A DNA stretch of 64,000 bases from Gordonia crocea (GTDB taxonomy: Bacteria; Actinomycetota; Actinomycetes; Mycobacteriales; Mycobacteriaceae), in the NCBI RefSeq assembly GCF_009932435.1, contig NZ_BJOU01000001.1:682001-746000 (forward strand), given 5' to 3'. The translations under genes were made by a program, and so were the position numbers. This document shows, in pieces, positions 1 to 64,000 of this stretch (the first letter of the stretch is position 1; each line of letters opens with the position of its first letter). The notes under the pieces were generated by a model, which had not been told where the DNA came from, did not search any database, and saw only the letters and a list, made by a program, of their open reading frames with translations.

Positions 1-54
1 TGAAGCAAGACGTCGACGCCCCTCGGGCGTCAAAGGTGCGTTAGCGTGAGTCAC
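1..54 (-). CDS. IS481-family transposase, N-terminal fragment cut by window edge
   Basis: A GTG at 54-52 opens a frame that reads VTHANAPLTPEGRRRLAS and then leaves the window. This is the characteristic N-terminus of actinobacterial IS481-family transposases, which start with a winged helix-turn-helix DNA-binding region and continue into a DDE catalytic domain. Only 18 residues are visible, so the catalytic core and the integrity of the gene cannot be assessed. Transcription would run leftwards, away from the methyltransferase gene. Confidence 0.75.
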   Translation of the reverse strand, partial: MTHANAPLTPEGRRRLAS

Positions 55-113
55 GAAGACCTCCGTGGCTAGATGGTGGTTGTGGTAACCCACATCCTGC
101 CCGGAGGTCTTCG
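54..113. other. Perfect 12-bp hairpin in the IS leader
   Basis: The arms CGAAGACCTCCG (54-65) and CGGAGGTCTTCG (102-113) are exact reverse complements separated by 36 bases. The hairpin lies directly upstream of the transposase GTG. Such hairpins at IS ends usually block read-through transcripts or hide the transposase start, which limits activation from outside promoters. That role is inferred from position. Confidence 0.6.
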
Positions 114-152
114 CCTCACCTCAGATGTTCACAACGTGTCGGGGAAGTACAT

Positions 153-1052
153 CTAGTCCACGCGGTTGGTGGCGGTCACCAGCCACATCGCGCCGGGAAG
201 CTTCACCGATCCGCCGGAGATGTAGGACCGGATGCTCTCCCGGGTCCGCTCCAACAGTTCCGCCCAGGCCGCGTCGTCGAGTCGTCCGCGGAGTTCGTCG
301 GCGGCCAGGCGGCCGGTGGTGGTCGACAGGACCATCGTGAGGCGTTCCTCGACGCCGTCGCTGCCGTCTACGCCGTGTTCGAGGGTGGTGTCGAACGGGT
401 TGATCTTCACGTCCGACCACTCGGCCTTGTCGAGCACCCCGGCGAGGTAGTCCGAGTCGGCAAACGCCACCGGCCCGGGTTGCCCGGGGGCCGGCGGGGC
501 GGGCGGATCGGACAGCTCCGCGGCGAGTACCTCGGTCCCGGCCCGGCCGAAGGTGGGGTTCTCGTCCACCGAACGCCAACAGGCGAAGACCATGCGGCCA
601 CCGGGGGCGGTGAAGCCACGGATATTGGTGAAGGCCGCAACCGGGTCGTCGAAGAACATGACGCCGAAACGGGAAACGATGCGCTCGAACGGCGCCCCGG
701 GCGCCGCGGCGCCGATGTCCATCGTCTGCGCGTCGCCGATCAGCACGGTGGCCGCGGGCGTGCGGTGACGTGCGGCATCCACCATTGCCGGCGCGATATC
801 GATACCGACCATCTCGGTGCCCGCCTTCACGCCGGCCTCCAGCAGGGTGCCGGCACCGCAGCCGATGTCGAGGGCGCGTTGGTTGGACCCGAACTTGGCC
901 GCGTCGACGATGGCCTTGGTCACCGGCGCATAGACCGAGTCGAACAGCGCTTCGTTCGCCACCCAGCCCGACGCGGCCTCTGCCCAGCCATCGGCGGTGT
1001 AGCGCGCATTCGTCTCGGGCACGGTTTCGTCGTCCTTCTCGTTTTCGGGCAT
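153..1052 (-). CDS. Class I SAM-dependent methyltransferase
   Basis: A 299-residue protein with a class I methyltransferase fold. Motif I reads ALDIGCGAGTL at about residue 60, the acidic residue of motif II is in VGIDIAPAMV, a GDAQ segment follows, and SRFGVMFFDDP corresponds to motif IV. It resembles UbiE/BioC-like small-molecule methyltransferases; the substrate is unknown. The start is the ATG at 1052, 23 bases after the end of the NRPS-like gene on the same strand, so the two are probably co-transcribed and the enzyme may act on the NRPS product. An insertion sequence abuts its stop codon, so the last residues may differ from the ancestral C-terminus. Confidence 0.8.
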   Translation of the reverse strand: MPENEKDDETVPETNARYTADGWAEAASGWVANEALFDSVYAPVTKAIVDAAKFGSNQRALDIGCGAGTLLEAGVKAGTEMVGIDIAPAMVDAARHRTPAATVLIGDAQTMDIGAAAPGAPFERIVSRFGVMFFDDPVAAFTNIRGFTAPGGRMVFACWRSVDENPTFGRAGTEVLAAELSDPPAPPAPGQPGPVAFADSDYLAGVLDKAEWSDVKINPFDTTLEHGVDGSDGVEERLTMVLSTTTGRLAADELRGRLDDAAWAELLERTRESIRSYISGGSVKLPGAMWLVTATNRVD

Positions 1053-1075
1053 GGCTCCGATCCTACGGACGGGGC

Positions 1076-4000
1076 TCATTTCCACGGGGCGATCGGATTG
1101 CCCTGCCACCGGCTGTGCGCCGGGACGGCATCCCCGCGCATCACGAGCGAGGCGGGACCGACGGTGGCCGATTCGCCGATGCGGGATGCCGGCAGGGCCA
1201 CGCAGTGTGGTCCCAGGGTGGCGCCGGCGTCCAGCTCGACGGTGTCGATGGCCATGACCCGGTCGTGGAACAGGTGGGTCTGCACGACGCAGCCGCGTTG
1301 CACCGTCGCGCCGTCGCCCAGGGTGACCAGGTCGGCTTCGGGCAACCAATACGTCTCGCACCAGACTCCCTTCCCGATGTGGGCGCCGAGCAGGCGCAGC
1401 CACAGCGTCAACACCGGCGTCCCGGTGGCGGCATTGGCGAACCACGGTGCGGCGACGGTTTCGACAAAGGCATCGGAGAGTTCGTTGCGCCAGACGAATG
1501 GACTCCACAGCGGGTGTTCGGAAACCCTTATCCGCCCGACGACGAGCCATTTGGCCGCAGCGGCGATGCAACACGCCGCCGCGCCGGCGACGAGGAGCAG
1601 CAGGCCGCTGAGCGCCGCGGCGGCCGCGAAACTGAGGTGGACCGCGAGGTATTGGGCGCCGAGCAGGACGTAGACGCCGATACCGAAGGAGACCATCACC
1701 GGGACCAGGCGGAGGGTCTCGATCACCGCGCGGGCGACGCGCAGTCCCTTCGACGGCGTGAAGGTGCGCGCGGTGTCGCCGCTGGTGGCCACCCGGCGCA
1801 ACCGCACCGGCGGGCTGCCCAACCAGCTCGAGCCCGACTTGGCCTTCGTCGGCGTGGCCGACAGCACCGCGACGAGGCCGTTCTTCGGCACCTTGCGCCC
1901 CGGAGCGGTGATGCCGGAATTGCCCAGGAACGCGCGCTTGCCGATCCTCGCCTCGTCGACGCGCAACCAGCCGCCGCCCAGTTCGTACGACGCCACCATC
2001 GTGTCGTCGGCGAGGAAGGCGCCGTCGTCGATCGTGGTGAACTTCGGCAGGACCAGCGCGGTGGAGATCTCGGTGTTGCGGCCGACCTTGGCGCCGAGGA
2101 GCCGGAACCACACCGGCGTCAGCAGCGAGGCATAGAGGACGAACAGATAGGTGCGGGCGGCGTCGAGTACGCGCTCGGTGAACCAGGCCTGCCACCCCAC
2201 CCGCGAGCGGACCGGGTGGTACCCGGCGGTCATCCCGATCGCCAAGAGCCGCACCAGGACCAGGGTGATCGCGGCATAAACCAGCAACGAGACGAGGGTG
2301 GCCGGCGCGATCAGCAGGGCCGCCCGCGCAGCCACGTCGCGCAGCCGCGCGCAGTCGGCGACGCCCCACGCGAGCACGGCCAGGCCCGAGCCGAGGGAGA
2401 CCAGCGGGATCGATGCCAAGACCAGCGCCGACAGGGCATAGACAACGGCCCACCGGGTGCGGCGGTCCGGACGCTCCTGCGGCCACGGGTGGCTGGCCTT
2501 GCCCACCTTGACCGCCGGCGAGCCGGCCCACGTCTGCCGGGCCCGGACCCGGCCGCGGACAGCCGATCCCGGCTCGACGACCGCGTCGCGGCCGATGACA
2601 GTGTCCGGGAAAAGGGTGGACCGTGCGCCGACGGTGGCGCCCGGCTTGATGACGATCGCGCCGACGTGGACTTGGTCGCCGTCGATCCACCAGCCGGCCA
2701 GGTCCACCTCGGGCTCGACCGCGGCTCCTTCGCCGACGGTCAGCAAGCCGGTGACCGGCGGCAGGGTGTGTAGGTCGACGCCTTTGCCGATGCTGGCGCC
2801 CAGCGCCCGGGCGAAATGGATCATCCACGGGGCGCCGGAGATATTGGCCGCGCCGCTGGCCTCGACGAGCCGCTCGGCGCACCACAGGCGAAGGTGCACG
2901 CTCCCACCCCGCGGATACGTCCCCGAGCCGACCCCGCGCAGCAGGAGCCGTGCCGCCAGTGCGGCGTAGGCCATCCGGCCGATCGGGGTGATGAAGACGA
3001 TCACACCGACGAGGACCGCCCACCAGCTCACCGGGACCAACCACTCGATGTCGGGGCGCAACCACGCCGCGACGTTGTTGATCGCGGCCAACCACGTCAC
3101 CCACTGCAGGCCGGTGAGGGTGGCGAGCGGGATGCCGGCAAGGGACTGCACCACCCCGGCGGTGCGCGGGGTCGGGGCGACGGTGCGTTCAACCGTCTTG
3201 TCGGCGGGCCGCCACGAGTCGAGGAGTTGGGCCAATCGACCCAGGCGCGAGTTGTCGTACAGGTCGCCGACGGTCACGTTGGGGTAGCGCTCGCGCAACG
3301 CCGAGACGAGCTGCGCGGCCGCGAGGGACCCACCGCCCTCGGCGAAGAAGTCCGCGTCGGTACTGGTGATCGATGCCCCCAGGACCGACGACCAGGCATC
3401 GGCCAACCACCGCTGCGTCTCGGTGAAGTCGGCGGCGGTCCCGTCGTCGTCGGCGGCCCCGGGTAGGGGCCAGGGAAGCGCGTTGCGGTCGACCTTGCCG
3501 GACACCCGGGTGGGCAGGTCGTCGACCAGGACCAACCGCGGCACCATCGGTGCCGGCAGCTGCTCGGCGAGGGAGGCGTGCGCGGCGGCGAGGTCGAAGC
3601 CGGGATCGGCGGAGACGAGGTACCCGACGAGCAGTTGGTTGCCCGCGGCCGTCGTGCGCACCGCCGCGGCACCGCCGGAAACCCCGGGCAGGTTTTGCAG
3701 GGCCGTGTCGATCTCGCCCAGCTCGATACGGCGACCGCCGACCTTGACCTGGTCGTCGGCGCGGCCGGCGAAGACCAATCCCTCCGGCTCGAGTCGGACG
3801 AGGTCGCCGCTGCGATAGGCACGCTCCCACCCCAGGCTGGGCATCGGCGCATACTTCTCGGCGTCCTTGGCCGGGTCCAGGTAGCGGGCCAAGCCGACAC
3901 CGCCGATCACCAGTTGCCCGGTCTCGCCCCAACCCAGCTCATTCTCTTGTTCGTCGACCACCGCCAGGTCCCAGCCGAGGAGGGGGAGGCCGATGCGGAC

Positions 4001-5029
4001 CGGAGTGGAGCCGTCGAGGCGGGCCGCGCAGGCGACCACCGTGGCCTCGGTCGGGCCATAGGTGTTCCACACCTCGCGCGCCGGAGCGGTGTCGTCGCCG
4101 TCGCCGGGGGCGGCCAACCGGGCCGCCAACTCGGGCGGACAGGCCTCACCGCCGAAGATCAGCAGCCGAACCGATTCCAATGCCTGCGGCGGCCACAGCG
4201 CGGCCAAGGTGGGCACGGTCGAGATGACGGTCACGGAGCGCCGGATCAGCCAGGGGCCCAGGTCCATCCCGGTGCGCACCAGATCACGCGGCGCCGGGAC
4301 CAGGCAGGCGCCGTGGCGCCACGCCAACCACATCTCCTCGCAGGAGGCGTCGAAGGCGACCGACAGGCCGGCGAGCACCCGGTCGGCGGGGCCGAGTGGA
4401 TCGTCGGGGAGGAACAGGTGTGCCTCGGCGTCGACGAAGGCTGCGGCGTTGCGGTGGGTGACCGCGACACCCTTCGGCGTTCCGGTGGAGCCGGAGGTGA
4501 AGATGATCCAGGCGTCGTCGTCGACGGTGGGCAGCGGGGTGATCATCGCCGGTCGTTCGGTCACCCGCTCGGTCGGCCGACCGTGCTCAGCGCGGAAGAT
4601 CCCCTCGTCGGTGATGATGGCGTCGACGTCGGCCTCGCCGAACACCAGGTTCGCCCGTTCGTCGGGGTCGTCGACGTCGACGGGGACGTAGGCGGCGCCG
4701 GCGAACAGGACCGACAGGATCGCGAGATAGAGCTGCCGGGTGCCCGAGGTCATCCGGATCCCGACGCGGGAACCGGTAAGGCTGTCGCCGCGGGGCCCGA
4801 TTCCGGCGCCGGCCAGCGTCGCGGCATTGCGGCGGACGAGTGCGAGCACCTGCCGGTAGTTCAGCGGTGTCTGGCCGTCATCGATCGCGATGGCATCGGG
4901 ATGGGCCGACGCGGTGGCGAGGAAGATGTCGCGCAGCGACCGTGGTGGCGCGGCCTTGGGTCCCAGTCGGTACAACTCGCCGACGTCCGCGCTGGGGCCA
5001 GGGCCCGCAACGGGTGAAGCATCCGACAA
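1076..5029 (-). CDS. Pls/PosA-family single-module NRPS
   Basis: A 1317-residue membrane NRPS. Residues about 30-510 form an adenylation domain (A3 core FTSGSTGTPKGVAVTHRN, YGPTEATV, YRSGDLVRLEPEG, lysine near GKVDRNALPW). A carrier domain follows with its phosphopantetheine serine in EGGGSLAAAQL at about 568. The C-terminal half has several hydrophobic spans interleaved with left-handed beta-helix acyltransferase-like segments rich in VGARSTLFPDTVIGRDAVVE-type turns. This A-T-membrane layout, with no ordinary condensation or thioesterase domain, matches the Pls/PosA family, whose known member makes epsilon-poly-lysine. The product here is unknown. The start is TTG at 5029, with GAGAGGGA upstream as ribosome site. 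A methyltransferase gene follows. Confidence 0.8.
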   Translation of the reverse strand: MSDASPVAGPGPSADVGELYRLGPKAAPPRSLRDIFLATASAHPDAIAIDDGQTPLNYRQVLALVRRNAATLAGAGIGPRGDSLTGSRVGIRMTSGTRQLYLAILSVLFAGAAYVPVDVDDPDERANLVFGEADVDAIITDEGIFRAEHGRPTERVTERPAMITPLPTVDDDAWIIFTSGSTGTPKGVAVTHRNAAAFVDAEAHLFLPDDPLGPADRVLAGLSVAFDASCEEMWLAWRHGACLVPAPRDLVRTGMDLGPWLIRRSVTVISTVPTLAALWPPQALESVRLLIFGGEACPPELAARLAAPGDGDDTAPAREVWNTYGPTEATVVACAARLDGSTPVRIGLPLLGWDLAVVDEQENELGWGETGQLVIGGVGLARYLDPAKDAEKYAPMPSLGWERAYRSGDLVRLEPEGLVFAGRADDQVKVGGRRIELGEIDTALQNLPGVSGGAAAVRTTAAGNQLLVGYLVSADPGFDLAAAHASLAEQLPAPMVPRLVLVDDLPTRVSGKVDRNALPWPLPGAADDDGTAADFTETQRWLADAWSSVLGASITSTDADFFAEGGGSLAAAQLVSALRERYPNVTVGDLYDNSRLGRLAQLLDSWRPADKTVERTVAPTPRTAGVVQSLAGIPLATLTGLQWVTWLAAINNVAAWLRPDIEWLVPVSWWAVLVGVIVFITPIGRMAYAALAARLLLRGVGSGTYPRGGSVHLRLWCAERLVEASGAANISGAPWMIHFARALGASIGKGVDLHTLPPVTGLLTVGEGAAVEPEVDLAGWWIDGDQVHVGAIVIKPGATVGARSTLFPDTVIGRDAVVEPGSAVRGRVRARQTWAGSPAVKVGKASHPWPQERPDRRTRWAVVYALSALVLASIPLVSLGSGLAVLAWGVADCARLRDVAARAALLIAPATLVSLLVYAAITLVLVRLLAIGMTAGYHPVRSRVGWQAWFTERVLDAARTYLFVLYASLLTPVWFRLLGAKVGRNTEISTALVLPKFTTIDDGAFLADDTMVASYELGGGWLRVDEARIGKRAFLGNSGITAPGRKVPKNGLVAVLSATPTKAKSGSSWLGSPPVRLRRVATSGDTARTFTPSKGLRVARAVIETLRLVPVMVSFGIGVYVLLGAQYLAVHLSFAAAAALSGLLLLVAGAAACCIAAAAKWLVVGRIRVSEHPLWSPFVWRNELSDAFVETVAAPWFANAATGTPVLTLWLRLLGAHIGKGVWCETYWLPEADLVTLGDGATVQRGCVVQTHLFHDRVMAIDTVELDAGATLGPHCVALPASRIGESATVGPASLVMRGDAVPAHSRWQGNPIAPWK

Positions 5030-5055
5030 CGAGGGTCCCTCTCAGCACGACGGTG

Positions 5056-5068
5056 TACCTTCACGAGC
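5056..5068 (+). promoter_or_regulatory. Probable leaderless -10 of the esterase gene
   Basis: TACCTT at 5056-5061 is followed by 7 bases and then the ATG at 5069, with no purine-rich ribosome site in between. The spacing places transcription start at or next to the ATG. Confidence 0.4.
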
Positions 5069-6046
5069 ATGCCAATTGTGCACCATCGGCGGCCAAGTCT
5101 CGCGTCGTACGCCTTCTGGTTGGGAGCATGGCTGTTTCTTAAGCCGCTGTTAACCTTCGCGCCAATCAACCGGTTCACCCTCGGGGTCCTGAAACGGTTC
5201 GAGCGCAGTGCCGAACGGCAGCGCCCGCCGCGCGGAGTCGCCATCGAGCGCATCGTCCTCGGCGGCCGTCCCACCGAGTTGGTGATGGTGGCCGGCCCCA
5301 CCGGCAGCGACACCGATACCGCGGTCCTCTACCTGCACGGCGGCGCATTCATGTCCTGCGGCCCGGGTACCCACCGCTCCATCACGGCCTCGCTGGCGAA
5401 GGGTCTGGCACTGCCGGTCTTCGCCGTCGACTACCGGCAGCTGCCGGAAGCCGGGGTGGGTGCGTCGGTGGACGACTCGATGCGGGCGTACCGCGAACTG
5501 CTCGGCGAGCGCGGTTTCTCCCACGTGGTCGTCGCGGGGGACTCGGCCGGCGGCTTCCTCACTGCGAAGGTGGCCGAACGGGCGGCTGCGGAGAACCTGC
5601 CCGCGCCGGTGGCGCTGGGGCTGCTGTCGCCCCTGCTGGACCTGGACCTGGGTGCCCGGCCCGACCGGACCAGCCGGCACGATGCCTACCTGCCGATCCG
5701 GCAGCTCGACGTCCTCGGGCCGATGTTCGACTGGGGGCCGGTTCCCCTCGCGGGTGCGCGGACCATCGCCGACGTCGATCCGGCCGTTTTCCCGCCGACC
5801 ATCGTGATCACGGCGCAGCAGGAGATGGTCGAGCCCGACGGCATCGAATTGGCCCAGGCCCTCGACGCGGCCGGCCGACGGGTGGTGCTGCACAGCTACC
5901 CCGGGCAGGTCCACGCATTCACCGTGGTGTTGCGCCACCGGGAGGGCAAGGAGTCGGTACGCCTGCTCGTCGACTTCCTCGCCGACGCCATTCGCGACGC
6001 CCACCGTGAGGTATCCGAACCCGAACACCGAGACGAGGCCGGCTGA
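5069..6046 (+). CDS. Alpha/beta-hydrolase, HSL-type esterase/lipase
   Basis: A 325-residue hydrolase of the hormone-sensitive lipase group. The oxyanion-hole motif is LHGGAF at about residue 90, the nucleophile serine is in GDSAGG at about 155, and the acid and histidine are expected in the EPDG region and in GQVHAF near the C-terminus. Residues 12-30 are hydrophobic and may anchor the protein. It probably cleaves carboxylic or lipid esters. It diverges from the NRPS-like gene. Its TGA overlaps the ATG of the acyl-CoA dehydrogenase gene (ATGA at 6046), so the two are translationally coupled. It is a paralogue of the esterase at 33016. Confidence 0.85.
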   Translation: MPIVHHRRPSLASYAFWLGAWLFLKPLLTFAPINRFTLGVLKRFERSAERQRPPRGVAIERIVLGGRPTELVMVAGPTGSDTDTAVLYLHGGAFMSCGPGTHRSITASLAKGLALPVFAVDYRQLPEAGVGASVDDSMRAYRELLGERGFSHVVVAGDSAGGFLTAKVAERAAAENLPAPVALGLLSPLLDLDLGARPDRTSRHDAYLPIRQLDVLGPMFDWGPVPLAGARTIADVDPAVFPPTIVITAQQEMVEPDGIELAQALDAAGRRVVLHSYPGQVHAFTVVLRHREGKESVRLLVDFLADAIRDAHREVSEPEHRDEAG

Positions 6047-7221
6047 TGTCCCAGACGCTTGAGGAACTGTTCGCCTTCGACACCCTGCTGCACGACGACG
6101 AGCGGGCGATCGTGGACACCGTGCGCGAGTTCGGGAAGAAGAAGCTGCGCCCGCATGTCGCCGACTGGTTCGAGGCCGGCGAGTTGCCGGTGCGCGAGCT
6201 CGCCACCGAACTCGGCGCGATCGGCCTGTTCGGCATGCACCTGGAGGGATACGGGTGTGCCGGCGCCTCCGCGACCGCCTACGGCCTCGCGTGCCAGGAA
6301 CTCGAGGCGGTCGATTCCGGCCTGCGCAGTTTCGTCTCCGTGCAGGGTTCGTTGTCGATGTTCGCGATCTGGAAGTTCGGCAGCGACGAGCAGAAGGACC
6401 GCTGGCTGCCGGAGATGGCGGCGGGTCGGGCGCTGGGCTGCTTCGGGCTGACCGAGCCCGACTTCGGGTCCAATCCGGGCGGCATGCGGACCAACGCCAA
6501 GCGCGACGGCTCCGACTGGGTGCTCAACGGCGCGAAGATGTGGATCACCAATTCCCCGGTGGCCGACGTGGCGGTGGTCTGGGCCCGGACCGGCGACGAT
6601 GCCCGGAGCATCCGCGGATTCGTCATCCCGACTGACACCCCCGGGTTCAGCGCACCGGAGATCACCCGGAAGATGTCGCTGCGGGCCTCGGTGACCGGCG
6701 AGATCGTTCTCGAGGACGTCCGGGTTCCGGATTCGGCGGTGCTGCCCGGCGTCGAAGGGCTGCGGGGGCCGCTGTCTTGTCTCAACGAGGCGCGGTTCGG
6801 AATCGTCTTCGGCGCCGTGGGGGCGGGGCGGGACTGCCTCGAGACCGCGGTGGCGTATGCGGGCAGCCGCGAGGTCTTCGACAAGCCGCTCTCGGGTTAT
6901 CAACTCACCCAGCGCAAGATTGCCGACATGGCGGTCGCGTTGGGCAACGCCCACCTGCTGGCGCTGCACCTGGGCCGTCTCAAAGATGCCGCCGGTGTGC
7001 GTCCGGAGCAGATCAGCCTGGGCAAGCTCAACAATGTCCGGGAGTCGCTGGCCGTCGCCCGGGAGTGTCGGACGATTCTCGGCGCTAACGGAATCACATT
7101 GGAGTATCCGGTGATCCGCCATGCCAACAACCTTGAGTCGGTGCTGACCTACGAGGGCACCTCGGAGATGCACCAGCTGATGATCGGGAAGGCGCTGACC
7201 GGCGTCGACGCCTTCCGCTGA
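6046..7221 (+). CDS. Acyl-CoA dehydrogenase, glutaryl-CoA dehydrogenase-like
   Basis: A 391-residue flavoenzyme with the complete acyl-CoA dehydrogenase fold: a signature at GLTEPDFGSNPGGM, a WITNSP segment, and a C-terminal TYEGTSEMH holding the catalytic glutamate. DSGLRSFVSVQGSL keeps the arginine that binds the gamma-carboxylate in glutaryl-CoA dehydrogenases, and YPVIRHANNLESV also fits that subfamily. It probably oxidises glutaryl-CoA or a similar acyl-CoA during lysine, tryptophan or dicarboxylate breakdown. The closest mycobacterial relative by memory is FadE7, whose gene lies near fgd1. It is coupled to the upstream esterase gene. Confidence 0.85.
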   Translation: MSQTLEELFAFDTLLHDDERAIVDTVREFGKKKLRPHVADWFEAGELPVRELATELGAIGLFGMHLEGYGCAGASATAYGLACQELEAVDSGLRSFVSVQGSLSMFAIWKFGSDEQKDRWLPEMAAGRALGCFGLTEPDFGSNPGGMRTNAKRDGSDWVLNGAKMWITNSPVADVAVVWARTGDDARSIRGFVIPTDTPGFSAPEITRKMSLRASVTGEIVLEDVRVPDSAVLPGVEGLRGPLSCLNEARFGIVFGAVGAGRDCLETAVAYAGSREVFDKPLSGYQLTQRKIADMAVALGNAHLLALHLGRLKDAAGVRPEQISLGKLNNVRESLAVARECRTILGANGITLEYPVIRHANNLESVLTYEGTSEMHQLMIGKALTGVDAFR

Positions 7222-7248
7222 TCAACGGCTGGGCTGATCAACGGTTGC
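7217..7248. repeat. Imperfect 16-bp tandem duplication
   Basis: GCTGATCAACGGCTGG (7217-7232) and GCTGATCAACGGTTGC (7233-7248) are adjacent and match at 14 of 16 positions. The first copy holds the stop codon of the acyl-CoA dehydrogenase gene and the second holds the stop of the convergent broken gene. Confidence 0.7.
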
Positions 7249-7714
7249 GGCGGAACAGTCCGCGCCGGCGCGGCGACGGTGGTGGTTGGGGATCGAGGAC
7301 GCTGGCGCCGACGATGTCGGCACCCTCGAATCGGAACAGCATGGTGGTGATGGGGGCGTTGCCATGGCTGTCGTCGAGCCAGGTCGCCCAGGTGACTGCG
7401 CTGAATTGCTCAAACTCGGGGGTACCTGCCGGCGCCGAAGTCGCATAGATGACGGTGCGACGCGGGACGGAGACGGTGATCGCCGAGCTGCCGAGCAAAC
7501 GCTATCCCTGGGCGATGAAATCGGCAGACAGGAGCTTCTCGGCGGAGAAGTCGAACCCGGATCCGGTGGCCATGGTGGGACTGAACAACTCCCACTGCGC
7601 CGGAGCGGCGGCGAGGTTGTCCAGTGCCTCTCGGTGGATCTGCTCGATCGGTGGGCCGGACGGATCCAAGGTGAGGAACTCGTAGTGGGAGTCCCAGACG
7701 ATTGACGGTGGCAC
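7238..7714 (-). pseudogene. Small hypothetical gene split by an in-frame amber codon
   Basis: A GTG at 7714 opens 70 codons (starting MPPSIVWDSHYEF) that end at TAG (7504-7502). The same frame then continues without another stop for 87 codons to 7238, ending PSPRRRGLFRRNR. The second half has no convincing start; the first possible one is a TTG one codon later. The simplest reading is one protein of about 158 residues interrupted by a single CAG-to-TAG change at 7504. I do not recognise the family; it looks soluble. A sequencing error is the main alternative. It sits convergent to the acyl-CoA dehydrogenase gene and divergent from fgd. Confidence 0.55.
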
Positions 7715-7773
7715 CGGGCCTACCCGCCAAGCAGACGCTTGGGTAGCGTGGGTGGGGACTACCAGGAGGCGAA

Positions 7774-8799
7774 GTGGCGCAGGGACTGAAGCTCGGACTC
7801 AAGGCATCGGCGGAGCAGTTCGATCCGCGGGAATTGGTGGAGATCGCCGTCGCCGCCGAGGAACACGGGTTGGACTCGGTGACGGTCAGCGACCACTTCC
7901 AGCCGTGGCGCCACAACGGCGGCCACGCACCGTTCTCGCTGGCGTGGATGGCTGCGGTGGGCGAACGCACGTCGCGGGTCCAACTGGGCACCTCGGTCCT
8001 GACCCCGACCTTCCGTTACAACCCGGCGGTCATCGCCCAGGCATTCGCGACGATGGGCTGCCTCTACCCGGGGCGGATCATGCTCGGCGTCGGGACGGGC
8101 GAGGCCCTCAACGAGTACGCCACCGGGTTCACCGGCGAATGGCCGGAGTTCAAGGAGCGCTTCGCACGGCTGCGCGAGTCGGTGCGGCTGATGCGCGAGC
8201 TGTGGAGCGGCGGCGAAGCGATCAACTTCGAGGGTGACTACTACCGGACGCAGGACGCGTTCATGTACGACCTCCCCGAGCAGCCGATCCCGGTCTACAT
8301 CGCGGCCGGTGGGCCGGTGGTGGCCCGCTACGCGGGGCGGGCCGGCGACGGCTTCATCTGTACCTCCGGCAAGGGCATGGACCTCTACACCGAGAAACTG
8401 ATCCCGGCGGTGAAGGAAGGGGCGGCGAAGGCCGAGCGCGACTTCGCCGAGATCGACCGGATGATCGAGATCAAGATCTCCTACGACCCCGATCCGGCGC
8501 TGGCGCTGGAGAACACCCGGTTCTGGGCGCCGTTGTCGTTGACACCGGAACAGAAGCACTCGGTGAACTCGTCCGTGGAGATGGAGCGGCTGGCCGATGA
8601 GCTGCCCATCGAGCAGGTCGCCAAACGCTGGATCGTGGCCTCCGACCCGGAGGATGCGGTGGCCCAGGTCCGCCAGTACACCGATGCCGGCCTCAACCAC
8701 CTCGTCTTCCACGCGCCCGGGCACGACCAGCGACGCTTCCTCGACAACTTCTCGCGTGATCTCGCGCCGCGGTTGCGCGAGCTCGTCCCGGCCACGTAG
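7774..8799 (+). CDS. fgd: F420-dependent glucose-6-phosphate dehydrogenase
   Basis: A 341-residue luciferase-like TIM-barrel enzyme that oxidises glucose-6-phosphate to 6-phosphogluconolactone while reducing coenzyme F420, supplying F420H2 to reductases. VSDHFQPW near residue 40 carries the catalytic histidine and the tryptophan, and [10 protein letters not shown] near 110 carries the catalytic glutamate. [10 protein letters not shown] and [11 protein letters not shown] hold the phosphate-binding positions known in Mycobacterium FGD1. The start is GTG at 7774 with AGGAGG at 7764-7769. As in M. tuberculosis, pta and ackA follow, but here a TetR gene lies between. Confidence 0.95.
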
Positions 8800-8808
8800 A
8801 ACTGGCAC

Positions 8809-9360
8809 ATGGATCGCGATCGGATGGTCGACGTCGGCGTGATGCTGGTGTCGCGCTTCGGGGCCAAGGCGTTGAGCCTCACCTCGGTCGCCAAGCACGC
8901 CGGGGTCGCCCGTGCCACCGCTTACCGCATGTTCGGCGGCAAGGAGGCGCTGATCGCGGCGATCGTCGAGCGCGAAGTCGCTCAACTGAGGGAACGGCTG
9001 AGCACCTGGGCGGCGGCCCAGCCCGACGCGGAGGGCAAGGTGGGTGGTCAGGTCACCGAGTCGCTGCGTTACATCCGGGAGAACGAGGCGCTGCAGTACG
9101 TGCTGCGCAACGAGCCGGGTGAGATCGTGTCGGCGTTGGTCTCCACCACCCACGGGGGGCCCGCCCTGGTCACCCAGATCGTCTCCGCGGCGCTGCCCGA
9201 CGTCGACGACGATGTGCGGGCCCGGTTGCGGCCCAACCCGGAAGCGGCGGCAGAGTTCATCGTGCGCGTCGTCTATTCGCTGATGCTGGTACCGGACTCG
9301 GCGATGACCGACGAGCAGGTCGCCCAACTCGTCGTCGCCGCGGTCCTCGCGCCCGAGTAG
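8809..9360 (+). CDS. TetR-family transcriptional regulator
   Basis: A 183-residue regulator with an N-terminal TetR helix-turn-helix at about residues 8-50 (ALSLTSVAKHAGVARATAYRMFGGKEAL). The C-terminal ligand-binding half has no recognisable signature. It starts 9 bases after the fgd stop and ends 20 bases before pta, so it is probably transcribed with fgd and may regulate fgd or pta-ackA. The M. tuberculosis fgd1-pta junction, as I recall it, has no regulator gene here. No operator for it was identified. Confidence 0.85.
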   Translation: MDRDRMVDVGVMLVSRFGAKALSLTSVAKHAGVARATAYRMFGGKEALIAAIVEREVAQLRERLSTWAAAQPDAEGKVGGQVTESLRYIRENEALQYVLRNEPGEIVSALVSTTHGGPALVTQIVSAALPDVDDDVRARLRPNPEAAAEFIVRVVYSLMLVPDSAMTDEQVAQLVVAAVLAPE

Positions 9361-9380
9361 TTCGGGTTAGGGTGATGCCC

Positions 9381-11492
9381 ATGACCGACCGCTCCACGGG
9401 AGAAATGTCCGTGTCCGACGCCTCGCACTCGGCGATCTATCTGGCCTCGTCGGAGGGGGAGACCGGGAAGTCGACGATCGCGTTGGGCCTCCTGGCACTG
9501 CTGTCGGCGACCGGTGGCCGCATCGGGGTGTTCCGGCCGATCAGTCGGACGCACGACGGCAAGAACGACTACATCCTCGAACTCTTGCTCGCCCACGATT
9601 CGGTGGGCCTGGACTACGCCGATTGCATCGGTGTCACCTATGACCAGGTGCACGCGGATCCGGACGCCGCGCTGGCCACCATCGTCGACCGGTTCCACGC
9701 GGTGCAGGAGCAGTGCGACACGGTGCTGGTCGTCGGGTCGGATTTCACCGACGTCGGCAATCCGTCGGAGCTGTCGTACAACGCCCGGATCGCGGCCAAC
9801 CTGGCCTGCCCGATGGTGCTCGCGCTGCGCGGCAGCGAGCGCACGCCGCAGGAGATCCGTGGCCTGACGGTGCACGCCCTCGCGGAGGTCTCCGCGGCCC
9901 ACGCGACGGCGGTCGCCGTGGTGGTGAACCGGGTCGACCCGGCGCAGCAAGCCGCGACGAAAACCGCGCTCGACGGGATCGGGCCGGGCGTGTGGGTGCT
10001 GCCCGAGGACAGCGTCCTGAGTTCGCCGACCATGGCCGAGCTGTCCGCCGCGCTCGGCGGCTACCTCTACAGCGGTGACGAGGAACTCCTCGACCGCGAG
10101 GCGCTGCACATGATGGTCGGCGGGATGACGGTCGAGCACGTGTTGGAACGACTGGCCGAAGGCATGGTCGTCATCGCCCCGGCCGACCGGTCCGACGTGT
10201 TGCTTGCCCTGGTCAATGCCAATGTGGCTCAAGGGTTTCCGCGGCTGGCCGGGCTGATCCTCAACGGTGGCCTGAAGCCGCACCCGATGGTCGACGCCCT
10301 GGTGCGCGGCCTCAACCCGACACTGCCGATCATTTGCTGCGAGCAGAGCACCTACGAGACCGCGCGCATCGCCTCGCACACCCGGGGGAAGATGGCCAAC
10401 CAGTCGGCCCGCAAGATCGAGACGGCGCTGGCGTTGATGGAGCACCACATCGACTCGGCGAAACTGATGGAAGACCTCAACATCGCCATCCCCGAGGTCG
10501 TCACCCCGCAGATGTTCGAGTACCAACTCGTCGCGCGCGCCAAAGCCGACCGGCGCCACATCGTGCTGCCGGAGGGGGAGGAGCCGCGCATCCTGCGGGC
10601 GGCTGCCGCGCTCACCGCCCGCGGCGTCGCCCAGCTGACCCTGCTCGGCGACCCGGCGAAGGTCGAGGCGCAGTGCAGCGAGCTGGGCATCGAGCTCGCC
10701 GGCGTCGACATCATCAACCCACTCGACTCGGAGCTGACCGAGAAGTTCGCGGTCCAATACGCCGAGCTGCGCAAGCACAAGAATGTCGCGATGGACCGCG
10801 CCCGGGACCTGATGCGCGACGTCTCCTACTTCGGCACCATGATGGTCCACAACGGCCTCGCCGACGGGATGGTCTCCGGGTCGATCCACACCACGGCGCA
10901 CACCATCCGCCCGGCCTTCGAGATCATCAAGACCAAGCCCGGCGTCGACACCGTGTCGAGCGTCTTCTTCATGTGTCTGGCCGACCAGGTGCTGACCTAT
11001 GGCGACTGCGCGGTTGTTCCCGACCCCACCGCCGAGCAGCTGGCCGATATCGCGATCTCCTCGGCCGAGACGGCCGCCGCCTTCGGCATCGATCCGCGGG
11101 TGGCGATGCTGTCCTACTCGACGGGCGAATCCGGCACCGGGGCCGACGTGGACAAGGTGCGCACCGCGACGTCGCTGGTGCGCGAGCGCGAACCGGACCT
11201 GTTGGTGGAGGGGCCGATCCAGTACGACGCGGCGGTCGAGCCGAGTGTCGCGGCGACCAAGATGCCGAACTCGCCGGTCGCCGGAAAGGCCACGGTGCTG
11301 ATCTTCCCCGACCTCAACACCGGCAACAACACCTACAAGGCGGTCCAGCGCAGCGCCGGGGCCATCGCCATCGGCCCGGTCCTGCAGGGGTTGAACAAGC
11401 CGATCAACGACCTCTCGCGGGGAGCGCTCGTCGCCGACATCGTGAACACGGTGGCGATCACCGCGATCCAGGCGCAGGCGGGTGTCGAATGA
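9381..11492 (+). CDS. pta: Phosphate acetyltransferase
   Basis: A protein of about 703 residues that interconverts acetyl-CoA and acetyl phosphate. The N-terminal half is the BioD-like P-loop region (SEGETGKSTIALGLLALL) and DRTGG-type middle typical of long Pta proteins; the C-terminal half from about 370 is the catalytic phosphotransacetylase domain (VLPEGEEPRIL, GMVSGSIHTTAHT, MLSYSTGESG, FPDLNTGNNTYKAVQRSAGA). Possible starts are GTG 9372, ATG 9375, ATG 9381 and ATG 9405. I chose 9381 because TAGGGT at 9368-9373 fits a leaderless -10 for it, and AGGGTGA could serve as ribosome site. Its TGA overlaps the ackA ATG. Confidence 0.93.
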   Translation: MTDRSTGEMSVSDASHSAIYLASSEGETGKSTIALGLLALLSATGGRIGVFRPISRTHDGKNDYILELLLAHDSVGLDYADCIGVTYDQVHADPDAALATIVDRFHAVQEQCDTVLVVGSDFTDVGNPSELSYNARIAANLACPMVLALRGSERTPQEIRGLTVHALAEVSAAHATAVAVVVNRVDPAQQAATKTALDGIGPGVWVLPEDSVLSSPTMAELSAALGGYLYSGDEELLDREALHMMVGGMTVEHVLERLAEGMVVIAPADRSDVLLALVNANVAQGFPRLAGLILNGGLKPHPMVDALVRGLNPTLPIICCEQSTYETARIASHTRGKMANQSARKIETALALMEHHIDSAKLMEDLNIAIPEVVTPQMFEYQLVARAKADRRHIVLPEGEEPRILRAAAALTARGVAQLTLLGDPAKVEAQCSELGIELAGVDIINPLDSELTEKFAVQYAELRKHKNVAMDRARDLMRDVSYFGTMMVHNGLADGMVSGSIHTTAHTIRPAFEIIKTKPGVDTVSSVFFMCLADQVLTYGDCAVVPDPTAEQLADIAISSAETAAAFGIDPRVAMLSYSTGESGTGADVDKVRTATSLVREREPDLLVEGPIQYDAAVEPSVAATKMPNSPVAGKATVLIFPDLNTGNNTYKAVQRSAGAIAIGPVLQGLNKPINDLSRGALVADIVNTVAITAIQAQAGVE

Positions 11493-12691
11493 GTGCGGAG
11501 ACGCCGCTGGTCCTGGTCCTCAACGCCGGCTCGTCGTCGTTGAAATACCAACTCCTGGAACCGGACTCGGCCCGGGTCACCGCCGAGGGGCTGGTGGAGC
11601 GGATCGGCGAACCCGTCTCGGTCATCAACCATGAGCAGGGGGGTGCGGAGACCGTCGAGGAACTCCACCTGCCCGACCACCGGGCCGCCATCGCCAAGGC
11701 GATGGAGTTGTTCGCCGCCCACGGCACCGACCTCACCCGGACGCCGCTGTGCGCGGTCGGGCACCGGGTCGTGCACGGCGGGCGCTCGCTCTACGCACCG
11801 ACGCTGATCGACCAGCACGTCATCGACGAGATCGAACGGATCGCCCCGCTCGCCCCGCTGCACAACCCGCCGAACCTGGTCGGCATCGAGGCGGCGCAGG
11901 CACTGCTGCCCAACGTGCCGGGCGTCGCCGTCTTCGACACCGGCTTCTTCCACGGCCTGCCCGACGTGTCGGCCCGGTACGCCATCGACCGCAAGCTGTC
12001 CGACGACTATGCCCTGCGCCGCTACGGCTTTCACGGGACCAGCCACGACTACGTCTCCCACCGGGCCGCGGAATTCCTCGGCCGCGACTATGACGCGACC
12101 AACCAGATCGTCGCCCACCTGGGCAATGGGGCGTCGATGTCGGCGATTGCGGCCGGCCGCCCGGTGGACACCTCGATGGGGTTGACCCCGTTGGAGGGAC
12201 TCGTGATGGGGACCCGCGGCGGCGACATCGACCCCGGCCTGCTCTTCCACCTCAAGCGGGTGGTCGGGATGTCGGTGGACGACATCGACCATCTGCTCAA
12301 CAAGCGGTCCGGGCTCAAGGGGCTATGCGGAGAGAACGATTTCCGAACGGTCACCGAGATGATCGCGGCCGGTGACGCCGCGGCGCAAGAAGCCTACGAC
12401 ATCTACATCCATCGGCTGCGCGGCTACTTCGGCGCCTACCTGGTGGAGCTGGAACAGACCGACATCATCACCTTCACCGCCGGCGTCGGGGAGAACGCGG
12501 CCTCGGTGCGCGCCGACTCGCTGGCCCGGATGTCGCGCTTCGGAATCGAGATCGACGAGCAGCGCAACGCCGTCCGGAGCCGCGAGCCCCGGGTCATCTC
12601 CACCGATGCCTCGCGCACGACCGTGCTGGTGGTGCCGACCAATGAAGAACTCGAGATCGCCCGGCAGGCCAAGGCGCTGGTCACGTCCTGA
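11489..12691 (+). CDS. ackA: Acetate kinase
   Basis: A 400-residue ASKHA-fold kinase that transfers phosphate between acetyl phosphate and ADP; with Pta it forms the acetate/acetyl-CoA overflow and assimilation pathway. Visible motifs are LVLNAGSSSLKYQLL at the N-terminus, AVGHRVVHGG, FDTGFFHGLP, YGFHGTSHDYVS, HLGNGASMSAI, and TAGVGENAASVR in the C-terminal domain. The length is usual for the family. The ATGA overlap with pta indicates translational coupling. It converges on pknG with only 9 bases between stop codons. Confidence 0.95.
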   Translation: MSAETPLVLVLNAGSSSLKYQLLEPDSARVTAEGLVERIGEPVSVINHEQGGAETVEELHLPDHRAAIAKAMELFAAHGTDLTRTPLCAVGHRVVHGGRSLYAPTLIDQHVIDEIERIAPLAPLHNPPNLVGIEAAQALLPNVPGVAVFDTGFFHGLPDVSARYAIDRKLSDDYALRRYGFHGTSHDYVSHRAAEFLGRDYDATNQIVAHLGNGASMSAIAAGRPVDTSMGLTPLEGLVMGTRGGDIDPGLLFHLKRVVGMSVDDIDHLLNKRSGLKGLCGENDFRTVTEMIAAGDAAAQEAYDIYIHRLRGYFGAYLVELEQTDIITFTAGVGENAASVRADSLARMSRFGIEIDEQRNAVRSREPRVISTDASRTTVLVVPTNEELEIARQAKALVTS

Positions 12692-12704
12692 CCGAGGTGG
12701 TCAG
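12688..12704. other. Small hairpin spanning both convergent stop codons
   Basis: CTGACC (12688-12693) and GGTCAG (12699-12704) are exact inverted repeats around a 5-base loop. They contain the TGA of ackA and, on the other strand, the TGA of pknG. There is no T-run on either side, so this is at best a weak bidirectional transcript end. Confidence 0.3.
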
Positions 12705-15100
12705 AACCAGGTCGCCGGCCGGACGTAATTGGCCAGGTCGACCAGTTGGAACCGGTGCGCCCGGTTGTTGCGCGTCTCGCGTGCCAGGTCGCGCAGCGAC
12801 TGTTCGGTGCCGACCCGCAGGCCGTATTCGGTGAACGGATAGCCCAGCAGGTTCGGCAGGTCCTCCTCGCCCTCGTTCTCCAGCACCCAGCCCAGCGCGG
12901 TGCCGAGCACGATCAACTTGAGCCGCGGCTTGCGCGGCTCGGAGTCGGGGATCTGCTGCCACCGCGCGGCCGCCTGGACGATCTCGGCGTGGCTGATCTG
13001 CGAGACCGGCCGACCGTGCACGAGGGCGAGGACCGCGGTCTCGCGCGCGGTGTTGTAGTGGCGGCTCGTCGTGGGGACCTCGTCGAGTCCGACGATGGCC
13101 TCGGCGACTTCGCCGTAGGCCAGGTGGATCCGGGCCAGGCCGAAGGCTGCGGTGATGATGGCGTGGTCGGTGAACCACAGGTCCTGGTAGTGGTGGCGCG
13201 CAATCTCGTACCAGCGGCGCACCTGGGGGTCCACCCCGCCCTGCGACATCGGGTCACCGGCCTCGCCGGCGAGCCATCGGCCGATGAGTTCGGCGGTGCC
13301 GGCGACGGCCAACTTCGGTCCGATCTCGCCGGGCATCGCTTCCAAGGCTTCGTTGAAGCGCTCGTAGGCGAGTTCGGGTTCGTCGTTGCGCAGGGCGTAG
13401 ATGCCCAGGTACCACTCGATGCGCCAGTTGGGGCCGTATTGCTTGTCGGCCGAGCGCAGCACCCCCAGGGCGGTGTCGACGTCGTCGAGTTCGAGGAGGG
13501 CGCGCGACTCGACGAGGTCGACCTCCAGCGACCCGCGCGGCACCGACTCGTCGCCGTCGATGACGGTGCGACTGGCCCGGTGGGCGTGGATCGAGTCGAG
13601 CATCTGACGCGGATCGGACAGGGCGGTGGTGCTCAGCACCCGGGCCGATGGGTCGGTCGGGTCCAGCAGCGGGACCGGAAGGGCGGCGGCGATGTCGGCC
13701 GGATCGTAGAACGTCGCCTGGTCCGGGTCGAAGAAGGCGTCGATCGGGCCGAGGAGCAGCTCGGTGCCGAAGGTGGAGCGGGGTGGGGTGAAGACCGTCG
13801 AGAGCGCAGGCCGGGGGACGCCGGTGTGGACGGCGACGGTCTCGCGCAGCACGTTGAGCAACTGCGTGGTCATCTCCGCCGTGGTCGCGAAGCGTTCGTC
13901 GGGATTGGCCGCCGTCGCCCGCGCCAGCAGTAGGTGGAAGGAGGGGTTCTCGATGAACAGCGGCACGTCGGCCGGGTGTGGCAGGTCCGGCAGGTACTGA
14001 CCGCCCTCCATCGGCATGTCGACGGTGAGGACGGCCAGGGTGCGGCCGATGCTGTAGATGTCGGTGGCGATCTGCGGGCCCGTCTCGACGATCTCCGGAG
14101 CCTGGAAGCCCGGGGTCCCGTAGAGGCGGCCGTGCCCGCCGATGGGGGCGACGGCGCCCAGGTCGATCAGCGTGACGTCGCCCTCACTGATCATGATGTT
14201 GTCCGGCTTCACGTCGTTGTAGACCAGGCCCACCGAATGCAGGTACCCGACGGCGGGCAGGACTTCGAGGATGTAGGACATGGCCTGTTCCGGCGGCAGC
14301 AGCGCGGGCGTGGTGTGGCCCGACTCGTCCTTGGTGGAAGTCAGCTGCTTGAGCGTCTTTCCGCCGATGTACTCCATGACGATGTAGCCGATGGTGCGTT
14401 CGTCGGAGATCTGGTGCTCGACGAAGTTGTAGATCTTCACGATCCCCGGGTGGCTCACCGAGGCGAGGAACTGCCGCTCGGCCATCGCCACCGCCTGCGC
14501 CGCCGAATCACCAGAGTTCAACAAGCCCTTGAGGACCACCGGCCGGTCCGACACGTTGCGGTCGGTGGCCACGTAAATCCACCCCATGCCGCCGTGGGCG
14601 ATGGCGCCGAGGATCTCGTACTGGTCGGCGACCAAGGTGCCCGGCTCCAGGCTCGGCACGAACGAGTAGCGGACCCCGCAGTTGGGGCAGGTCCCCGTCA
14701 GCGGCCCGGCGTGCGGGCCGGATTCGCGGGCCAACGGGGTGCCGCAGTTCCAGCACTTGCGCTTGCGCTCGGGAATGACCGGGTCAACCAGGACCGCGTC
14801 GGCCGGCTCGGTGTCGACGATGCGCGGCAGGTCCACCAGGGAACTGCCCAGTCGGCGGTCGTGGACGCGGGGCGCGCTGCGGTCGGGCACCAGGACCCGC
14901 CCACGTGGAACGGGGAAGGTGGTGCGGGCGGTGACCGACGACCGCGTCGACCCCGGGGTCGTGGTGGCGGCGGTAGTGTCGTCGAGCAGGAAGTCGCCGC
15001 CCACCGCCTGGGTGCCGGTGTCATCGTCGTCGGAGTCGAAGGGATCGAAGGGCACCGCCTCGGTGGCGGCGGGCTCGTCGTCGTCGCGGTTCGCGGTCAT
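12701..15100 (-). CDS. pknG: Serine/threonine protein kinase PknG
   Basis: A 799-residue soluble kinase. After an acidic, disordered N-terminus comes a rubredoxin-like metal site (CWNCG near residue 114, CPNCG about 22 residues later). A kinase domain follows at about 150-410 (AHGGMGWIYVA, VVLKGLL, LVYNDVKPDNIM, LIDLGAVAPIG with the PknG-typical DLG), and a TPR region extends to the C-terminus. In mycobacteria PknG phosphorylates GarA, releasing 2-oxoglutarate dehydrogenase and glutamate enzymes from inhibition when amino acids are plentiful. The ATG at 15100 lies 2 bases after the glnH stop, so it is the last gene of the glnX-glnH-pknG operon. Mtb PknG is about 750 residues. Confidence 0.95.
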   Translation of the reverse strand: MTANRDDDEPAATEAVPFDPFDSDDDDTGTQAVGGDFLLDDTTAATTTPGSTRSSVTARTTFPVPRGRVLVPDRSAPRVHDRRLGSSLVDLPRIVDTEPADAVLVDPVIPERKRKCWNCGTPLARESGPHAGPLTGTCPNCGVRYSFVPSLEPGTLVADQYEILGAIAHGGMGWIYVATDRNVSDRPVVLKGLLNSGDSAAQAVAMAERQFLASVSHPGIVKIYNFVEHQISDERTIGYIVMEYIGGKTLKQLTSTKDESGHTTPALLPPEQAMSYILEVLPAVGYLHSVGLVYNDVKPDNIMISEGDVTLIDLGAVAPIGGHGRLYGTPGFQAPEIVETGPQIATDIYSIGRTLAVLTVDMPMEGGQYLPDLPHPADVPLFIENPSFHLLLARATAANPDERFATTAEMTTQLLNVLRETVAVHTGVPRPALSTVFTPPRSTFGTELLLGPIDAFFDPDQATFYDPADIAAALPVPLLDPTDPSARVLSTTALSDPRQMLDSIHAHRASRTVIDGDESVPRGSLEVDLVESRALLELDDVDTALGVLRSADKQYGPNWRIEWYLGIYALRNDEPELAYERFNEALEAMPGEIGPKLAVAGTAELIGRWLAGEAGDPMSQGGVDPQVRRWYEIARHHYQDLWFTDHAIITAAFGLARIHLAYGEVAEAIVGLDEVPTTSRHYNTARETAVLALVHGRPVSQISHAEIVQAAARWQQIPDSEPRKPRLKLIVLGTALGWVLENEGEEDLPNLLGYPFTEYGLRVGTEQSLRDLARETRNNRAHRFQLVDLANYVRPATWF

Positions 15101-15102
15101 GG

Positions 15103-16083
15103 TCAGTCCCGGTACACCGGTCGGGGCAGGGTGGGATGGGTGCCGAGCACCGACAGCCACTCGTCGACGATCGAGCGCCAGCGCCCGTTGGCGGCCAAGG
15201 TGACGAGGACCGCGTTGATGAAACGCACCAGGTCGTCGCGGCCCTTGCGGATCCCGATGCCGTAGTACTCCTCGCCGAGGCTGGGGCCGACGAGGTGCAG
15301 CCACGGGTCCTGGGTGGCCAGCCCGGCCAAGATGGCGTCGTCGGTGGACACCGCGTCGACACCGGATTGTTGGAGCAGGACAAGGCAATCCGCCCAGGTC
15401 GCCGTCTCCACCAGGGTGGCGGTGGGCACGATGCGCCGGACGCGCTGGGCCGAGGTGGCTCCGTTGGCGACGCAGACCCGCTTACCCGCCAGGTCCTCGG
15501 CGGCATTGATCTTGGAGTTGTTCACCGCCAGAATCCGTTGGGCGGCAACATAATACGGCGACGAGAAGTCGATCTGCTTGCGCCGCTCGCAGGTGATGCT
15601 CATGGTTTTGACGACGATATCGACCTGGTTGGACTCCAGGACGTGGATGCGGTCGGCCGGCCGGGTCACCCGGAACTCGATCCGGTTGGGGTCGTTGAAG
15701 ATCGCCTTGCTGATCTCCCTGGCCAGGTCGACGTCGAAGCCGCGCAGGTCGCCGGAGAGGGGGTCGCGGAAGCTGAACGGGTTGGAGCCGGTGTCGATGC
15801 CGACGATGAGCCGGCCGTTGGCGGCGATCTGGGCCATTGCGGTGCGCGGGGGCATCTGGCCGGGGGGCGGCAGCGGCATCGGCCGCAGGCTGGCCAGCCG
15901 GTTGCAGTCGTCGGTGTCGGCCTCCGCGGACACCGGTCCGCCGGGTGGCGCGACGACCATGCCGGGCGGGGTGGGCGGGTTGGCCGTGGTGAGCGGCGGC
16001 GGTGAATCCGGGGCGGTGAAGCGGGCGCACGCGGTCGCGGTGGCCACCACCAGGGCCACGACGACGGCTGCGCGGATTTTCAT
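15103..16083 (-). CDS. glnH: GlnH-like amino-acid-binding lipoprotein
   Basis: A 326-residue periplasmic binding protein of the glutamine-binding (SBP_bac_3) family. It has a short signal peptide ending ATAC with the lipid-modified Cys at 19, then a proline-rich linker to about residue 65. The ligand-binding domain contains GRLIVGIDTGSNPFSFRDP, GFDVDLAREISKAIF and a pattern of charged binding residues. There is no ABC permease or ATPase gene next to it. In M. tuberculosis GlnH binds aspartate and glutamate and signals through GlnX to PknG; the same order here supports that role. Its ATG overlaps the glnX stop codon. Confidence 0.9.
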   Translation of the reverse strand: MKIRAAVVVALVVATATACARFTAPDSPPPLTTANPPTPPGMVVAPPGGPVSAEADTDDCNRLASLRPMPLPPPGQMPPRTAMAQIAANGRLIVGIDTGSNPFSFRDPLSGDLRGFDVDLAREISKAIFNDPNRIEFRVTRPADRIHVLESNQVDIVVKTMSITCERRKQIDFSSPYYVAAQRILAVNNSKINAAEDLAGKRVCVANGATSAQRVRRIVPTATLVETATWADCLVLLQQSGVDAVSTDDAILAGLATQDPWLHLVGPSLGEEYYGIGIRKGRDDLVRFINAVLVTLAANGRWRSIVDEWLSVLGTHPTLPRPVYRD

Positions 16084-17555
16084 CGGTACTCCAGGATGCG
16101 GTTGTAGAGCCCGGCCGGAATGGCGACCGCCGCGATCACGGCCAACAACAGTATGCCGGTGCTGCTGAAGGCCAGGAACCGTCCGGCGGTGTAGATGTTG
16201 TTGCGGAATGCGCTGCGCGCCTCGGTGATCGCACGGACCAGTGCTTGGTCGACGTTGGCGTAGTAGGTCGCCGCGCTGGTCTTCTCCGGGCCGACGGTGA
16301 GGTCGCGCGCCCCGATGTAGTCGCCGGCGGTGAGCCGTTTGCCGATTTCCCGGTCGGTGGTCTGCCAGTCGACCAGGGCGGCCCGTGCCGCGTCGATATC
16401 GGCGATGGGCAGGGTCTTCGCGTGTCCGGAGTGATAGTCGTCGGCCAGCTTGTTGAGCACCTCCGACACGCCTCGGGTGGCAGCGGTGAAGTCGTCGTTG
16501 AGCGCGGTCTGGTCCCGACGGACCAGGGAGAGGGTCTGCGCCGAACGGGCCTGCTGGAGGCTGATCCGCGCGCCGGTCAGTGCGTGCAGCGGGTCGGCGC
16601 CCTCCACCCGGGCGGTGTTGGTCGCAACCACCGAGGTCAGCCCGGCGGCGAGCAGCCACAGGGTCCCCGCGGTCATGGTGACGAGCGCGACCAACAGGCC
16701 GGCGTTGAGTCGGCGCCGGGTGCGCCGGTCCAGGAAACGGGCTGCTGCGACGATGGCGACGAGGACGGCGAACAGTGTCGTGTAGACGAGATACGGGGGC
16801 CGGGTCAGGACCTGTTGCGGCTGGCTGATCGCCGCGGTGCGGTTCTCGTAGATCCGCTGGGCGGCGGGCAGCAGGATCTCCTGCATCATCCCGCTGGCCT
16901 GGTTGAGGTAGGCCGAGCCGACCGGGTTGCCGAGCCGGTTGTTGGCGCGCGCTGTTTCGACGAGGCCGGTGTAGACCGGCAGGTTGATCGCCAGCGCCAC
17001 CAGGTCGTCGTGCACCGGGTCGATGTCGCGACCGATTGGGCCGCCGTCCTCGTCGGGGGTGTTGGCGGCGGTGATGAGGGCCGCCGACGCGCTGGCGATC
17101 GCGTTGGCGTAGCGCTGGCGGAGGGAGACCGGTTCGAGGCCGCCGGAGATGAAGGCGGAGGTGGCCGAGGCATCGGCGATCGACAGGGAGCTGAAGAGGA
17201 TCTGCGACGACTCGGCGATCGGTTCGGCGCGCGAGATCAGTTGCTGCAGGCTGTGGGTCCGGTGGTTGAGGGCGACGGAGGCATACCAGCCGGTCGCCAG
17301 ACAGCCGATGGTCAGCGCGACCGCGATCAGGAACAGCTTTCCCGGCGTCGAAGAGGCGAAGACGCGCAGGGTGGCGAACGGCGATTGGGCCCGGGCCCGG
17401 GCGGCGGCGAGGATCTCGCGGCGGTCGGCCAGCGCTCGGCGCAGCTGCGGGCTGGTGGACAGTCGTCCGGCGTGCTCGGCAATCGACGCCGGCGTCGACT
17501 GGTTGCGGACGGGAGGTGCGCCGCGCGGACGCACGGGTGATGTGTCGGACTTCAC
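16080..17555 (-). CDS. glnX: GlnX-like membrane sensor of the PknG pathway
   Basis: A 491-residue membrane protein homologous to Rv0412c. A cytoplasmic N-terminus of about 75 residues is followed by a membrane span (LFLIAVALTIGCLATGWYAS), a long helical extracellular domain, two central spans (PYLVYTTLFAVLVAIVAAA and a GLLVALVTMTAGTLWLLAAG region), a second helical extracellular domain, and a C-terminal span. It is thought to relay GlnH occupancy to PknG. The GTG at 17555 was chosen because GGGGAGA lies upstream; a longer frame runs to 17633 without a ribosome site. The TGA overlaps the glnH ATG. Confidence 0.85.
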   Translation of the reverse strand: MKSDTSPVRPRGAPPVRNQSTPASIAEHAGRLSTSPQLRRALADRREILAAARARAQSPFATLRVFASSTPGKLFLIAVALTIGCLATGWYASVALNHRTHSLQQLISRAEPIAESSQILFSSLSIADASATSAFISGGLEPVSLRQRYANAIASASAALITAANTPDEDGGPIGRDIDPVHDDLVALAINLPVYTGLVETARANNRLGNPVGSAYLNQASGMMQEILLPAAQRIYENRTAAISQPQQVLTRPPYLVYTTLFAVLVAIVAAARFLDRRTRRRLNAGLLVALVTMTAGTLWLLAAGLTSVVATNTARVEGADPLHALTGARISLQQARSAQTLSLVRRDQTALNDDFTAATRGVSEVLNKLADDYHSGHAKTLPIADIDAARAALVDWQTTDREIGKRLTAGDYIGARDLTVGPEKTSAATYYANVDQALVRAITEARSAFRNNIYTAGRFLAFSSTGILLLAVIAAVAIPAGLYNRILEYR

Positions 17556-17740
17556 CGCATCATCTCCCCGTCTCCGGCCGGTAAACGTGTGTTTCCCAGC
17601 GTAGTCGCCACCGCAGTGCGCTGCCGCCGACACGCGCTGTGAACAGCGGGCGAACTCCGAAAGGGTCGAGTGGGTTGTTTGTCGACCGGGCCGGGCCCTC
17701 TCGCCTACGGTGGAGCGAGGCGACGATTCGGAGGACGGCA

Positions 17741-18214
17741 GTGCGCGGAGACGGCGACGGGTGGGTGTTCGATCCCGACGGTTCGCGGTATTGGGGCCGT
17801 CACGGCGCGGCGGGTCTGCTGCTGCGCGCCCCGCTGCCCGACGGCGGCGTCGGGATCCTGTTGCAGCACCGGGCCGTCTGGTCCCACCAGGGCGGAACCT
17901 GGGCGTTGCCCGGCGGCGCGCGCGACTCCCACGAGAGCGTGGTCGACACGGCGATCCGCGAGGCCGACGAGGAGGCCGGCATCGGCCACCACGACCTCAC
18001 GGTGCGCCAGCAGCTGGTCACCGCGGAATCGGTCAGCGGGTGGACCTATACGACGGTGATCGCCGATGTTGCCGAGCCGGTGCGCACGGTGGCCAACGGC
18101 GAATCCACCGAACTACGCTGGGTGCGAACCGAAGACGTCGATTCCCTGCCGCTGCATCCCGGGTTCGCCCGTAGTTGGCCGTTGCTGCGCGACCAATTGA
18201 CCGCGCTGGCCTGA
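17741..18214 (+). CDS. mutT3: Nudix hydrolase, MutT3-like
   Basis: A 157-residue Nudix hydrolase. The Nudix box reads G-G-A-R-D-S-H-E followed by READEEAGI, matching GX5EX7REUXEEXGU at about residues 65-88. Family members clean nucleotide pools of oxidised or modified nucleoside di- and triphosphates. Position next to the glnX operon matches mutT3 (Rv0413). The start is GTG at 17741 with GGAGG at 17730-17734; the frame is open further upstream to 17639 but without a ribosome site. The 185 bases between it and glnX hold the divergent promoters; no operator was recognised there. Confidence 0.85.
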   Translation: MRGDGDGWVFDPDGSRYWGRHGAAGLLLRAPLPDGGVGILLQHRAVWSHQGGTWALPGGARDSHESVVDTAIREADEEAGIGHHDLTVRQQLVTAESVSGWTYTTVIADVAEPVRTVANGESTELRWVRTEDVDSLPLHPGFARSWPLLRDQLTALA

Positions 18215-18217
18215 CGC

Positions 18218-18667
18218 TCAGCGCGGCAACAGGTTGGCGCCCGCGATCAGCGCGTTCCGGCTCGCCTCGTCGCCGTCGGCACCCGATCCGACGGCCCACC
18301 ACTCGTCGTAGTCGTTGCCGCAGAGCAGGATCGTGATGAACTCGTCCCCCTCGCGGCGCTGGTGGAAACGGTGAATCTCGACGCCGGCGCCGACGTCGTA
18401 GAGCATGGCGGTGAGCGCTCCGAGCTGGCCGGTTGCGCGCGCCTCGACGCGGTGGTCGTGGTTGTCGACGACGATCGTGGCGCGACAGGCGAGGCGGTCG
18501 CCGTCGGCGGGAGAGGTGGCCCACGAGTGCAGGCGGATGCCGCGCTCGGCGGGGGAGGAGCGTTCGGTGAGTTCCTCGGTGGACAAGGCGTGTGCCTCCT
18601 CGCGCAATCCGGATGGAAGATCAGCGGTACGTGAGAAGAATGCCGGGGTGAGGTTGCTGGTGTGCAT
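18218..18667 (-). CDS. Stand-alone LeuA regulatory (dimerisation) domain protein
   Basis: A 149-residue protein that looks like the C-terminal allosteric domain of 2-isopropylmalate synthase without the catalytic TIM barrel. ACRATIVVDNHDHRVEA, then ATGQLGALTAML and VGSGADGDEASRNALIAGAN, line up with the leucine-sensing domain of LeuA, where a GxG...ASxxA...N pattern closes the fold. It may bind a branched-chain amino acid or pair with the full-length LeuA; neither is shown. The ATG at 18667 was chosen because homology begins just after it. A leader-peptide attenuator lies directly upstream. It converges on mutT3 with 3 bases between stops. Confidence 0.6.
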   Translation of the reverse strand: MHTSNLTPAFFSRTADLPSGLREEAHALSTEELTERSSPAERGIRLHSWATSPADGDRLACRATIVVDNHDHRVEARATGQLGALTAMLYDVGAGVEIHRFHQRREGDEFITILLCGNDYDEWWAVGSGADGDEASRNALIAGANLLPR

Positions 18668-18710
18668 CGGGAGTGTGCTCTCGGTCGGGATGAGAAGTGA
18701 CCGATGGGTG

Positions 18711-18783
18711 AATACAGCAAACCCCGCAGCGGGGGGTCGGCCGAGGGACCCCGCTACGGGCTTGCTACGAGCTTGATGCGCAC
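18711..18783 (-). promoter_or_regulatory. Leader-peptide transcription attenuator (leu/ilv type)
   Basis: On the minus strand a ten-codon reading frame is followed by three mutually exclusive RNA pairings. Leader bases AGCAAGCCC (18767-18759) can pair with GGGTTTGCT (18724-18716, one G-U). AGCGGGG (18755-18749) can pair with CCCCGCT (18734-18728). CCCCG (18734-18730) can pair with CGGGG (18726-18722), giving a terminator-like hairpin followed by TTT. Ribosome stalling on the leader codons would free the second pairing and prevent the last. This is the classical amino-acid attenuator layout. Function is inferred from complementarity and from the LeuA-like gene downstream. Confidence 0.5.
18754..18783 (-). 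CDS. Leader peptide VRIKLVASP
   Basis: GTG at 18783 to TAG at 18756-18754 encodes V-R-I-K-L-V-A-S-P, with an ATC (Ile), CTC (Leu) and GTA (Val) codon in a row of six. A leader peptide of branched-chain residues in front of a LeuA-like gene suggests stalling when Ile, Leu or Val is scarce. The ribosome site is weak (TGGCCAG just upstream), which lowers confidence. The peptide frame is also open upstream, so the true start is not certain. Confidence 0.45.
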   Translation of the reverse strand: MRIKLVASP

Positions 18784-18875
18784 CTGGCCAGGGTAGGACC
18801 GCGCGGGGTCGCCTGGCAAGCCGATTGTGGTGGGGCCCACCGGCGCACCCCATCGCCGAGATGACGTCGGGACGG

Positions 18876-19103
18876 TCAGTCCTCGCGCTGGGCGTCGGCC
18901 TCCATGGCCTCGATCAGGCTCTTCGGGCGCAGGTCGGTCCAGTTCTCCTCGACATAGGCCAAGCAGGCCTCGCGGCTGTCCTCGCCGAACACCTTCGTCC
19001 ATCCCGCCGGGATATCGGCGAATGTCGGCCACAGCGAGTGCTGGTTCTCGTCGTTGACCAGAACGTAGAAGCGGCCGTCTGCATCGTCGAACGGGTTGGT
19101 CAT
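18876..19103 (-). CDS. MbtH-like protein
   Basis: A 75-residue protein with the full MbtH signature: [19 protein letters not shown], then QHSLWP, then [10 protein letters not shown] and a conserved tryptophan near ENWTDLRP. MbtH-like proteins bind NRPS adenylation domains and are needed for their folding or activity. No NRPS gene is adjacent; the nearest visible one is the Pls/PosA-type gene at 1076-5029. The start is the ATG at 19103 with GAAGGA upstream. The attenuator and LeuA-domain gene lie downstream on the same strand. Confidence 0.93.
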
Positions 19104-19128
19104 AGTCGTTTTCCTTCGCAGCCCGATT

Positions 19129-19160
19129 TGATTGGTCGTTGTCCTGATTGGTCGTCGTCC
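19129..19160. repeat. 16-bp tandem duplication upstream of mbtH
   Basis: TGATTGGTCGTTGTCC (19129-19144) is followed at once by TGATTGGTCGTCGTCC (19145-19160), 15 of 16 identical. It lies 26 bases before the mbtH start, so it may form paired protein-binding sites in the promoter, or may be a slippage duplication. Confidence 0.65.
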
Positions 19161-19180
19161 ACCCTAGCGTGCAACGCCGA

Positions 19181-19888
19181 TCAGCAGCCGAGTTGCTCGG
19201 CGAGGTCGATGAAGTCGGTTGCGTTGAGGGTGAATCCGGGGTCGGGGTCGGTGTCGGGGGATCCGGACGGTCCGAACTCGGCGGGGCGGGCGACGAAGGC
19301 GCTGGTCATGCCGAGTGTGGCGGCGGCGCGCAGGTCGTATTTGTGGCAGGCGACCATCATGATGCGGGCCGGCGCCGTGTCGAGGTAGCGGGCGGCGGTG
19401 AGGTAGGCGCGGGGGTCGGGTTTGAACGCGCCGGCCATCTCGGCGGTGAAGACGGCGTCGAACGGCAACCCCGCGCCCTTGGTGATGCGCACCGCGGCGG
19501 CGACATCGGCGTTGGACAGGGTGGCGGTGGTGAACCGCGTGCGCAGCCGGGTCAGTCCCTCGATCGAGTCCGGCCACGGCTCCAAGTGCTGCCAGGTGGT
19601 GGTCAGCTCCTCACCCAGGTCGTCGTCGGCGACGAGGCCCGCCTCGGCGAGGACCTCGTCCAGCGTCGTCCGGTAGACCGCGTGCACGCTGATCCAGTCG
19701 TCGTCGGCCGCCTCTGCACCGGTCTGGTCGAAGTAGCCCGCGCGCCATCGCGCCAACAGATCGTCGTGGTCGACCCCCGGGTACTCGGACGCGGGAAAGG
19801 CGGCGTGCAGCGCGCGGACCACCGGGGTGTAGAAATCTGCGGTCGTTCCTTGGAGGTCGAAGAGGAGCGCCGACGGGGTGGGGGTCAC
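19181..19888 (-). CDS. HAD-superfamily hydrolase, haloacid dehalogenase type II-like
   Basis: A 235-residue HAD-fold enzyme. Motif I is LLFDLQGTTAD with the nucleophilic aspartate at about residue 11, motif II is TLSNAD, motif III lysine is in FKPDPRAY, and motif IV is VACHKYDLRAA. The pattern fits the L-2-haloacid dehalogenase (type II) subfamily, which hydrolyses carbon-halogen bonds through an ester intermediate, although motif I has QGT where YGT is usual. The substrate is unknown and a phosphatase role is possible. The start is GTG at 19888. Confidence 0.75.
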   Translation of the reverse strand: MTPTPSALLFDLQGTTADFYTPVVRALHAAFPASEYPGVDHDDLLARWRAGYFDQTGAEAADDDWISVHAVYRTTLDEVLAEAGLVADDDLGEELTTTWQHLEPWPDSIEGLTRLRTRFTTATLSNADVAAAVRITKGAGLPFDAVFTAEMAGAFKPDPRAYLTAARYLDTAPARIMMVACHKYDLRAAATLGMTSAFVARPAEFGPSGSPDTDPDPGFTLNATDFIDLAEQLGC

Positions 19889-19931
19889 GCGATCAGGCTA
19901 GCCCGGATGGTTGTCGGGGGCTCGTCGTATA

Positions 19932-19962
19932 CTGAACACCAGTTCGAATAGCGTGGTATAAT
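19932..19962 (+). promoter_or_regulatory. LexA-like SOS box and -10 of the DUF222 gene
   Basis: CTGAAC-ACCA-GTTCGA at 19932-19947 matches the mycobacterial LexA box TCGAAC-N4-GTTCGA at 10 of 12 positions, with one half-site perfect. TATAAT at 19957-19962 is a consensus -10, and the box covers the expected -35. LexA binding would block this promoter until DNA damage. SOS boxes before 13E12/DUF222 genes are known in M. tuberculosis. Confidence 0.6.
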
Positions 19963-19987
19963 GGCAGGTGAGAGGTGGTGAAGCTCG

Positions 19988-21562
19988 ATGGGCAATCCCG
20001 ATGTTCCGAGTTTTGATCTGCCGGGTTTTGATCTGCCCGAGTCGCCGGTGGAGTTGGTGGCGTTGCTGGGTGCGACGGTGCAGCGGTTGGGGTCGGCGGT
20101 GTGGGCCGCGGAGACCGAGGATGATTTGCTGGTCGCCGCCCGTGGTCTCGAGTCGGCTCGCCATGCCCAGCTTGGGGTGGATGCGCAGTTGTTCACCGAG
20201 ATCAGCGACCGCAGCGCGTATGCCCGGGATGGATTCACCCATCCGATTCTGTGGTTGGCCAAGGGGCTGCGGTTGGGGCGCAGCGAGGCCAAGCGGCGTG
20301 CCCGGCGGGCGGAGAAGATTGCCCGGCTGACCGGGATGACCGGTGAGACGATGGCGCCGAAGTTTCCGGCGACCGCGGCGGCGGTGGCCGCCGGAACGAT
20401 CTCGGGTGCCCATGTCGACGAGATCGCCGACGTGATGCGCCGGGTGCCTTGTGTCGTGCCGGAAGACGTGGTCGCCCGTGTTGAGGAAGACCTGGCCGCG
20501 ATGGCGACGACGCTGACCCCGCAAGAACTGCGCAAGGCGGGAATCGCCTTGTTGAACTATCTGGACCCCGACGGGGCGTTGTCGGAGGAACGGGATCGCA
20601 GTCGGAATCGGAGCCTGTCGCTCGGGGCGCAGGACATCCGGTTGATGTCGAAGCTGACCGCGAACCTCACGCCGACGGTGCGGGCGAAGTTCGAGTTGAT
20701 CCTGGCGAACTGGGCCGCGCCGGGAATGAACAATCCCGACGATGACCCCTCGCTGCGGCTGACCGGTTCGGCCGCCGACCTCGACACCGCCGATGAGGTG
20801 GTTGCCGAGCGGGTGGCGCAGGCGCGGCGGCGTGATCATCGCAGTCCCGAGCAGCGCAATCATGACGCGTTGGAGGCGATGTGTGATTTCATCACCAGCC
20901 GCGGTGGTTTGGGCATGGGGAAGAAGATTCCCGGACAGTTCATTGTGACTGCGAGCATCGCGGATTTGAAGGCCGGTTGCGGTACCGCCCTGACCTCGAC
21001 GGGAACACTGATCCCGGTCGGCGAGCTGGTCGAGGTGGCCGCCCGGTTGGATCCGTCGCTGGTGGTGTTTCGCGATCACACCCGCGAGGTCCTCTACTAC
21101 GGACGGGCGCGGCGGTCGGCGACATTCGCCCAGCGTTGCGCGTTGTTCGCCCGTGACCGCGGTGATTCCCATCCCGATTCGGATACCCCGTTCATCTATA
21201 CGCAGGCCCACCATCTGCCCGATTGGGCCAAGGGCGGGCAAACCGACATCGACAAACTCACCGCGACCAGCGGCCGCAACAACCGGGCCGTCGGCGACCA
21301 GCCGCGCCAGTGGGAGACGGTCTACCGGACCAGCGGCCCCCACACCGGCTGCGTCGGCTGGCGGCTGCGTGACCATCCCGGCCCGCCAGGAGTGTTGCGC
21401 GTCAACGGCGCCCATCACCCCGACGATCTGGCCCGCGACACCATCCGCCGGATCCGCGGCAGCCGGGGCAAAGGGTCCGCCCACGCCGACCCGCCCACCG
21501 ATACCGCTGCCTCGCCGATCGAAACCCGGTACTGCAGCCGCCTGGGCTACACCGAACTCTGA
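19988..21562 (+). CDS. DUF222 / 13E12-repeat protein with degenerate HNH domain
   Basis: A 524-residue protein of the 13E12 family. The DUF222 region spans about residues 30-330. An HNH-like region at about 385-440 reads [12 protein letters not shown] and TDIDKLTA, which keeps the His-His and Asn of a nuclease centre. The zinc-binding cysteines usual in this family are replaced: [13 protein letters not shown] has Asp and Ser where Cys is normal, and TSGRNNR has Ser and Asn in place of Cys and His. It may be an inactive or zinc-free nuclease. The gene has a LexA-like box, a consensus -10 and a GAGAGG ribosome site. Its end overlaps thiE tail-to-tail by 16 bases. Confidence 0.8.
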
Positions 21563-22233
21563 CCACCCGCGGTAAGGGTGACCGCACGCAGGGCCGCCGC
21601 GGCCGCGCGGGGATCGTCGGCGCCAGTGATCGCCCGGACGACCACAATGCGGCGCGCCCCGGCCGCCACCGCCTCGGGTGCGCGGGCCAGATCGATACCG
21701 CCGATGGCGAACCACGGGTGGTCGGTGGTCAACGACGCGGCATGGCGGACGAGATCCAACCCGGTGCCGGGGCGGCCCGGTTTGGTTGGCGTCGACCAGC
21801 ACGGCCCCACGCAGAAATAGTCGATCAACGGGTCGGCCGCCGCGGCCGCGACCTGGGCGTCGTCATGGGTGGACAGGCCGAGGACCACGTCCTCGCCGAT
21901 GAGACGGCGTGCCGTCGCCGCCGGCAGGTCGTCCTGGCCGACGTGCAGGACGTCGGCGTCGGCGGCAACGGCGATGTCGGCGCGATCGTTGACGGCGAGC
22001 AACGCCCCGGCCCGCTCGGTCAGCACCTTCAGCTGCGCGAGGATCTCGAGCTCCGGTCCCGCCTCGAGGGCCCCGAACTCGCGTTCCCCCGCAGACCCCT
22101 TGTCGCGCAGCTGCACGATGTCAACGCCGCCGTCGAGGGCGGCACCCACGAACTCGAGCAGGTCCCCCCGCTCTCGCCGCGCATCGGTGCACAGATACAG
22201 GGAGGCGGCGGCCAGGCGTTCTCGGCGGTTCAT
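21547..22233 (-). CDS. thiE: Thiamine-phosphate synthase
   Basis: A 228-residue TIM-barrel enzyme that joins HMP pyrophosphate and thiazole phosphate carboxylate to give thiamine monophosphate. Visible motifs are [44 protein letters not shown] (the pyrophosphate-binding loop) and AIGGID. The ATG at 22233 has TACGGT six bases upstream, fitting a leaderless transcript. It diverges from thiO across only 30 bases. Confidence 0.93.
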
Positions 22234-22239
22234 CCGTCC

Positions 22240-22257
22240 ACCGTAGAGCGATAGGCT
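22240..22257. promoter_or_regulatory. Overlapping divergent leaderless promoters of thiE and thiO
   Basis: On the minus strand TACGGT (22245-22240) lies six bases before the thiE ATG. On the plus strand TAGGCT (22252-22257) lies six bases before the thiO GTG. Both fit leaderless -10 elements in a 30-base gap, so each -35 region would fall inside or next to the other promoter. There is no room for a TPP riboswitch. Confidence 0.45.
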
Positions 22258-22263
22258 GCAGGC

Positions 22264-24325
<2,062 letters not shown>

Positions 24326-24326
24326 A

Positions 24327-25649
24327 CTAGCCGCCCGGCGTTTGTGTCCCGCGGATCGACCGGCCCGCCGTCTCGCGCAGGAACACCAGTGCGATCATGC
24401 CGACGACGCAGGCCCCCATCATGTAGGCGGCCGGGAACAGGTGCCAGCCGGTGCGGTCGACGACGGCCTCGTTGACCAGCGGCGCCGTTCCGCCGAAGAC
24501 GGCGGTCGACATGTTGTAGGAGATGGCGAAGCCGGCGTAGCGGACCTGGGTGGGGAACATCGCGGGGAAGGTCGCCGAGATCGTGGCCAACTGCGGGATG
24601 TAGAGCAGACCGAGGACGACGAATCCCAGTACCGCCCACCAAAAGCCTTGGGCCATCAGCCAATACATGGGCAGGGCGAAGACGAACAGGCCGATGAGCG
24701 AGATCCACCACATGGGTTTGCGGCCGGTCCGGTCGGAGAGGGCGCCGAAGAACGGGATGGCGAGCATCATCAGGACCTGCCCGATGAGGACCACCCGTGA
24801 GCCGTCGTCCTCGGACAGGCCGATGGTGTTCTTCAGATAGTCCGGTTGGTAGGCGAGCAGGGTGTAGTTGCAGACGTTGAGCGCGACCACCATCCCGAAC
24901 ATGATCAGGATGGGCCGCCAGTACTGCACGATCACCCGCCGCAGCGAGGCCCACAGGGAGACGTTGGTCTGGTCGGTCTTCTCGTCGACCTCGGCGAACA
25001 CCGGCGACTCGTCGAGCCGGGAGCGCAGATAAAGCCCGACGAGACCGAGCGGCAACGCCAACAGGAAGGGCAGCCGCCATCCCCAGGAAGCCATCTGATC
25101 GTCGGAGAGCAGAAGGTTGAGGACCAACACAATGGCGGTGCCACCGGAGAATCCGGCCATCGTGCCCACTTCGAGGAAGCTGCCGAAGCGGCCGCGCTTG
25201 GCGTCGGGGGCGTATTCCGCCATGAAGGTCGCGGCGCCGCCGTATTCGCCGCCGGTGGAGAATCCCTGGATGACGCGCAGCGAGATCAGGGCGACCGGCG
25301 CCCAGATCCCCACCATCGCGTGCGTGGGCAGGATGCCGATCAACGCGGTGGCCACCGAGATCAACACGATGGTCAGAGCCAGCACGTGTTTGCGGCCGAC
25401 GCGGTCGCCGATCGGTCCCCACACGAATCCGCCGAGCGGTCGCAGGACGAAGGAGACGGCGAAGCCGAGCATCGTGCCGATCGTCCCCCAGCTGCCCGGG
25501 AAGAAGGCCTGGGTGAGATAGGTGGTCGTGGCGGCGTACACGCCGTAGTCGAACCATTCGGTGGCATTGCCGATCGCCGACGCCGCGATTGCCTTACGGA
25601 TGGTCTGCGGTGTCGGTGGGCTCAGTTCGGCGGATTGCGCGGGTACCAC
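24327..25649 (-). CDS. MFS transporter, metabolite:H+ symporter (ProP-like) family
   Basis: A 440-residue, 12-span transporter. Residues SAIGNATEWFDYGVYA at the start of TM1, GDRVGRKHVL in the loop 2-3, and STGGEYGGAATFMAEYAP near TM5 are typical of the MHS subgroup that imports proline, betaine, alpha-ketoglutarate, citrate or shikimate with protons. DRTGRKPMWW is the loop 8-9 counterpart. The start is GTG at 25649. It lies between thiG and thiD but there is no evidence that it carries a thiamine precursor. Confidence 0.85.
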   Translation of the reverse strand: MVPAQSAELSPPTPQTIRKAIAASAIGNATEWFDYGVYAATTTYLTQAFFPGSWGTIGTMLGFAVSFVLRPLGGFVWGPIGDRVGRKHVLALTIVLISVATALIGILPTHAMVGIWAPVALISLRVIQGFSTGGEYGGAATFMAEYAPDAKRGRFGSFLEVGTMAGFSGGTAIVLVLNLLLSDDQMASWGWRLPFLLALPLGLVGLYLRSRLDESPVFAEVDEKTDQTNVSLWASLRRVIVQYWRPILIMFGMVVALNVCNYTLLAYQPDYLKNTIGLSEDDGSRVVLIGQVLMMLAIPFFGALSDRTGRKPMWWISLIGLFVFALPMYWLMAQGFWWAVLGFVVLGLLYIPQLATISATFPAMFPTQVRYAGFAISYNMSTAVFGGTAPLVNEAVVDRTGWHLFPAAYMMGACVVGMIALVFLRETAGRSIRGTQTPGG

Positions 25650-25703
25650 TCCCTCGGCAGCGACGCTGCCGGTCGACGGTCATCGTGCTTGTCTCGTCCG
25701 ACC

Positions 25704-26588
25704 CTACCGCGTCGGAGGGAAATCGCCGGCGACCCGCCACAGGGGGTTCACCGGCCCGTGCCCCGCGCCGAGTGGATACGCCGCGATGAGACACCGCGTC
25801 ACCCAGCCCTTCGCGAAGCGCAGGGCGTCGGGCACCGAGTACCCGTGCGCTAGGGCCGCGGTGAGCGCTGCGGCGAGGGTGTCGCCGGCGCCGTGGTCGT
25901 GGCCGGTGTCGATCCGTTCGTGGTCGATCTCGAGCTCGGTCTCGCCCGATCCGCCCGCGCCGAGCAGGAGGTCGGGGCTCCGGTCGCTCGACCGCAGGTG
26001 CCCGCCCTTGACCAGGGCCCACCGGGCACCGAGATCGAGCAGGGCGCGGGCGGCGGCGCGCTGGGTCTTCTCGTCGACGACGTCGATACCGGTGATCAGC
26101 CGCACCTCGTCGAGGTTCGGCGTGACGATCGTGGCGCGGGGGATGAGTGCGGCCCGCAGGTCGTCGAGGGCGTCGGCGGCCAGCAGCGGATCGCCGTGCA
26201 TCGACGCGCACACCGGGTCGACGACGAGCGGGATGTCCCCGTCGCCGCCGATCCCCAGGTCGGCGCAGGTCGACACCACCGCGTTGATGATGGCCGAGGA
26301 GGCGAGCATCCCGGTCTTCGCGGCGCCGATCCCGATGTCGGTGACCACGGCACGAATCTGGTCGGCGACGATCGGCGGATCGATCGCCTGATAGCCCGAG
26401 ACCCCCGTCGAATTCTGCACCGTCACCGCGGTGACCGCGACGCACGCATGGACGCCCATCAGGGCAAAACTGCGCATGTCGGCCTGGATGCCGGCACCGC
26501 CGCCGGAGTCGGACCCGGCGATGGTGAGCACCCGCACCGGGGTGGCGCCGTCGGGTGCGGTGGGGAGCAGGGCGGGGGTCTCGGTCAC
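25704..26588 (-). CDS. thiD: Hydroxymethylpyrimidine/phosphomethylpyrimidine kinase
   Basis: A 294-residue ribokinase-fold enzyme that phosphorylates HMP and HMP phosphate. LTIAGSDSGGGAGIQADM, AVTVQNSTGV, KTGMLAS, VVDPVC and the anion-hole motif GAGDTLAAALTAALAHG are all present. The GTG at 26588 lies one base after the thiC stop, so it is co-transcribed with thiC under the TPP riboswitch. Confidence 0.94.
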   Translation of the reverse strand: MTETPALLPTAPDGATPVRVLTIAGSDSGGGAGIQADMRSFALMGVHACVAVTAVTVQNSTGVSGYQAIDPPIVADQIRAVVTDIGIGAAKTGMLASSAIINAVVSTCADLGIGGDGDIPLVVDPVCASMHGDPLLAADALDDLRAALIPRATIVTPNLDEVRLITGIDVVDEKTQRAAARALLDLGARWALVKGGHLRSSDRSPDLLLGAGGSGETELEIDHERIDTGHDHGAGDTLAAALTAALAHGYSVPDALRFAKGWVTRCLIAAYPLGAGHGPVNPLWRVAGDFPPTR

Positions 26589-26589
26589 A

Positions 26590-28338
<1,749 letters not shown>

Positions 28339-28356
28339 GTATGTGTGGTTGTGATC

Positions 28357-28376
28357 GGGCGCATGCCCGTGCGCCC
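28357..28376. other. 7-bp hairpin beside the thiC leader
   Basis: GGGCGCA (28357-28363) and TGCGCCC (28370-28376) are inverted repeats with a 6-base loop. They lie about 20 bases from the outer end of the riboswitch, in the gap between thiC and the GNAT gene. The rest of the gap (28377-28452) shows no gene. Confidence 0.35.
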
Positions 28377-28452
28377 AAGACTACGACAGTCACCGCGAAG
28401 TATCGGGATGGCCGCGAGTTGGTGTTCACTCTGGTCACTCTGGTTACACCGC

Positions 28453-28473
28453 TATACTGTGAAGCAGATCACA
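28453..28473 (+). promoter_or_regulatory. Consensus CRP/GlxR site next to -10 of the GNAT gene
   Basis: TGTGA-AGCAGA-TCACA at 28458-28473 is a perfect TGTGA-N6-TCACA CRP-family palindrome. It begins at the last base of a good -10, TATACT (28453-28458), so it covers the transcription start. A cAMP-receptor regulator bound there would most likely repress. The protein is not encoded in the window. Confidence 0.6.
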
Positions 28474-28514
28474 TGAAACCACCCCCGGTGGATGTCAGAC
28501 GATGGGAGGCCGCG

Positions 28515-28856
28515 ATGCCTTTTCGGAAGAAGGCGCCTCAGCAGGCCGAGAAGATCCTGCAGCAGATCAGCCAGGTCCAACACAATCCGGACCGCGAGCG
28601 GTTCGAGCTGTGGGTGGCCGGCGACCTGGTCGGCGTCCTCGGCTACCACGCCGAGCACGAGGCGGACGGCGACGTGGTCACGATCCTGCACACCGTCCTC
28701 TATGACGAGTACACCGGACACGGCCTCGCGACACGGCTGACCGGCAGTGCCGTCGACTACGTGCAAGAGACGGGTGCCCGGCTGCGCCCGGTCTGCACCT
28801 TCACGCGCCACTACTTGGAAAGTCATCCGAGTCATGTGCGCTTGGCCGCGGTTTAG
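28515..28856 (+). CDS. Small GNAT-fold N-acetyltransferase (NATD1-like)
   Basis: A 113-residue protein of the short, single-domain acetyltransferase group (Acetyltransf_CG). ERFELWVAGDLVGVLGYH is the first beta sheet; ILHTVLYDEYTGHGLATRLTGSAV carries the acetyl-CoA-binding turn; RLRPVCTFTRHYLESHP is the conserved C-terminal block. The substrate is unknown. The ATG at 28515 was chosen because GGGAGG lies at 28504-28509; an in-frame ATG at 28473 overlaps the CRP site. Confidence 0.8.
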   Translation: MPFRKKAPQQAEKILQQISQVQHNPDRERFELWVAGDLVGVLGYHAEHEADGDVVTILHTVLYDEYTGHGLATRLTGSAVDYVQETGARLRPVCTFTRHYLESHPSHVRLAAV

Positions 28857-28900
28857 CCGCGCCGTTGGGATCGGAGTGATTCCAGGGGTCGCCAAGTAGG

Positions 28901-28924
28901 TTAGGTTACGCTAACCTTCAATCC
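28901..28924 (+). promoter_or_regulatory. IdeR/DtxR iron box over the promoter of the SIP gene
   Basis: TTAGGTTACGCTAACCTTC at 28901-28919 matches the IdeR consensus at 16 of 19 positions. TAACCT (28912-28917) inside it is a -10 placed 7 bases before the ATG, so the transcript is probably leaderless. Iron-loaded IdeR would cover the -10 and shut the gene off. Confidence 0.85.
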
Positions 28925-29701
28925 ATGATCACCGCTGTTGCACCATCCCCGTCCCGCGGGTGGCAGGGCGCTGTCCTGAAGTTGTTGCGCGCCGACGACT
29001 TCCAGCTGACCGTCACCGGCGTGGACAAGATCACCGACCATTACCTTCGGGTGCACTTCGCCGACGGCGGCCTGTTGGCGCGCCACGACGTGCACCCCAC
29101 CATGTGGGTCCGACTCTGGTTCGAGCAGGGTGACCGGCGCTATCAGCGCGCCTTCACCCTCGTCGACCCCGACCCGCCGACCGGGACGTTCGCCGTCGAA
29201 TTCGCCATCCACGACGGGCCTGCGGCGGGGTGGGCGCAATCGGCCTTCGTCGGCGAGGAGGTCCAGGCGACCGTGATGGGCTCGCATTTCGCCCTGCCCG
29301 ATCGCGATCCCGACGGATGGCTCATCGCCGGCGACGCCTCGTCGTTGGCGGCGGTCAACTCGCTGCTCGGTGCCATCGCCGCCTCTGACTCGCCGGACGT
29401 GCCGGTGACGATCTGGATGGAATACCAGCACGACGACGAGTTCACCCTTCCGCTGCGGGCGCGCGAGCACCACCGGGTCGAATGGGTTCACCGCGGGGAG
29501 ACGGGGACGGCAATCGTCGAGATGATCGCCGCCGAGGCCTTCGACGCGACCGGATACCAGGGATGGGTCGCCACCGAGACGAAGTCCACTCGCGCGATCA
29601 CCGCCCTGTTGCGCACGCGCTACCGCCTCGGCCGCAGCGGCGTGGTGTCCCAGCCGCACTGGATCGACGGTCCGTCGATAGTGCGGTCGGGCCGTATCTG
29701 A
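28925..29701 (+). CDS. Siderophore-interacting protein (ferric-siderophore reductase)
   Basis: A 258-residue flavoprotein of the SIP/ViuB family. An N-terminal FAD-binding barrel ends in RAFTLVDPDPPTGTFAVEF, and a C-terminal NAD(P)H domain starts at GWLIAGDASSLAAVNSLL. It releases iron by reducing ferric siderophores in the cytoplasm, using FAD and NAD(P)H or ferredoxin. The usual RxYT motif is RAFT here. The IdeR box directly upstream supports iron-starvation control. A hydrolase gene follows but has its own -10. Confidence 0.9.
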   Translation: MITAVAPSPSRGWQGAVLKLLRADDFQLTVTGVDKITDHYLRVHFADGGLLARHDVHPTMWVRLWFEQGDRRYQRAFTLVDPDPPTGTFAVEFAIHDGPAAGWAQSAFVGEEVQATVMGSHFALPDRDPDGWLIAGDASSLAAVNSLLGAIAASDSPDVPVTIWMEYQHDDEFTLPLRAREHHRVEWVHRGETGTAIVEMIAAEAFDATGYQGWVATETKSTRAITALLRTRYRLGRSGVVSQPHWIDGPSIVRSGRI

Positions 29702-29709
29702 CTCACCGG

Positions 29710-29721
29710 TAAGCTAGCCGG
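29710..29721 (+). promoter_or_regulatory. Leaderless -10 of the PHA-synthase-like hydrolase gene
   Basis: TAAGCT at 29710-29715 is followed by six bases and the ATG at 29722. No ribosome site is visible. Confidence 0.35.
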
Positions 29722-30822
29722 ATGCTCGACGTATCCGGCGCCGGCGAAAGCCTGCGCAACCTCTGGTCCCTGACCCTCGGCGACGGCATTGCGCCGCGCC
29801 ACAGCACCGAGCACGTCGTCGTCGCCACCGGGGGGCATCGCACGGTCCGCCGCTATGCCGACGACGAGCAGGTGCGCGCCGCGCGGGCGGCCGGCCGTGC
29901 GCCGGTCCTGTTGGTCCCGCCGATCGCCGCCCCGGCCAGTTGCTACGACCTGTCTCCCGAACATTCGGTGGTCGCCCACCTGCGCGACACCGGGCGCGTG
30001 CCCTACGTCGTCGATTTCGGCACCATCTCCCGCGCCGACCGCGGGATGGGGTTCCCCGACTTCATCGCCGACATCATCCCGTCGGCGATCGACACCGCGC
30101 TCGCCGACTACGACGACGAGGGTGGACAGGTCGACCTCTACGGGTGGAGCCTCGGCGGAACGCTGTCGTTGTTGACCGCGGCGGCGGCCGAGGACCGGTC
30201 GATCCGCAGTGTCGTCACCGTCGCCACACCCCTGGATTACAACCGCCTGCCGGGCTATCCGCTGGCGCGCACCTTGGCCAAGCCCACCGGCGGCGCCGGC
30301 ACCACGGCGCTGCTGCGGTTGCTCGGCGGGATCCCGGCACCGCTGGTCCAGGTCGCCTACCGCGCGACGTCGTGGGACCGCGAACTCAAGAAGCCGTGGT
30401 TCGTGGCGACGCATTTGGCCGAGACCGAGACCCTCAAACGCATGGAGGCGATCGACCGGTTCCAGCGCGATTTCCCCGGCTATCCGGGCCGCCTGGTGGA
30501 GCAGATGTGGATCACCATCATCCTGCGCGACCAGTTGGCCGCCGGCGTGCTCGACTTCGACGGCCTCACCGTGGATCTGCACGGCATCGACGTGCCGGTG
30601 CAACTCTTCGGCAGCCACCGCGACGCGCTGTGCAGTTGGGGGGCCGCCCACCACGGGGTGGAGTTGCTGAGCGGTTCGCCGCTCGTCAAGTTCACGACCG
30701 TCGAGTCCAGCCATCTCGGCCTGCTCGCCGGCCCGGACGCCGTGGCGCACACCTGGCCGACGGTCGACGATTTCCTCAACTCGGTCGACGGCCTCGTCGA
30801 CGCGCGGTCGTCGCGCGTCTGA
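29722..30822 (+). CDS. Alpha/beta hydrolase related to class III PHA synthases
   Basis: A 366-residue alpha/beta-hydrolase. VLLVPPIAAPASCYDLSP, the elbow YGWSLGGTLSL at about residue 147, and the long lid region with SWDRELKKPW resemble PhaC-like proteins. The nucleophile is Ser rather than the Cys of true PHA synthases, so an esterase or lipid hydrolase is more likely than polymer synthesis. The acid is expected in GSHRDALCSW and the histidine in VESSHLGLLAG. The role is unknown. It ends 42 bases before the promoter of the SRPBCC gene. Confidence 0.7.
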   Translation: MLDVSGAGESLRNLWSLTLGDGIAPRHSTEHVVVATGGHRTVRRYADDEQVRAARAAGRAPVLLVPPIAAPASCYDLSPEHSVVAHLRDTGRVPYVVDFGTISRADRGMGFPDFIADIIPSAIDTALADYDDEGGQVDLYGWSLGGTLSLLTAAAAEDRSIRSVVTVATPLDYNRLPGYPLARTLAKPTGGAGTTALLRLLGGIPAPLVQVAYRATSWDRELKKPWFVATHLAETETLKRMEAIDRFQRDFPGYPGRLVEQMWITIILRDQLAAGVLDFDGLTVDLHGIDVPVQLFGSHRDALCSWGAAHHGVELLSGSPLVKFTTVESSHLGLLAGPDAVAHTWPTVDDFLNSVDGLVDARSSRV

Positions 30823-30864
30823 GCTGCGGCGACTTTCCGGAAAGCCTATGCGAATCGCCGCGCA

Positions 30865-30894
30865 TTAGTTAGAGTGACGCATCACTACTATTAA
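30865..30894 (+). promoter_or_regulatory. Promoter with TetR-type operator AGTGA-CGCA-TCACT
   Basis: TTAGTT (30865-30870) and TATTAA (30889-30894) form a -35/-10 pair with an 18-base spacer. The spacer contains a perfect palindrome, AGTGACGCATCACT (30873-30886). The same TTAGTT and the same CGCA centre occur in the operator-promoter of the monooxygenase gene at 50602, but the half-site is AGTGA rather than ACTGA. Confidence 0.5.
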
Positions 30895-30909
30895 TTGGGG
30901 GGTTTCACC

Positions 30910-31461
30910 ATGTGGATCTACATCGCCGTCGCCATCGTTGCCATCGCGCTTCTTGCCGGTGCGGGGGTCCTGCTGTTGAAGGTGCTGGCGTCAGGGAAGG
31001 TCGGTCCGAATCGATTCGCGCTAACCGCGCCGACTGACGCGCGCCGATTTCTTGACCGCGGGGCGGCGTGGGCGGTCACCGCGGAGGTCGAGGTTCCGCG
31101 GAACGTTTCCGTCGCGTGGAAGCAGGCGCTCAACGGTCCGTTGATCGGGTTGGCTCCGCTGTACTCGGGGCCGAGCGTCGACGGCGCGACGCGGACATAT
31201 CGCGGCGTGGTGGCAATGACGACATCGGTCGTGGATATTGTGGGCAATCAGACGATGGTGGCCGTGGGGACCGGGGTTTCGGTCCCGTTTGTCGTCAAAC
31301 ACATTGCCGAGGAAGTGGTGGTGACCGCGCGGGGTGCCGACACTTCGGTGGTCGCCTACACGGTCGCCGTCCACCCCCGGTTCATCGGCTTCCTGCCGCT
31401 GCGTTGGACTGCCGTGTTCGTGCGGCCGTTCCTCGCTTTTGCGCTGCGGCGAGCATTCTGA
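30910..31461 (+). CDS. Membrane-anchored SRPBCC-fold protein
   Basis: A 183-residue protein with an N-terminal span (IYIAVAIVAIALLAGAGVLL) followed by a domain of about 140 residues. Its end, PRFIGFLPLRWTAVFVRPFLAFALRR, closely resembles the end of the SRPBCC protein encoded at 48416-48979 (RFLGRLPLRWTAPLFQ). I infer a START/polyketide-cyclase-like fold that binds a hydrophobic ligand at the membrane. The ATG at 30910 follows GGGGGG. The promoter carries a TetR-type operator. Confidence 0.55.
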   Translation: MWIYIAVAIVAIALLAGAGVLLLKVLASGKVGPNRFALTAPTDARRFLDRGAAWAVTAEVEVPRNVSVAWKQALNGPLIGLAPLYSGPSVDGATRTYRGVVAMTTSVVDIVGNQTMVAVGTGVSVPFVVKHIAEEVVVTARGADTSVVAYTVAVHPRFIGFLPLRWTAVFVRPFLAFALRRAF

Positions 31462-31525
31462 ACAGCGAAAGCTGACTCCGGTGCGGACCGTACGATAGGG
31501 GTCGATTCCGACGAAGGGGTGCCGA

Positions 31526-32908
31526 GTGGCGAAGGACGAGCCAATATCCCGACCGACGCGCGGACGAGTTCGGCGAGGGTCCAAGGTGACTGGCGTCGTT
31601 GCCCGGCAGGCCGGTCGGGGAATGGTCAATGCGGCGATGGCGCCACTGCGGGGCCCAGAGAAAGCTGCGGCGGCCCGTGATGCGGCCCTTCTCAAGCTCG
31701 CCGACGATATCGCGATCACGGCCGGCGGGATGCGCGGCGCGGCACACAAACTCGGCCAAGTGATCGGTGTCGTCGGCCTGGGGATCGGGAACCCCGAGAC
31801 CCGGGCCGAGTTCTCCCGGCGCCTCTCGCCGTTGTTCGATTCTGCGCCACGGTGGGACGACGACATCATGCGGGCGGCGTTGCGGCGCTCGCTGGGGGAC
31901 CGGTACGGCCGGATCATCGAACTCGACGGTCCCGTCGCGGCAGCATCGATCGGCCAGGTCTATCGCGGCGTGCTGAGCGATGGGCGAGTCGTTGCGATCA
32001 AGGTCAAGTACCCCGACGTCGACCGCATGGTCCGTGCGGACCTGAAGAATCTGCGCATGTTGGTGCGCGCCGTTGGTCGCCAGATGCCGGCGGCCAACGC
32101 CGAGAGGATCGTCGCGGAGGTGATCCGGCAGATCTCCCGGGAACTGGACTTTGCCGGTGAAATGGCCGATCAGCGCAAGTTTGCCCAGCGTTACGGCGGC
32201 CATCCGGCATTCGTCGTCCCCGACGTCGTCGATGAGTTGTGTACCGATGAGGTCCTGGTTTCAGAGTGGCTCGAGGCCGCGTCATTCGACGAGGCGTGCG
32301 GATTCGACCAGGGGCGGCGGGACCGTATCGGCGAAATCGTCTACCGCTTCTACTGCGGCGAGATGTATCGGACGGGGAGCTTCGTCGCCGATCCGCATCC
32401 GGGCAATGTTCTTGTCCTCCCCGACGGGCGGGTCGGGTTCGTCGACTATGGCCTCTGTATCGAGTTGAGTATCGGGGAGTTGGCGCTGGAGCGGAGCGTG
32501 TTTGTCGCGCTGCTCCAAGGGGACATCGACACCGCCTATCGCTTGGCCCGGGAGACCGGATTCATCGTCGACGAGGGTCGCAGCTCGGCGGCGGAGTTCG
32601 CCTCCTATGTCGACGACGTGGTGGGGTGGCACCTGCGTGGCGAGGAGCGTCGAATCGACGGTGATCTGGCGTCGAAGTCGGCTGCGGCCGCCCTGCTGTT
32701 GCGGGGCGACCATGCCAACGCGATGGCCGGTCAGGCGCTGATCGAAGCGCATGCTTTCGGCCGGCGGAACGAACTGGCGACCTGTGCGCTACTCGGCCGT
32801 CTGGAGGCTACCGCGCCGTGGTCGGCGCTCGCCCGCGAGGCCTTGGGGACGGCCGGTCCGGCGACGGCCCTCGGCGAGGAAATAGCCGCCTGGCTGCGGA
32901 AGCAATAG
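31526..32908 (+). CDS. ABC1/AarF (UbiB-like) atypical kinase
   Basis: A 460-residue protein-kinase-like protein of the ABC1 family. KLGQ near residue 74 is the family KxGQ motif, AAASIGQVYRG replaces the glycine loop, AIKVKYPDV holds the lysine, DPHPGNVLVL is the catalytic loop and GFVDYG the metal-binding motif. Relatives support quinone or lipid metabolism, probably by ATP-dependent extraction of lipids from membranes. The start is GTG at 31526 with GAAGGGG upstream. Its location before the mce operon suggests lipid handling, by inference only. Confidence 0.85.
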   Translation: MAKDEPISRPTRGRVRRGSKVTGVVARQAGRGMVNAAMAPLRGPEKAAAARDAALLKLADDIAITAGGMRGAAHKLGQVIGVVGLGIGNPETRAEFSRRLSPLFDSAPRWDDDIMRAALRRSLGDRYGRIIELDGPVAAASIGQVYRGVLSDGRVVAIKVKYPDVDRMVRADLKNLRMLVRAVGRQMPAANAERIVAEVIRQISRELDFAGEMADQRKFAQRYGGHPAFVVPDVVDELCTDEVLVSEWLEAASFDEACGFDQGRRDRIGEIVYRFYCGEMYRTGSFVADPHPGNVLVLPDGRVGFVDYGLCIELSIGELALERSVFVALLQGDIDTAYRLARETGFIVDEGRSSAAEFASYVDDVVGWHLRGEERRIDGDLASKSAAAALLLRGDHANAMAGQALIEAHAFGRRNELATCALLGRLEATAPWSALAREALGTAGPATALGEEIAAWLRKQ

Positions 32909-32960
32909 TCCCGGCGCGACCGTCGCGCCGTTCCTTGTCGGCGTTAGTTTGCATTTAACA

Positions 32961-32976
32961 GACTGAGGTGTCAGTC
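32961..32976. promoter_or_regulatory. TetR-type operator 1, upstream of the esterase-mce operon
   Basis: GACTGA-GGTG-TCAGTC is a perfect palindrome that extends by one A-T pair on each side (32960-32977). TTAACA lies just before it and TATATAGT just after (32981-32988), so the operator sits in the promoter of the operon that starts at 33016. Sites of the same form occur at 42665, 50602 and 50695. Confidence 0.7.
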
Positions 32977-33015
32977 TTGCTATATAGTGTGATCCGGGTA
33001 ACCAAAGGAGAACCG

Positions 33016-34038
33016 ATGACCGTGTCAGGCCGCGCGCCGGTGGCGCCACCTCGAGCCGTCGCCTACGAGGCGCACACCAGCGCTTTCGGGCGGCTGGCCG
33101 CGATGGGCAGTCGAGCCTTCGTCAAACCGGTGATTGGACTGTGGGCGCGCCTACCGAGGCTTCCGTGGCCCTACCGGCTTCTCGATCAACTCGCAGTACT
33201 CCTTCCCGCCGTGCGCGGAACCGTGCGCCACAGGGTGGACCTGCGCCACTGCCGGGCCGAGGCCATGGCCCCCGCGGGTTCCACTGCGCCGGTCGAAGCG
33301 GGCGCGATCCTCTACCTTCACGGCGGGGCCTTCGTCGTCGGCGGCATTCGTAGCCATCGACGGTTGGTCTCGAGACTCGTCCGTCTCACCGGGATCCCGT
33401 CACTTGCCGTGGACTATCGCAAGCTCCCCGCGAACCCGGTGAGCGCGGCGGTCGAGGATGCGATGGACGGATTGCACTACCTGATTGACAGCGGCATCCC
33501 CATCGAATCGATCGCGGTCGTCGGTGATTCGGCCGGCGGGTTCCTGGCAGTGACGGTTGCCGTGGAGGCGCGCCGCCGCGGTCTCGGCCAGGTTGCGGGT
33601 GTGGGACTCTTCTCGCCGATCATCGACCTGGAGCCGACCAGCAAGCTGGTCGCGATCCAGGCCGACGGCACCGCTCCCGATCCGCTCTTCCCCCGTGCCG
33701 CGCTCGACGCCCTGTGGGGTTTGGTGCAGCGGACGGAGGCAGACGACCAGGCCTGTGAGGCGTTGCGGTCAATCGCGACGGCTGGGCCGGAGGAACTGGG
33801 GACGTTGCCCCCGATTCATGTGCAGGTTGGGAGCGGTGAGCTGTTGCGACCCGATACCGACCGCCTGTTGGCCGCCTGCGCGGCTGGCGGTGGGACCGCG
33901 ACGGTCGAGGTATTCGCCAATCAGATCCACGTCTTTCAGGCGGGCGCGGACGTGATTCCGGAGGCCCGCCGGGCACTGGCGTCCATGGCCGGGCACATCG
34001 TCGTGACGATCAGTAAGGCCGGTGATAAGGCCGCATGA
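33016..34038 (+). CDS. HSL-type esterase, first gene of the mce operon
   Basis: A 340-residue alpha/beta hydrolase. LYLHGGAFVVGG is the oxyanion motif, VVGDSAGGFLAV carries the nucleophile, LRPDTDRL the likely acid and NQIHVFQ the histidine. It is a paralogue of the esterase at 5069. The ATG at 33016 follows AAGGAGAA. Its TGA overlaps the yrbE ATG (ATGA at 34035), so it is coupled to the transporter genes. Together with the downstream monooxygenases it could hydrolyse esters that are imported or made by Baeyer-Villiger oxidation. Confidence 0.85.
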   Translation: MTVSGRAPVAPPRAVAYEAHTSAFGRLAAMGSRAFVKPVIGLWARLPRLPWPYRLLDQLAVLLPAVRGTVRHRVDLRHCRAEAMAPAGSTAPVEAGAILYLHGGAFVVGGIRSHRRLVSRLVRLTGIPSLAVDYRKLPANPVSAAVEDAMDGLHYLIDSGIPIESIAVVGDSAGGFLAVTVAVEARRRGLGQVAGVGLFSPIIDLEPTSKLVAIQADGTAPDPLFPRAALDALWGLVQRTEADDQACEALRSIATAGPEELGTLPPIHVQVGSGELLRPDTDRLLAACAAGGGTATVEVFANQIHVFQAGADVIPEARRALASMAGHIVVTISKAGDKAA

Positions 34039-34862
34039 CGACCATGGGGGTGATGCTCGAGCGAGCCGACGGCTATGTGCGCCGTGTCGTGTTCGACTCG
34101 ATGGCGACGTTCGGCCGCTCGATCCAACTGGCGGTGGCGGTCGCCGTCTTCGGTGCCATCGACGTGCTCCGGGGCCGGTTCCCCTACCGTGATTTCCTCT
34201 CCCAGACGTGGTTCATCATCACCGTGACCGCGGTGCCGACCGTCCTGGTCTCGGTCCCCTTCGGGGTGATCGTCTCCGCTCAGGTGGGCAGTCTCACCCA
34301 ACAAGTCGGCGCCACCTCGGTCTCTGGCGCGGCCGGTGGACTCGGAATCATTCAACAAGGCGCCCCGATGGTCTCTGCTCTACTCCTCGGCGGGGCGGCG
34401 GGCGCGGCGGTTGCTTCCGATCTGGGGGCGAGGGTCCTGCGCGAAGAAGTAGATGCACTCCGCGCGATGGGCATCGATCCGATCCGTCGTCTCGTGGTGC
34501 CGCGGATCGCCGCCATGGTCGTGGTCGCGCCGCTGATCTGCTTCCTGACGATCATCATGGGTTTGTCCACCGGCTTCGGCATCGCCGTCGTCGTCCAGGA
34601 TGTTGCGCCCGGTTCCTACGTGTCGTCTTTCGCGGCCTTCACCAGCTTCGCCGACATCGGGATAGCGGTCGCCAAGTCGATCCTGTTCGCCTTGGTCGTC
34701 GCGGTGGTCGCGTGTCAACGCGGCATGGAAACCAAGCATGGCGCCATCGCCGTGGCGAACTCTGTCAATGCCGCGGTAGTGATCGGCGTCGTGGCCGCAT
34801 TCGCGTTGAACCTCGCGATCACGCAGTTGACCACTATGTTCTTCCCCCAACGGATTTTGTGA
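34035..34862 (+). CDS. yrbEA: Mce transporter permease YrbEA (MlaE family)
   Basis: A 275-residue MlaE-type permease with five or six membrane spans. VPTVLVSVPFGVIVSAQVG, GAAGAAVASDLGARVLREEVDALRAMGIDP (cytoplasmic coupling helix) and VVPRIAAMVVVAPLICF are characteristic. It pairs with YrbEB to form the membrane core of the Mce lipid importer. An MceG-type ATPase is needed but is not encoded in the window. Confidence 0.93.
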   Translation: MTTMGVMLERADGYVRRVVFDSMATFGRSIQLAVAVAVFGAIDVLRGRFPYRDFLSQTWFIITVTAVPTVLVSVPFGVIVSAQVGSLTQQVGATSVSGAAGGLGIIQQGAPMVSALLLGGAAGAAVASDLGARVLREEVDALRAMGIDPIRRLVVPRIAAMVVVAPLICFLTIIMGLSTGFGIAVVVQDVAPGSYVSSFAAFTSFADIGIAVAKSILFALVVAVVACQRGMETKHGAIAVANSVNAAVVIGVVAAFALNLAITQLTTMFFPQRIL

Positions 34863-34872
34863 GGCCGGTGAG

Positions 34873-35730
34873 ATGACACCGTCAAACTACCGGACGCGCG
34901 GCCTGCAGGCTGCCGCGCCGATCGTGGCGGGCCCGTCCACGGCACTCGCCATGATCGGCCACCAGTTGTACTTCGTCGCTGCCGCACTCCGTGCGGTCCC
35001 GGTTGCACTCGCCCGCTACCAGGCGCAGATCCTGGGTCACATCGGATCGATCACGTTCGGCAACGGGTCGATCATCGTCGGCGGCGGCATGCTCGGCGTC
35101 CTCGTCGTACTGGGCGCGGCCGTCGGGGGAACGGTCGGGATTCAGGGGTTCGCCCTTCTCGACATGGTGAATATGGGGCCGTTGACCGGCTTCGTCTCCG
35201 GCTACGCGACCACGCGCGAATTGGGCCCGATGATTGTCGCCGTCGGATTCGCCGCACAGGTCGGTTGTCGAATCACCGCCGAGGTCGGCGCGATGCGCAT
35301 CTCGGAGGAGATTGACGCGTTGGAGGCGACCGCGGTTGCCCCGATGCCGTTCGTCGTCTCATCCCGAATCGTGGCCTCGGTGGTCACGATCATCCCGTTG
35401 CACTTGCTCACACTCTCGGTCGCGTACCTGTCGTGCCGGATCGTGGTCAGCGTCGTCCACGGACAACCGATGGGCACATATGAGCACTACTTCACCGTGT
35501 TCGTCTCGTCCGGCGACCTCGTCTATTCGACTATCAAGGTCGTGGTCTTTGTCGTGGCCATCGTCCTCATCCACAGCTATCAGGGCTTTTACGCCTCTGG
35601 AGGGCCGGAGGGGGTCGGAGTCGCCGCCGGGCGGGCGATTCGCGCCAGCCTTGTCATCGTCGTGTGCTTGGACATGGTGCTGACCCTGCTTATCTGGGGT
35701 TTCGACTCCGGCGTGAGGATCTCGGGGTAG
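34873..35730 (+). CDS. yrbEB: Mce transporter permease YrbEB (MlaE family)
   Basis: A 285-residue MlaE-type permease. GMLGVLVVLGAAVGGTVGIQ, ATTRELGPMIVAVGFAAQVG, EVGAMRISEEIDALEATAVAP and VSSRIVASVVTIIPLHLL match the family. It starts 10 bases after yrbEA and ends 4 bases before mceA. It forms a heterodimer with YrbEA. Confidence 0.93.
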   Translation: MTPSNYRTRGLQAAAPIVAGPSTALAMIGHQLYFVAAALRAVPVALARYQAQILGHIGSITFGNGSIIVGGGMLGVLVVLGAAVGGTVGIQGFALLDMVNMGPLTGFVSGYATTRELGPMIVAVGFAAQVGCRITAEVGAMRISEEIDALEATAVAPMPFVVSSRIVASVVTIIPLHLLTLSVAYLSCRIVVSVVHGQPMGTYEHYFTVFVSSGDLVYSTIKVVVFVVAIVLIHSYQGFYASGGPEGVGVAAGRAIRASLVIVVCLDMVLTLLIWGFDSGVRISG

Positions 35731-35734
35731 CGAT

Positions 35735-36790
35735 ATGCCGTTGTGGAACGACCCTGCGGGGCGTGAGCCGAAGCCCAGAACATTGCGCATGATGGGGTTG
35801 GCGGTGGTTGTGGCTGTGACCGTCGCCGGTGGAGTGCTGGCGAAATGGAACAGCGGGGCGTTCAGCGACCGCTTCAACCTCACCATTGTTTCCCCGCGCG
35901 TCGGCGACGGTTTGGTTGCCGGTGCCGACGTCAAGTTCCGAGGTTATGTGATCGGCAAGGTGGCCGATCTGCGGGTCGACGGGAACGGTGGTCAACGGAT
36001 CGTCCTCACCATCAGGCCGGACCATGCTCAAGCCCTGACGACCGCGCTGGAACCCGTCTACTCCGCCTCTAACCTCTTCGCCTCAACGGGAATCGAATTG
36101 GTACCGACGGATGAGGTCGGGACGTCACTGGGCAACGACGCGGTCCTGACCATGACGACGACGAGCACCGCGTTGGGGACGATGACGAGTGTCCTCAGCC
36201 GGATTGGCAAGCTCTCTGCCCCGTTGGGTGACCCGGCGGTGTTACGGGCCTTGGGAACCCTTATCGATTCCGCAGATCCCTATCTCGAATTCACGCGAGA
36301 CGTCCTGCCATTGTTGTCCGGCCTCGCCGAGGACCAGAAGACTCCGGTCCGGGAGGTCCTGCGGAACCTCAGCCGGCTAAGCGATGCCATCCGTCCGGCG
36401 GTCGCGCCGACCTTGACCATGATCGACCGTTCGCTCGCCTCGTCGAGCTTCCTCGACGAGCCTGACGGCCTGGAGCGCACCTCGGCTGCTGCCCTGGGAC
36501 TGTCCAAACGGTTGGTGCTGCCGCTCGGTCACATGCTCGGCGGGGCGAATCTCCCGCACTTGCTGAACTGGATCGAAGTCGGTCTGGACTTCGGGCTGCC
36601 CATCGTCGTATCGGTCGGCACCATTCCGCATGCCTATTCCAGGCTGACGGAGTTGATCCGCAACACCGGCGACGCCTTCGTCACCCGTGACGACGGATCG
36701 GTCCGGCTCCTGGTCACAGTCTTGCTGACCAAGGCGCCGCAGTTGAGCACACCGTTGCTGCGGAAAGAAGTGTCGAGGAGGGGGAGATGA
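35735..36790 (+). CDS. mceA: MceA-type MCE-domain protein
   Basis: A 351-residue protein with an N-terminal membrane anchor (about residues 20-36) and an MCE domain (about 44-120) containing PRVGDGLVAGADVKFRGYVIGKVADL. The C-terminal half is helical and builds the periplasmic tunnel with the other five Mce proteins. Its TGA overlaps the mceB ATG. Confidence 0.88.
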   Translation: MPLWNDPAGREPKPRTLRMMGLAVVVAVTVAGGVLAKWNSGAFSDRFNLTIVSPRVGDGLVAGADVKFRGYVIGKVADLRVDGNGGQRIVLTIRPDHAQALTTALEPVYSASNLFASTGIELVPTDEVGTSLGNDAVLTMTTTSTALGTMTSVLSRIGKLSAPLGDPAVLRALGTLIDSADPYLEFTRDVLPLLSGLAEDQKTPVREVLRNLSRLSDAIRPAVAPTLTMIDRSLASSSFLDEPDGLERTSAAALGLSKRLVLPLGHMLGGANLPHLLNWIEVGLDFGLPIVVSVGTIPHAYSRLTELIRNTGDAFVTRDDGSVRLLVTVLLTKAPQLSTPLLRKEVSRRGR

Positions 36791-37791
36791 GAAGCGCTCG
36801 GCGTTCGCTCGTTTACACAGCGGTCTTCATCGCGGTGATCGCCGCGGCCATGGCGGTGATCGCCCGGACGCTGATCTCGCCGGTCCCGGGGGACAAGATC
36901 AGCTATTCGGCAGTCTTTTCCGACGTTTCGGGGCTTTATGAGGGCGATGCGGTCCGCGTCGCCGGCGTTGCGGTGGGGAAGGTGAGGCAGATCGATCTCG
37001 ATGGCGTGAGCGCGCGGGTCACCTTCACCGTGGTCAGTGACCACCGCCTTGACGACAATGCAGAAGTGGCCGTTCGCTATCAGAACCTGGTCGGTCAGCG
37101 GTATCTCGAGATCCTTCGCCGCGACGGGTCCCACGGTCCGCAATCGCCCGGTTCGGTCATCCCGAGTAGTCGGACGGTTCCCTCGTTCGACGTGACTGGG
37201 CTCTTCAACGGGATGGCCCCATTGATCGGGGCGATCGACCCGGCGGAGATCAATAGGCTGTCTGAGTCGATGGTCGCGGTCTTGCAGGGTGATCCCCGCG
37301 GAGTCGCGCCGGCGTTGGCCGCAATGCAGCGGATCAGCGGACTCGTCGCCAGGCGCGATGTCGTACTGATCACGATGGTAGACAACCTCAACGATCTGGC
37401 CGCCCAAATCGGCGGCCGGTCGGGGCAGGTGGCCAAGCTCGTCGACGGGCTCAACGCGACAATCCTTCGGTTCAACGACCGGATTCGCACTGTTCAGCAG
37501 TCACTTGACTACGGCGATCGGGTGCTCATGCCATTCGTCGACCTGCTCGAGATGATGCAGGGCAGCTACGACGAGAACTATGGGCCCCTCGATTCCTTAC
37601 TCAACCGGGTCATTCCGTTTACACCCCAGATCGTCGATGTGTTGTCGGCGATTCCAGGCGTGTTGTCGGCGATCAATGAGGGATCGCGTGCATTCGTCAG
37701 CGCGACGTACTCATGTGTCAATGGGCGGCTGGATCTTCCGGTCGTCACCAAAGCCCTCGTCGGGGGACGTGAAGTGGTGGTGTGTCGGTGA
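36787..37791 (+). CDS. mceB: MceB-type MCE-domain protein
   Basis: A 334-residue protein with an anchor at about 8-28, then an MCE domain with SDVSGLYEGDAVRVAGVAVGKV and YQNLVGQRYLEILR. A long helical part follows, ending in a cysteine-containing tail (CVNGRL ... VVCR). It is one of six subunits of the substrate channel. Overlapping start and stop codons on both sides indicate coupling. Confidence 0.9.
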   Translation: MRSARRSLVYTAVFIAVIAAAMAVIARTLISPVPGDKISYSAVFSDVSGLYEGDAVRVAGVAVGKVRQIDLDGVSARVTFTVVSDHRLDDNAEVAVRYQNLVGQRYLEILRRDGSHGPQSPGSVIPSSRTVPSFDVTGLFNGMAPLIGAIDPAEINRLSESMVAVLQGDPRGVAPALAAMQRISGLVARRDVVLITMVDNLNDLAAQIGGRSGQVAKLVDGLNATILRFNDRIRTVQQSLDYGDRVLMPFVDLLEMMQGSYDENYGPLDSLLNRVIPFTPQIVDVLSAIPGVLSAINEGSRAFVSATYSCVNGRLDLPVVTKALVGGREVVVCR

Positions 37792-38828
37792 AGCAGTTCA
37801 GATGGTTGGCGGCTCACGTCGCGGAGCTCCTCGGACAGGGTCGAAACCGAGGGCAGTCGATGATTCGAGCCAACCAACTCGTCATGGGCGGGATTGCGAT
37901 CGGCATCGTGGTGGTGGTGGCAGCCGCATTGGGAGTGCTGTACCTGCGGCCCATCGGATACGCCCGCTACGAGGCCGATTTGACCAATGCCTCCGGCGTC
38001 CGGCCGGGTGACCAGGTGCGTGTCGCAGGGATCCTCGTCGGCAAAGTCGATTCGTTGTCGCTCAACGGGAATCGGGTGCGGATGCGCTTCGCGGTGAAAG
38101 ACGGCGTGCGGCTCGGTCGCGATACCGGTATGGAGATCAAGCTCCTGACGCCGGTCGGTGGTCGATACATTCAATTGCAGCCCAGGGGGGCGGAACCGTT
38201 GGGGCGGCACGTCATCGCTTCGGACCGGGTGGCGGGCACCTATGACCTCGTCTCCCTGATCGAGATGGCGACGCCGAAGGCGGCCGAGCTCGACGGCGCG
38301 AAGATGCGATCACTGATTGAAACCATCGAGGAGGGGATGTCGGGTGCGCCGACGGCGATCGGCGACATCCTCGGTTCTACCTCGCAGTTGGCGTCGCGGC
38401 TGTCCTCGCGGTCCGACCAATTGGGGCAAGCGCTGCGGGTATCCGACGAATACGTGCGAGCCACGGCCGACGACCGGCAGGTCCTGTTCACCCTGGTCAA
38501 GAATCTCGGCAAGATCGGGGTTGAGCTCGGGGTGCGCCATCAACAGGTTCGGCGCGTGTTCAATTTGTTGACCAGGCTGTTCCTCTTCCTCGAGCGACCT
38601 ATTCTCGCCTACGCGCAGGCCGTCGAACCCTCGGTCGATTCGGTTCTGCAGATGTTGGAGCGACTCGAAGCCAAAGTGAACGGTATGGGCCGGGCCGTCG
38701 CGCAGGTCGATCAGGCGTTGGCCGTCGTGAAGCGCATGGTGGGCGACGACGGCATCGCGATCGACCAGTCGCACCGGGTCGTCACCGGAATCCGTATCTG
38801 TGTGCCGTCACCGGATCGGCGGTGTTGA
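37788..38828 (+). CDS. mceC: MceC-type MCE-domain protein
   Basis: A 346-residue protein with a membrane anchor at about 30-50 (MGGIAIGIVVVVAAALGVLYL) and an MCE domain with NASGVRPGDQVRVAGILVGKVDSL and TPVGGRYIQLQPRG. Helical coils and a short C-terminal ICVPSPDRRC follow. I chose the GTG at 37788, which overlaps the mceB stop as GTGA; GTG 37782 is also possible. Confidence 0.88.
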   Translation: MKQFRWLAAHVAELLGQGRNRGQSMIRANQLVMGGIAIGIVVVVAAALGVLYLRPIGYARYEADLTNASGVRPGDQVRVAGILVGKVDSLSLNGNRVRMRFAVKDGVRLGRDTGMEIKLLTPVGGRYIQLQPRGAEPLGRHVIASDRVAGTYDLVSLIEMATPKAAELDGAKMRSLIETIEEGMSGAPTAIGDILGSTSQLASRLSSRSDQLGQALRVSDEYVRATADDRQVLFTLVKNLGKIGVELGVRHQQVRRVFNLLTRLFLFLERPILAYAQAVEPSVDSVLQMLERLEAKVNGMGRAVAQVDQALAVVKRMVGDDGIAIDQSHRVVTGIRICVPSPDRRC

Positions 38829-39943
38829 CCATGGAGTCGCAGACCAGTAGCGCTGTCGCGCGCATGCGGGTGGGTGCAGTCCTCGTCGTCGTGACGGCGT
38901 TGGTCGTGGCGGGAGTCGGCCTCAGCTATCGCGTGATGGGTGGCGGTGCGACCCGTCACGTTTGCGTGGACCTTCCCGACGCGGTCGGCCTCTACAAGGG
39001 GAACGCGGTCAGTCTGATGGGTTTGACCGTCGGCCGCGTCGTCGCCATCGATCAGCGTGCCGGTGGCGTACGCGCCGATCTGGCCGTCGACGACGCCATT
39101 GAGTTGCCGGCCGACGTTGGCGCGGTGGTGATGGACGCGTCGATCGTGGCTGACAGGCGGGTCGAGTTTTCCAAGCCGTACGGCGGTGGACCCGTACTCG
39201 CAGCCGACGCGTGCATCCCGCAGAGCCGTACTCGGACACCGCGCGGGGTGACCCAGGCGTTCGCGGCGGTGGACGATTTTCTCAGCGATCTACTTGGCAA
39301 GGACGGCGCAGCGATCAGCAAACAGCGCACCGATGACATCGGTCGGTTGGTGGGCGTGGTCGACAAGAACCTCGCCGGCCGTGAGGGCGAGCTGCGGGCG
39401 TTGATGCGTGACGCGGTGACCGTCGCGGGTACCCCCAGCGAGACTGATGCCATTATCCGACGCCTCATCGACAACACCGACATCCTCGCGAGTCAGGCGA
39501 TGACCCGATGGCCAGACCTGTCCAACGTGGTGCGCACGGTGAACGATTCGGTATTGGCGTTCACCGGGTGGGCAGAGGAGTTCAGCGGAACGTTGGACTC
39601 GGCGGTCAGGTTCGTGCCGACGGTGGCCAACATCGTGCATCGAATCGGGCACCGCCTCGTGGCGATCATCGAAGTGCTCATGCCGATCGTCCAGGTACTG
39701 GCCCCGTTTGCGGCGATGATCGCGCAGTTCTTTGCCAAGATTCCGGGCTTGACCCGGCTGACCGACTATCTCTTCGACCCGGCAACCGGGGCATTCCGGA
39801 TCAGCTGGACGCCGCCCCGGGTTGCGATGGCGCCGGCGGATGTGGCCGCGTTGTGTGCGACGTTGGGCCGAGCAGGGCGCTGTGCCGCGGAGAATGCGGC
39901 ACGGTTCGGATTGATCCAGATGATCCTTGGAGGACGTCGATGA
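38822..39943 (+). CDS. mceD: MceD-type MCE-domain protein
   Basis: A protein of up to 373 residues with an anchor at about 17-38 (GAVLVVVTALVVAGVGLSY). The MCE domain contains DAVGLYKGNAVSLMGLTVGRV and ADRRVEFSKPYGGGP, and the C-terminal half is helical with several cysteines. The start may be GTG 38822, TTG 38825 (overlapping the mceC TGA) or ATG 38831. Confidence 0.86.
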   Translation: MLTMESQTSSAVARMRVGAVLVVVTALVVAGVGLSYRVMGGGATRHVCVDLPDAVGLYKGNAVSLMGLTVGRVVAIDQRAGGVRADLAVDDAIELPADVGAVVMDASIVADRRVEFSKPYGGGPVLAADACIPQSRTRTPRGVTQAFAAVDDFLSDLLGKDGAAISKQRTDDIGRLVGVVDKNLAGREGELRALMRDAVTVAGTPSETDAIIRRLIDNTDILASQAMTRWPDLSNVVRTVNDSVLAFTGWAEEFSGTLDSAVRFVPTVANIVHRIGHRLVAIIEVLMPIVQVLAPFAAMIAQFFAKIPGLTRLTDYLFDPATGAFRISWTPPRVAMAPADVAALCATLGRAGRCAAENAARFGLIQMILGGRR

Positions 39944-40932
39944 GCGCGGGTTGGCGGCGGGCAGTCCTCGCCGTGGTGGTCGCCGCCCTGGTTGCCGGGT
40001 GTGATTTAGGGGTGGTCCCCGGAGCGAATCGGGACGACACCTATCGGTTGAACATTGAGTTCTCGAGCGTGTTGAACATCCCGTCCGGTGCGAAGGTCCT
40101 CGTCGACGGCGTGCCGGTCGGACGGTTGGCAGGGGTGGCCCTCCGGCGGGACCGTGCGGTGGTGACTATCACCCTCGACCGGAAGCGGTTGCTGCCGGAC
40201 TCGACGAGGGCTGAGCTTCGCCAGATGACATTGCTCGGCGACTTGTACATCGCCTTAGTCCCGCCGTCGGGGGCCGACGGGCCGATGCTGCGTGACGGCG
40301 CCACCATCCCGATCACCCAGACCGAACCGCCGGCCAACGTGGAAACGACGCTGCTGAGCTTGAGCCAATTCATCAACGGAGGGCTTCTTGCGCGGGCGCA
40401 GGAGCTTGGCCGCAAAGCTAACGCGGCGCTGCCCGGTCCCGATGAACTGCGCCGACTCTCTGGCAGCGCGGCCCACCAGTTGTCGCAGCTCGGCGACTCC
40501 GTCGATCGGATGGACCGGCTGGTGCAGAACGGGTCGGCCATGGTCGGCTCGCTCGCGCGGAATCGAGCCACGGTGGAGCGCACGCTCACGATCGGGCCGG
40601 AGCGGTTTGCCGCGATCCAGCAGATGCTCTTGTCCATCATCGAGCTCATCGCCGATCTGCGGGTTCTCACCAAGCCGGGCGGTGATTTGCTCGCCGGACG
40701 GACTTATCCCGATCTGAAACGGATGCTTTCGCAGGCGAATCCCTGGTTGATGGAGATTGCGCGGGCCGATACATCGGTGCCGGAGAACCTGACTGCGTTG
40801 CGGGACCTTCTGGTCGCCAAGATTCAGCCGTTCCTCCTTGGCCGTGGCCAAGTGGATATCACGCGCATCGATGACACCAAAGGGCGGGCGACGAAGGTCG
40901 TCGACCTCCTCCAGGCGATTGGAGTGGTGTGA
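39940..40932 (+). CDS. mceE: MceE-type lipoprotein
   Basis: A 330-residue MCE-domain lipoprotein. The signal peptide ends in the lipobox LVAGC with Cys21 as the lipid-modified residue, as usual for MceE (Lpr) proteins. The MCE domain has SVLNIPSGAKVLVDGVPVGRLAGV and GDLYIALVPPSG. Its ATG overlaps the mceD stop, and its TGA overlaps the mceF GTG. Confidence 0.92.
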   Translation: MSAGWRRAVLAVVVAALVAGCDLGVVPGANRDDTYRLNIEFSSVLNIPSGAKVLVDGVPVGRLAGVALRRDRAVVTITLDRKRLLPDSTRAELRQMTLLGDLYIALVPPSGADGPMLRDGATIPITQTEPPANVETTLLSLSQFINGGLLARAQELGRKANAALPGPDELRRLSGSAAHQLSQLGDSVDRMDRLVQNGSAMVGSLARNRATVERTLTIGPERFAAIQQMLLSIIELIADLRVLTKPGGDLLAGRTYPDLKRMLSQANPWLMEIARADTSVPENLTALRDLLVAKIQPFLLGRGQVDITRIDDTKGRATKVVDLLQAIGVV

Positions 40933-41882
40933 GTAGCCGTCGGGGCCTCGTGGCCTGCGGGGTGTTGTTTCTCGTCTCGGTCGTGTCGGCGGTCTACCTC
41001 GCGCTGGGTGCGTTGGGAATCGACCCGCGTCAACGGACATACGACGTCACCGTCGAGATGGGACAGACCGCGGGGTTGATGGATGATTCGCCCACGACGA
41101 TGTACGGGATGGTCATTGGGCGGATCCGTGGGATCGAGGTTCATCGGGACGGGGTGCGCGCGCGCGTCGAGATCGACTCCAAGTACCGCGTTCCCGTGGA
41201 GTCGCAGGTGATCGTGAGCAACCTGTCGGCGGCTGGCGAGCAGTTCCTCGACTTCCGGCCGCAGTCATCGGCCGCGCCGTATCTGCGCGCCGGCGATCTG
41301 GTGCCGCGCAGCCGCATTCGCGAGACGGCGACAGTCGGCCAATTGATGTCCAAGATCGACCGGCTGGGCGAGATGCTCGACCCCGGGGCGATGAACCGGT
41401 TTGCCGAGCTGTTGGTGGGTGGCGTTCCTGACGAGGCGACGGTGCGGGGGTTGGCCGACATCGTCGGACTCATGGGTGCCACGGCCCGGGACAAAATCGG
41501 TCCGCTGCGGAGCTTGTTCCGTGTTGCACAGGAGCTCGATCGGCGGCTATCGGCGATGGATGCCGCCAGCGCGATCGCGCCGGTAGGAGATTCGATGCGT
41601 GACCTCACGCTCGCCATGCCCAAAGTGATGACTTCGCTCAACGGTTACGCGCTGATGTCGAAGCGCACCGACGCGTGGAATGGCAAGGTCGGTCCGTTCA
41701 TGGATCGCCTGCTCCGGCAGATCAACATCTTCGTCCCAGCACTGGGGCCCTTGGCTGCGGCGCTCGTCCCACTGACCGATCAGTTGCGGGGGATTCGGGT
41801 GAATGCCAACGCTTTCACCGATCTCTGGGGTCGCGCTTTCCCAGCGGGCGGCCCGATGCGTGTGCAGTTGCGGGTGAACTGA
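40929..41882 (+). CDS. mceF: MceF-type MCE-domain protein
   Basis: A 317-residue protein with an anchor at about 6-28, an MCE domain (GQTAGLMDDSPTTMYGMVIGRIRGI, and NLSAAGEQFLDFRPQ) and a helical C-terminal half. It completes the six-subunit MceA-F set. The GTG overlaps the mceE stop. Confidence 0.9.
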   Translation: MSSRRGLVACGVLFLVSVVSAVYLALGALGIDPRQRTYDVTVEMGQTAGLMDDSPTTMYGMVIGRIRGIEVHRDGVRARVEIDSKYRVPVESQVIVSNLSAAGEQFLDFRPQSSAAPYLRAGDLVPRSRIRETATVGQLMSKIDRLGEMLDPGAMNRFAELLVGGVPDEATVRGLADIVGLMGATARDKIGPLRSLFRVAQELDRRLSAMDAASAIAPVGDSMRDLTLAMPKVMTSLNGYALMSKRTDAWNGKVGPFMDRLLRQINIFVPALGPLAAALVPLTDQLRGIRVNANAFTDLWGRAFPAGGPMRVQLRVN

Positions 41883-41907
41883 CCGAACGAGGAACACGAG
41901 GTGAGGA

Positions 41908-42657
41908 ATGACTATGACGGCTGACGAGATGCCGGTTGGTGAGGACTCCGCCAGCGCCGAACCGACAAACGTCGACGCAGCGGTGAAGCCGGAGCGCAAA
42001 CCGCCCAAGGCGAAGAGTAAGGCGAAAGCGCAGAAGCTGCGCCTGGACTTGGCGGCGAGCAGGCGGCGGAACGGAGTTCTCGTCCGTGCCGTGGCGGTTC
42101 TTTGTGTGGTCTGCGCCGCGCTCGCGATAACTGTCGGTGTGCTCGCAGTGGGGAGGTCGAGCGCGGCCGGCGACCTTGCCGAGGTCAAGCAAGCCTCGGC
42201 GCAGAACCGAGAGAAGGTGGATGCCGCGAGGCGGACCGCCGAGGACTACGCGAAGCGGTCATTGACCATCGACTATCGGCAGGCGGCGAAGTACGTCGAC
42301 GGATTGCGACGTGGAACCACCGACGCATTCGCCAAGAACTTCAGCACCGAGCAGGGCGGTGCCGGGCTCCTCACGCAGGAGCTTCTGCAGCAGTTGCGGA
42401 TGGTCTCGGAGGGGACGGTCGCCTACACGCATTTCATCGGTGACGCAGACGCGCCGCCAGCGGACGGGCAGCCGTGGAACTTCGTCGTCGTAGCGACTCA
42501 GAGCGCAACGACGTCGCAGCAGCCGCAGCGGCAGACGAGTGCAGTGGTGTTACGGGTCGTCGTCGTCAAGGCCGACGGTGGGTGGAAGATCGCCGACTTC
42601 GCCCCGGACCCCAAGGTTTCCGGGGGCAACGGCACGACCGTTCCCGGCGCCCGCTAA
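41908..42657 (+). CDS. Mce-associated membrane protein (Mas)
   Basis: A 249-residue protein with a lysine-rich cytoplasmic N-terminus (residues 24-50), one span at about 60-82 (VLCVVCAALAITVGVLAV) and an extracytoplasmic domain of VirB8/SnoaL-like type with TIDYRQAAKYVDGLRRGTTDAFAKNF. Mas proteins stabilise or assist Mce complexes. It begins 25 bases after mceF and closes the operon; a new promoter starts 3 bases after its stop. Confidence 0.82.
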   Translation: MTMTADEMPVGEDSASAEPTNVDAAVKPERKPPKAKSKAKAQKLRLDLAASRRRNGVLVRAVAVLCVVCAALAITVGVLAVGRSSAAGDLAEVKQASAQNREKVDAARRTAEDYAKRSLTIDYRQAAKYVDGLRRGTTDAFAKNFSTEQGGAGLLTQELLQQLRMVSEGTVAYTHFIGDADAPPADGQPWNFVVVATQSATTSQQPQRQTSAVVLRVVVVKADGGWKIADFAPDPKVSGGNGTTVPGAR

Positions 42658-42660
42658 GTC

Positions 42661-42739
42661 TTGAAACTGACACATCAGTCCGCTAATCTTATGAACAAGG
42701 GTGAATCTGCGCCCCGTAAACCGAAACGACATGTCAGTC
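42661..42739 (+). promoter_or_regulatory. Promoter with TetR-type operator 2 (and a weaker second site)
   Basis: TTGAAA (42661-42666), a 17-base spacer and TAATCT (42684-42689) form a good promoter. The operator AACTGA-CACA-TCAGTC (42665-42680) fills the spacer. A weaker copy, AAACGA-CATG-TCAGTC, lies at 42724-42739 just before the ribosome site of the monooxygenase gene. Confidence 0.7.
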
Positions 42740-42762
42740 TTACTGATGGAGGGAGGCGACGC

Positions 42763-44343
42763 ATGACCGAACCAGATCATCTCGTCGCGATCATCGGAGC
42801 CGGTCCCGGAGGAATCTGTGCGTCGGTCCTGCTGCAAGAGAAGGGGATCAACGACTTCGTGATCGTGGACCAAGCGCACGACTTCGGTGGCAGCTGGCGC
42901 GATAACCACTATCCGGGTCTTGGGGTCGACGTCCCGGGCTTCACCTATCAGTATTCATTCGCGCGGAACCCCGAGTGGCGTCGGATGTTCCCGATGGGGA
43001 AGCAGGTTTGGGAGTACCACTGCACGGTCGCGCGCCGCTATGGGTTGTACGAACACGCCCGCTGGGGTACGCGGGTGGTGAAGGAGGAGTGGGATTCTGA
43101 TGCCGGCTACTGGCGGCTGCACGTCGCCGATGGATCGCAGATTACCGCCCGATTCGTCATCTCCGCCGTCGGCGCCTACATCCTGGCCAAGGAGGACCCG
43201 GGGATTGAGGGCTACCGTGATTTCGCTGGCAAGGTCCTGCGGCCCAACGATTGGGATCACGACTACGACCTGCGGGACAAGCGTGTGGCGGTTATCGGCA
43301 CCGGGGCCAGCTCAGTCCAGATCACCCCGTCGATAGCGCCGGATGTCCAGGCGCTGGAGGTCTTTCAGCGGACGGCGGTGTGGGCTCTGCCGAAGCCCGA
43401 CTTCGCACTTCCGAGGCCGGTCGGGAAGGCAATGGCCAGCTCGCCGGTCGGCGCCGGACTCGGTGGGATCGCCAATCTCGTGGTCGAAGGAGCACTGCGT
43501 TTGGTGTACCAGACGCCACGACCGCTGTTTCGCCTGGCCGCGCCGCTTTTCGACTCGATCAGCCGCGCGCTCTACCGCTCGTACCTCCGCGTCATCGTGC
43601 GCGACGCGGACACCCGGCGCCGCCTGATGCCCGACTATGGGCCGCTGGGCAAGCGTCCGACCCTGTCCAACCGCTTTCTCCAGGCTTTCAACCGGCGCAA
43701 CGTCTCACTCGTCGATACGCCGATTGAACGTATCGACGCCGAGGGCATTTGGACGACTGATGGTGTGCATCATCGGTTCGACGCGATCGTTCTGGCGACC
43801 GGATACCACCTGTTCTCCGACCCGGAAAGCTACGTCGAGGGCACGGTCGTCGGGCGCGATGGGTTCGACCTGGGGATCTTCTACAACGAGCAACGCCTGC
43901 AGGCGTACCAGTCAGTCTCGGTGCCCAAGCTGCCCAACCGCTGGATGTTGGTGGGTCCCTATTCGTGGATCGGGACCGGGTGGCATGAACTCGTGGAGAT
44001 CTCCTCGTCACACGCGGTGAACGTGATCGCCGCGGCAGTGGGCCGGGGGGAGGACGTGGTCGAGGTGTCGCAACAAGCCCACGACGAGTACCACGCGATG
44101 ATCCGGCGCAACGACGAGAACATCGACTACTACTTCAACACCGTGAACGCGGGCCTGCGGACCTACTACGTGAACTCCGCCGGCGATATGCCCTACATCA
44201 GGCCGACGAGCCTGTTCACTGCGCGCAAGCAGAGTCGCGACGTCGACCTGAGTGCGTACACCTTCCGCCGCGTGTCGGAGACCGAAACCGACCGCCCCCA
44301 GAAGCCCCGTCAACGTCGCCGTGCTGCCGCGGCAGGAAAGTAG
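42763..44343 (+). CDS. Flavin-containing monooxygenase, Baeyer-Villiger-like (1)
   Basis: A 526-residue class B flavoprotein monooxygenase. The FAD motif is VAIIGAGPGGICASVLLQ and the NADPH motif RVAVIGTGASSVQ. DFGGSWRDNHYPGLGVDVPG is the usual second FAD block. The Baeyer-Villiger fingerprint FxGxxxHxxxW reads FAGKVLRPNDWD from about residue 154, with Arg in place of His. The expected reaction is oxygen insertion next to a ketone to give an ester, using NADPH and O2; the substrate is unknown. The ATG at 42763 follows GGAGGGAGG. An SDR gene follows 9 bases later. Confidence 0.83.
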   Translation: MTEPDHLVAIIGAGPGGICASVLLQEKGINDFVIVDQAHDFGGSWRDNHYPGLGVDVPGFTYQYSFARNPEWRRMFPMGKQVWEYHCTVARRYGLYEHARWGTRVVKEEWDSDAGYWRLHVADGSQITARFVISAVGAYILAKEDPGIEGYRDFAGKVLRPNDWDHDYDLRDKRVAVIGTGASSVQITPSIAPDVQALEVFQRTAVWALPKPDFALPRPVGKAMASSPVGAGLGGIANLVVEGALRLVYQTPRPLFRLAAPLFDSISRALYRSYLRVIVRDADTRRRLMPDYGPLGKRPTLSNRFLQAFNRRNVSLVDTPIERIDAEGIWTTDGVHHRFDAIVLATGYHLFSDPESYVEGTVVGRDGFDLGIFYNEQRLQAYQSVSVPKLPNRWMLVGPYSWIGTGWHELVEISSSHAVNVIAAAVGRGEDVVEVSQQAHDEYHAMIRRNDENIDYYFNTVNAGLRTYYVNSAGDMPYIRPTSLFTARKQSRDVDLSAYTFRRVSETETDRPQKPRQRRRAAAAGK

Positions 44344-44352
44344 GCCACGGCC

Positions 44353-45225
44353 ATGAGATTCGCCAAGTTTCCGGTCAATGGTTCCGTCGCTTTGGTTACC
44401 GGCGGGGCCCGCGGGATCGGCTATGCCATCGCTGACCGACTCTCCCGCGCGGGGGCGCGTGTCGTGATCGCCGATCTCGATGAAGTCGACGCCAAGGAGG
44501 CTGCCCAGCGGCTCGGCCGCGGAGCGGTGGGCATCGGACTCGACGTGCGCAGCCGCGACCGCTATGAAGCTGTGGTCGACGAGATCGAGAGCTCGACCGG
44601 GCCGATCGACATCGTCGTCAACAACGCCGGCATCATGCCCGTGGGTCCCATCCTCGATGACGGGCCCGGTGTCGCTGCAGCGACCATGGACGTCAACTTT
44701 TGGGCCCACCACCATTCGTTCACGATCCTCGCGCCCCGGATGGTCGGCCGAGGGCGTGGGCACTTCATCAACGTCACCTCGGCGGCCGGTGCCATTCATT
44801 CGCCGGGGTTGGCGGTGTACGTCGCCAGTAAGCACGCGGCAACCGGCTTTGGCCGCAGTGCCCGCGAAGAGTTGCAGGGGACCGGAGTCACCGTGTCGGT
44901 GGTGATGCCATCGGCAGTGCGAACCGAACTCGTCGACGGGATTCCCTTCAAACGCTGGGAGCGTCTGGGGATCGTCTCGCCGACGATGGTCGCGCGGCGG
45001 GCGGTAGGCACCCTGCGGCGGCGCCCCGCCGTGGTCGGCGTCCCGACGGGTACCGTCCCGCTGCTCCGGCTCTATCACGTCGTACCCGAATGGGCCTGGC
45101 TGCTGGGACGTCGGCTCGTCGGAGCGGATCGGACCCTCGAACCCTATGACAAAGCGGCGCGTGCCGACTATGACGCTCGGATCGAGATCCAGACCATCGA
45201 AAGTGGGGCAGGGAAATGGCACTGA
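44353..45225 (+). CDS. Short-chain dehydrogenase/reductase (1)
   Basis: A 290-residue SDR. VTGGARGIGYAIADRL is the cofactor loop, ADLDEVD after beta-2 points to NAD(H) preference, NNAGIMP is the structural motif, and S in NVTSAAG with YVASKHA gives the catalytic Ser, Tyr and Lys. It probably interconverts an alcohol and a ketone. The last 10 bases overlap the next monooxygenase gene, so it is part of that operon. Confidence 0.88.
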   Translation: MRFAKFPVNGSVALVTGGARGIGYAIADRLSRAGARVVIADLDEVDAKEAAQRLGRGAVGIGLDVRSRDRYEAVVDEIESSTGPIDIVVNNAGIMPVGPILDDGPGVAAATMDVNFWAHHHSFTILAPRMVGRGRGHFINVTSAAGAIHSPGLAVYVASKHAATGFGRSAREELQGTGVTVSVVMPSAVRTELVDGIPFKRWERLGIVSPTMVARRAVGTLRRRPAVVGVPTGTVPLLRLYHVVPEWAWLLGRRLVGADRTLEPYDKAARADYDARIEIQTIESGAGKWH

Positions 45226-46796
45226 AGAAGTCGAAGCGGGTCCAGGCGCAAACCGCCCCCGGATGTGATCATCTGGCCATCATCGTCGGCGCCGGTTTCG
45301 GTGGCCTGGGCATGGCCATTGCTCTCAAGCGGCAGGGATTCGACGATTTCGTCGTCCTTGAACGGTCATCCGGGGTTGGGGGGACTTGGTATGCGAATAC
45401 CTATCCCGACGTCGCGGTCGATGTGCCGGGAATCGTGTACCAGTTCTCGTTCGCGAAGAATCCAGACTGGTCGCGCACCTTCCCCAAGGGGGCCGAAGTG
45501 CGTGCCTACATCGAAGATCTCGTCGAAGAATACGATCTGGACCGACATTTGCGACTCAACCACGACATGGTCTCGCGCGAGTGGGACGAGTCGGCGCAAC
45601 AGTGGAAGGTCGGTCTGGCCGACGGCCGGACCCTGACGGCGAAGTACGTGATCTCGGCGGTCGGCGCCTTCGTGGAGCCGCGGGTCCCCGACATCGCGGG
45701 ACTCGGCGACTTTGCGGGGAAGGTGATCCAGACGCAGGCCTGGGACCACGATTACGATCTGACGGGCAAGCGCGTCGCAGTGATCGGGACCGGTGCGACA
45801 TCGGTCCAGTTGGTTCCCGAACTGGCGGAACGCGCCGCCCACCTCGACGTGTACCAGCGCCGTGCCATCTGGGTCTTCGCGAAGCCCGACTTCGCCATCC
45901 CCAAAACGGTGCGGACGGCGTTTCGTTACCTACCGGTCCTGCAGAGCTTGATCCGGGGAGTGGTGGCGGCGGCCGTCGAGGTCGGGCTGGTCGGGATCAC
46001 GGTCTATGGCAAGCAAGTCGCACCGCTGACGCTGGTGCCCAACTGGGCCTGCCGCGCATTTCTCTTCACCCAAGTCCGGGATAAGGAACTGCGGCGGAAG
46101 CTGACCCCCTCCTATGGGTTCGGGTGTAAGCGTCCGAGTGTCTCCAACCGCTACTACAAGGCCTACACGAGGGCTAACGTCGATCTGGTCACCGACCCGA
46201 TCGAGCGGATCACCCCGGCCGGGGTCGCCACCGCTGTCGGCGTCGAGCGGCCCGTTGACGTGCTTGTGTTGGCCACGGGTTTCGAGATGAGTCAGAGCCC
46301 CGAGCCTTACCGCAGAAGGCCGGTGCGTGGGCGCGACGGCTTTGACCTTGCCGAGTTTTACGACAAGAACCGCGCGAAGGCCTACGAGGGGGTGTGTATG
46401 CCGGGATTGCCCAACCACTTCTTTGTGTTCGGCCCGTTCTCCTGGAGTGGTAGCAGTTGGCACGTCATGGTGGAGAACGCCATGCGGATCGCCACGCGGC
46501 TCATTTCCGAAACCGAGCGTCGCGGGGCATCGTCGGTGACGGTGACCGATGCGGCGAACGAGCGGTTCTTCGAATTTATCTCCGCGCGGGGGTCGGATAC
46601 GTTGATGCACGGTAAAGCGTGTATCAATGCGAACTCGTACTACATCGACAAACACGGGGATTTCGGTTTCCTCCGTCCGACGACGGCCTATCAATCGACG
46701 AAGGCCAGCAAGCGAATTCCCATGGAAGACTTTGACTTCCAGTACGGCCCGCGGGTCGAGAATGAACCCGCCGCCCAATTGGAGGTAGTCAAATGA
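45216..46796 (+). CDS. Flavin-containing monooxygenase, Baeyer-Villiger-like (2)
   Basis: A 526-residue relative of the enzyme at 42763. LAIIVGAGFGGLGMAIALK is the FAD motif, GVGGTWYANTYPDVAVDVPG the second block and RVAVIGTGATSVQLV the NADPH motif. The fingerprint reads FAGKVIQTQAWD, with Gln where His is expected. Two related monooxygenases in one operon suggest consecutive oxidations or different substrates. The gene overlaps the SDR before it and the small membrane protein after it. Confidence 0.83.
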   Translation: MALKKSKRVQAQTAPGCDHLAIIVGAGFGGLGMAIALKRQGFDDFVVLERSSGVGGTWYANTYPDVAVDVPGIVYQFSFAKNPDWSRTFPKGAEVRAYIEDLVEEYDLDRHLRLNHDMVSREWDESAQQWKVGLADGRTLTAKYVISAVGAFVEPRVPDIAGLGDFAGKVIQTQAWDHDYDLTGKRVAVIGTGATSVQLVPELAERAAHLDVYQRRAIWVFAKPDFAIPKTVRTAFRYLPVLQSLIRGVVAAAVEVGLVGITVYGKQVAPLTLVPNWACRAFLFTQVRDKELRRKLTPSYGFGCKRPSVSNRYYKAYTRANVDLVTDPIERITPAGVATAVGVERPVDVLVLATGFEMSQSPEPYRRRPVRGRDGFDLAEFYDKNRAKAYEGVCMPGLPNHFFVFGPFSWSGSSWHVMVENAMRIATRLISETERRGASSVTVTDAANERFFEFISARGSDTLMHGKACINANSYYIDKHGDFGFLRPTTAYQSTKASKRIPMEDFDFQYGPRVENEPAAQLEVVK

Positions 46797-47098
46797 CCCG
46801 CGTGCGTGCCGTCGGTGATGCCGTCATCACGGTGATCGGCTGGGTGTTGATCGTGTCGGGGTTGCTGCATTTCGCGGTACCGCGACCGTTCCGGGCGATT
46901 TCCAAGCCGCTGTTCGGCAAGAAGACCTCCACATACGTCAAGATCAACGGCGCATCGGAGGCGGCGATCGGGCTCGCGCTGACCACCAAGCAAACCCGGG
47001 TGGCCGGCCTCGCGGGTCTGGCGGCATACGGGGTGTACCTAGGCGATAGGATCGTCGCTTATGGATGGCGGCGCTTCGGCAACAGACGAGAGCGGTAG
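46793..47098 (+). CDS. Small hypothetical membrane protein
   Basis: A 101-residue protein with two or three hydrophobic segments (VITVIGWVLIVSGLLHFAV, a GASEAAIGLAL region, and AGLAGLAAYGVYLGDR). It might be DoxX-like, but the signature is too short to be sure. Its ATG overlaps the stop of the monooxygenase gene, so it belongs to the same operon. The TetR start at 47061 lies inside its last 38 bases. Confidence 0.6.
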   Translation: MTRVRAVGDAVITVIGWVLIVSGLLHFAVPRPFRAISKPLFGKKTSTYVKINGASEAAIGLALTTKQTRVAGLAGLAAYGVYLGDRIVAYGWRRFGNRRER

Positions 47099-47783
47099 CG
47101 CCTCGCACTCTCCGACTGCCGCACCGGCTCCGCGCAGGGGCCGACCGGTCTCGGTCGGACTCGCGGAGCGGCGCCGCGAAGAGCTGACGCGGGCGGCCTA
47201 TGAGGTATTCGTCGAGTATCCGTACGACGACGCCCCCGTCAGCGAGATCGCCCGCCGGGCGGGCGTGGGACAAGGGACCCTCTACCGATATGTCGACGGC
47301 AAGCGCGAACTCCTCGACCTGGTGGTCGACTGGTGTGTGGACCGCCTCATGGAGGCCATCGATCCAGAAATGGTTCTGGCGGCGGCGGAGGCCGACGATC
47401 CCAGCGCGCTGCAGGTCGTGGTCGACGATATCGGTCGACGGTTGTTCGATCTCATCGACGCCGAGCCCGGGTTGTTGCGCATTCTGACGGTGCAGGGCGG
47501 GGCCGTCGACCGCGAACTGCGCTACCGCATCACCGGTATCTACAACACGGTCGATTCGCTGATCGTGCGGGTCTTGACCACGGCGACCGAGAACGGCTGG
47601 ATGAATCTCGACAACCAGCGGGCTGAGCTCATCGCACGCATCCTTCCGTCGCTGGGCCTCCCCGGTCTGGTGTTGGCCTTGACCCCTTCGGAAGACCAGA
47701 TGGGAAAACGGGCGGAGTACGTCGGCGCCGCATCACAGATTGCCCGGCACGGGCTTCTCGGGGCGGGACGCGACGATGGCTAG
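47061..47783 (+). CDS. TetR-family regulator (a)
   Basis: A 240-residue TetR protein with a low-complexity N-terminal tail of about 25 residues and a helix-turn-helix at about 38-85 (APVSEIARRAGVGQGTLYRYVDGKRELLD). The start is uncertain because it overlaps the previous gene; a shorter form starting nearer the RRGRP segment is possible. It overlaps the next TetR gene by 8 bases. One of the pair is the obvious candidate to bind the RACTGA-N4-TCAGTY operators of this block. Confidence 0.8.
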   Translation: MDGGASATDESGSASHSPTAAPAPRRGRPVSVGLAERRREELTRAAYEVFVEYPYDDAPVSEIARRAGVGQGTLYRYVDGKRELLDLVVDWCVDRLMEAIDPEMVLAAAEADDPSALQVVVDDIGRRLFDLIDAEPGLLRILTVQGGAVDRELRYRITGIYNTVDSLIVRVLTTATENGWMNLDNQRAELIARILPSLGLPGLVLALTPSEDQMGKRAEYVGAASQIARHGLLGAGRDDG

Positions 47784-48396
47784 GGCATCCCGGCGCAATG
47801 AATTGCTGGACGCGGCCCTCGCCGAGTGGGCGAGCCGCGGCTACGCGGCCATCGGGGTCAAGGAAATCACCGCACGCGCCGAGGTGAGCCACGGCACCTT
47901 CTACAACTATTTCGAGAACCGCCGACAGATGCTCGACGTGCTCATCCAGAGGGAGATGGCCGACTATTTGGAGATCCTGTCCGCGTCGGCGCGCGACATC
48001 GCGCGCCCGGTGACCGATGATTCTCTTCATGCCGAGATTACCCGCGTCTCGTCGGAGATTCTGCGCCGCGCTCTGCGCGAGACAGACGATTTGGCCTTCA
48101 TTCTGCTCGACGTCGCAGGAATCGACGACGATGCCCTGCAGGGACAGATCGAACTGTTCCGCGATGCCGGGCGACGCGCTCAGACGATTCTGGCATCGGC
48201 TGTTGCCGATGGCGTGATCGACGAGTCGGTCAGTCTGGAGTTCGCCGGCCAGGCATGGATTTCGGCCATTCTCGGTCTGCTTGCGCCGGTAGTCGCCGAT
48301 GGCAGAGACCTGGGCGACATCGATTCGGTCGCACGAGTTCTTGCCGACGCGCTCCTGCATGGCGTTCCCGTCCCGGTTCCCGACGACGCTGCCTGA
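47776..48396 (+). CDS. TetR-family regulator (b)
   Basis: A 206-residue TetR protein with helix-turn-helix at about 25-50 (IGVKEITARAEVSHGTFYNYFENRRQMLD). The C-terminal half is the ligand-binding region. The ATG at 47776 overlaps the stop of regulator (a). Tandem TetR units next to an mce operon recall Mce3R of M. tuberculosis, a single protein with two TetR domains; here they are separate overlapping genes. It converges on the SRPBCC gene. Confidence 0.83.
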   Translation: MARASRRNELLDAALAEWASRGYAAIGVKEITARAEVSHGTFYNYFENRRQMLDVLIQREMADYLEILSASARDIARPVTDDSLHAEITRVSSEILRRALRETDDLAFILLDVAGIDDDALQGQIELFRDAGRRAQTILASAVADGVIDESVSLEFAGQAWISAILGLLAPVVADGRDLGDIDSVARVLADALLHGVPVPVPDDAA

Positions 48397-48415
48397 GGGC
48401 CGCGCCTCGACCGGG

Positions 48416-48979
48416 TCAGATGGTCGTTTCGCGAACGGCGGTCAGGCCGTTGCGGTGCTCGCGGGGGAGCCCGCGTAGCCCGAACCGGAAGATGGCCTGG
48501 AACAGCGGTGCAGTCCACCGCAACGGTAGGCGGCCCAGGAATCGGACGTGCACCGCCATCGTCCAACTCAGCCGCGAGCCGCCCGCGGGCCGCGCGCTGA
48601 TCCGATAGTCCTCGAACCAGGTGCCAAAGAAGGGCAGGGTGGCGTCGGTGGCCGTATACGCGAGGCGTGCGCTCGGCTCCCAGACGAGTATCTGCTCACG
48701 CTGGGCGTAGATCAGCCAGTGGTGGAGGAACATCTGGAAGTCGCGAACCGTGCCGACGGCAACCTCGGCACCGTCGTCGGGATAGCGGCAGCCCCACACG
48801 AAGGGCAGCCACGACCACATCCGGTCGGAGGACACGATCGACCACAGGTCGTCGGGGTCGATGTCGGGGAAATCGTAGACGACGTGGGTGCAGAACGGCG
48901 CCGTGTCAATCGCTTCGGCGGCGGACTCGAGGGTAACCGGGGCGGTGGCGCGGAACCGGAAGCGGGCGAGGGGCTGCAT
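48416..48979 (-). CDS. SRPBCC-family protein
   Basis: A 187-residue soluble protein with a START/polyketide-cyclase-like pattern: THVVYDFPDIDPDDLWSIVS at the start, SWLPFVWGCRYPD in the middle and a C-terminal amphipathic helix (RFLGRLPLRWTAPLFQAIFRF). It probably binds a hydrophobic ligand. The ATG at 48979 overlaps the stop of the upstream monooxygenase gene by one base. The C-terminus closely resembles that of the protein encoded at 30910. Confidence 0.65.
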   Translation of the reverse strand: MQPLARFRFRATAPVTLESAAEAIDTAPFCTHVVYDFPDIDPDDLWSIVSSDRMWSWLPFVWGCRYPDDGAEVAVGTVRDFQMFLHHWLIYAQREQILVWEPSARLAYTATDATLPFFGTWFEDYRISARPAGGSRLSWTMAVHVRFLGRLPLRWTAPLFQAIFRFGLRGLPREHRNGLTAVRETTI

Positions 48980-50553
48980 CAGTTCACCGCGCTCAGGGAA
49001 GCCTCGGATTCGGCCGGTGTCGGCCGACCGCTGGTGAAACGGTAATCGGACCGGTCGAACTCGACGCTGCGGCGCCGCGATTGATAAATCGTCCACGGCC
49101 GGACATAAACGGATTCTCCCTGCGAGTTGACGAAATAGGTGTTCGAGCCCGCGCAGTGAATGGAGAAGTAGTGGGCGAGATTCTGTCCCCGCTTGACCAT
49201 GTCGTCGTGGAAGCGCGCTTGCGCCTGTTCGGTGACCTCGACCCGGGTCGCGCCGCGGTCACGCGTTTCGTCCAGCACCGCGGTGATGTGCCGTGTGGCA
49301 TTCTCCAGGATGTAGTGGAAGGCGGTACCGGTCCAGGAATACGGCCCGACCAGCATCCAGCGGTTGGGCAGACCGGCGACGGCTGTGCTGTGGTACGCGC
49401 GCAGGCCGACCGAGTTGTAGTAGCGGCCCAGGTCGAACCCGTTGTGGCCCACCACCGTTCCCTCTCGGTAGGTTTCCGGATCGGAGAACATCTCGTATCC
49501 GGTGGCGAGGACGAGCGCATCGATCGGTCGGCGCACCCCGTCAGCGGTGACCACTGCGTCGGGCTCGATGTGGTCGATCCCAGTGGTGTGTAGTGCGACA
49601 TTGTCGCGGTTGAAAACCGAGAGATAGCCGCCCCCCAGGGTGCCGCGCGTACAGCCCGGTCCATAGGACGGGTCGAGTTTGCGGCGGGTTTCCCGATCCT
49701 TGACGCACAGTCTCAGCCACAGGCGGTAGAGCGCGTGTCCGGCGCGGTCGAAGGTGTTGGCGGCCGGCGCGAACAGCCAGCGCGGGGTGTAGATCAACAC
49801 CCGCAATCCGAGTTCCATCACGGCGAGGATGGCTTCGTGGAGCCATCCGGCCAGGCGAGGGAGGCCCAGTGCGCGCTGCAACCATCGGGGGGTCGCGAAG
49901 TCTGGCTTGGGGAAGTACCACTGGGGGGTGCGCTGGTAGATATCCAGGTGCTCGACCTGTTCGGCGAGCGCCGGGGCGATCTGAACCGCACTGGACCCGA
50001 CGCCGATCACGGCGACGCGTTTGCCGGCGAAGTCGTAGTCGTGATCCCACCCCGAGGGGATCACGACCTTCCCCTCGAAGGTCGACAGGCCTTCGATGTC
50101 CGGCTTGTCCTTGGGGTTGATGTAGGCGCCGACGGCACTGAGGACGAATCGTGCGGTGATCGTCTGTCCGGTGGCGGTGTGCAGTTCCCAGTGGTGGTTG
50201 TGCTCGTCCCACTGCTCGCGAACGACTTCGGTGCCGAAGATTGTCTTGGCATCCAGGCCTGCGTCTTTCGCCAGGCCGACGTGGTAGTCCTGGATCTCGT
50301 CGCCCTTGGCGAAGAAGTGGCTCCAGTCGTTCTTGGGGGCGAATGAGAATTGGTAGGCGAGGAACGGCAGGTCGGCGCCGACGTTCGGGTACGTGTTGGC
50401 CCGCCAGGTGCCCCCCAGGTCGTCTGCCCGCTCGATCAGGACGAAGTCGTCGATGCCGATTTCTTGCAACTTGATTCCGGCGCAGATCCCGCCTGCTCCG
50501 GCTCCGATGATTGCGACCTCGACGTCGGTGGTGCGCGGCGTAGTGTCTCCCAT
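48979..50553 (-). CDS. Flavin-containing monooxygenase, Baeyer-Villiger-like (3)
   Basis: A 524-residue relative of the enzymes at 42763 and 45216. VAIIGAGAGGICAGIKLQ is the FAD motif, DLGGTWRANTYPNVGADLP the second block and RVAVIGVGSSAVQIAP the NADPH motif. The fingerprint reads FEGKVVIPSGWD, with Ile where His is expected. It heads a two-gene transcript with the SRPBCC gene. The promoter holds TetR-type operator 3. Confidence 0.83.
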   Translation of the reverse strand: MGDTTPRTTDVEVAIIGAGAGGICAGIKLQEIGIDDFVLIERADDLGGTWRANTYPNVGADLPFLAYQFSFAPKNDWSHFFAKGDEIQDYHVGLAKDAGLDAKTIFGTEVVREQWDEHNHHWELHTATGQTITARFVLSAVGAYINPKDKPDIEGLSTFEGKVVIPSGWDHDYDFAGKRVAVIGVGSSAVQIAPALAEQVEHLDIYQRTPQWYFPKPDFATPRWLQRALGLPRLAGWLHEAILAVMELGLRVLIYTPRWLFAPAANTFDRAGHALYRLWLRLCVKDRETRRKLDPSYGPGCTRGTLGGGYLSVFNRDNVALHTTGIDHIEPDAVVTADGVRRPIDALVLATGYEMFSDPETYREGTVVGHNGFDLGRYYNSVGLRAYHSTAVAGLPNRWMLVGPYSWTGTAFHYILENATRHITAVLDETRDRGATRVEVTEQAQARFHDDMVKRGQNLAHYFSIHCAGSNTYFVNSQGESVYVRPWTIYQSRRRSVEFDRSDYRFTSGRPTPAESEASLSAVN

Positions 50554-50595
50554 GGTGGGACCTCTCGTTGAATGGCAGTCGATCCGTTCCAGTAA

Positions 50596-50625
50596 ACTAT
50601 AGACTGACGCATCAGTTCAACTAAT
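50596..50625 (-). promoter_or_regulatory. Promoter with TetR-type operator 3
   Basis: On the minus strand TTAGTT (50623-50618), 17 bases and TATAGT (50600-50595) form a promoter for the monooxygenase gene at 50553. The spacer is filled by the operator GACTGA-CGCA-TCAGTT, given here as read on the plus strand (50602-50617). Confidence 0.7.
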
Positions 50626-50694
50626 TCCAAGGGATTCGCGTTATCGACGACCATTCCCACCGAGACTCTGCGCTGGTAGCGTCGGCCGTCGACA

Positions 50695-50710
50695 GACTGA
50701 TGTATCAGTT
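50695..50710. promoter_or_regulatory. TetR-type operator 4, upstream of the second SDR gene
   Basis: GACTGA-TGTA-TCAGTT lies 21 bases before the GTG at 50732. With operator 3, 77 bases away, it brackets the divergent gap 50554-50731, which holds nothing else recognisable. Confidence 0.65.
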
Positions 50711-50731
50711 CAGACATTGGAAGGGGGAACC

Positions 50732-51673
50732 GTGGCGAGATCTTCTGTGCCCCGGCGCCTGTGGGCGGCCCGTAAAGACCTCGCACGCGCGGCGGTGACG
50801 GGGGTGGCGACGTCGGCCCACCTGGCGTCGGTCGATCCGGCGGGCAAGGTCATCGTGATCACCGGCGGATCGTCGGGGATCGGCGCGGCGTGTGCGCGGC
50901 GGTTCGTTCGGGCCGGGGCGACCGTCGTGCTGATCGCGCGAGGCGAGGACCAGTTGAAGCAGACCGCGGCCGACATCGCCGCGGAGTTCGATGCCGACGA
51001 CCGCGTGCGCTGGTACGCGGGGGATGTCACCGACGAGGAGCGCATGCGGGCGATCGTCGACGAGGTGCTGGCCGCCGACGGCCGGATCGACGTGCTGGTG
51101 AACAATGCCGGTCGGTCCATCCGGCGCGGAGCGGTCAACGCGGTCAATCGATCTCACGATTACCGCCGGACGATCGAGGCGAACTACCTGGGCGCGGTGA
51201 CTTGCACGCTGGCCGTGTTGCCGGGGATGGTCGACCGCCGCCACGGGCGCATCGTCAACGTGTCGAGCATCAGCACCCAGGTGTTCAGCCCGCGCTACAG
51301 CGCGTATGTGGCGAGCAAGGCGGCCCTCGACGCGTTCGGCGAGGTGCTCTCGGGCGAGATCGCCGGCAAAGGCGTGACCATCACGTCGGTCAAGGTGCCG
51401 CTCACCCGTACGCCGATGATCGAACCGTCGCGCAAGGTGCAGCCGGCGCCGACGATCAGTCCGGAGCAGGCGGCGTCGCTGATCGAACGCGCGGTGCGAC
51501 ACGGGCGGCCGACCGTCTCCACCACGGCGGGGCGCATCGGCGGCAGCCTGACCTCGGTCTTCCCCGGATGGTCGCGCGTGGCGCGCCAAATCGAATACCT
51601 GGCGATGCCGGAGTCGGCGGCCGCGGTCGCGCAACCGCATGATCAGCGGAGGTCGAGAACCACCGGGGCGTGA
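50732..51673 (+). CDS. Short-chain dehydrogenase/reductase (2)
   Basis: A 313-residue SDR with an N-terminal extension of about 35 residues. VITGGSSGIGAACARRF is the cofactor loop, ARGED after beta-2 suggests NADP(H), NNAGRSIRRG the structural motif, and NVSSIS with YVASKAALDAF the catalytic residues. The ISTQVFSPRYSAY pattern is common in mycobacterial SDRs near lipid genes. The GTG at 50732 follows GGAAGGGGGAA. Its end overlaps xthA tail-to-tail by 31 bases, which marks the junction between the accessory block and the core. Confidence 0.87.
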   Translation: MARSSVPRRLWAARKDLARAAVTGVATSAHLASVDPAGKVIVITGGSSGIGAACARRFVRAGATVVLIARGEDQLKQTAADIAAEFDADDRVRWYAGDVTDEERMRAIVDEVLAADGRIDVLVNNAGRSIRRGAVNAVNRSHDYRRTIEANYLGAVTCTLAVLPGMVDRRHGRIVNVSSISTQVFSPRYSAYVASKAALDAFGEVLSGEIAGKGVTITSVKVPLTRTPMIEPSRKVQPAPTISPEQAASLIERAVRHGRPTVSTTAGRIGGSLTSVFPGWSRVARQIEYLAMPESAAAVAQPHDQRRSRTTGA

Positions 51674-52425
51674 TCGCTGGCCCCGGGGGCCTTGCGGGCG
51701 GCCTTGTCGACCTCGGCGCCGAACACGCGGTCGTTCAGTGCCGGGGAGCACTGGATGAAATCGATCTTCATCCCTTGGTTCCGGGGGAAGCGCAGTTGCT
51801 GGTAATCCCAGAACGTAAAGGTCTTCGCCGCATCGAGGTAGGGGGCGGCGGCGTCGCGGTAGCCGGCATCGCCGAAGGAGGCGAAGGCGTCCCGCTCGGC
51901 GTCGGTGACATGGGTCTTGCCGACGAACTCGGCCGGGTCCCACACGTCGGCGTCGGTCGGCGCCACGTTCCAGTCGCCGGCCAGGGCGATCTGCGCGGCC
52001 GGGTCGTGCGCCAGCCACAGCGCGGCCCGGTCGCGCAATGCGGCGAGCCAGGCGAGCTTGTAGGCGAAATGCGGGTCGTCGGGCGTCCGACCGTTGGGCA
52101 CGTACAGGCTCCACACCCGAACCCCGTCGCATACCGCCGACAGGGCGCGCGCCTCGACTTCGCCGCCGAAGGCCGGCTGTCCCTCGAACCCGTACTCCAC
52201 CTCGGCCAATCCGACACGCGAGGCGATCGCCACGCCGTTGTAGGCCCCCGACCCCATGGACGCAACGTCGTACCCGGCGGCGAGGAAACTCATCACCGGA
52301 AAGCCGTCATCGGTGCACTTCGTCTCCTGGATGGCCAGGACGTCGATGTCGGCGGCCTGCGCCCAGCCGACCACCGCCTCGGATCGGGCACGGATCGAAT
52401 TGACGTTCCACGTCGCCAGACGCAT
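51643..52425 (-). CDS. xthA: Exodeoxyribonuclease III
   Basis: A 260-residue AP endonuclease/exonuclease of the EEP fold. ATWNVNSIRAR, LAIQETK (catalytic Glu), GAYNGVAIASR, LAGDWNVAPTDADVWDP, KIDFI and SDHAPVVLDL are all intact. It cuts DNA at abasic sites and trims 3' ends in base excision repair. The ATG at 52425 lies 2 bases after the barstar gene. The gene order xthA, Rv0428c-like, def matches M. tuberculosis. Confidence 0.95.
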   Translation of the reverse strand: MRLATWNVNSIRARSEAVVGWAQAADIDVLAIQETKCTDDGFPVMSFLAAGYDVASMGSGAYNGVAIASRVGLAEVEYGFEGQPAFGGEVEARALSAVCDGVRVWSLYVPNGRTPDDPHFAYKLAWLAALRDRAALWLAHDPAAQIALAGDWNVAPTDADVWDPAEFVGKTHVTDAERDAFASFGDAGYRDAAAPYLDAAKTFTFWDYQQLRFPRNQGMKIDFIQCSPALNDRVFGAEVDKAARKAPGASDHAPVVLDLR

Positions 52426-52427
52426 GG

Positions 52428-52904
52428 CTACCGCACCGCCACCAACTCGGCGCCCGCCGCCGACCAGATCCGGGCGGCGTCGGCGGCCTGATCGGCCGTG
52501 GCCACCAGCAGGACGCCGAACTGCCGGTCCGGGGCGTACTCGCCGGCGTAGAAGGCCATCGAGTCGACGAACCACGCCAGCTCGCCGGGCGCGCGGTCGA
52601 GCAGTGCGCCGGGCGAGGTGATCTCGGTCAGGTAGCCGCGCCGGGTGTCGGGCAGATCGCCCATGCAGTCGTCGAAGGCGTCTTTGTTCCTGCCGAAGTG
52701 AGCCGGGAAGTCCCACGTCGTGGCCATCGTCCGGTACAGCGCGGGCAGGGTCCGCGCGTCGCGCCCGTCCACCCGTCGGACCGCGCACCCGGCCGGCCCG
52801 GCGGCGGTCGCGCTCACACGGTCCACCACCCGCAACCCGATGGCCGATCCGCCGGTCGCGGTCGCGGCGAGGAACTCGTCGAGGCCGATGTCATTGCTGC
52901 TCAC
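52428..52904 (-). CDS. Barstar-family ribonuclease inhibitor
   Basis: A 158-residue protein whose middle reads RRVDGRDARTLPALYRTMA and TTWDFPAHFGRNKDAFDDCM, the barstar pattern in which an acidic helix and loop plug the barnase active site. It has extra N- and C-terminal segments compared with the 90-residue barstar of Bacillus. The GTG at 52904 overlaps the stop of the RNase gene, so toxin and inhibitor are translationally coupled. It should act in the cytoplasm. Confidence 0.8.
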   Translation of the reverse strand: MSSNDIGLDEFLAATATGGSAIGLRVVDRVSATAAGPAGCAVRRVDGRDARTLPALYRTMATTWDFPAHFGRNKDAFDDCMGDLPDTRRGYLTEITSPGALLDRAPGELAWFVDSMAFYAGEYAPDRQFGVLLVATADQAADAARIWSAAGAELVAVR

Positions 52905-53341
52905 TTGTTGGGCCCCCGGATCTGGTGGAAGGTGCGGTAGTGGTCGAGCGTGTACCACGCCGAACCGTCGGCGCCGGTGATGATCCGTTCGGCATCCCGG
53001 CTGCGCCCGGGCTGTTTCGGGTTGACGTCCCACTCCCGGTACCGGGCTCGCGCGCCGGTGGAATCGGTGCGGGGGAGCTGGCCCTCGTTGTTGCGGAACG
53101 TGCGCCCGCCTTGGGTGCCCGGCGCGTTCGCCGCCGATGGCCACCGCCCGTCATCGATGAACGACAGGGTGCGCAGGACGTGGGCGGGTGCGGCGGAGCT
53201 CGCGGTGCCGGGCTGTCGCGGGTTGTCCGGATCGGGGCCGCTCCCGGAGCCGCCGAACAACCACACCAGGCCGACGACGAGCACGGTGGCGGCGACGCCG
53301 ACGGCGAACCAGGTCGCGGCAGCTGTGTTCTTGGAGCGCAT
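52901..53341 (-). CDS. Barnase/RNase Sa-type guanyl-specific ribonuclease, membrane-anchored or secreted
   Basis: A 146-residue protein with an N-terminal hydrophobic segment (WFAVGVAATVLVVGLVWLFG), a Pro/Ser linker, and a microbial RNase domain from about 55. TFRNNEGQLP, YREWDV with the catalytic Glu103, ERIITG with Arg119 and TLDHYRTFHQIR with catalytic His134 match barnase and RNase Sa. It should cleave RNA after guanosine outside the cell or at the membrane. The barstar gene follows with a 4-base overlap. Confidence 0.85.
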   Translation of the reverse strand: MRSKNTAAATWFAVGVAATVLVVGLVWLFGGSGSGPDPDNPRQPGTASSAAPAHVLRTLSFIDDGRWPSAANAPGTQGGRTFRNNEGQLPRTDSTGARARYREWDVNPKQPGRSRDAERIITGADGSAWYTLDHYRTFHQIRGPNK

Positions 53342-53352
53342 CGGGGTCGAGA

Positions 53353-54015
53353 TTAGCCCAGCCGCCGGTAGGCCACGCGGTGGTGCAGCCGGAATCCGTC
53401 GGCGCGCAGGGCGATACCGGTGTCGGTGTCCTGCGCGGCGACGGTGACGATGTCCGACTCGGTCCCGTCGTCGGCAACCCGGATGAGCCGATGGAACTCG
53501 CCGCCGATCGGCGTTCCGGCCGTGGCGTCGGTGACCAGCCGCTCCGGCAGTTCGACGATCGTCGGCAGGTGGTGTGCGGTGAACCAGCTCTCCACCGCGC
53601 CCACGGTGGTCGAGTCCAGGCGCGCCCCCATGCGCGCGGGCACCGCGGTGTTGGCCGGGACGCCGCCCTCCTCGGCGGCGCCGGCCCGCACCAACCAGCC
53701 CTGTACCTCGTCGGTGACGGGGGCTGCCACGGCGCGCAGGGCGACGTCGCGGATCTCGTTGTTGCGGACCGCGCGGTACGAGAGCAGTCGGATCGAGGTG
53801 ACCAGATCTGCCGGCACCCGCACCAGGTCGGCGGGGGTGAGGGCGGCGGGGGCCACCCGGGTCAGGACCAGGGGATCACCGGCGTCGACCACGACGCCGG
53901 TGACATCGGAGAGGGTGGCGTCGGTGGCACCGCGCCAGTCGCCGGGGGCGCCGGGCGCCAACCGGTAGCGCACCACGACCCGGTCGCCGACGAACACCCG
54001 GTCTCCGGTGGACAT
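53353..54015 (-). CDS. Rv0428c-like protein (GNAT-related)
   Basis: A 220-residue protein. The N-terminal 90 residues (GDRVVVRYRLAPG, then DVTGVVVDAGDPLVLTR) resemble the N-terminal domain of Rv0428c. The C-terminal part ends LRADGFRLHHRVAYRRLG, like the last strand of a GNAT acetyltransferase, but the central acetyl-CoA-binding motif is not evident. It is shorter than Rv0428c (about 300 residues), so the acetyltransferase domain may be reduced. It lies 9 bases after def. Confidence 0.6.
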   Translation of the reverse strand: MSTGDRVFVGDRVVVRYRLAPGAPGDWRGATDATLSDVTGVVVDAGDPLVLTRVAPAALTPADLVRVPADLVTSIRLLSYRAVRNNEIRDVALRAVAAPVTDEVQGWLVRAGAAEEGGVPANTAVPARMGARLDSTTVGAVESWFTAHHLPTIVELPERLVTDATAGTPIGGEFHRLIRVADDGTESDIVTVAAQDTDTGIALRADGFRLHHRVAYRRLG

Positions 54016-54024
54016 GGCGGCCGG

Positions 54025-54636
54025 TCAGTCGACGATGTCGTCGTGGCCGAAGGGGTCGGCGACCTCGCCGGGCATCCAGGTGAGGCCCGGGGTGCCCCAG
54101 CCGTTGCGCTTGACGGCCTTCTTCGCCGCCCGCGCGTTGCGGCCGACGAGGACGTCGACGTAGAGGAAGCCGTCGAGGTGTCCGGTCTCGTGCTGCAGCA
54201 TGCGGGCGAAGAAACCGTTGCCCTCGATCTCCACCTTGTCGCCGTTGCGGTCCACGCCGGTGACGCGCGCCCAGTCGGCCCGGCCGGTCGGAAACTGCTC
54301 GCCGGGAACCGACAGGCAGCCCTCGTCATTGTCGTCGGGGTCGGGCATCGTCTCGGGAACCGCGGAGGTCTCCAGGACGGGGTTGATGACCTCGCCGCGG
54401 CGGCGCTTGGCGGCGCGGGACTCGCCGTCGGGGCAGTCGTAGACGAACATGCGCTTGCCGACGCCGACCTGGTTGGCCGCCAGGCCGACCCCGTTGGCCG
54501 CGTCCATCGTGTCGTACATGTCGTCGAGCAGTGCGATGTCGTCGGCGCCGGGACGGCCGTCGGCGTCGAGGGCGACCGGCGTCGTCGGCTCGTGCAGCAC
54601 CGGTTCGCCAATGATGCAGATGGGAAGAATCGCCAT
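54025..54636 (-). CDS. def: Peptide deformylase
   Basis: A 203-residue metallo-hydrolase that removes the formyl group from nascent proteins. [10 protein letters not shown] (motif 1), EGCLSVPG (motif 2, metal Cys) and QHETGHLDG (motif 3, HExxH) are intact; the third has Thr-Gly where Met-Asp is usual. A C-terminal tail of about 35 residues is typical of mycobacterial Def. The ATG at 54636 follows TAATCT by six bases, fitting a leaderless transcript. Confidence 0.94.
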
Positions 54637-54642
54637 GCCGAT

Positions 54643-54648
54643 TAGATT
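54643..54648 (-). promoter_or_regulatory. Leaderless -10 of def
   Basis: On the minus strand TAATCT (54648-54643) is followed by six bases and the ATG of def. The rest of the gap to 54787 must hold the promoter of the divergent DUF3263 gene; TAGATA near 54715 is a possible -10 there. Confidence 0.45.
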
Positions 54649-54787
54649 ACGCAGTGGGGTTGGGCGACCGGCAAACACGGCGCGTCACGATGCGGATCAG
54701 ACGCGCAGGCGTGGTTAGATAACTACCGAGTCACACCGACGGCACGGACCGATCGGCGGACGAGCAGGAAGTTTTTGAGGGAGCGTG

Positions 54788-55126
54788 ATGGACGGGGCGG
54801 CTGCGCATAGCGAGCAGGGCCACAAGGCGGGGGCAGACCCCAATCTCGACCCGAATGAGGTCGTAGCCGATGGCCTGTCGCGCCGGGAACACGACATCCT
54901 GTCGTTCGAGCGGCAATGGTGGAAGTACGCGGGGGCGAAGGAAGACGCGATCAAGGAGCTCTTCGGGCTTTCCGCGACGCGCTACTACCAGATCCTGAAC
55001 GCGCTCGTCGACCGGCCGGAGGCGCTGGCCGCCGACCCGATGCTGGTCAAGCGCCTGCGCCGACTGCGCGCCTCGCGCCAGAAGGCCCGTGCGGCCCGGC
55101 GCCTGGGCTTTGATCTCTCCGAGTAG
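54788..55126 (+). CDS. DUF3263 protein (Rv0430-like)
   Basis: A 112-residue conserved actinobacterial protein. LSRREHDILSFERQWWKYAGAKEDAIKELFGLSATRYYQILNAL is a helix-turn-helix resembling region 4 of sigma factors (positions about 30-75), followed by a basic C-terminal helix. A DNA-binding role is likely but no target is known. GAGGGAG precedes the ATG; GTG 54785 is the alternative. The next genes match Rv0431 and sodC. Confidence 0.85.
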   Translation: MDGAAAHSEQGHKAGADPNLDPNEVVADGLSRREHDILSFERQWWKYAGAKEDAIKELFGLSATRYYQILNALVDRPEALAADPMLVKRLRRLRASRQKARAARRLGFDLSE

Positions 55127-55155
55127 CGCACGGCCCTGAGATAGAGTTGGGCCCG

Positions 55156-55644
55156 ATGACTTCCGAACGCGATTCCAACCGTTTGCCGCTGCGCGCCGGC
55201 GCGATGCTGCTGCTGGCCGTGGCCGTGGTGTTCTTCGGCCTCGGTATCCACCGGCTGGCGACCGGTTCCGGCGACGACGATGCACCCCCGGCGCAAACCG
55301 CCGCGACGCAGACCACGGCCGCCCCGCCGACCACGTCGGCCCCGGCCGGGGTGGAGGCCTCGTCGACGAAGGTGTGCGTGGTCAACGCGGGCAACGTGGG
55401 CGGACTCGCTGCGTCGGTGACCAAGCAGCTCAAGGCCAAGGGGTACAAGACCGCCGAGCCGAGCAACCTCTCGTCGAGCTCCCTGGACGAGAACACCATC
55501 TTCTACCGCGACGGCGACGAGGCGGCGGCCAAGCAGGTCGCGACCGATCTCGGCGGCGGTTACAGCGTGGAGGCGCGCCCGGAAGGCGCCTCGAGACTGC
55601 CGGCATGTACCAACGGCGTGCTGGTCATCGCAATCACTGAATAA
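55156..55644 (+). CDS. LytR C-terminal-domain membrane protein (Rv0431-like)
   Basis: A 162-residue protein with a short cytoplasmic N-terminus, one span (AMLLLAVAVVFFGLGIHRLA), a Thr/Ala/Pro linker and a LytR_C domain (KVCVVNAGNVGGLAASVTKQL ... GYKTAEPSNL). Such domains are linked to cell-envelope proteins; the M. tuberculosis homologue is described as a tuberculin-related, vesicle-affecting protein. The ATG at 55156 is chosen over TTG 55147. Confidence 0.83.
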   Translation: MTSERDSNRLPLRAGAMLLLAVAVVFFGLGIHRLATGSGDDDAPPAQTAATQTTAAPPTTSAPAGVEASSTKVCVVNAGNVGGLAASVTKQLKAKGYKTAEPSNLSSSSLDENTIFYRDGDEAAAKQVATDLGGGYSVEARPEGASRLPACTNGVLVIAITE

Positions 55645-55655
55645 AGGGGACCATC

Positions 55656-56333
55656 GTGAGCGTGCGCAGGATTACCACGAGCAAGTCGGCCGCAGTCGTC
55701 GCGGCGGCAGCCGCCCTCGGACTGGCACTGTCCGGCTGCAGCAACTCCGAGGAACCGTCGACGGTGAAGGGCACCAACCCGACCGTCGTCACCGGTGACC
55801 AGGGCGGACCCGGAGGAGCCGCGGAGGCCCACGGCGACGAGCACAAGGGCGGCCACGCCGACGAGGTGAGCGCCAAGCTCGTCAATACCGAGAACCAGCA
55901 GATCGGGACCGCGGTGTTCACCCAGGCGGGCAAGGGCGTCAAGGTCGTCGTCTCGGTGTCGCGCGGTCTCACCCAGGGCTTCCACGGCATGCACCTGCAC
56001 ACCAACGGCGTGTGCAACCCGTCGGGCGCGGAGCCGTTCAGCAGCGCCGGCGGCCACCTGCAGGTGGCGGGGCACACCGGCCACCCGTCCAGCGGCGACC
56101 TGGTGTCGATCTACATCGGCGCCAACGGGGCCGGATCCACCTCGACCACCACCGAGGCGGTCACCCTCGAGCAGATCACCGGCAAGTCGATCATCATCCA
56201 CGCCGGTGCGGACAACTTCGGCAACATCCCCGACCGCTACCAGTCCGGTGGGCGCAGCGGTCCCGACGAAAAGACCCTCTCGACCGGCGACGCCGGCGGC
56301 CGCGCCGCCTGCGGTGTCATCAAGGCCGACTGA
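55656..56333 (+). CDS. sodC: Cu-Zn superoxide dismutase lipoprotein
   Basis: A 225-residue secreted lipoprotein. The signal peptide ends in LALSGC with Cys28. The SOD domain has GFHGMHLHTNGVC (two copper His), AGGHLQ, HTGHPSSGDL (zinc site) and IIHAGADNFGNIP. A His/Asp-rich linker (HGDEHKGGHADE) precedes it. It protects the envelope from extracellular superoxide. The start is GTG at 55656 with AAGGGG upstream. Confidence 0.94.
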   Translation: MSVRRITTSKSAAVVAAAAALGLALSGCSNSEEPSTVKGTNPTVVTGDQGGPGGAAEAHGDEHKGGHADEVSAKLVNTENQQIGTAVFTQAGKGVKVVVSVSRGLTQGFHGMHLHTNGVCNPSGAEPFSSAGGHLQVAGHTGHPSSGDLVSIYIGANGAGSTSTTTEAVTLEQITGKSIIIHAGADNFGNIPDRYQSGGRSGPDEKTLSTGDAGGRAACGVIKAD

Positions 56334-56339
56334 GCACTG

Positions 56340-58250
56340 ATGGGGGTTGCCGAGCCGGGTGAGTTGAAGCCGGGGCCGTACGACGAAGCACGCCCGTTCG
56401 AGGCCCGCTCTGCACCGCGTATGCTGCCGCAGACCTATCCGGGGGAGTGGCCGCCGGATTCGGTCGTCGTCGAAGCGAGCCGGATGTGGAAGATCACCGA
56501 CCGGGACGGCGCCGCCCTCGCCTGGGAGGACACGCCGCCGGTGCGCGTCGGGGTGTGTCGCGTCCGCAACGTGTTGGCGGCCGACCGCCAGGATGCCTCG
56601 GCGATCCAGCTCAGCCGGTTGGCGGAGAAGACACGGTGTACCCCGATGGATGCCCGTGTCCCGGTCATCGCCGTCGGTTCGAATGCGTCGCCGGCCCAAC
56701 TCCGGTTCAAATTCCGCGACCGGCCCGAGATCCTGTTCATCCCATCGATCCGGGCACGGGTCCACGGGGTGGCCGTCGGCTATATGTCGAAGGTCTCCCA
56801 GTTCGACTACATCGCCGCCACGCCTTTCCCCGACCCCGATGCCAAGCCCGTGTTGGCGGTGCAGTTCCTCGACGACCGGCAGTTGGCCGAACTCGATGCC
56901 TCGGAGTCGCCGCACTACCGCCGGGTGTGGCTCGACAGTGCCCACGGCGTGCGGATCGTCCTCGAAACCGGTGAGGAGCTGGCCGGGGCCTATGCCTACG
57001 TCGCTGCTGACGGGCTACTCGCGGATCGGGAGGGCATCCCGATCCGGATGCGGATCCCCGGTTCCGACGGGCCCGGGCTCGACCAGGCCGAGTTGCTCGC
57101 GTCGCTCAACGACGACCCCGACATCGACCCGGCCGGCAACGCCGAGGACCTGTCGCCCGCCGACCTGACCGCGGCGATCGCCTCGTCGGGTCGGGTGGTG
57201 GCGGAGAACGCCTTCTTCGACCTGACCGACGAGATGGGCACCCCGCCGCGCCGCTATGGGACGCTGCCGCCGGTCGGCGACCTCGACGACACCCGTGCGC
57301 TCGCGCCCGAAAAGTTCACCGGGGAGACCCTCGCCTGGGTCGATTCGAGCCCGGACGGGCTCGATCGCGGTGGGAAGTCGGTGATCCGCCTCAACCGCGA
57401 GGACCTGCGGGCCCTGGGTGGGCCGACGGTGGTCTCAATCCGTTCGGCACGGTTGGCAGCCCAGCACGGCGCCGCCGCACCCGCGGCGCTGGCGGCGGTG
57501 CACCCGTATGACCCACTGGATCCGCCCGAACCCGATGTCGGGCACGCCCAGGTCGACCATGTGCTCCGCATGGCCTGCGGCGTCGAGCGCGGCGACGTCC
57601 TGGCGATCACGCCGGCCGAGGTGGAGCGGGTCCGCTGGTTCGACCCGATCCTGGGCAAACCGACCTATCTGACGATGCGTGTGACGTTGGCCGACCCGGC
57701 GTCGGCCGAGCGCGACGTCGTGCTCATGTCACGTCTGGCGATCGACATTCTGGGCCTGGAGAGCGGCGACTACGTCGTCATGGAGGGCGCCCCCGACGAG
57801 GACGGCGAGGTCCGCTCGGTCATCCTCAAAGTTTTCGAAGTGCCCTCCGACGTGGAGGACAACCGCCGCAGTGTCACCGGCGGGTCGTGGGGCGCCCGGT
57901 TCCCGTCCGGCACCGAGACCCTCGGGATTCATCAGGATCTGCCGATGGCGTTCATCGACGCGGAGTTGCGTGCCCGGTTGGGCGTGCAGCGGCAGACGCT
58001 GGCGACGGTGCGCGCCCGTCCGGGGCGGTTGCAGCGGTTCTATGCGGAGCTGCGCGAGATCCTGCTGGTGCTGGCCGTCGCCCTGCTGGGTGTCGTCACG
58101 GTCGTCCAGAACGCGCCGGTTCAGATCGCGTTGATCATCGGTCTGATGGTGCTCTCGACCATGCTCGTCTTCGGACGCATGCGGCGCCGACTCTCGCACC
58201 GCACGAAGTCACGGCAGTTCCGTCGGGCCCGCAAGCGCCAACGGCGCTAG
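56340..58250 (+). CDS. Uncharacterised 636-residue protein with C-terminal membrane hairpin
   Basis: I do not recognise a defined family. Residues about 105-200 contain VIAVGSNASPAQLRFKF and end near RRVWLDSAHG, which recalls the GSN motif and layout of gamma-glutamylcyclotransferase-like folds. A second region at about 395-520 (VVSIRSARLAAQHG, then CGVERGDVLAITPAEVERV) could be a double-psi barrel. Two spans at about 580-615 and a very basic C-terminus (RRARKRQRR) follow. It begins 6 bases after sodC. Its stop shares CTAG with the stop of convergent mnhG. Confidence 0.6.
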   Translation: MGVAEPGELKPGPYDEARPFEARSAPRMLPQTYPGEWPPDSVVVEASRMWKITDRDGAALAWEDTPPVRVGVCRVRNVLAADRQDASAIQLSRLAEKTRCTPMDARVPVIAVGSNASPAQLRFKFRDRPEILFIPSIRARVHGVAVGYMSKVSQFDYIAATPFPDPDAKPVLAVQFLDDRQLAELDASESPHYRRVWLDSAHGVRIVLETGEELAGAYAYVAADGLLADREGIPIRMRIPGSDGPGLDQAELLASLNDDPDIDPAGNAEDLSPADLTAAIASSGRVVAENAFFDLTDEMGTPPRRYGTLPPVGDLDDTRALAPEKFTGETLAWVDSSPDGLDRGGKSVIRLNREDLRALGGPTVVSIRSARLAAQHGAAAPAALAAVHPYDPLDPPEPDVGHAQVDHVLRMACGVERGDVLAITPAEVERVRWFDPILGKPTYLTMRVTLADPASAERDVVLMSRLAIDILGLESGDYVVMEGAPDEDGEVRSVILKVFEVPSDVEDNRRSVTGGSWGARFPSGTETLGIHQDLPMAFIDAELRARLGVQRQTLATVRARPGRLQRFYAELREILLVLAVALLGVVTVVQNAPVQIALIIGLMVLSTMLVFGRMRRRLSHRTKSRQFRRARKRQRR

Positions 58251-58639
58251 GCGGGAGACCCGTCGTCGGGGTCGCCCTTGTCGGGGTCGTCCTTGTCTGG
58301 GGCGTCCTCGTCGGGGGCGCCGACCTCGGTGTGGGAGCGGGTCAACCCGCTGTCGGCGCGCTGCTCCCGGTAGGCGAGTTGTCCCACCCGCTGGGCCACG
58401 ACCGGTGCGGTGATCAGCGCGAAAAGCCCGGCGAGGATCAGCATCCCGATGTCGACGTTCGGCCAGAGCCGGACCGCCGCACCGGCGAAGACGAGGAGCA
58501 GGCCGAAGGTCTGCGGCTTGGTGGCGGCGTGCATCCGGGACAGGGTGTCGCGGAAACGAACCACCCCGATGGAGGCGGTGAGCGCCAGCAGGGACCCGGT
58601 GAGGACCAGGACGGTGCTGATGATCTCGGCGGTGGTCAT
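58247..58639 (-). CDS. mnhG: Mrp antiporter subunit MnhG
   Basis: A 130-residue protein with three spans. VVRFRDTLSRMHAATKPQTFG is the MnhG/MrpG signature. The last 35 residues are an acidic repeat-like tail (DEDAPDKDDPDKGDPDD). It is one of the small subunits of the multi-protein Na+/H+ antiporter. The ATG overlaps the mnhF stop. Confidence 0.92.
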   Translation of the reverse strand: MTTAEIISTVLVLTGSLLALTASIGVVRFRDTLSRMHAATKPQTFGLLLVFAGAAVRLWPNVDIGMLILAGLFALITAPVVAQRVGQLAYREQRADSGLTRSHTEVGAPDEDAPDKDDPDKGDPDDGSPA

Positions 58640-58899
58640 CGCTGGTCGTCCCGGACGCGAAAGCGGGCCACGGCGATCGACCCGATGAAGTTGACCAGGG
58701 CGATGGCGACAATGGCCGACAGCACGGTGGAGTCGCCGCTGATCGCCGCCCACAGCGCCAACCCGGTCATCGTCAGGGCGATGGCCATGTCGAGTGCGAC
58801 GAGTCGGTCCAGGGTGGTCGGGCCGCCCAGGATGCGGATCGTGGTCAGGACGGCGGCGATGAGGAGCATGGCGCCGGCGATCAACCACAGGATGTTCAT
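58636..58899 (-). CDS. mnhF: Mrp antiporter subunit MnhF
   Basis: An 87-residue protein with three spans. LLIAAVLTTIRILGGPTTLDRLVALDM is the MnhF signature with the conserved RxxxGPxxxDR. The ATG at 58899 starts 5 bases after mnhE; an in-frame extension to 58995 overlaps mnhE and is unlikely. Confidence 0.9.
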   Translation of the reverse strand: MNILWLIAGAMLLIAAVLTTIRILGGPTTLDRLVALDMAIALTMTGLALWAAISGDSTVLSAIVAIALVNFIGSIAVARFRVRDDQR

Positions 58900-58904
58900 G
58901 GTGC

Positions 58905-59615
58905 TCAACGGGGCTCCTTTCCGTCGGCGTCGCGCTGGGCGAGGACTCGGTTGTGATACTCGTCGTCGATCCCGTGGTACGGGCTCGGATGCCACTCGCT
59001 GTCACGCTCGAAAGCGTGGATGAAGGCGCGCTCGATGTAGGCGATCTGTTTGTCGAAGTGCGCCACCTTCTTCGGCGAGGACAGGTCGAACACGTGGATG
59101 TACAGCATCCGGCGGCGATGGTCGATTTCGACGACGATCGTGCCCGGGACCAGGTTGATGTAGTTGATCGCCAGGGTCAGCACCATGTCGGACTTGATGG
59201 CGACGCGGCGCCGCACCACCGCGCCCAGCGGCGGGCGGCTCGGGCGGATCGCCACCCATCCCACCTGGACCGAGGAGATCAGGAACTCGCGGACCAGGCG
59301 GAAGGCCAACACGATGATGGACACCGGGTGCAGCCGTCCCTCGACGGGGACGCGGGGCAGGGGCAACAGCGTCAGGACCAGGACGGCCGCGAGGAGCCCG
59401 CCGAGGATGTTGGCCCACGAGACCGTCCCCCACAGCAGGACCCACACCGACGTCAGCCAGGCCACGGTCCACAGCCGGACGCCGACTTCGCGGAGGTCGC
59501 CGCCGAGCCAGTCCGGCAGCGTGACGTGCTCGGCGAACCAGACGAAGACGGTCCCGAAGGCCCAGAAGATCCCCAGCAGCGCGAGGCGCCAGGCGTTGGT
59601 CAGTGCGGCGCGCAT
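58905..59615 (-). CDS. mnhE: Mrp antiporter subunit MnhE
   Basis: A 236-residue protein with three or four spans at the N-terminus and a cytoplasmic C-terminal domain. LAINYINLVPGTIVVEID and MLYIHVFDLS are the MnhE hallmark. It carries about 60 more residues at the C-terminus than Bacillus MrpE. Its ATG overlaps the mnhD stop. Confidence 0.92.
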   Translation of the reverse strand: MRAALTNAWRLALLGIFWAFGTVFVWFAEHVTLPDWLGGDLREVGVRLWTVAWLTSVWVLLWGTVSWANILGGLLAAVLVLTLLPLPRVPVEGRLHPVSIIVLAFRLVREFLISSVQVGWVAIRPSRPPLGAVVRRRVAIKSDMVLTLAINYINLVPGTIVVEIDHRRRMLYIHVFDLSSPKKVAHFDKQIAYIERAFIHAFERDSEWHPSPYHGIDDEYHNRVLAQRDADGKEPR

Positions 59616-61267
59616 CAGCGTCCTCCCTTCGCCGAAGGGGCGGCCGGGGTCCCGGTCACCGCGTGGATGTAGACGTGCGGGTTGACGACATCGGCCGCGG
59701 CCCGGTCGGCGTAGTTCATGATCGGCCCGGCCCAGATCGTCATCGCCAAGCCGACCGCGACCATGACGACGGTCGGGATGACCATGCCCACCGGCATCGA
59801 GCCGACGTCGTCGCGGTCGGAGAACGAGATGTCGGTGCTCTCGTCCATGAGCGCCGACGGGCGCTCGTCGGAGAGCGCGCCCTCCGGTGCGTCGGCCCGC
59901 GCCCGCCAGAAGGCCTTCGTCCAGATGCGGGCGACGACGTAGAGCGTCAGCAGGCTCGTCACCAGGCCGCCGACGACGAGCGTCCAGGCGAGGGCCGACC
60001 CGTCGCCGGCGCCGGCCTGCAGGAGCGCGACCTTGCCGATGAACCCGGAGAACGGTGGGATGCCACCCAGGTTGAGTGCGGGGATCAGGTAGAGGACGGC
60101 CAGGACGGGACTGGCGATCAGGCCGCCGAGCCGGCGCAGCGAGGCCGATCCGGCTTGCCGCTCGATGAGGCCCACGACCAGGAACAGGGTGGTCTGCACC
60201 AGGATGTGGTGGGCGACGTAATAGATCGCGGCGGCCATGCCGATCTTCGACGAGAGGGCGATGCCGAACACCATGTAGCCGATGTGGCTGACCAGGGTGA
60301 ACGACAACAATCGTTTGATGTCCGATTGGGCGATCGCACCCGCGATGCCGATCAGCATGGTCAGCAGGCCGGCGACCATCAGCACCGAATCCATCGATCC
60401 GCCGGGGAACAGCAGGGTGTGGGCGCGGATGATCGCGTACACACCGACCTTGGTCAGCAAGCCGGCGAACACGGCGGTGACCGGCGCCGGCGCGGTCGGA
60501 TACGAGTCCGGCAGCCACGTCGAAAGCGGGAAGATCGCGGCCTTGATGCCGAAGGCGACGAGCAGGACGGCGTACAGCGCGTTGCGCGTGCCGTCGGGGA
60601 TGGTGCCGTCGTTGAGGCGGACGGCCATCTGGGCCAGGTTCAGCGTGCCGGTCGTCGAGTACGCCAGGGCGATGCCGAGCAGGAAGATCAGCGACGACAC
60701 CATCGACACCATGACGTACATGGCGCCGGCGCGGACCCGGTCGGCGCTGGCGCCGACGGTGAGGAGCACGTAACTCGCGGTGAGCAGCACCTCGAACGAC
60801 ACATACAGGTTGAACAGGTCGCCGGCCACGAAGGCGTTGCACACGCCGGCACACAGGATCAGATAGGTCGGCTGGAAGATCGAGACCGGCTGCGCCTCGG
60901 TGCCGTCGCGCAGACCCTGGCCGATGGCGTAGAGGATGACGCACAGCAGCACGGTGGTCGAGACGACCAGCATCATTGCCGACAGGTGGTCGACGACCAG
61001 CGTGATGCCCAGCGGCCCGAGCCGTTTGTGGCGCTCGCCGGCCACCGTGTTGTCCCAGCCGCCCACGGCGATCGCCTGGGTGCCGTGTTTGCTGACGCCG
61101 AACAGCATTAGCAGCGACGCGGCGAGCGTGGTGCTGATCGCAGCGACCGTGACGACGCGCTGCACGCGCGGGCTGCGCGCCGCGACCAGCGTCAGGGCCG
61201 CGCCGATGAGGGGGACCAGGGTCGGCATCACGATCAGCACGGGGAACCACGAAACGGGGACGGTCAT
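59615..61267 (-). CDS. mnhD: Mrp antiporter subunit MnhD (NuoM/N-like)
   Basis: A 550-residue membrane protein of the complex I NuoL/M/N type, with about 14 spans. FEVLLTASYVLLTVG holds the key glutamate, and AFGIKAAIFPLSTWLPDSYP and LLSFTLVSHIGYMVFG are proton-channel segments with conserved lysine and histidine. It contributes an ion path in the antiporter. Its start overlaps the mnhC stop. Confidence 0.94.
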   Translation of the reverse strand: MTVPVSWFPVLIVMPTLVPLIGAALTLVAARSPRVQRVVTVAAISTTLAASLLMLFGVSKHGTQAIAVGGWDNTVAGERHKRLGPLGITLVVDHLSAMMLVVSTTVLLCVILYAIGQGLRDGTEAQPVSIFQPTYLILCAGVCNAFVAGDLFNLYVSFEVLLTASYVLLTVGASADRVRAGAMYVMVSMVSSLIFLLGIALAYSTTGTLNLAQMAVRLNDGTIPDGTRNALYAVLLVAFGIKAAIFPLSTWLPDSYPTAPAPVTAVFAGLLTKVGVYAIIRAHTLLFPGGSMDSVLMVAGLLTMLIGIAGAIAQSDIKRLLSFTLVSHIGYMVFGIALSSKIGMAAAIYYVAHHILVQTTLFLVVGLIERQAGSASLRRLGGLIASPVLAVLYLIPALNLGGIPPFSGFIGKVALLQAGAGDGSALAWTLVVGGLVTSLLTLYVVARIWTKAFWRARADAPEGALSDERPSALMDESTDISFSDRDDVGSMPVGMVIPTVVMVAVGLAMTIWAGPIMNYADRAAADVVNPHVYIHAVTGTPAAPSAKGGR

Positions 61268-61944
61268 GCGTCAAAGCCCCCTTCGTCGCGCGGCTTGGTC
61301 GAATAGTCGTCGTGCTCGTCGTCGGGACTGGGCAGGTCACACACGGCGTAATTGTCGGAATCGGAGTCCGGGTCGTCGGGGCTGTGCAGCTCGTCGACGA
61401 CGTCCTCGTCGTCGGTCATGAGGAGGTCGGTCTCGATCACGGTGCGGTGCAGCGCCTCGAACTGCGCCGGCGTAAGCGGGTGGCCCTCGTCGTCGAACAG
61501 GTCGCCCGCCGTCGTGTCGGCCAGCGTCACCGGGTCGTCGCTGCGGTCGCGGTCGCCGGCGGTGTCGAGTGAGCCGGTGAGGATCTTGACGTCCTCGGGA
61601 TCGTCCTCGAGGTCGTCATCGTCGTCGCCCTCGTCGCGGTTGAGGACGAAGAGCCGGTAGACCAGGGCCAGGACGAAGGCGGCGACGCCCATCATGATGA
61701 CGATCGCGGTGAGGATCATCGCCTGGGCCAACGGGTCGGCGTCGACCGGGCGGCCGTCGACCTGTTGCCCGCGGATCGGCGGGCTACCGCTGTCGCCGGC
61801 GATCACCAGGATCAACACGTTGACCGCGTTGCCGACCAACATCAGGCCGAGCAGCATCTTGATCAACGAGCGGTCCATCAACAGGTAGGCGCCGCAGGCG
61901 ATGATGCCGCCAAGGACGACGACGAGGGGGAGGTTGATGCTCAT
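61264..61944 (-). CDS. mnhC: Mrp antiporter subunit MnhC (NuoK-like) with long acidic tail
   Basis: A 226-residue protein. The first 105 residues are a normal MnhC with three spans (LVVVLGGIIACGAYLLMDR, LGLMLVGNAVNVLILVIAG, and DADPLAQAMILTAIVIMMG). The remaining 120 residues are cytoplasmic and strongly acidic, with runs of Asp and Glu. Bacillus MrpC lacks this tail; its role is unknown. The ATG overlaps the mnhA stop. Confidence 0.9.
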   Translation of the reverse strand: MSINLPLVVVLGGIIACGAYLLMDRSLIKMLLGLMLVGNAVNVLILVIAGDSGSPPIRGQQVDGRPVDADPLAQAMILTAIVIMMGVAAFVLALVYRLFVLNRDEGDDDDDLEDDPEDVKILTGSLDTAGDRDRSDDPVTLADTTAGDLFDDEGHPLTPAQFEALHRTVIETDLLMTDDEDVVDELHSPDDPDSDSDNYAVCDLPSPDDEHDDYSTKPRDEGGFDA

Positions 61945-64000
61945 GATGCATCGGCCTCCACGTCGAGGCGCGCCCCGAGGCTGCGCAGGATGTCCAAGAC
62001 CAGGCCGACCACGATCAGGTAGATGCCGAGGTCGAAGAAGAGTGCGGTGACGATCTTGACCTCGCCCAGCAGGGGCAGGGTCACCTCGAACATCGCCGAG
62101 GACAGGGCCGGCGCACCGAAGAACAGTGAGGCGGCCGCGGTGCCGCCGGAGATCGCCAGGCCGGTGCCCAGGATGGTGCCGGCTTCGATCGGCAGTGCCT
62201 CGCCGAGTTCATAACGCCCACCGGCGAGGTATCGCAGGACCAGGGCCAGACCCATCGTCAGGCCGCCGGCGAAGCCGCCGCCCGGGGAGTTGTGCCCGGA
62301 GTAGAAGAAGAAGACCGAGAGCACCACCATTGTCGGGAAGACCAGCCGCGTCGTGGCTTCGAGCACCAGGGAACGGTGCCGCGGGTCGCGCAGGTCGCTG
62401 CCCAACAGCCAGGTCGTGCGGTCCGACGGCAGGGACTTGCCCCCGTTGTCGGCGTCGGCGACGCGCGGCGCCGCCCCGAACCGGCGGTTGCGGAAGACCA
62501 TCGATGCAACACCGGTGGCCGCGACGATGAGGACCGAGATCTCGCCGAGGGTGTCCCAGGCGCGGATGTCGACGAGCAGCACGTTCACCGCGTTGGCGCC
62601 GTGGCCCACCCGGTAGGCGATATCGGGGATGATCTCGTGCAGTGGGGTGGCACTGCGCGCGGCGGCGGCGAAGACCGCCAGGACCGAGACCGTGACGCCG
62701 ACCGCGACCGCGATCACCGCGCGGACGATGCGGGTGGCACCCTGCGGGCGTTCGGGGCTCTCGGCGGGCAGCTTGCGCAGCACCAGCACGAAGATGACCA
62801 GGGTCAGCGTCTCGACGAGCGCCTGGGTGAGCGCGAGGTCGGGGGCGCCGTAGCGGGCGAAGAGGAAGACGCAGCCGTAACCGTTGAGGCCGATCGCCAG
62901 GACGGCGGCCAGACGGTTGCGGAGGATGACGACGCCCAGGGCCGCGGCGAGCATGAGGAGCGCGACGACGGCCTGGGGGCCGGAGTCGAAGCCGGCGGGG
63001 TCGATCACGGAGCGGGCGCCGGCAAACAGCGCGACGGTGGGCAGTACGACCATCGTCGCCAGGATCACGCCCTGGGTGACCGGCAGCGAACCGCGCTGGG
63101 TGGTGCGCGTGAGCGCGAGGGAGGCGGCGTCGACGGCGCGCAGGGTGGCGTCGTAGATCCGGTCCGCGTTGATCAGTGCGGGTCGGACGAACAGGTGGTC
63201 GCGCAGGGCGCGGACGATGAGGAAGGCGCCGACGCCGCCGACCATCGCGATGACCGAGAACAGCAGCGGCAGGCCGAACCCGTGCCACAGTCCCAGGTGT
63301 TCCAGCGGCTCGCCCCACGAGGGGAGCGTGTCGGCGTAGGGCTCGAAGAGCGTGCCCAGCCAGCCCGCCGAAAAGGCGCTGACGATTCCCGCGACGGCGA
63401 GGACCGCGGGGGGCGCCAGGAACATCGCGGAGGGCTGCAGCGCACGGCTCACCGCGAGGCTCGGATTGGGGCGCAGCTTGCGTCCGAAGGCCCCCCACAG
63501 GAACCGGGTGGAGTAGGCCATCGTGATGACGGCGCCGGTCAGCAAGACCAGGTCGATGCCGCGGGCCTGCCAATCGGGAAGTGCGCCCGAGGTCCAGATG
63601 GTGCCGAAGGCGGCCTCTTTGGCGACGAAGCCGAAGGTGAACGGCAGCCCGGCCATGCTCGCCGCGGCGGCGCCCGCGATGAGTGCCAGCGCCGGCATCC
63701 GTTGGCCCAGGCGCGCGAGTTTGCGCAGATCTCGGGTACCGGTCGAGTGGTCGATGATGCCGACGACCATGAACAGTGCCGCCTTGAACATCGCGTGGGC
63801 GACGAGCATGGTGATGCCGGCGAGCGCGACGTTGGCATCGCCGAAGCCGAGCAACACCATGAGGAAGCCGAGCTGTGAGACGGTGCCGAAAGCGAGGATG
63901 AGTTTCAGGTCGAGCTCGCGCAGCGAGCGCCAGCCGCCGACGAGCATGGTCAGCGCGCCCAGCCCGAGCACCATCACCTGCCAGACCGGCAGCGTCGCAA
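61941..64000 (-). CDS. mnhA: Mrp antiporter subunit MnhA fused to MnhB-like domain, partial
   Basis: The last 686 codons of a very large membrane protein that continues past the window edge. It starts inside a NuoL-like region (MVLGLGALTMLVGGWRSL, LKLILAFGTVSQLGFLMVLLG with the conserved lysine). After further spans comes the MnhB-like domain (VFFFYSGHNSPGGGFAGGLTMGLALVLRYL). Fusion of A and B is typical of actinobacteria. About 300 N-terminal residues are missing. It is the first gene of the operon A-C-D-E-F-G. Confidence 0.92.
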   Translation of the reverse strand, partial: ATLPVWQVMVLGLGALTMLVGGWRSLRELDLKLILAFGTVSQLGFLMVLLGFGDANVALAGITMLVAHAMFKAALFMVVGIIDHSTGTRDLRKLARLGQRMPALALIAGAAAASMAGLPFTFGFVAKEAAFGTIWTSGALPDWQARGIDLVLLTGAVITMAYSTRFLWGAFGRKLRPNPSLAVSRALQPSAMFLAPPAVLAVAGIVSAFSAGWLGTLFEPYADTLPSWGEPLEHLGLWHGFGLPLLFSVIAMVGGVGAFLIVRALRDHLFVRPALINADRIYDATLRAVDAASLALTRTTQRGSLPVTQGVILATMVVLPTVALFAGARSVIDPAGFDSGPQAVVALLMLAAALGVVILRNRLAAVLAIGLNGYGCVFLFARYGAPDLALTQALVETLTLVIFVLVLRKLPAESPERPQGATRIVRAVIAVAVGVTVSVLAVFAAAARSATPLHEIIPDIAYRVGHGANAVNVLLVDIRAWDTLGEISVLIVAATGVASMVFRNRRFGAAPRVADADNGGKSLPSDRTTWLLGSDLRDPRHRSLVLEATTRLVFPTMVVLSVFFFYSGHNSPGGGFAGGLTMGLALVLRYLAGGRYELGEALPIEAGTILGTGLAISGGTAAASLFFGAPALSSAMFEVTLPLLGEVKIVTALFFDLGIYLIVVGLVLDILRSLGARLDVEADAS

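Follow-up and report, generated by a model that had tools for sequence, protein, structure and literature searches.

A palindrome repeated ahead of lipid-uptake and lipid-oxidation genes in Gordonia crocea is, on comparison of sequences, very likely bound by a repressor that two neighbouring, related genes encode, and similar sets of sites and repressors occur in related bacteria. We place at roughly 0.9 the probability that the sites form one regulon governed by the local gene pair, TetR1 and TetR2. The complete proposal, in which ACTGA-YRYR-TCAGT operators serve an autoregulated TetR system run by this pair, heterodimer included, stands somewhat better than even. This would provide a concrete regulon for the mce and flavin-monooxygenase gene set of Gordonia and its relatives, naming an operator, the probable regulator and another, distal mce target.

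Predicted operator sites in the window and the genome

The first-pass annotation of the 64-kb stretch analysed here (the window) had described four 16-base palindromes of the form RACTGA-N4-TCAGTY at transcription-unit starts, beginning at 32961, 42665, 50602 and 50695. All four are present, precede the assigned gene starts by 21 to 82 bases and are the sole exact matches in the window, whereas 100 dinucleotide shuffles yielded none. The half-sites were borne out but the supposedly free centre was not, as it is mostly YRYR, giving the fuller signature ACTGA-YRYR-TCAGT. The 3.78 Mb genome holds five exact matches to the original pattern and none to a reversed control, and four of the five fall inside one 17.75-kb stretch (chance P 2e-9, calculated post hoc with the cluster already known). 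Sixty relatives held 26 matches in 22 genomes, or about 0.4 per genome. The motif is not confined to the block, since the fifth match, at genome position 784539, lies approximately 52 kb away, ahead of a second mce operon (hydrolase-mce), an arrangement that is identical in G. araii.

A matrix trained on 23 sites from seven other Gordonia genomes, with the species itself excluded, ranked these four and two overlooked sites as the top six in the window (scores 18.8–28.4). The block probably holds six operators, plus the one distal site. The six predicted operators are as follows.

30873..30886, forward strand: probable operator AGTGACGCATCACT (AGTGA-CGCA-TCACT), 23 bases before SRP188; matrix score 18.8, rank 6
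32961..32976, forward strand: predicted operator of the esterase-mce operon; exact match, matrix, relatives
42665..42680, forward strand: predicted operator, distal copy at the MO1 promoter; exact match, matrix, alignment
42725..42738, forward strand: probable operator AACGACATGTCAGT, proximal copy at the MO1 promoter; matrix score 19.0, rank 5
50602..50617, reverse strand: predicted operator of MO3-SRPBCC; exact match, matrix
50695..50710, forward strand: predicted operator of SDR2; exact match, matrix

Comparison with the orthologous blocks of relatives found the predicted operators conserved before orthologous genes. The SRP188 orthologue of G. araii is preceded by a symmetric variant, AGTGATACGTCACT, and the esterase orthologue is preceded by sites in G. 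araii, G. hirsuta, Gordonia sp. X0973 and G. effusa. At MO1, the copy at 42725–42738 is the one shared in an alignment of five species, and G. araii also has the distal copy, at an identical 59-base spacing from the proximal one. That the palindromes are a chance or non-regulatory repeat might be argued from the single chance matches in other genomes and from a perfect 14-base palindrome within mceF (41771–41784), but the empty shuffles and reversed control, together with the persistence of the sites while their flanks diverged, leave this reading a negligible probability. The mceF palindrome was itself rejected as an operator, having the wrong flanks and centre and a matrix score of 2.8.

The palindromes stand where TetR operators would be expected. 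The further claim that at 42665 and 50602 the operator coincides exactly with a 17-base spacer between −35 and −10 was unsupported, as a promoter-hexamer scan returned no sigma-70-like match at the operator sites, these two among them, and the promoters there went unrecognized by the scan. By eye, TTGAAA-N17-TAATCT can be read at 42665, with the −35 element overlapped by the operator.

Genes of the block

The block comprises the following genes.

30910..31461, forward strand: SRP188, a 183-aa protein with no Pfam or NCBIfam match; found in the orthologous G. araii block
31526..32908, forward strand: ABC1-type atypical kinase (PF03109, E 9e-48)
33016..34038, forward strand: esterase/lipase, hormone-sensitive-lipase like (PF07859; NCBIfam GESAG-HSL below cut-off), its ATG 39 bases downstream of the 32961 operator
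34035..42657, forward strand: mce operon, with two MlaE permeases, six Mce proteins and an Mce-associated protein (Pfam scan)
42763..44343, forward strand: MO1, class-B flavin monooxygenase, Baeyer-Villiger-like (PF13738/PF00743)
44353..45225, forward strand: SDR1, short-chain dehydrogenase (PF00106)
45216..46796, forward strand: MO2, class-B flavin monooxygenase; cyclohexanone monooxygenase is its best relative of solved structure
46793..47098, forward strand: small protein with weak MauE/DUF2065 resemblance, below Pfam cut-offs
47061..47783, forward strand: TetR1 (PF00440); groups in the tree with N halves of fused double-TetR proteins
47776..48396, forward strand: TetR2 (PF00440); groups in the tree with C halves of fused double-TetR proteins
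48416..49096, reverse strand: SRPBCC/polyketide-cyclase-like protein (PF10604); first start codon used, the true start may be further in
48979..50553, reverse strand: MO3, class-B flavin monooxygenase
50732..51673, forward strand: SDR2, short-chain dehydrogenase (PF00106); GTG start after GGAAGGGGGAACC, read from sequence

The Pfam scan covered eight of the nine mce-operon proteins and placed PF02405 in two and PF02470 in five, the last protein giving only a sub-threshold SnoaL_4 match; the sixth Mce protein, mceE, was assigned by position and by its tblastn matches in other mce operons. NCBIfam gave no above-cut-off match for the regulators or the monooxygenases. The ATG of TetR2 overlaps the stop codon of TetR1 (ATGGCTAG), and the small MauE/DUF2065-like protein is frequently found close to the TetR pair. 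A similar combination of flavin monooxygenase, SDR and lipase occurs in mymA-type gene sets.

We infer one autoregulated TetR-type repressor system, of which the repeats would be the operators and which would control SRP188-ABC1, esterase-mce, MO1-SDR1-MO2-TetR1-TetR2, MO3-SRPBCC and SDR2, with the hydrolase-mce operon about 52 kb away as a further unit. The repressor would consist of the TetR1 and TetR2 products, whose overlapping, paralogous genes end the MO1 operon, most probably as a heterodimer that represents a two-gene form of the one-chain architecture of Mce3R. Seated at the core promoter it would block transcription, and a ligand, presumably an imported lipid or oxidation product, would release it. 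Release would then switch on uptake (mce), oxidation and hydrolysis jointly, and the repressor too, as feedback.

The motif and the TetR pair in Gordonia and other genera

The presence of the motif follows the pair across Gordonia, which makes the two TetR genes already noticed within the block its likely regulators. The refined motif was detected in seven of eight Gordonia genomes with a linked split pair and in 4 of 51 others (n=59; Fisher P 7e-6), and within the eight carriers 26 of 46 near-matches fell inside orthologous blocks. Fourteen further regions, around near-matches and around matches in non-carriers, were examined with gene calls from a rough script. Three of them had a site before the expected kind of gene: G062:C94 (second mce), G064:C2 (SDR) and G077 L188:4726, the last with one mismatch and roughly 140 bases ahead of another mce operon. 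By the same rough calls, no such placement was seen in the remaining regions.

In other genera, such a palindrome occurs at 9 of the 23 loci with a separate TetR pair, within the approximately 20 kb read for each, and in most cases the gene that follows is an mce, monooxygenase or TetR gene. In a Tsukamurella genome (G291), three places genome-wide front TetR1/ABC1, MO1 and MO3, and in loci of further genera the palindromes lie ahead of yrbEA, MO1, MO3 or the TetR1/ABC1 region. None was seen in the 20 kb read at eight of nine g63 loci, all four g74 loci, one of two Tsukamurella loci and L265. The palindromes L259:5873, L260:7731 and one in M. sphagni lack an assigned target and were counted against the association.

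Each of the nine solo TetR relatives recovered in an order search carries a related palindrome, AATGA-YRYR-TCATT, either at its start or immediately ahead of it, and for this reason the operator type appears tied to this TetR clade. A TetR encoded elsewhere could in principle bind the sites, the local pair being coincidental, as other TetR genes exist in the genome (a TetR2 search at E 0.001 gave 16 matches, TetR2 itself counted). However, the motif tracks the pair across Gordonia and partly across genera, and the solo relatives have a like palindrome at their own start, so that we regard this as very improbable.

Thirteen genomes with the fused form gave two matches in total, neither near a block gene, and the fused form may therefore read another operator; fused Tsukamurella loci had sites in none of nine. 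A clean rule that a fused pair means no palindrome was nonetheless dropped, as the two fused loci annotated, L240 and L246, carry neither mce nor monooxygenase genes within the 20 kb read; the split locus L238, equally without such genes, is also without sites.

TetR1, TetR2 and the double repressor Mce3R

The first-pass annotation had proposed one dimeric repressor. A single TetR-type regulon is supported by the sequences, but one ordinary homodimer is less probable than TetR1 and TetR2 acting together. The TetR helix-turn-helix domain (PF00440) scores above cut-off in both proteins. In the tree, the N halves of fused proteins nest within the TetR1 group and the C halves within the TetR2 group, at several distinct points and in fixed order for 7 of 10 fused rows, with P0097, P0099 and P0100 falling apart from both; support for both groups was slightly below the strict mark, with long branches flagged, and the sample did not include Mce3R itself. 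Joint action is suggested because the genes overlap, because the fused halves nest in both groups and because the predicted fold of a fused relative matches Mce3R best.

A homodimer of TetR1 alone, with TetR2 serving another ligand or site, fits the operators equally well, because in 17 of 27 assigned Gordonia sites neither half is better than the other. The palindromes of partnerless solo relatives are likewise symmetric and share this core, and Gordonia sp. X0973 has an additional TetR1 copy without its own adjoining TetR2. Set against this are the predicted Mce3R-like fold of the fused relative and the close association of the two genes, which adjoin each other in the split loci that were read and have been fused several times among relatives, and we consider the TetR1 homodimer unlikely. 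Operator asymmetry was set aside as weak proof of a heterodimer; 15 of 53 listed sites were left out of that comparison for want of a single clear target gene. It is more doubtful still that TetR2 is the sole DNA binder, with TetR1 accessory or acting elsewhere: the TetR2 helix-turn-helix SHGTFYNYF shares H-G-T-F-Y with the GHGTFYRYF of the solo proteins, yet these are somewhat closer to TetR1 by profile score and the TetR1 helix-turn-helix is intact.

The preferred TetR1:TetR2 heterodimer would resemble Mce3R, with clear differences. Mce3R of M. tuberculosis (Rv1963c; PDB 9b7y) is one chain with reported 25-bp asymmetric, non-palindromic sites (PMC11667970), whereas TetR1 and TetR2 are separate overlapping reading frames in different frames, with palindromic putative operators of 14–16 bp; fused one-chain forms do occur in relatives. 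Strict orthology was not established by sequence, as Mce3R was only fourth of near-equal hits in a PDB search with either profile and is not the closest solved relative, and the best stretch of the TetR2 profile aligns to the N half of Mce3R rather than the C half. We propose tentatively, at a little under even odds, that an obligate heterodimer from coupled genes, on a near-palindromic operator with its better half facing the gene, may be the ancestral form of Mce3R-type double repressors, with fusion (or splitting) having occurred several times in Gordonia, Tsukamurella and Mycobacterium and asymmetric operators arising afterwards.

KstR and KstR2, the TetR repressors of sterol genes, are alike in that they too are TetR homologues controlling the use of lipids through short palindromic operators, but the operator here differs. 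The distinction drawn earlier from the KstR motif holds, with 0 matches to the KstR-type operator TnnAACnnGTTnnA in the window, and the NCBIfam KstR model scored TetR1 at 19.9 and TetR2 at 31.6, far under its cut-off of 280. A limited look through open-licensed full-text literature found neither this motif nor a split pair resembling Mce3R described.

In M. kyorinense, the second TetR does not fall clearly into the TetR2 type (scores 118 versus 107). Split, fused and solo TetR relatives coexist, all of them within one genome in G. effusa, and because of this coexistence the group may offer a natural system for how two TetR proteins came to work as one unit, as in Mce3R.

Operator pattern within the window and its refinement

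The four palindromes of the form RACTGA-N4-TCAGTY that the first-pass annotation had placed at 32961, 42665, 50602 and 50695 are all present there, and they are the sole matches within the window. The pattern was absent from 100 shuffles of the window and occurred five times in the 3.78 Mb genome containing it, where the reversed control pattern had no match. This total of five, with four inside 18 kb (clustering P=2e-9, computed post hoc), stands out because 60 relatives total just 26 occurrences, in 22 of the 60 genomes.

The operator was refined on the orthologous block in each of seven further Gordonia genomes; named orthologous loci are those of G. araii, G. hirsuta, G. zhenghanii and Gordonia sp. 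UBA7599. Sites there precede many of the same genes, not all, and no esterase site was seen in the blocks of genomes G077 and G082. ACTGA-YRYR-TCAGT is common to the sites of the Gordonia blocks, and the operator centre is therefore constrained. Another perfect ACTGA-N4-TCAGT palindrome, within mceF (41771–41784), was rejected as an operator, as its centre and flanks mismatch.

A symmetrised matrix, for which 23 sites in the seven other genomes were used and window sites excluded, ranked 50696, 42666, 50603 and 32962 (the cores of the four palindromes), 42725 and 30873 highest, with scores of 28.4 to 18.8; the seventh-ranked match scored 10.8. The best single scores of 60 window-length Markov sequences had a mean of 10.8, a 95 % mark of 16.7 and a maximum of at most 20.3, so that scores of 18.8 and 19.0 alone fall short of proof. 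Position and conservation give additional support to 42725 and 30873 as candidate operators: 42725, a site of the flavin monooxygenase gene MO1, is alignable across the five species compared and its 59-base spacing to 42666 is preserved in G. araii, while 30873 is a symmetric variant, AGTGA-N4-TCACT, also found before the orthologous gene in G. araii.

The local TetR pair and its relatives

Two regulator genes of the block overlap by eight bases:
47061–47783, TetR1
47776–48396, TetR2

At the sequence level the regulon is real and conserved, and its regulator is very probably this local pair, with predicted heterodimerisation the most likely, but unproven, mode. Control would be autoregulatory, because the pair appears to end the MO1 operon. 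We put the probability that regulon, autoregulated local pair and heterodimer hold jointly at roughly 0.6.

TetR1-like matches (threshold 1e-14) were carried by 12 of the 59 Gordonia genomes searched, eight with separate TetR1 and TetR2 genes (a split pair) and four with only a fused double-TetR gene; G. effusa, one of the eight, also holds the fused form. The refined 15-mer is present in seven of the eight split-pair genomes (G074 is without it), in none of the four fused-only genomes and in 4 of the remaining 47. Allowing at most one mismatch, 46 sites were found across the eight carriers, 26 of them inside orthologous blocks. The association of motif and pair is strong in Gordonia but partial beyond it.

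Gordonia sp. X0973 has, beside its pair, an additional TetR1 copy (L049:1720–2331) flanked by a mauE-like gene and the short-chain dehydrogenase gene SDR2; its identity over the matched stretch is 69 %. In G. effusa (L173 and L175) the monooxygenase block holds the split pair and another mce cluster the fused form; at that cluster such a palindrome was not found in the 20 kb read. In 20 kb of one Gordonia genome that lacks the pair (L057, G003:C62), a perfect 16-mer stands alongside several near-matches; the block genes are absent there.

TetR1-like genes turned up in 55 of the 201 genomes covered by a family search, and 40 regions of 20 kb each were examined around its matches. Exact ANTGA-YRYR-TCANT lies before the importer gene yrbEA, MO1 or MO3, or in the TetR1/ABC1 region, at L239, L253, L258, L259, L260, L261 and L263; two further exact palindromes (L259:5873 and L260:7731) have no assigned target gene. 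Split pairs with palindromic sites occur in M. kyorinense and M. sphagni, and in G291, taken as Tsukamurella, all three genome-wide places front block genes. The palindrome was present in the stretch read at 9 of 23 non-Gordonia split-pair loci, and absent from it at eight of nine g63 loci, all four g74 loci, one of two Tsukamurella loci and L265. An ABC1-kinase gene was seen near the pair or fused form at 7 of 13 annotated loci (L238–L240, L249, L258–L260) and likewise at four fused Gordonia loci (L052–L055), even at loci without mce and monooxygenase genes.

Solo relatives of TetR1 bear on whether an unrelated regulator might recognise the motif. An order search matched 11 of 150 genomes, two of them Gordonia, and gave nine solos that share approximately 30 % identity with TetR1; the 13–20 kb read around each showed no separate TetR2. 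In every one of the nine, a single AATGA-YRYR-TCATT palindrome sits at the solo gene's start or immediately before it, and a monooxygenase or SDR gene lies no more than a few kb away. Among nine family-search solos, three have exact ANTGA-YRYR-TCANT (one asymmetric), L273 and L268 have a one-mismatch site each and four have none. The core TGA-YRYR-TCA is therefore typical of this TetR clade, and this speaks against an unrelated regulator.

Predicted gene set and targets outside the block

The gene set predicted to be controlled comprises the ABC1 kinase, an esterase, the mce importer, three class-B flavin monooxygenases, two SDRs and an SRPBCC protein. Judging by the gene families, the set probably serves the uptake of a lipid or ketone-forming compound, together with dehydrogenation, flavin-dependent oxidation and the hydrolysis of esters. 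The Baeyer–Villiger fingerprint has His where all three monooxygenases (42763–44343, 45216–46796 and 48979–50553) have R, Q or I, in FxGxxx(R/Q/I)xxxWD, and Baeyer–Villiger chemistry is therefore not assured. A terminator-like hairpin (32912–32930), placed after the ABC1 gene and ahead of the esterase operator, is consistent with esterase-mce being its own transcription unit.

The fifth genome match closely follows a ferredoxin-reductase-like gene; downstream of it come an alpha/beta hydrolase gene and then a second mce operon. Both the bases and the gene order are identical in G. araii (L176). Downstream of this distal operator and ahead of the hydrolase start lies another inverted repeat, TAGTA-CTAGA-TACTA (L056:8603–8617; G000:C1 near 784.6 kb), which is also preserved in G. 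araii and is perhaps a site for a different regulator. In G. effusa, a perfect operator sequence outside the block (L177:9667, G064:C2) precedes a further SDR gene, a probable extra regulon member, and in Gordonia sp. PDNC005 (G077) a one-mismatch site (L188:4726) lies approximately 140 bases before another mce operon, a possible extra target.
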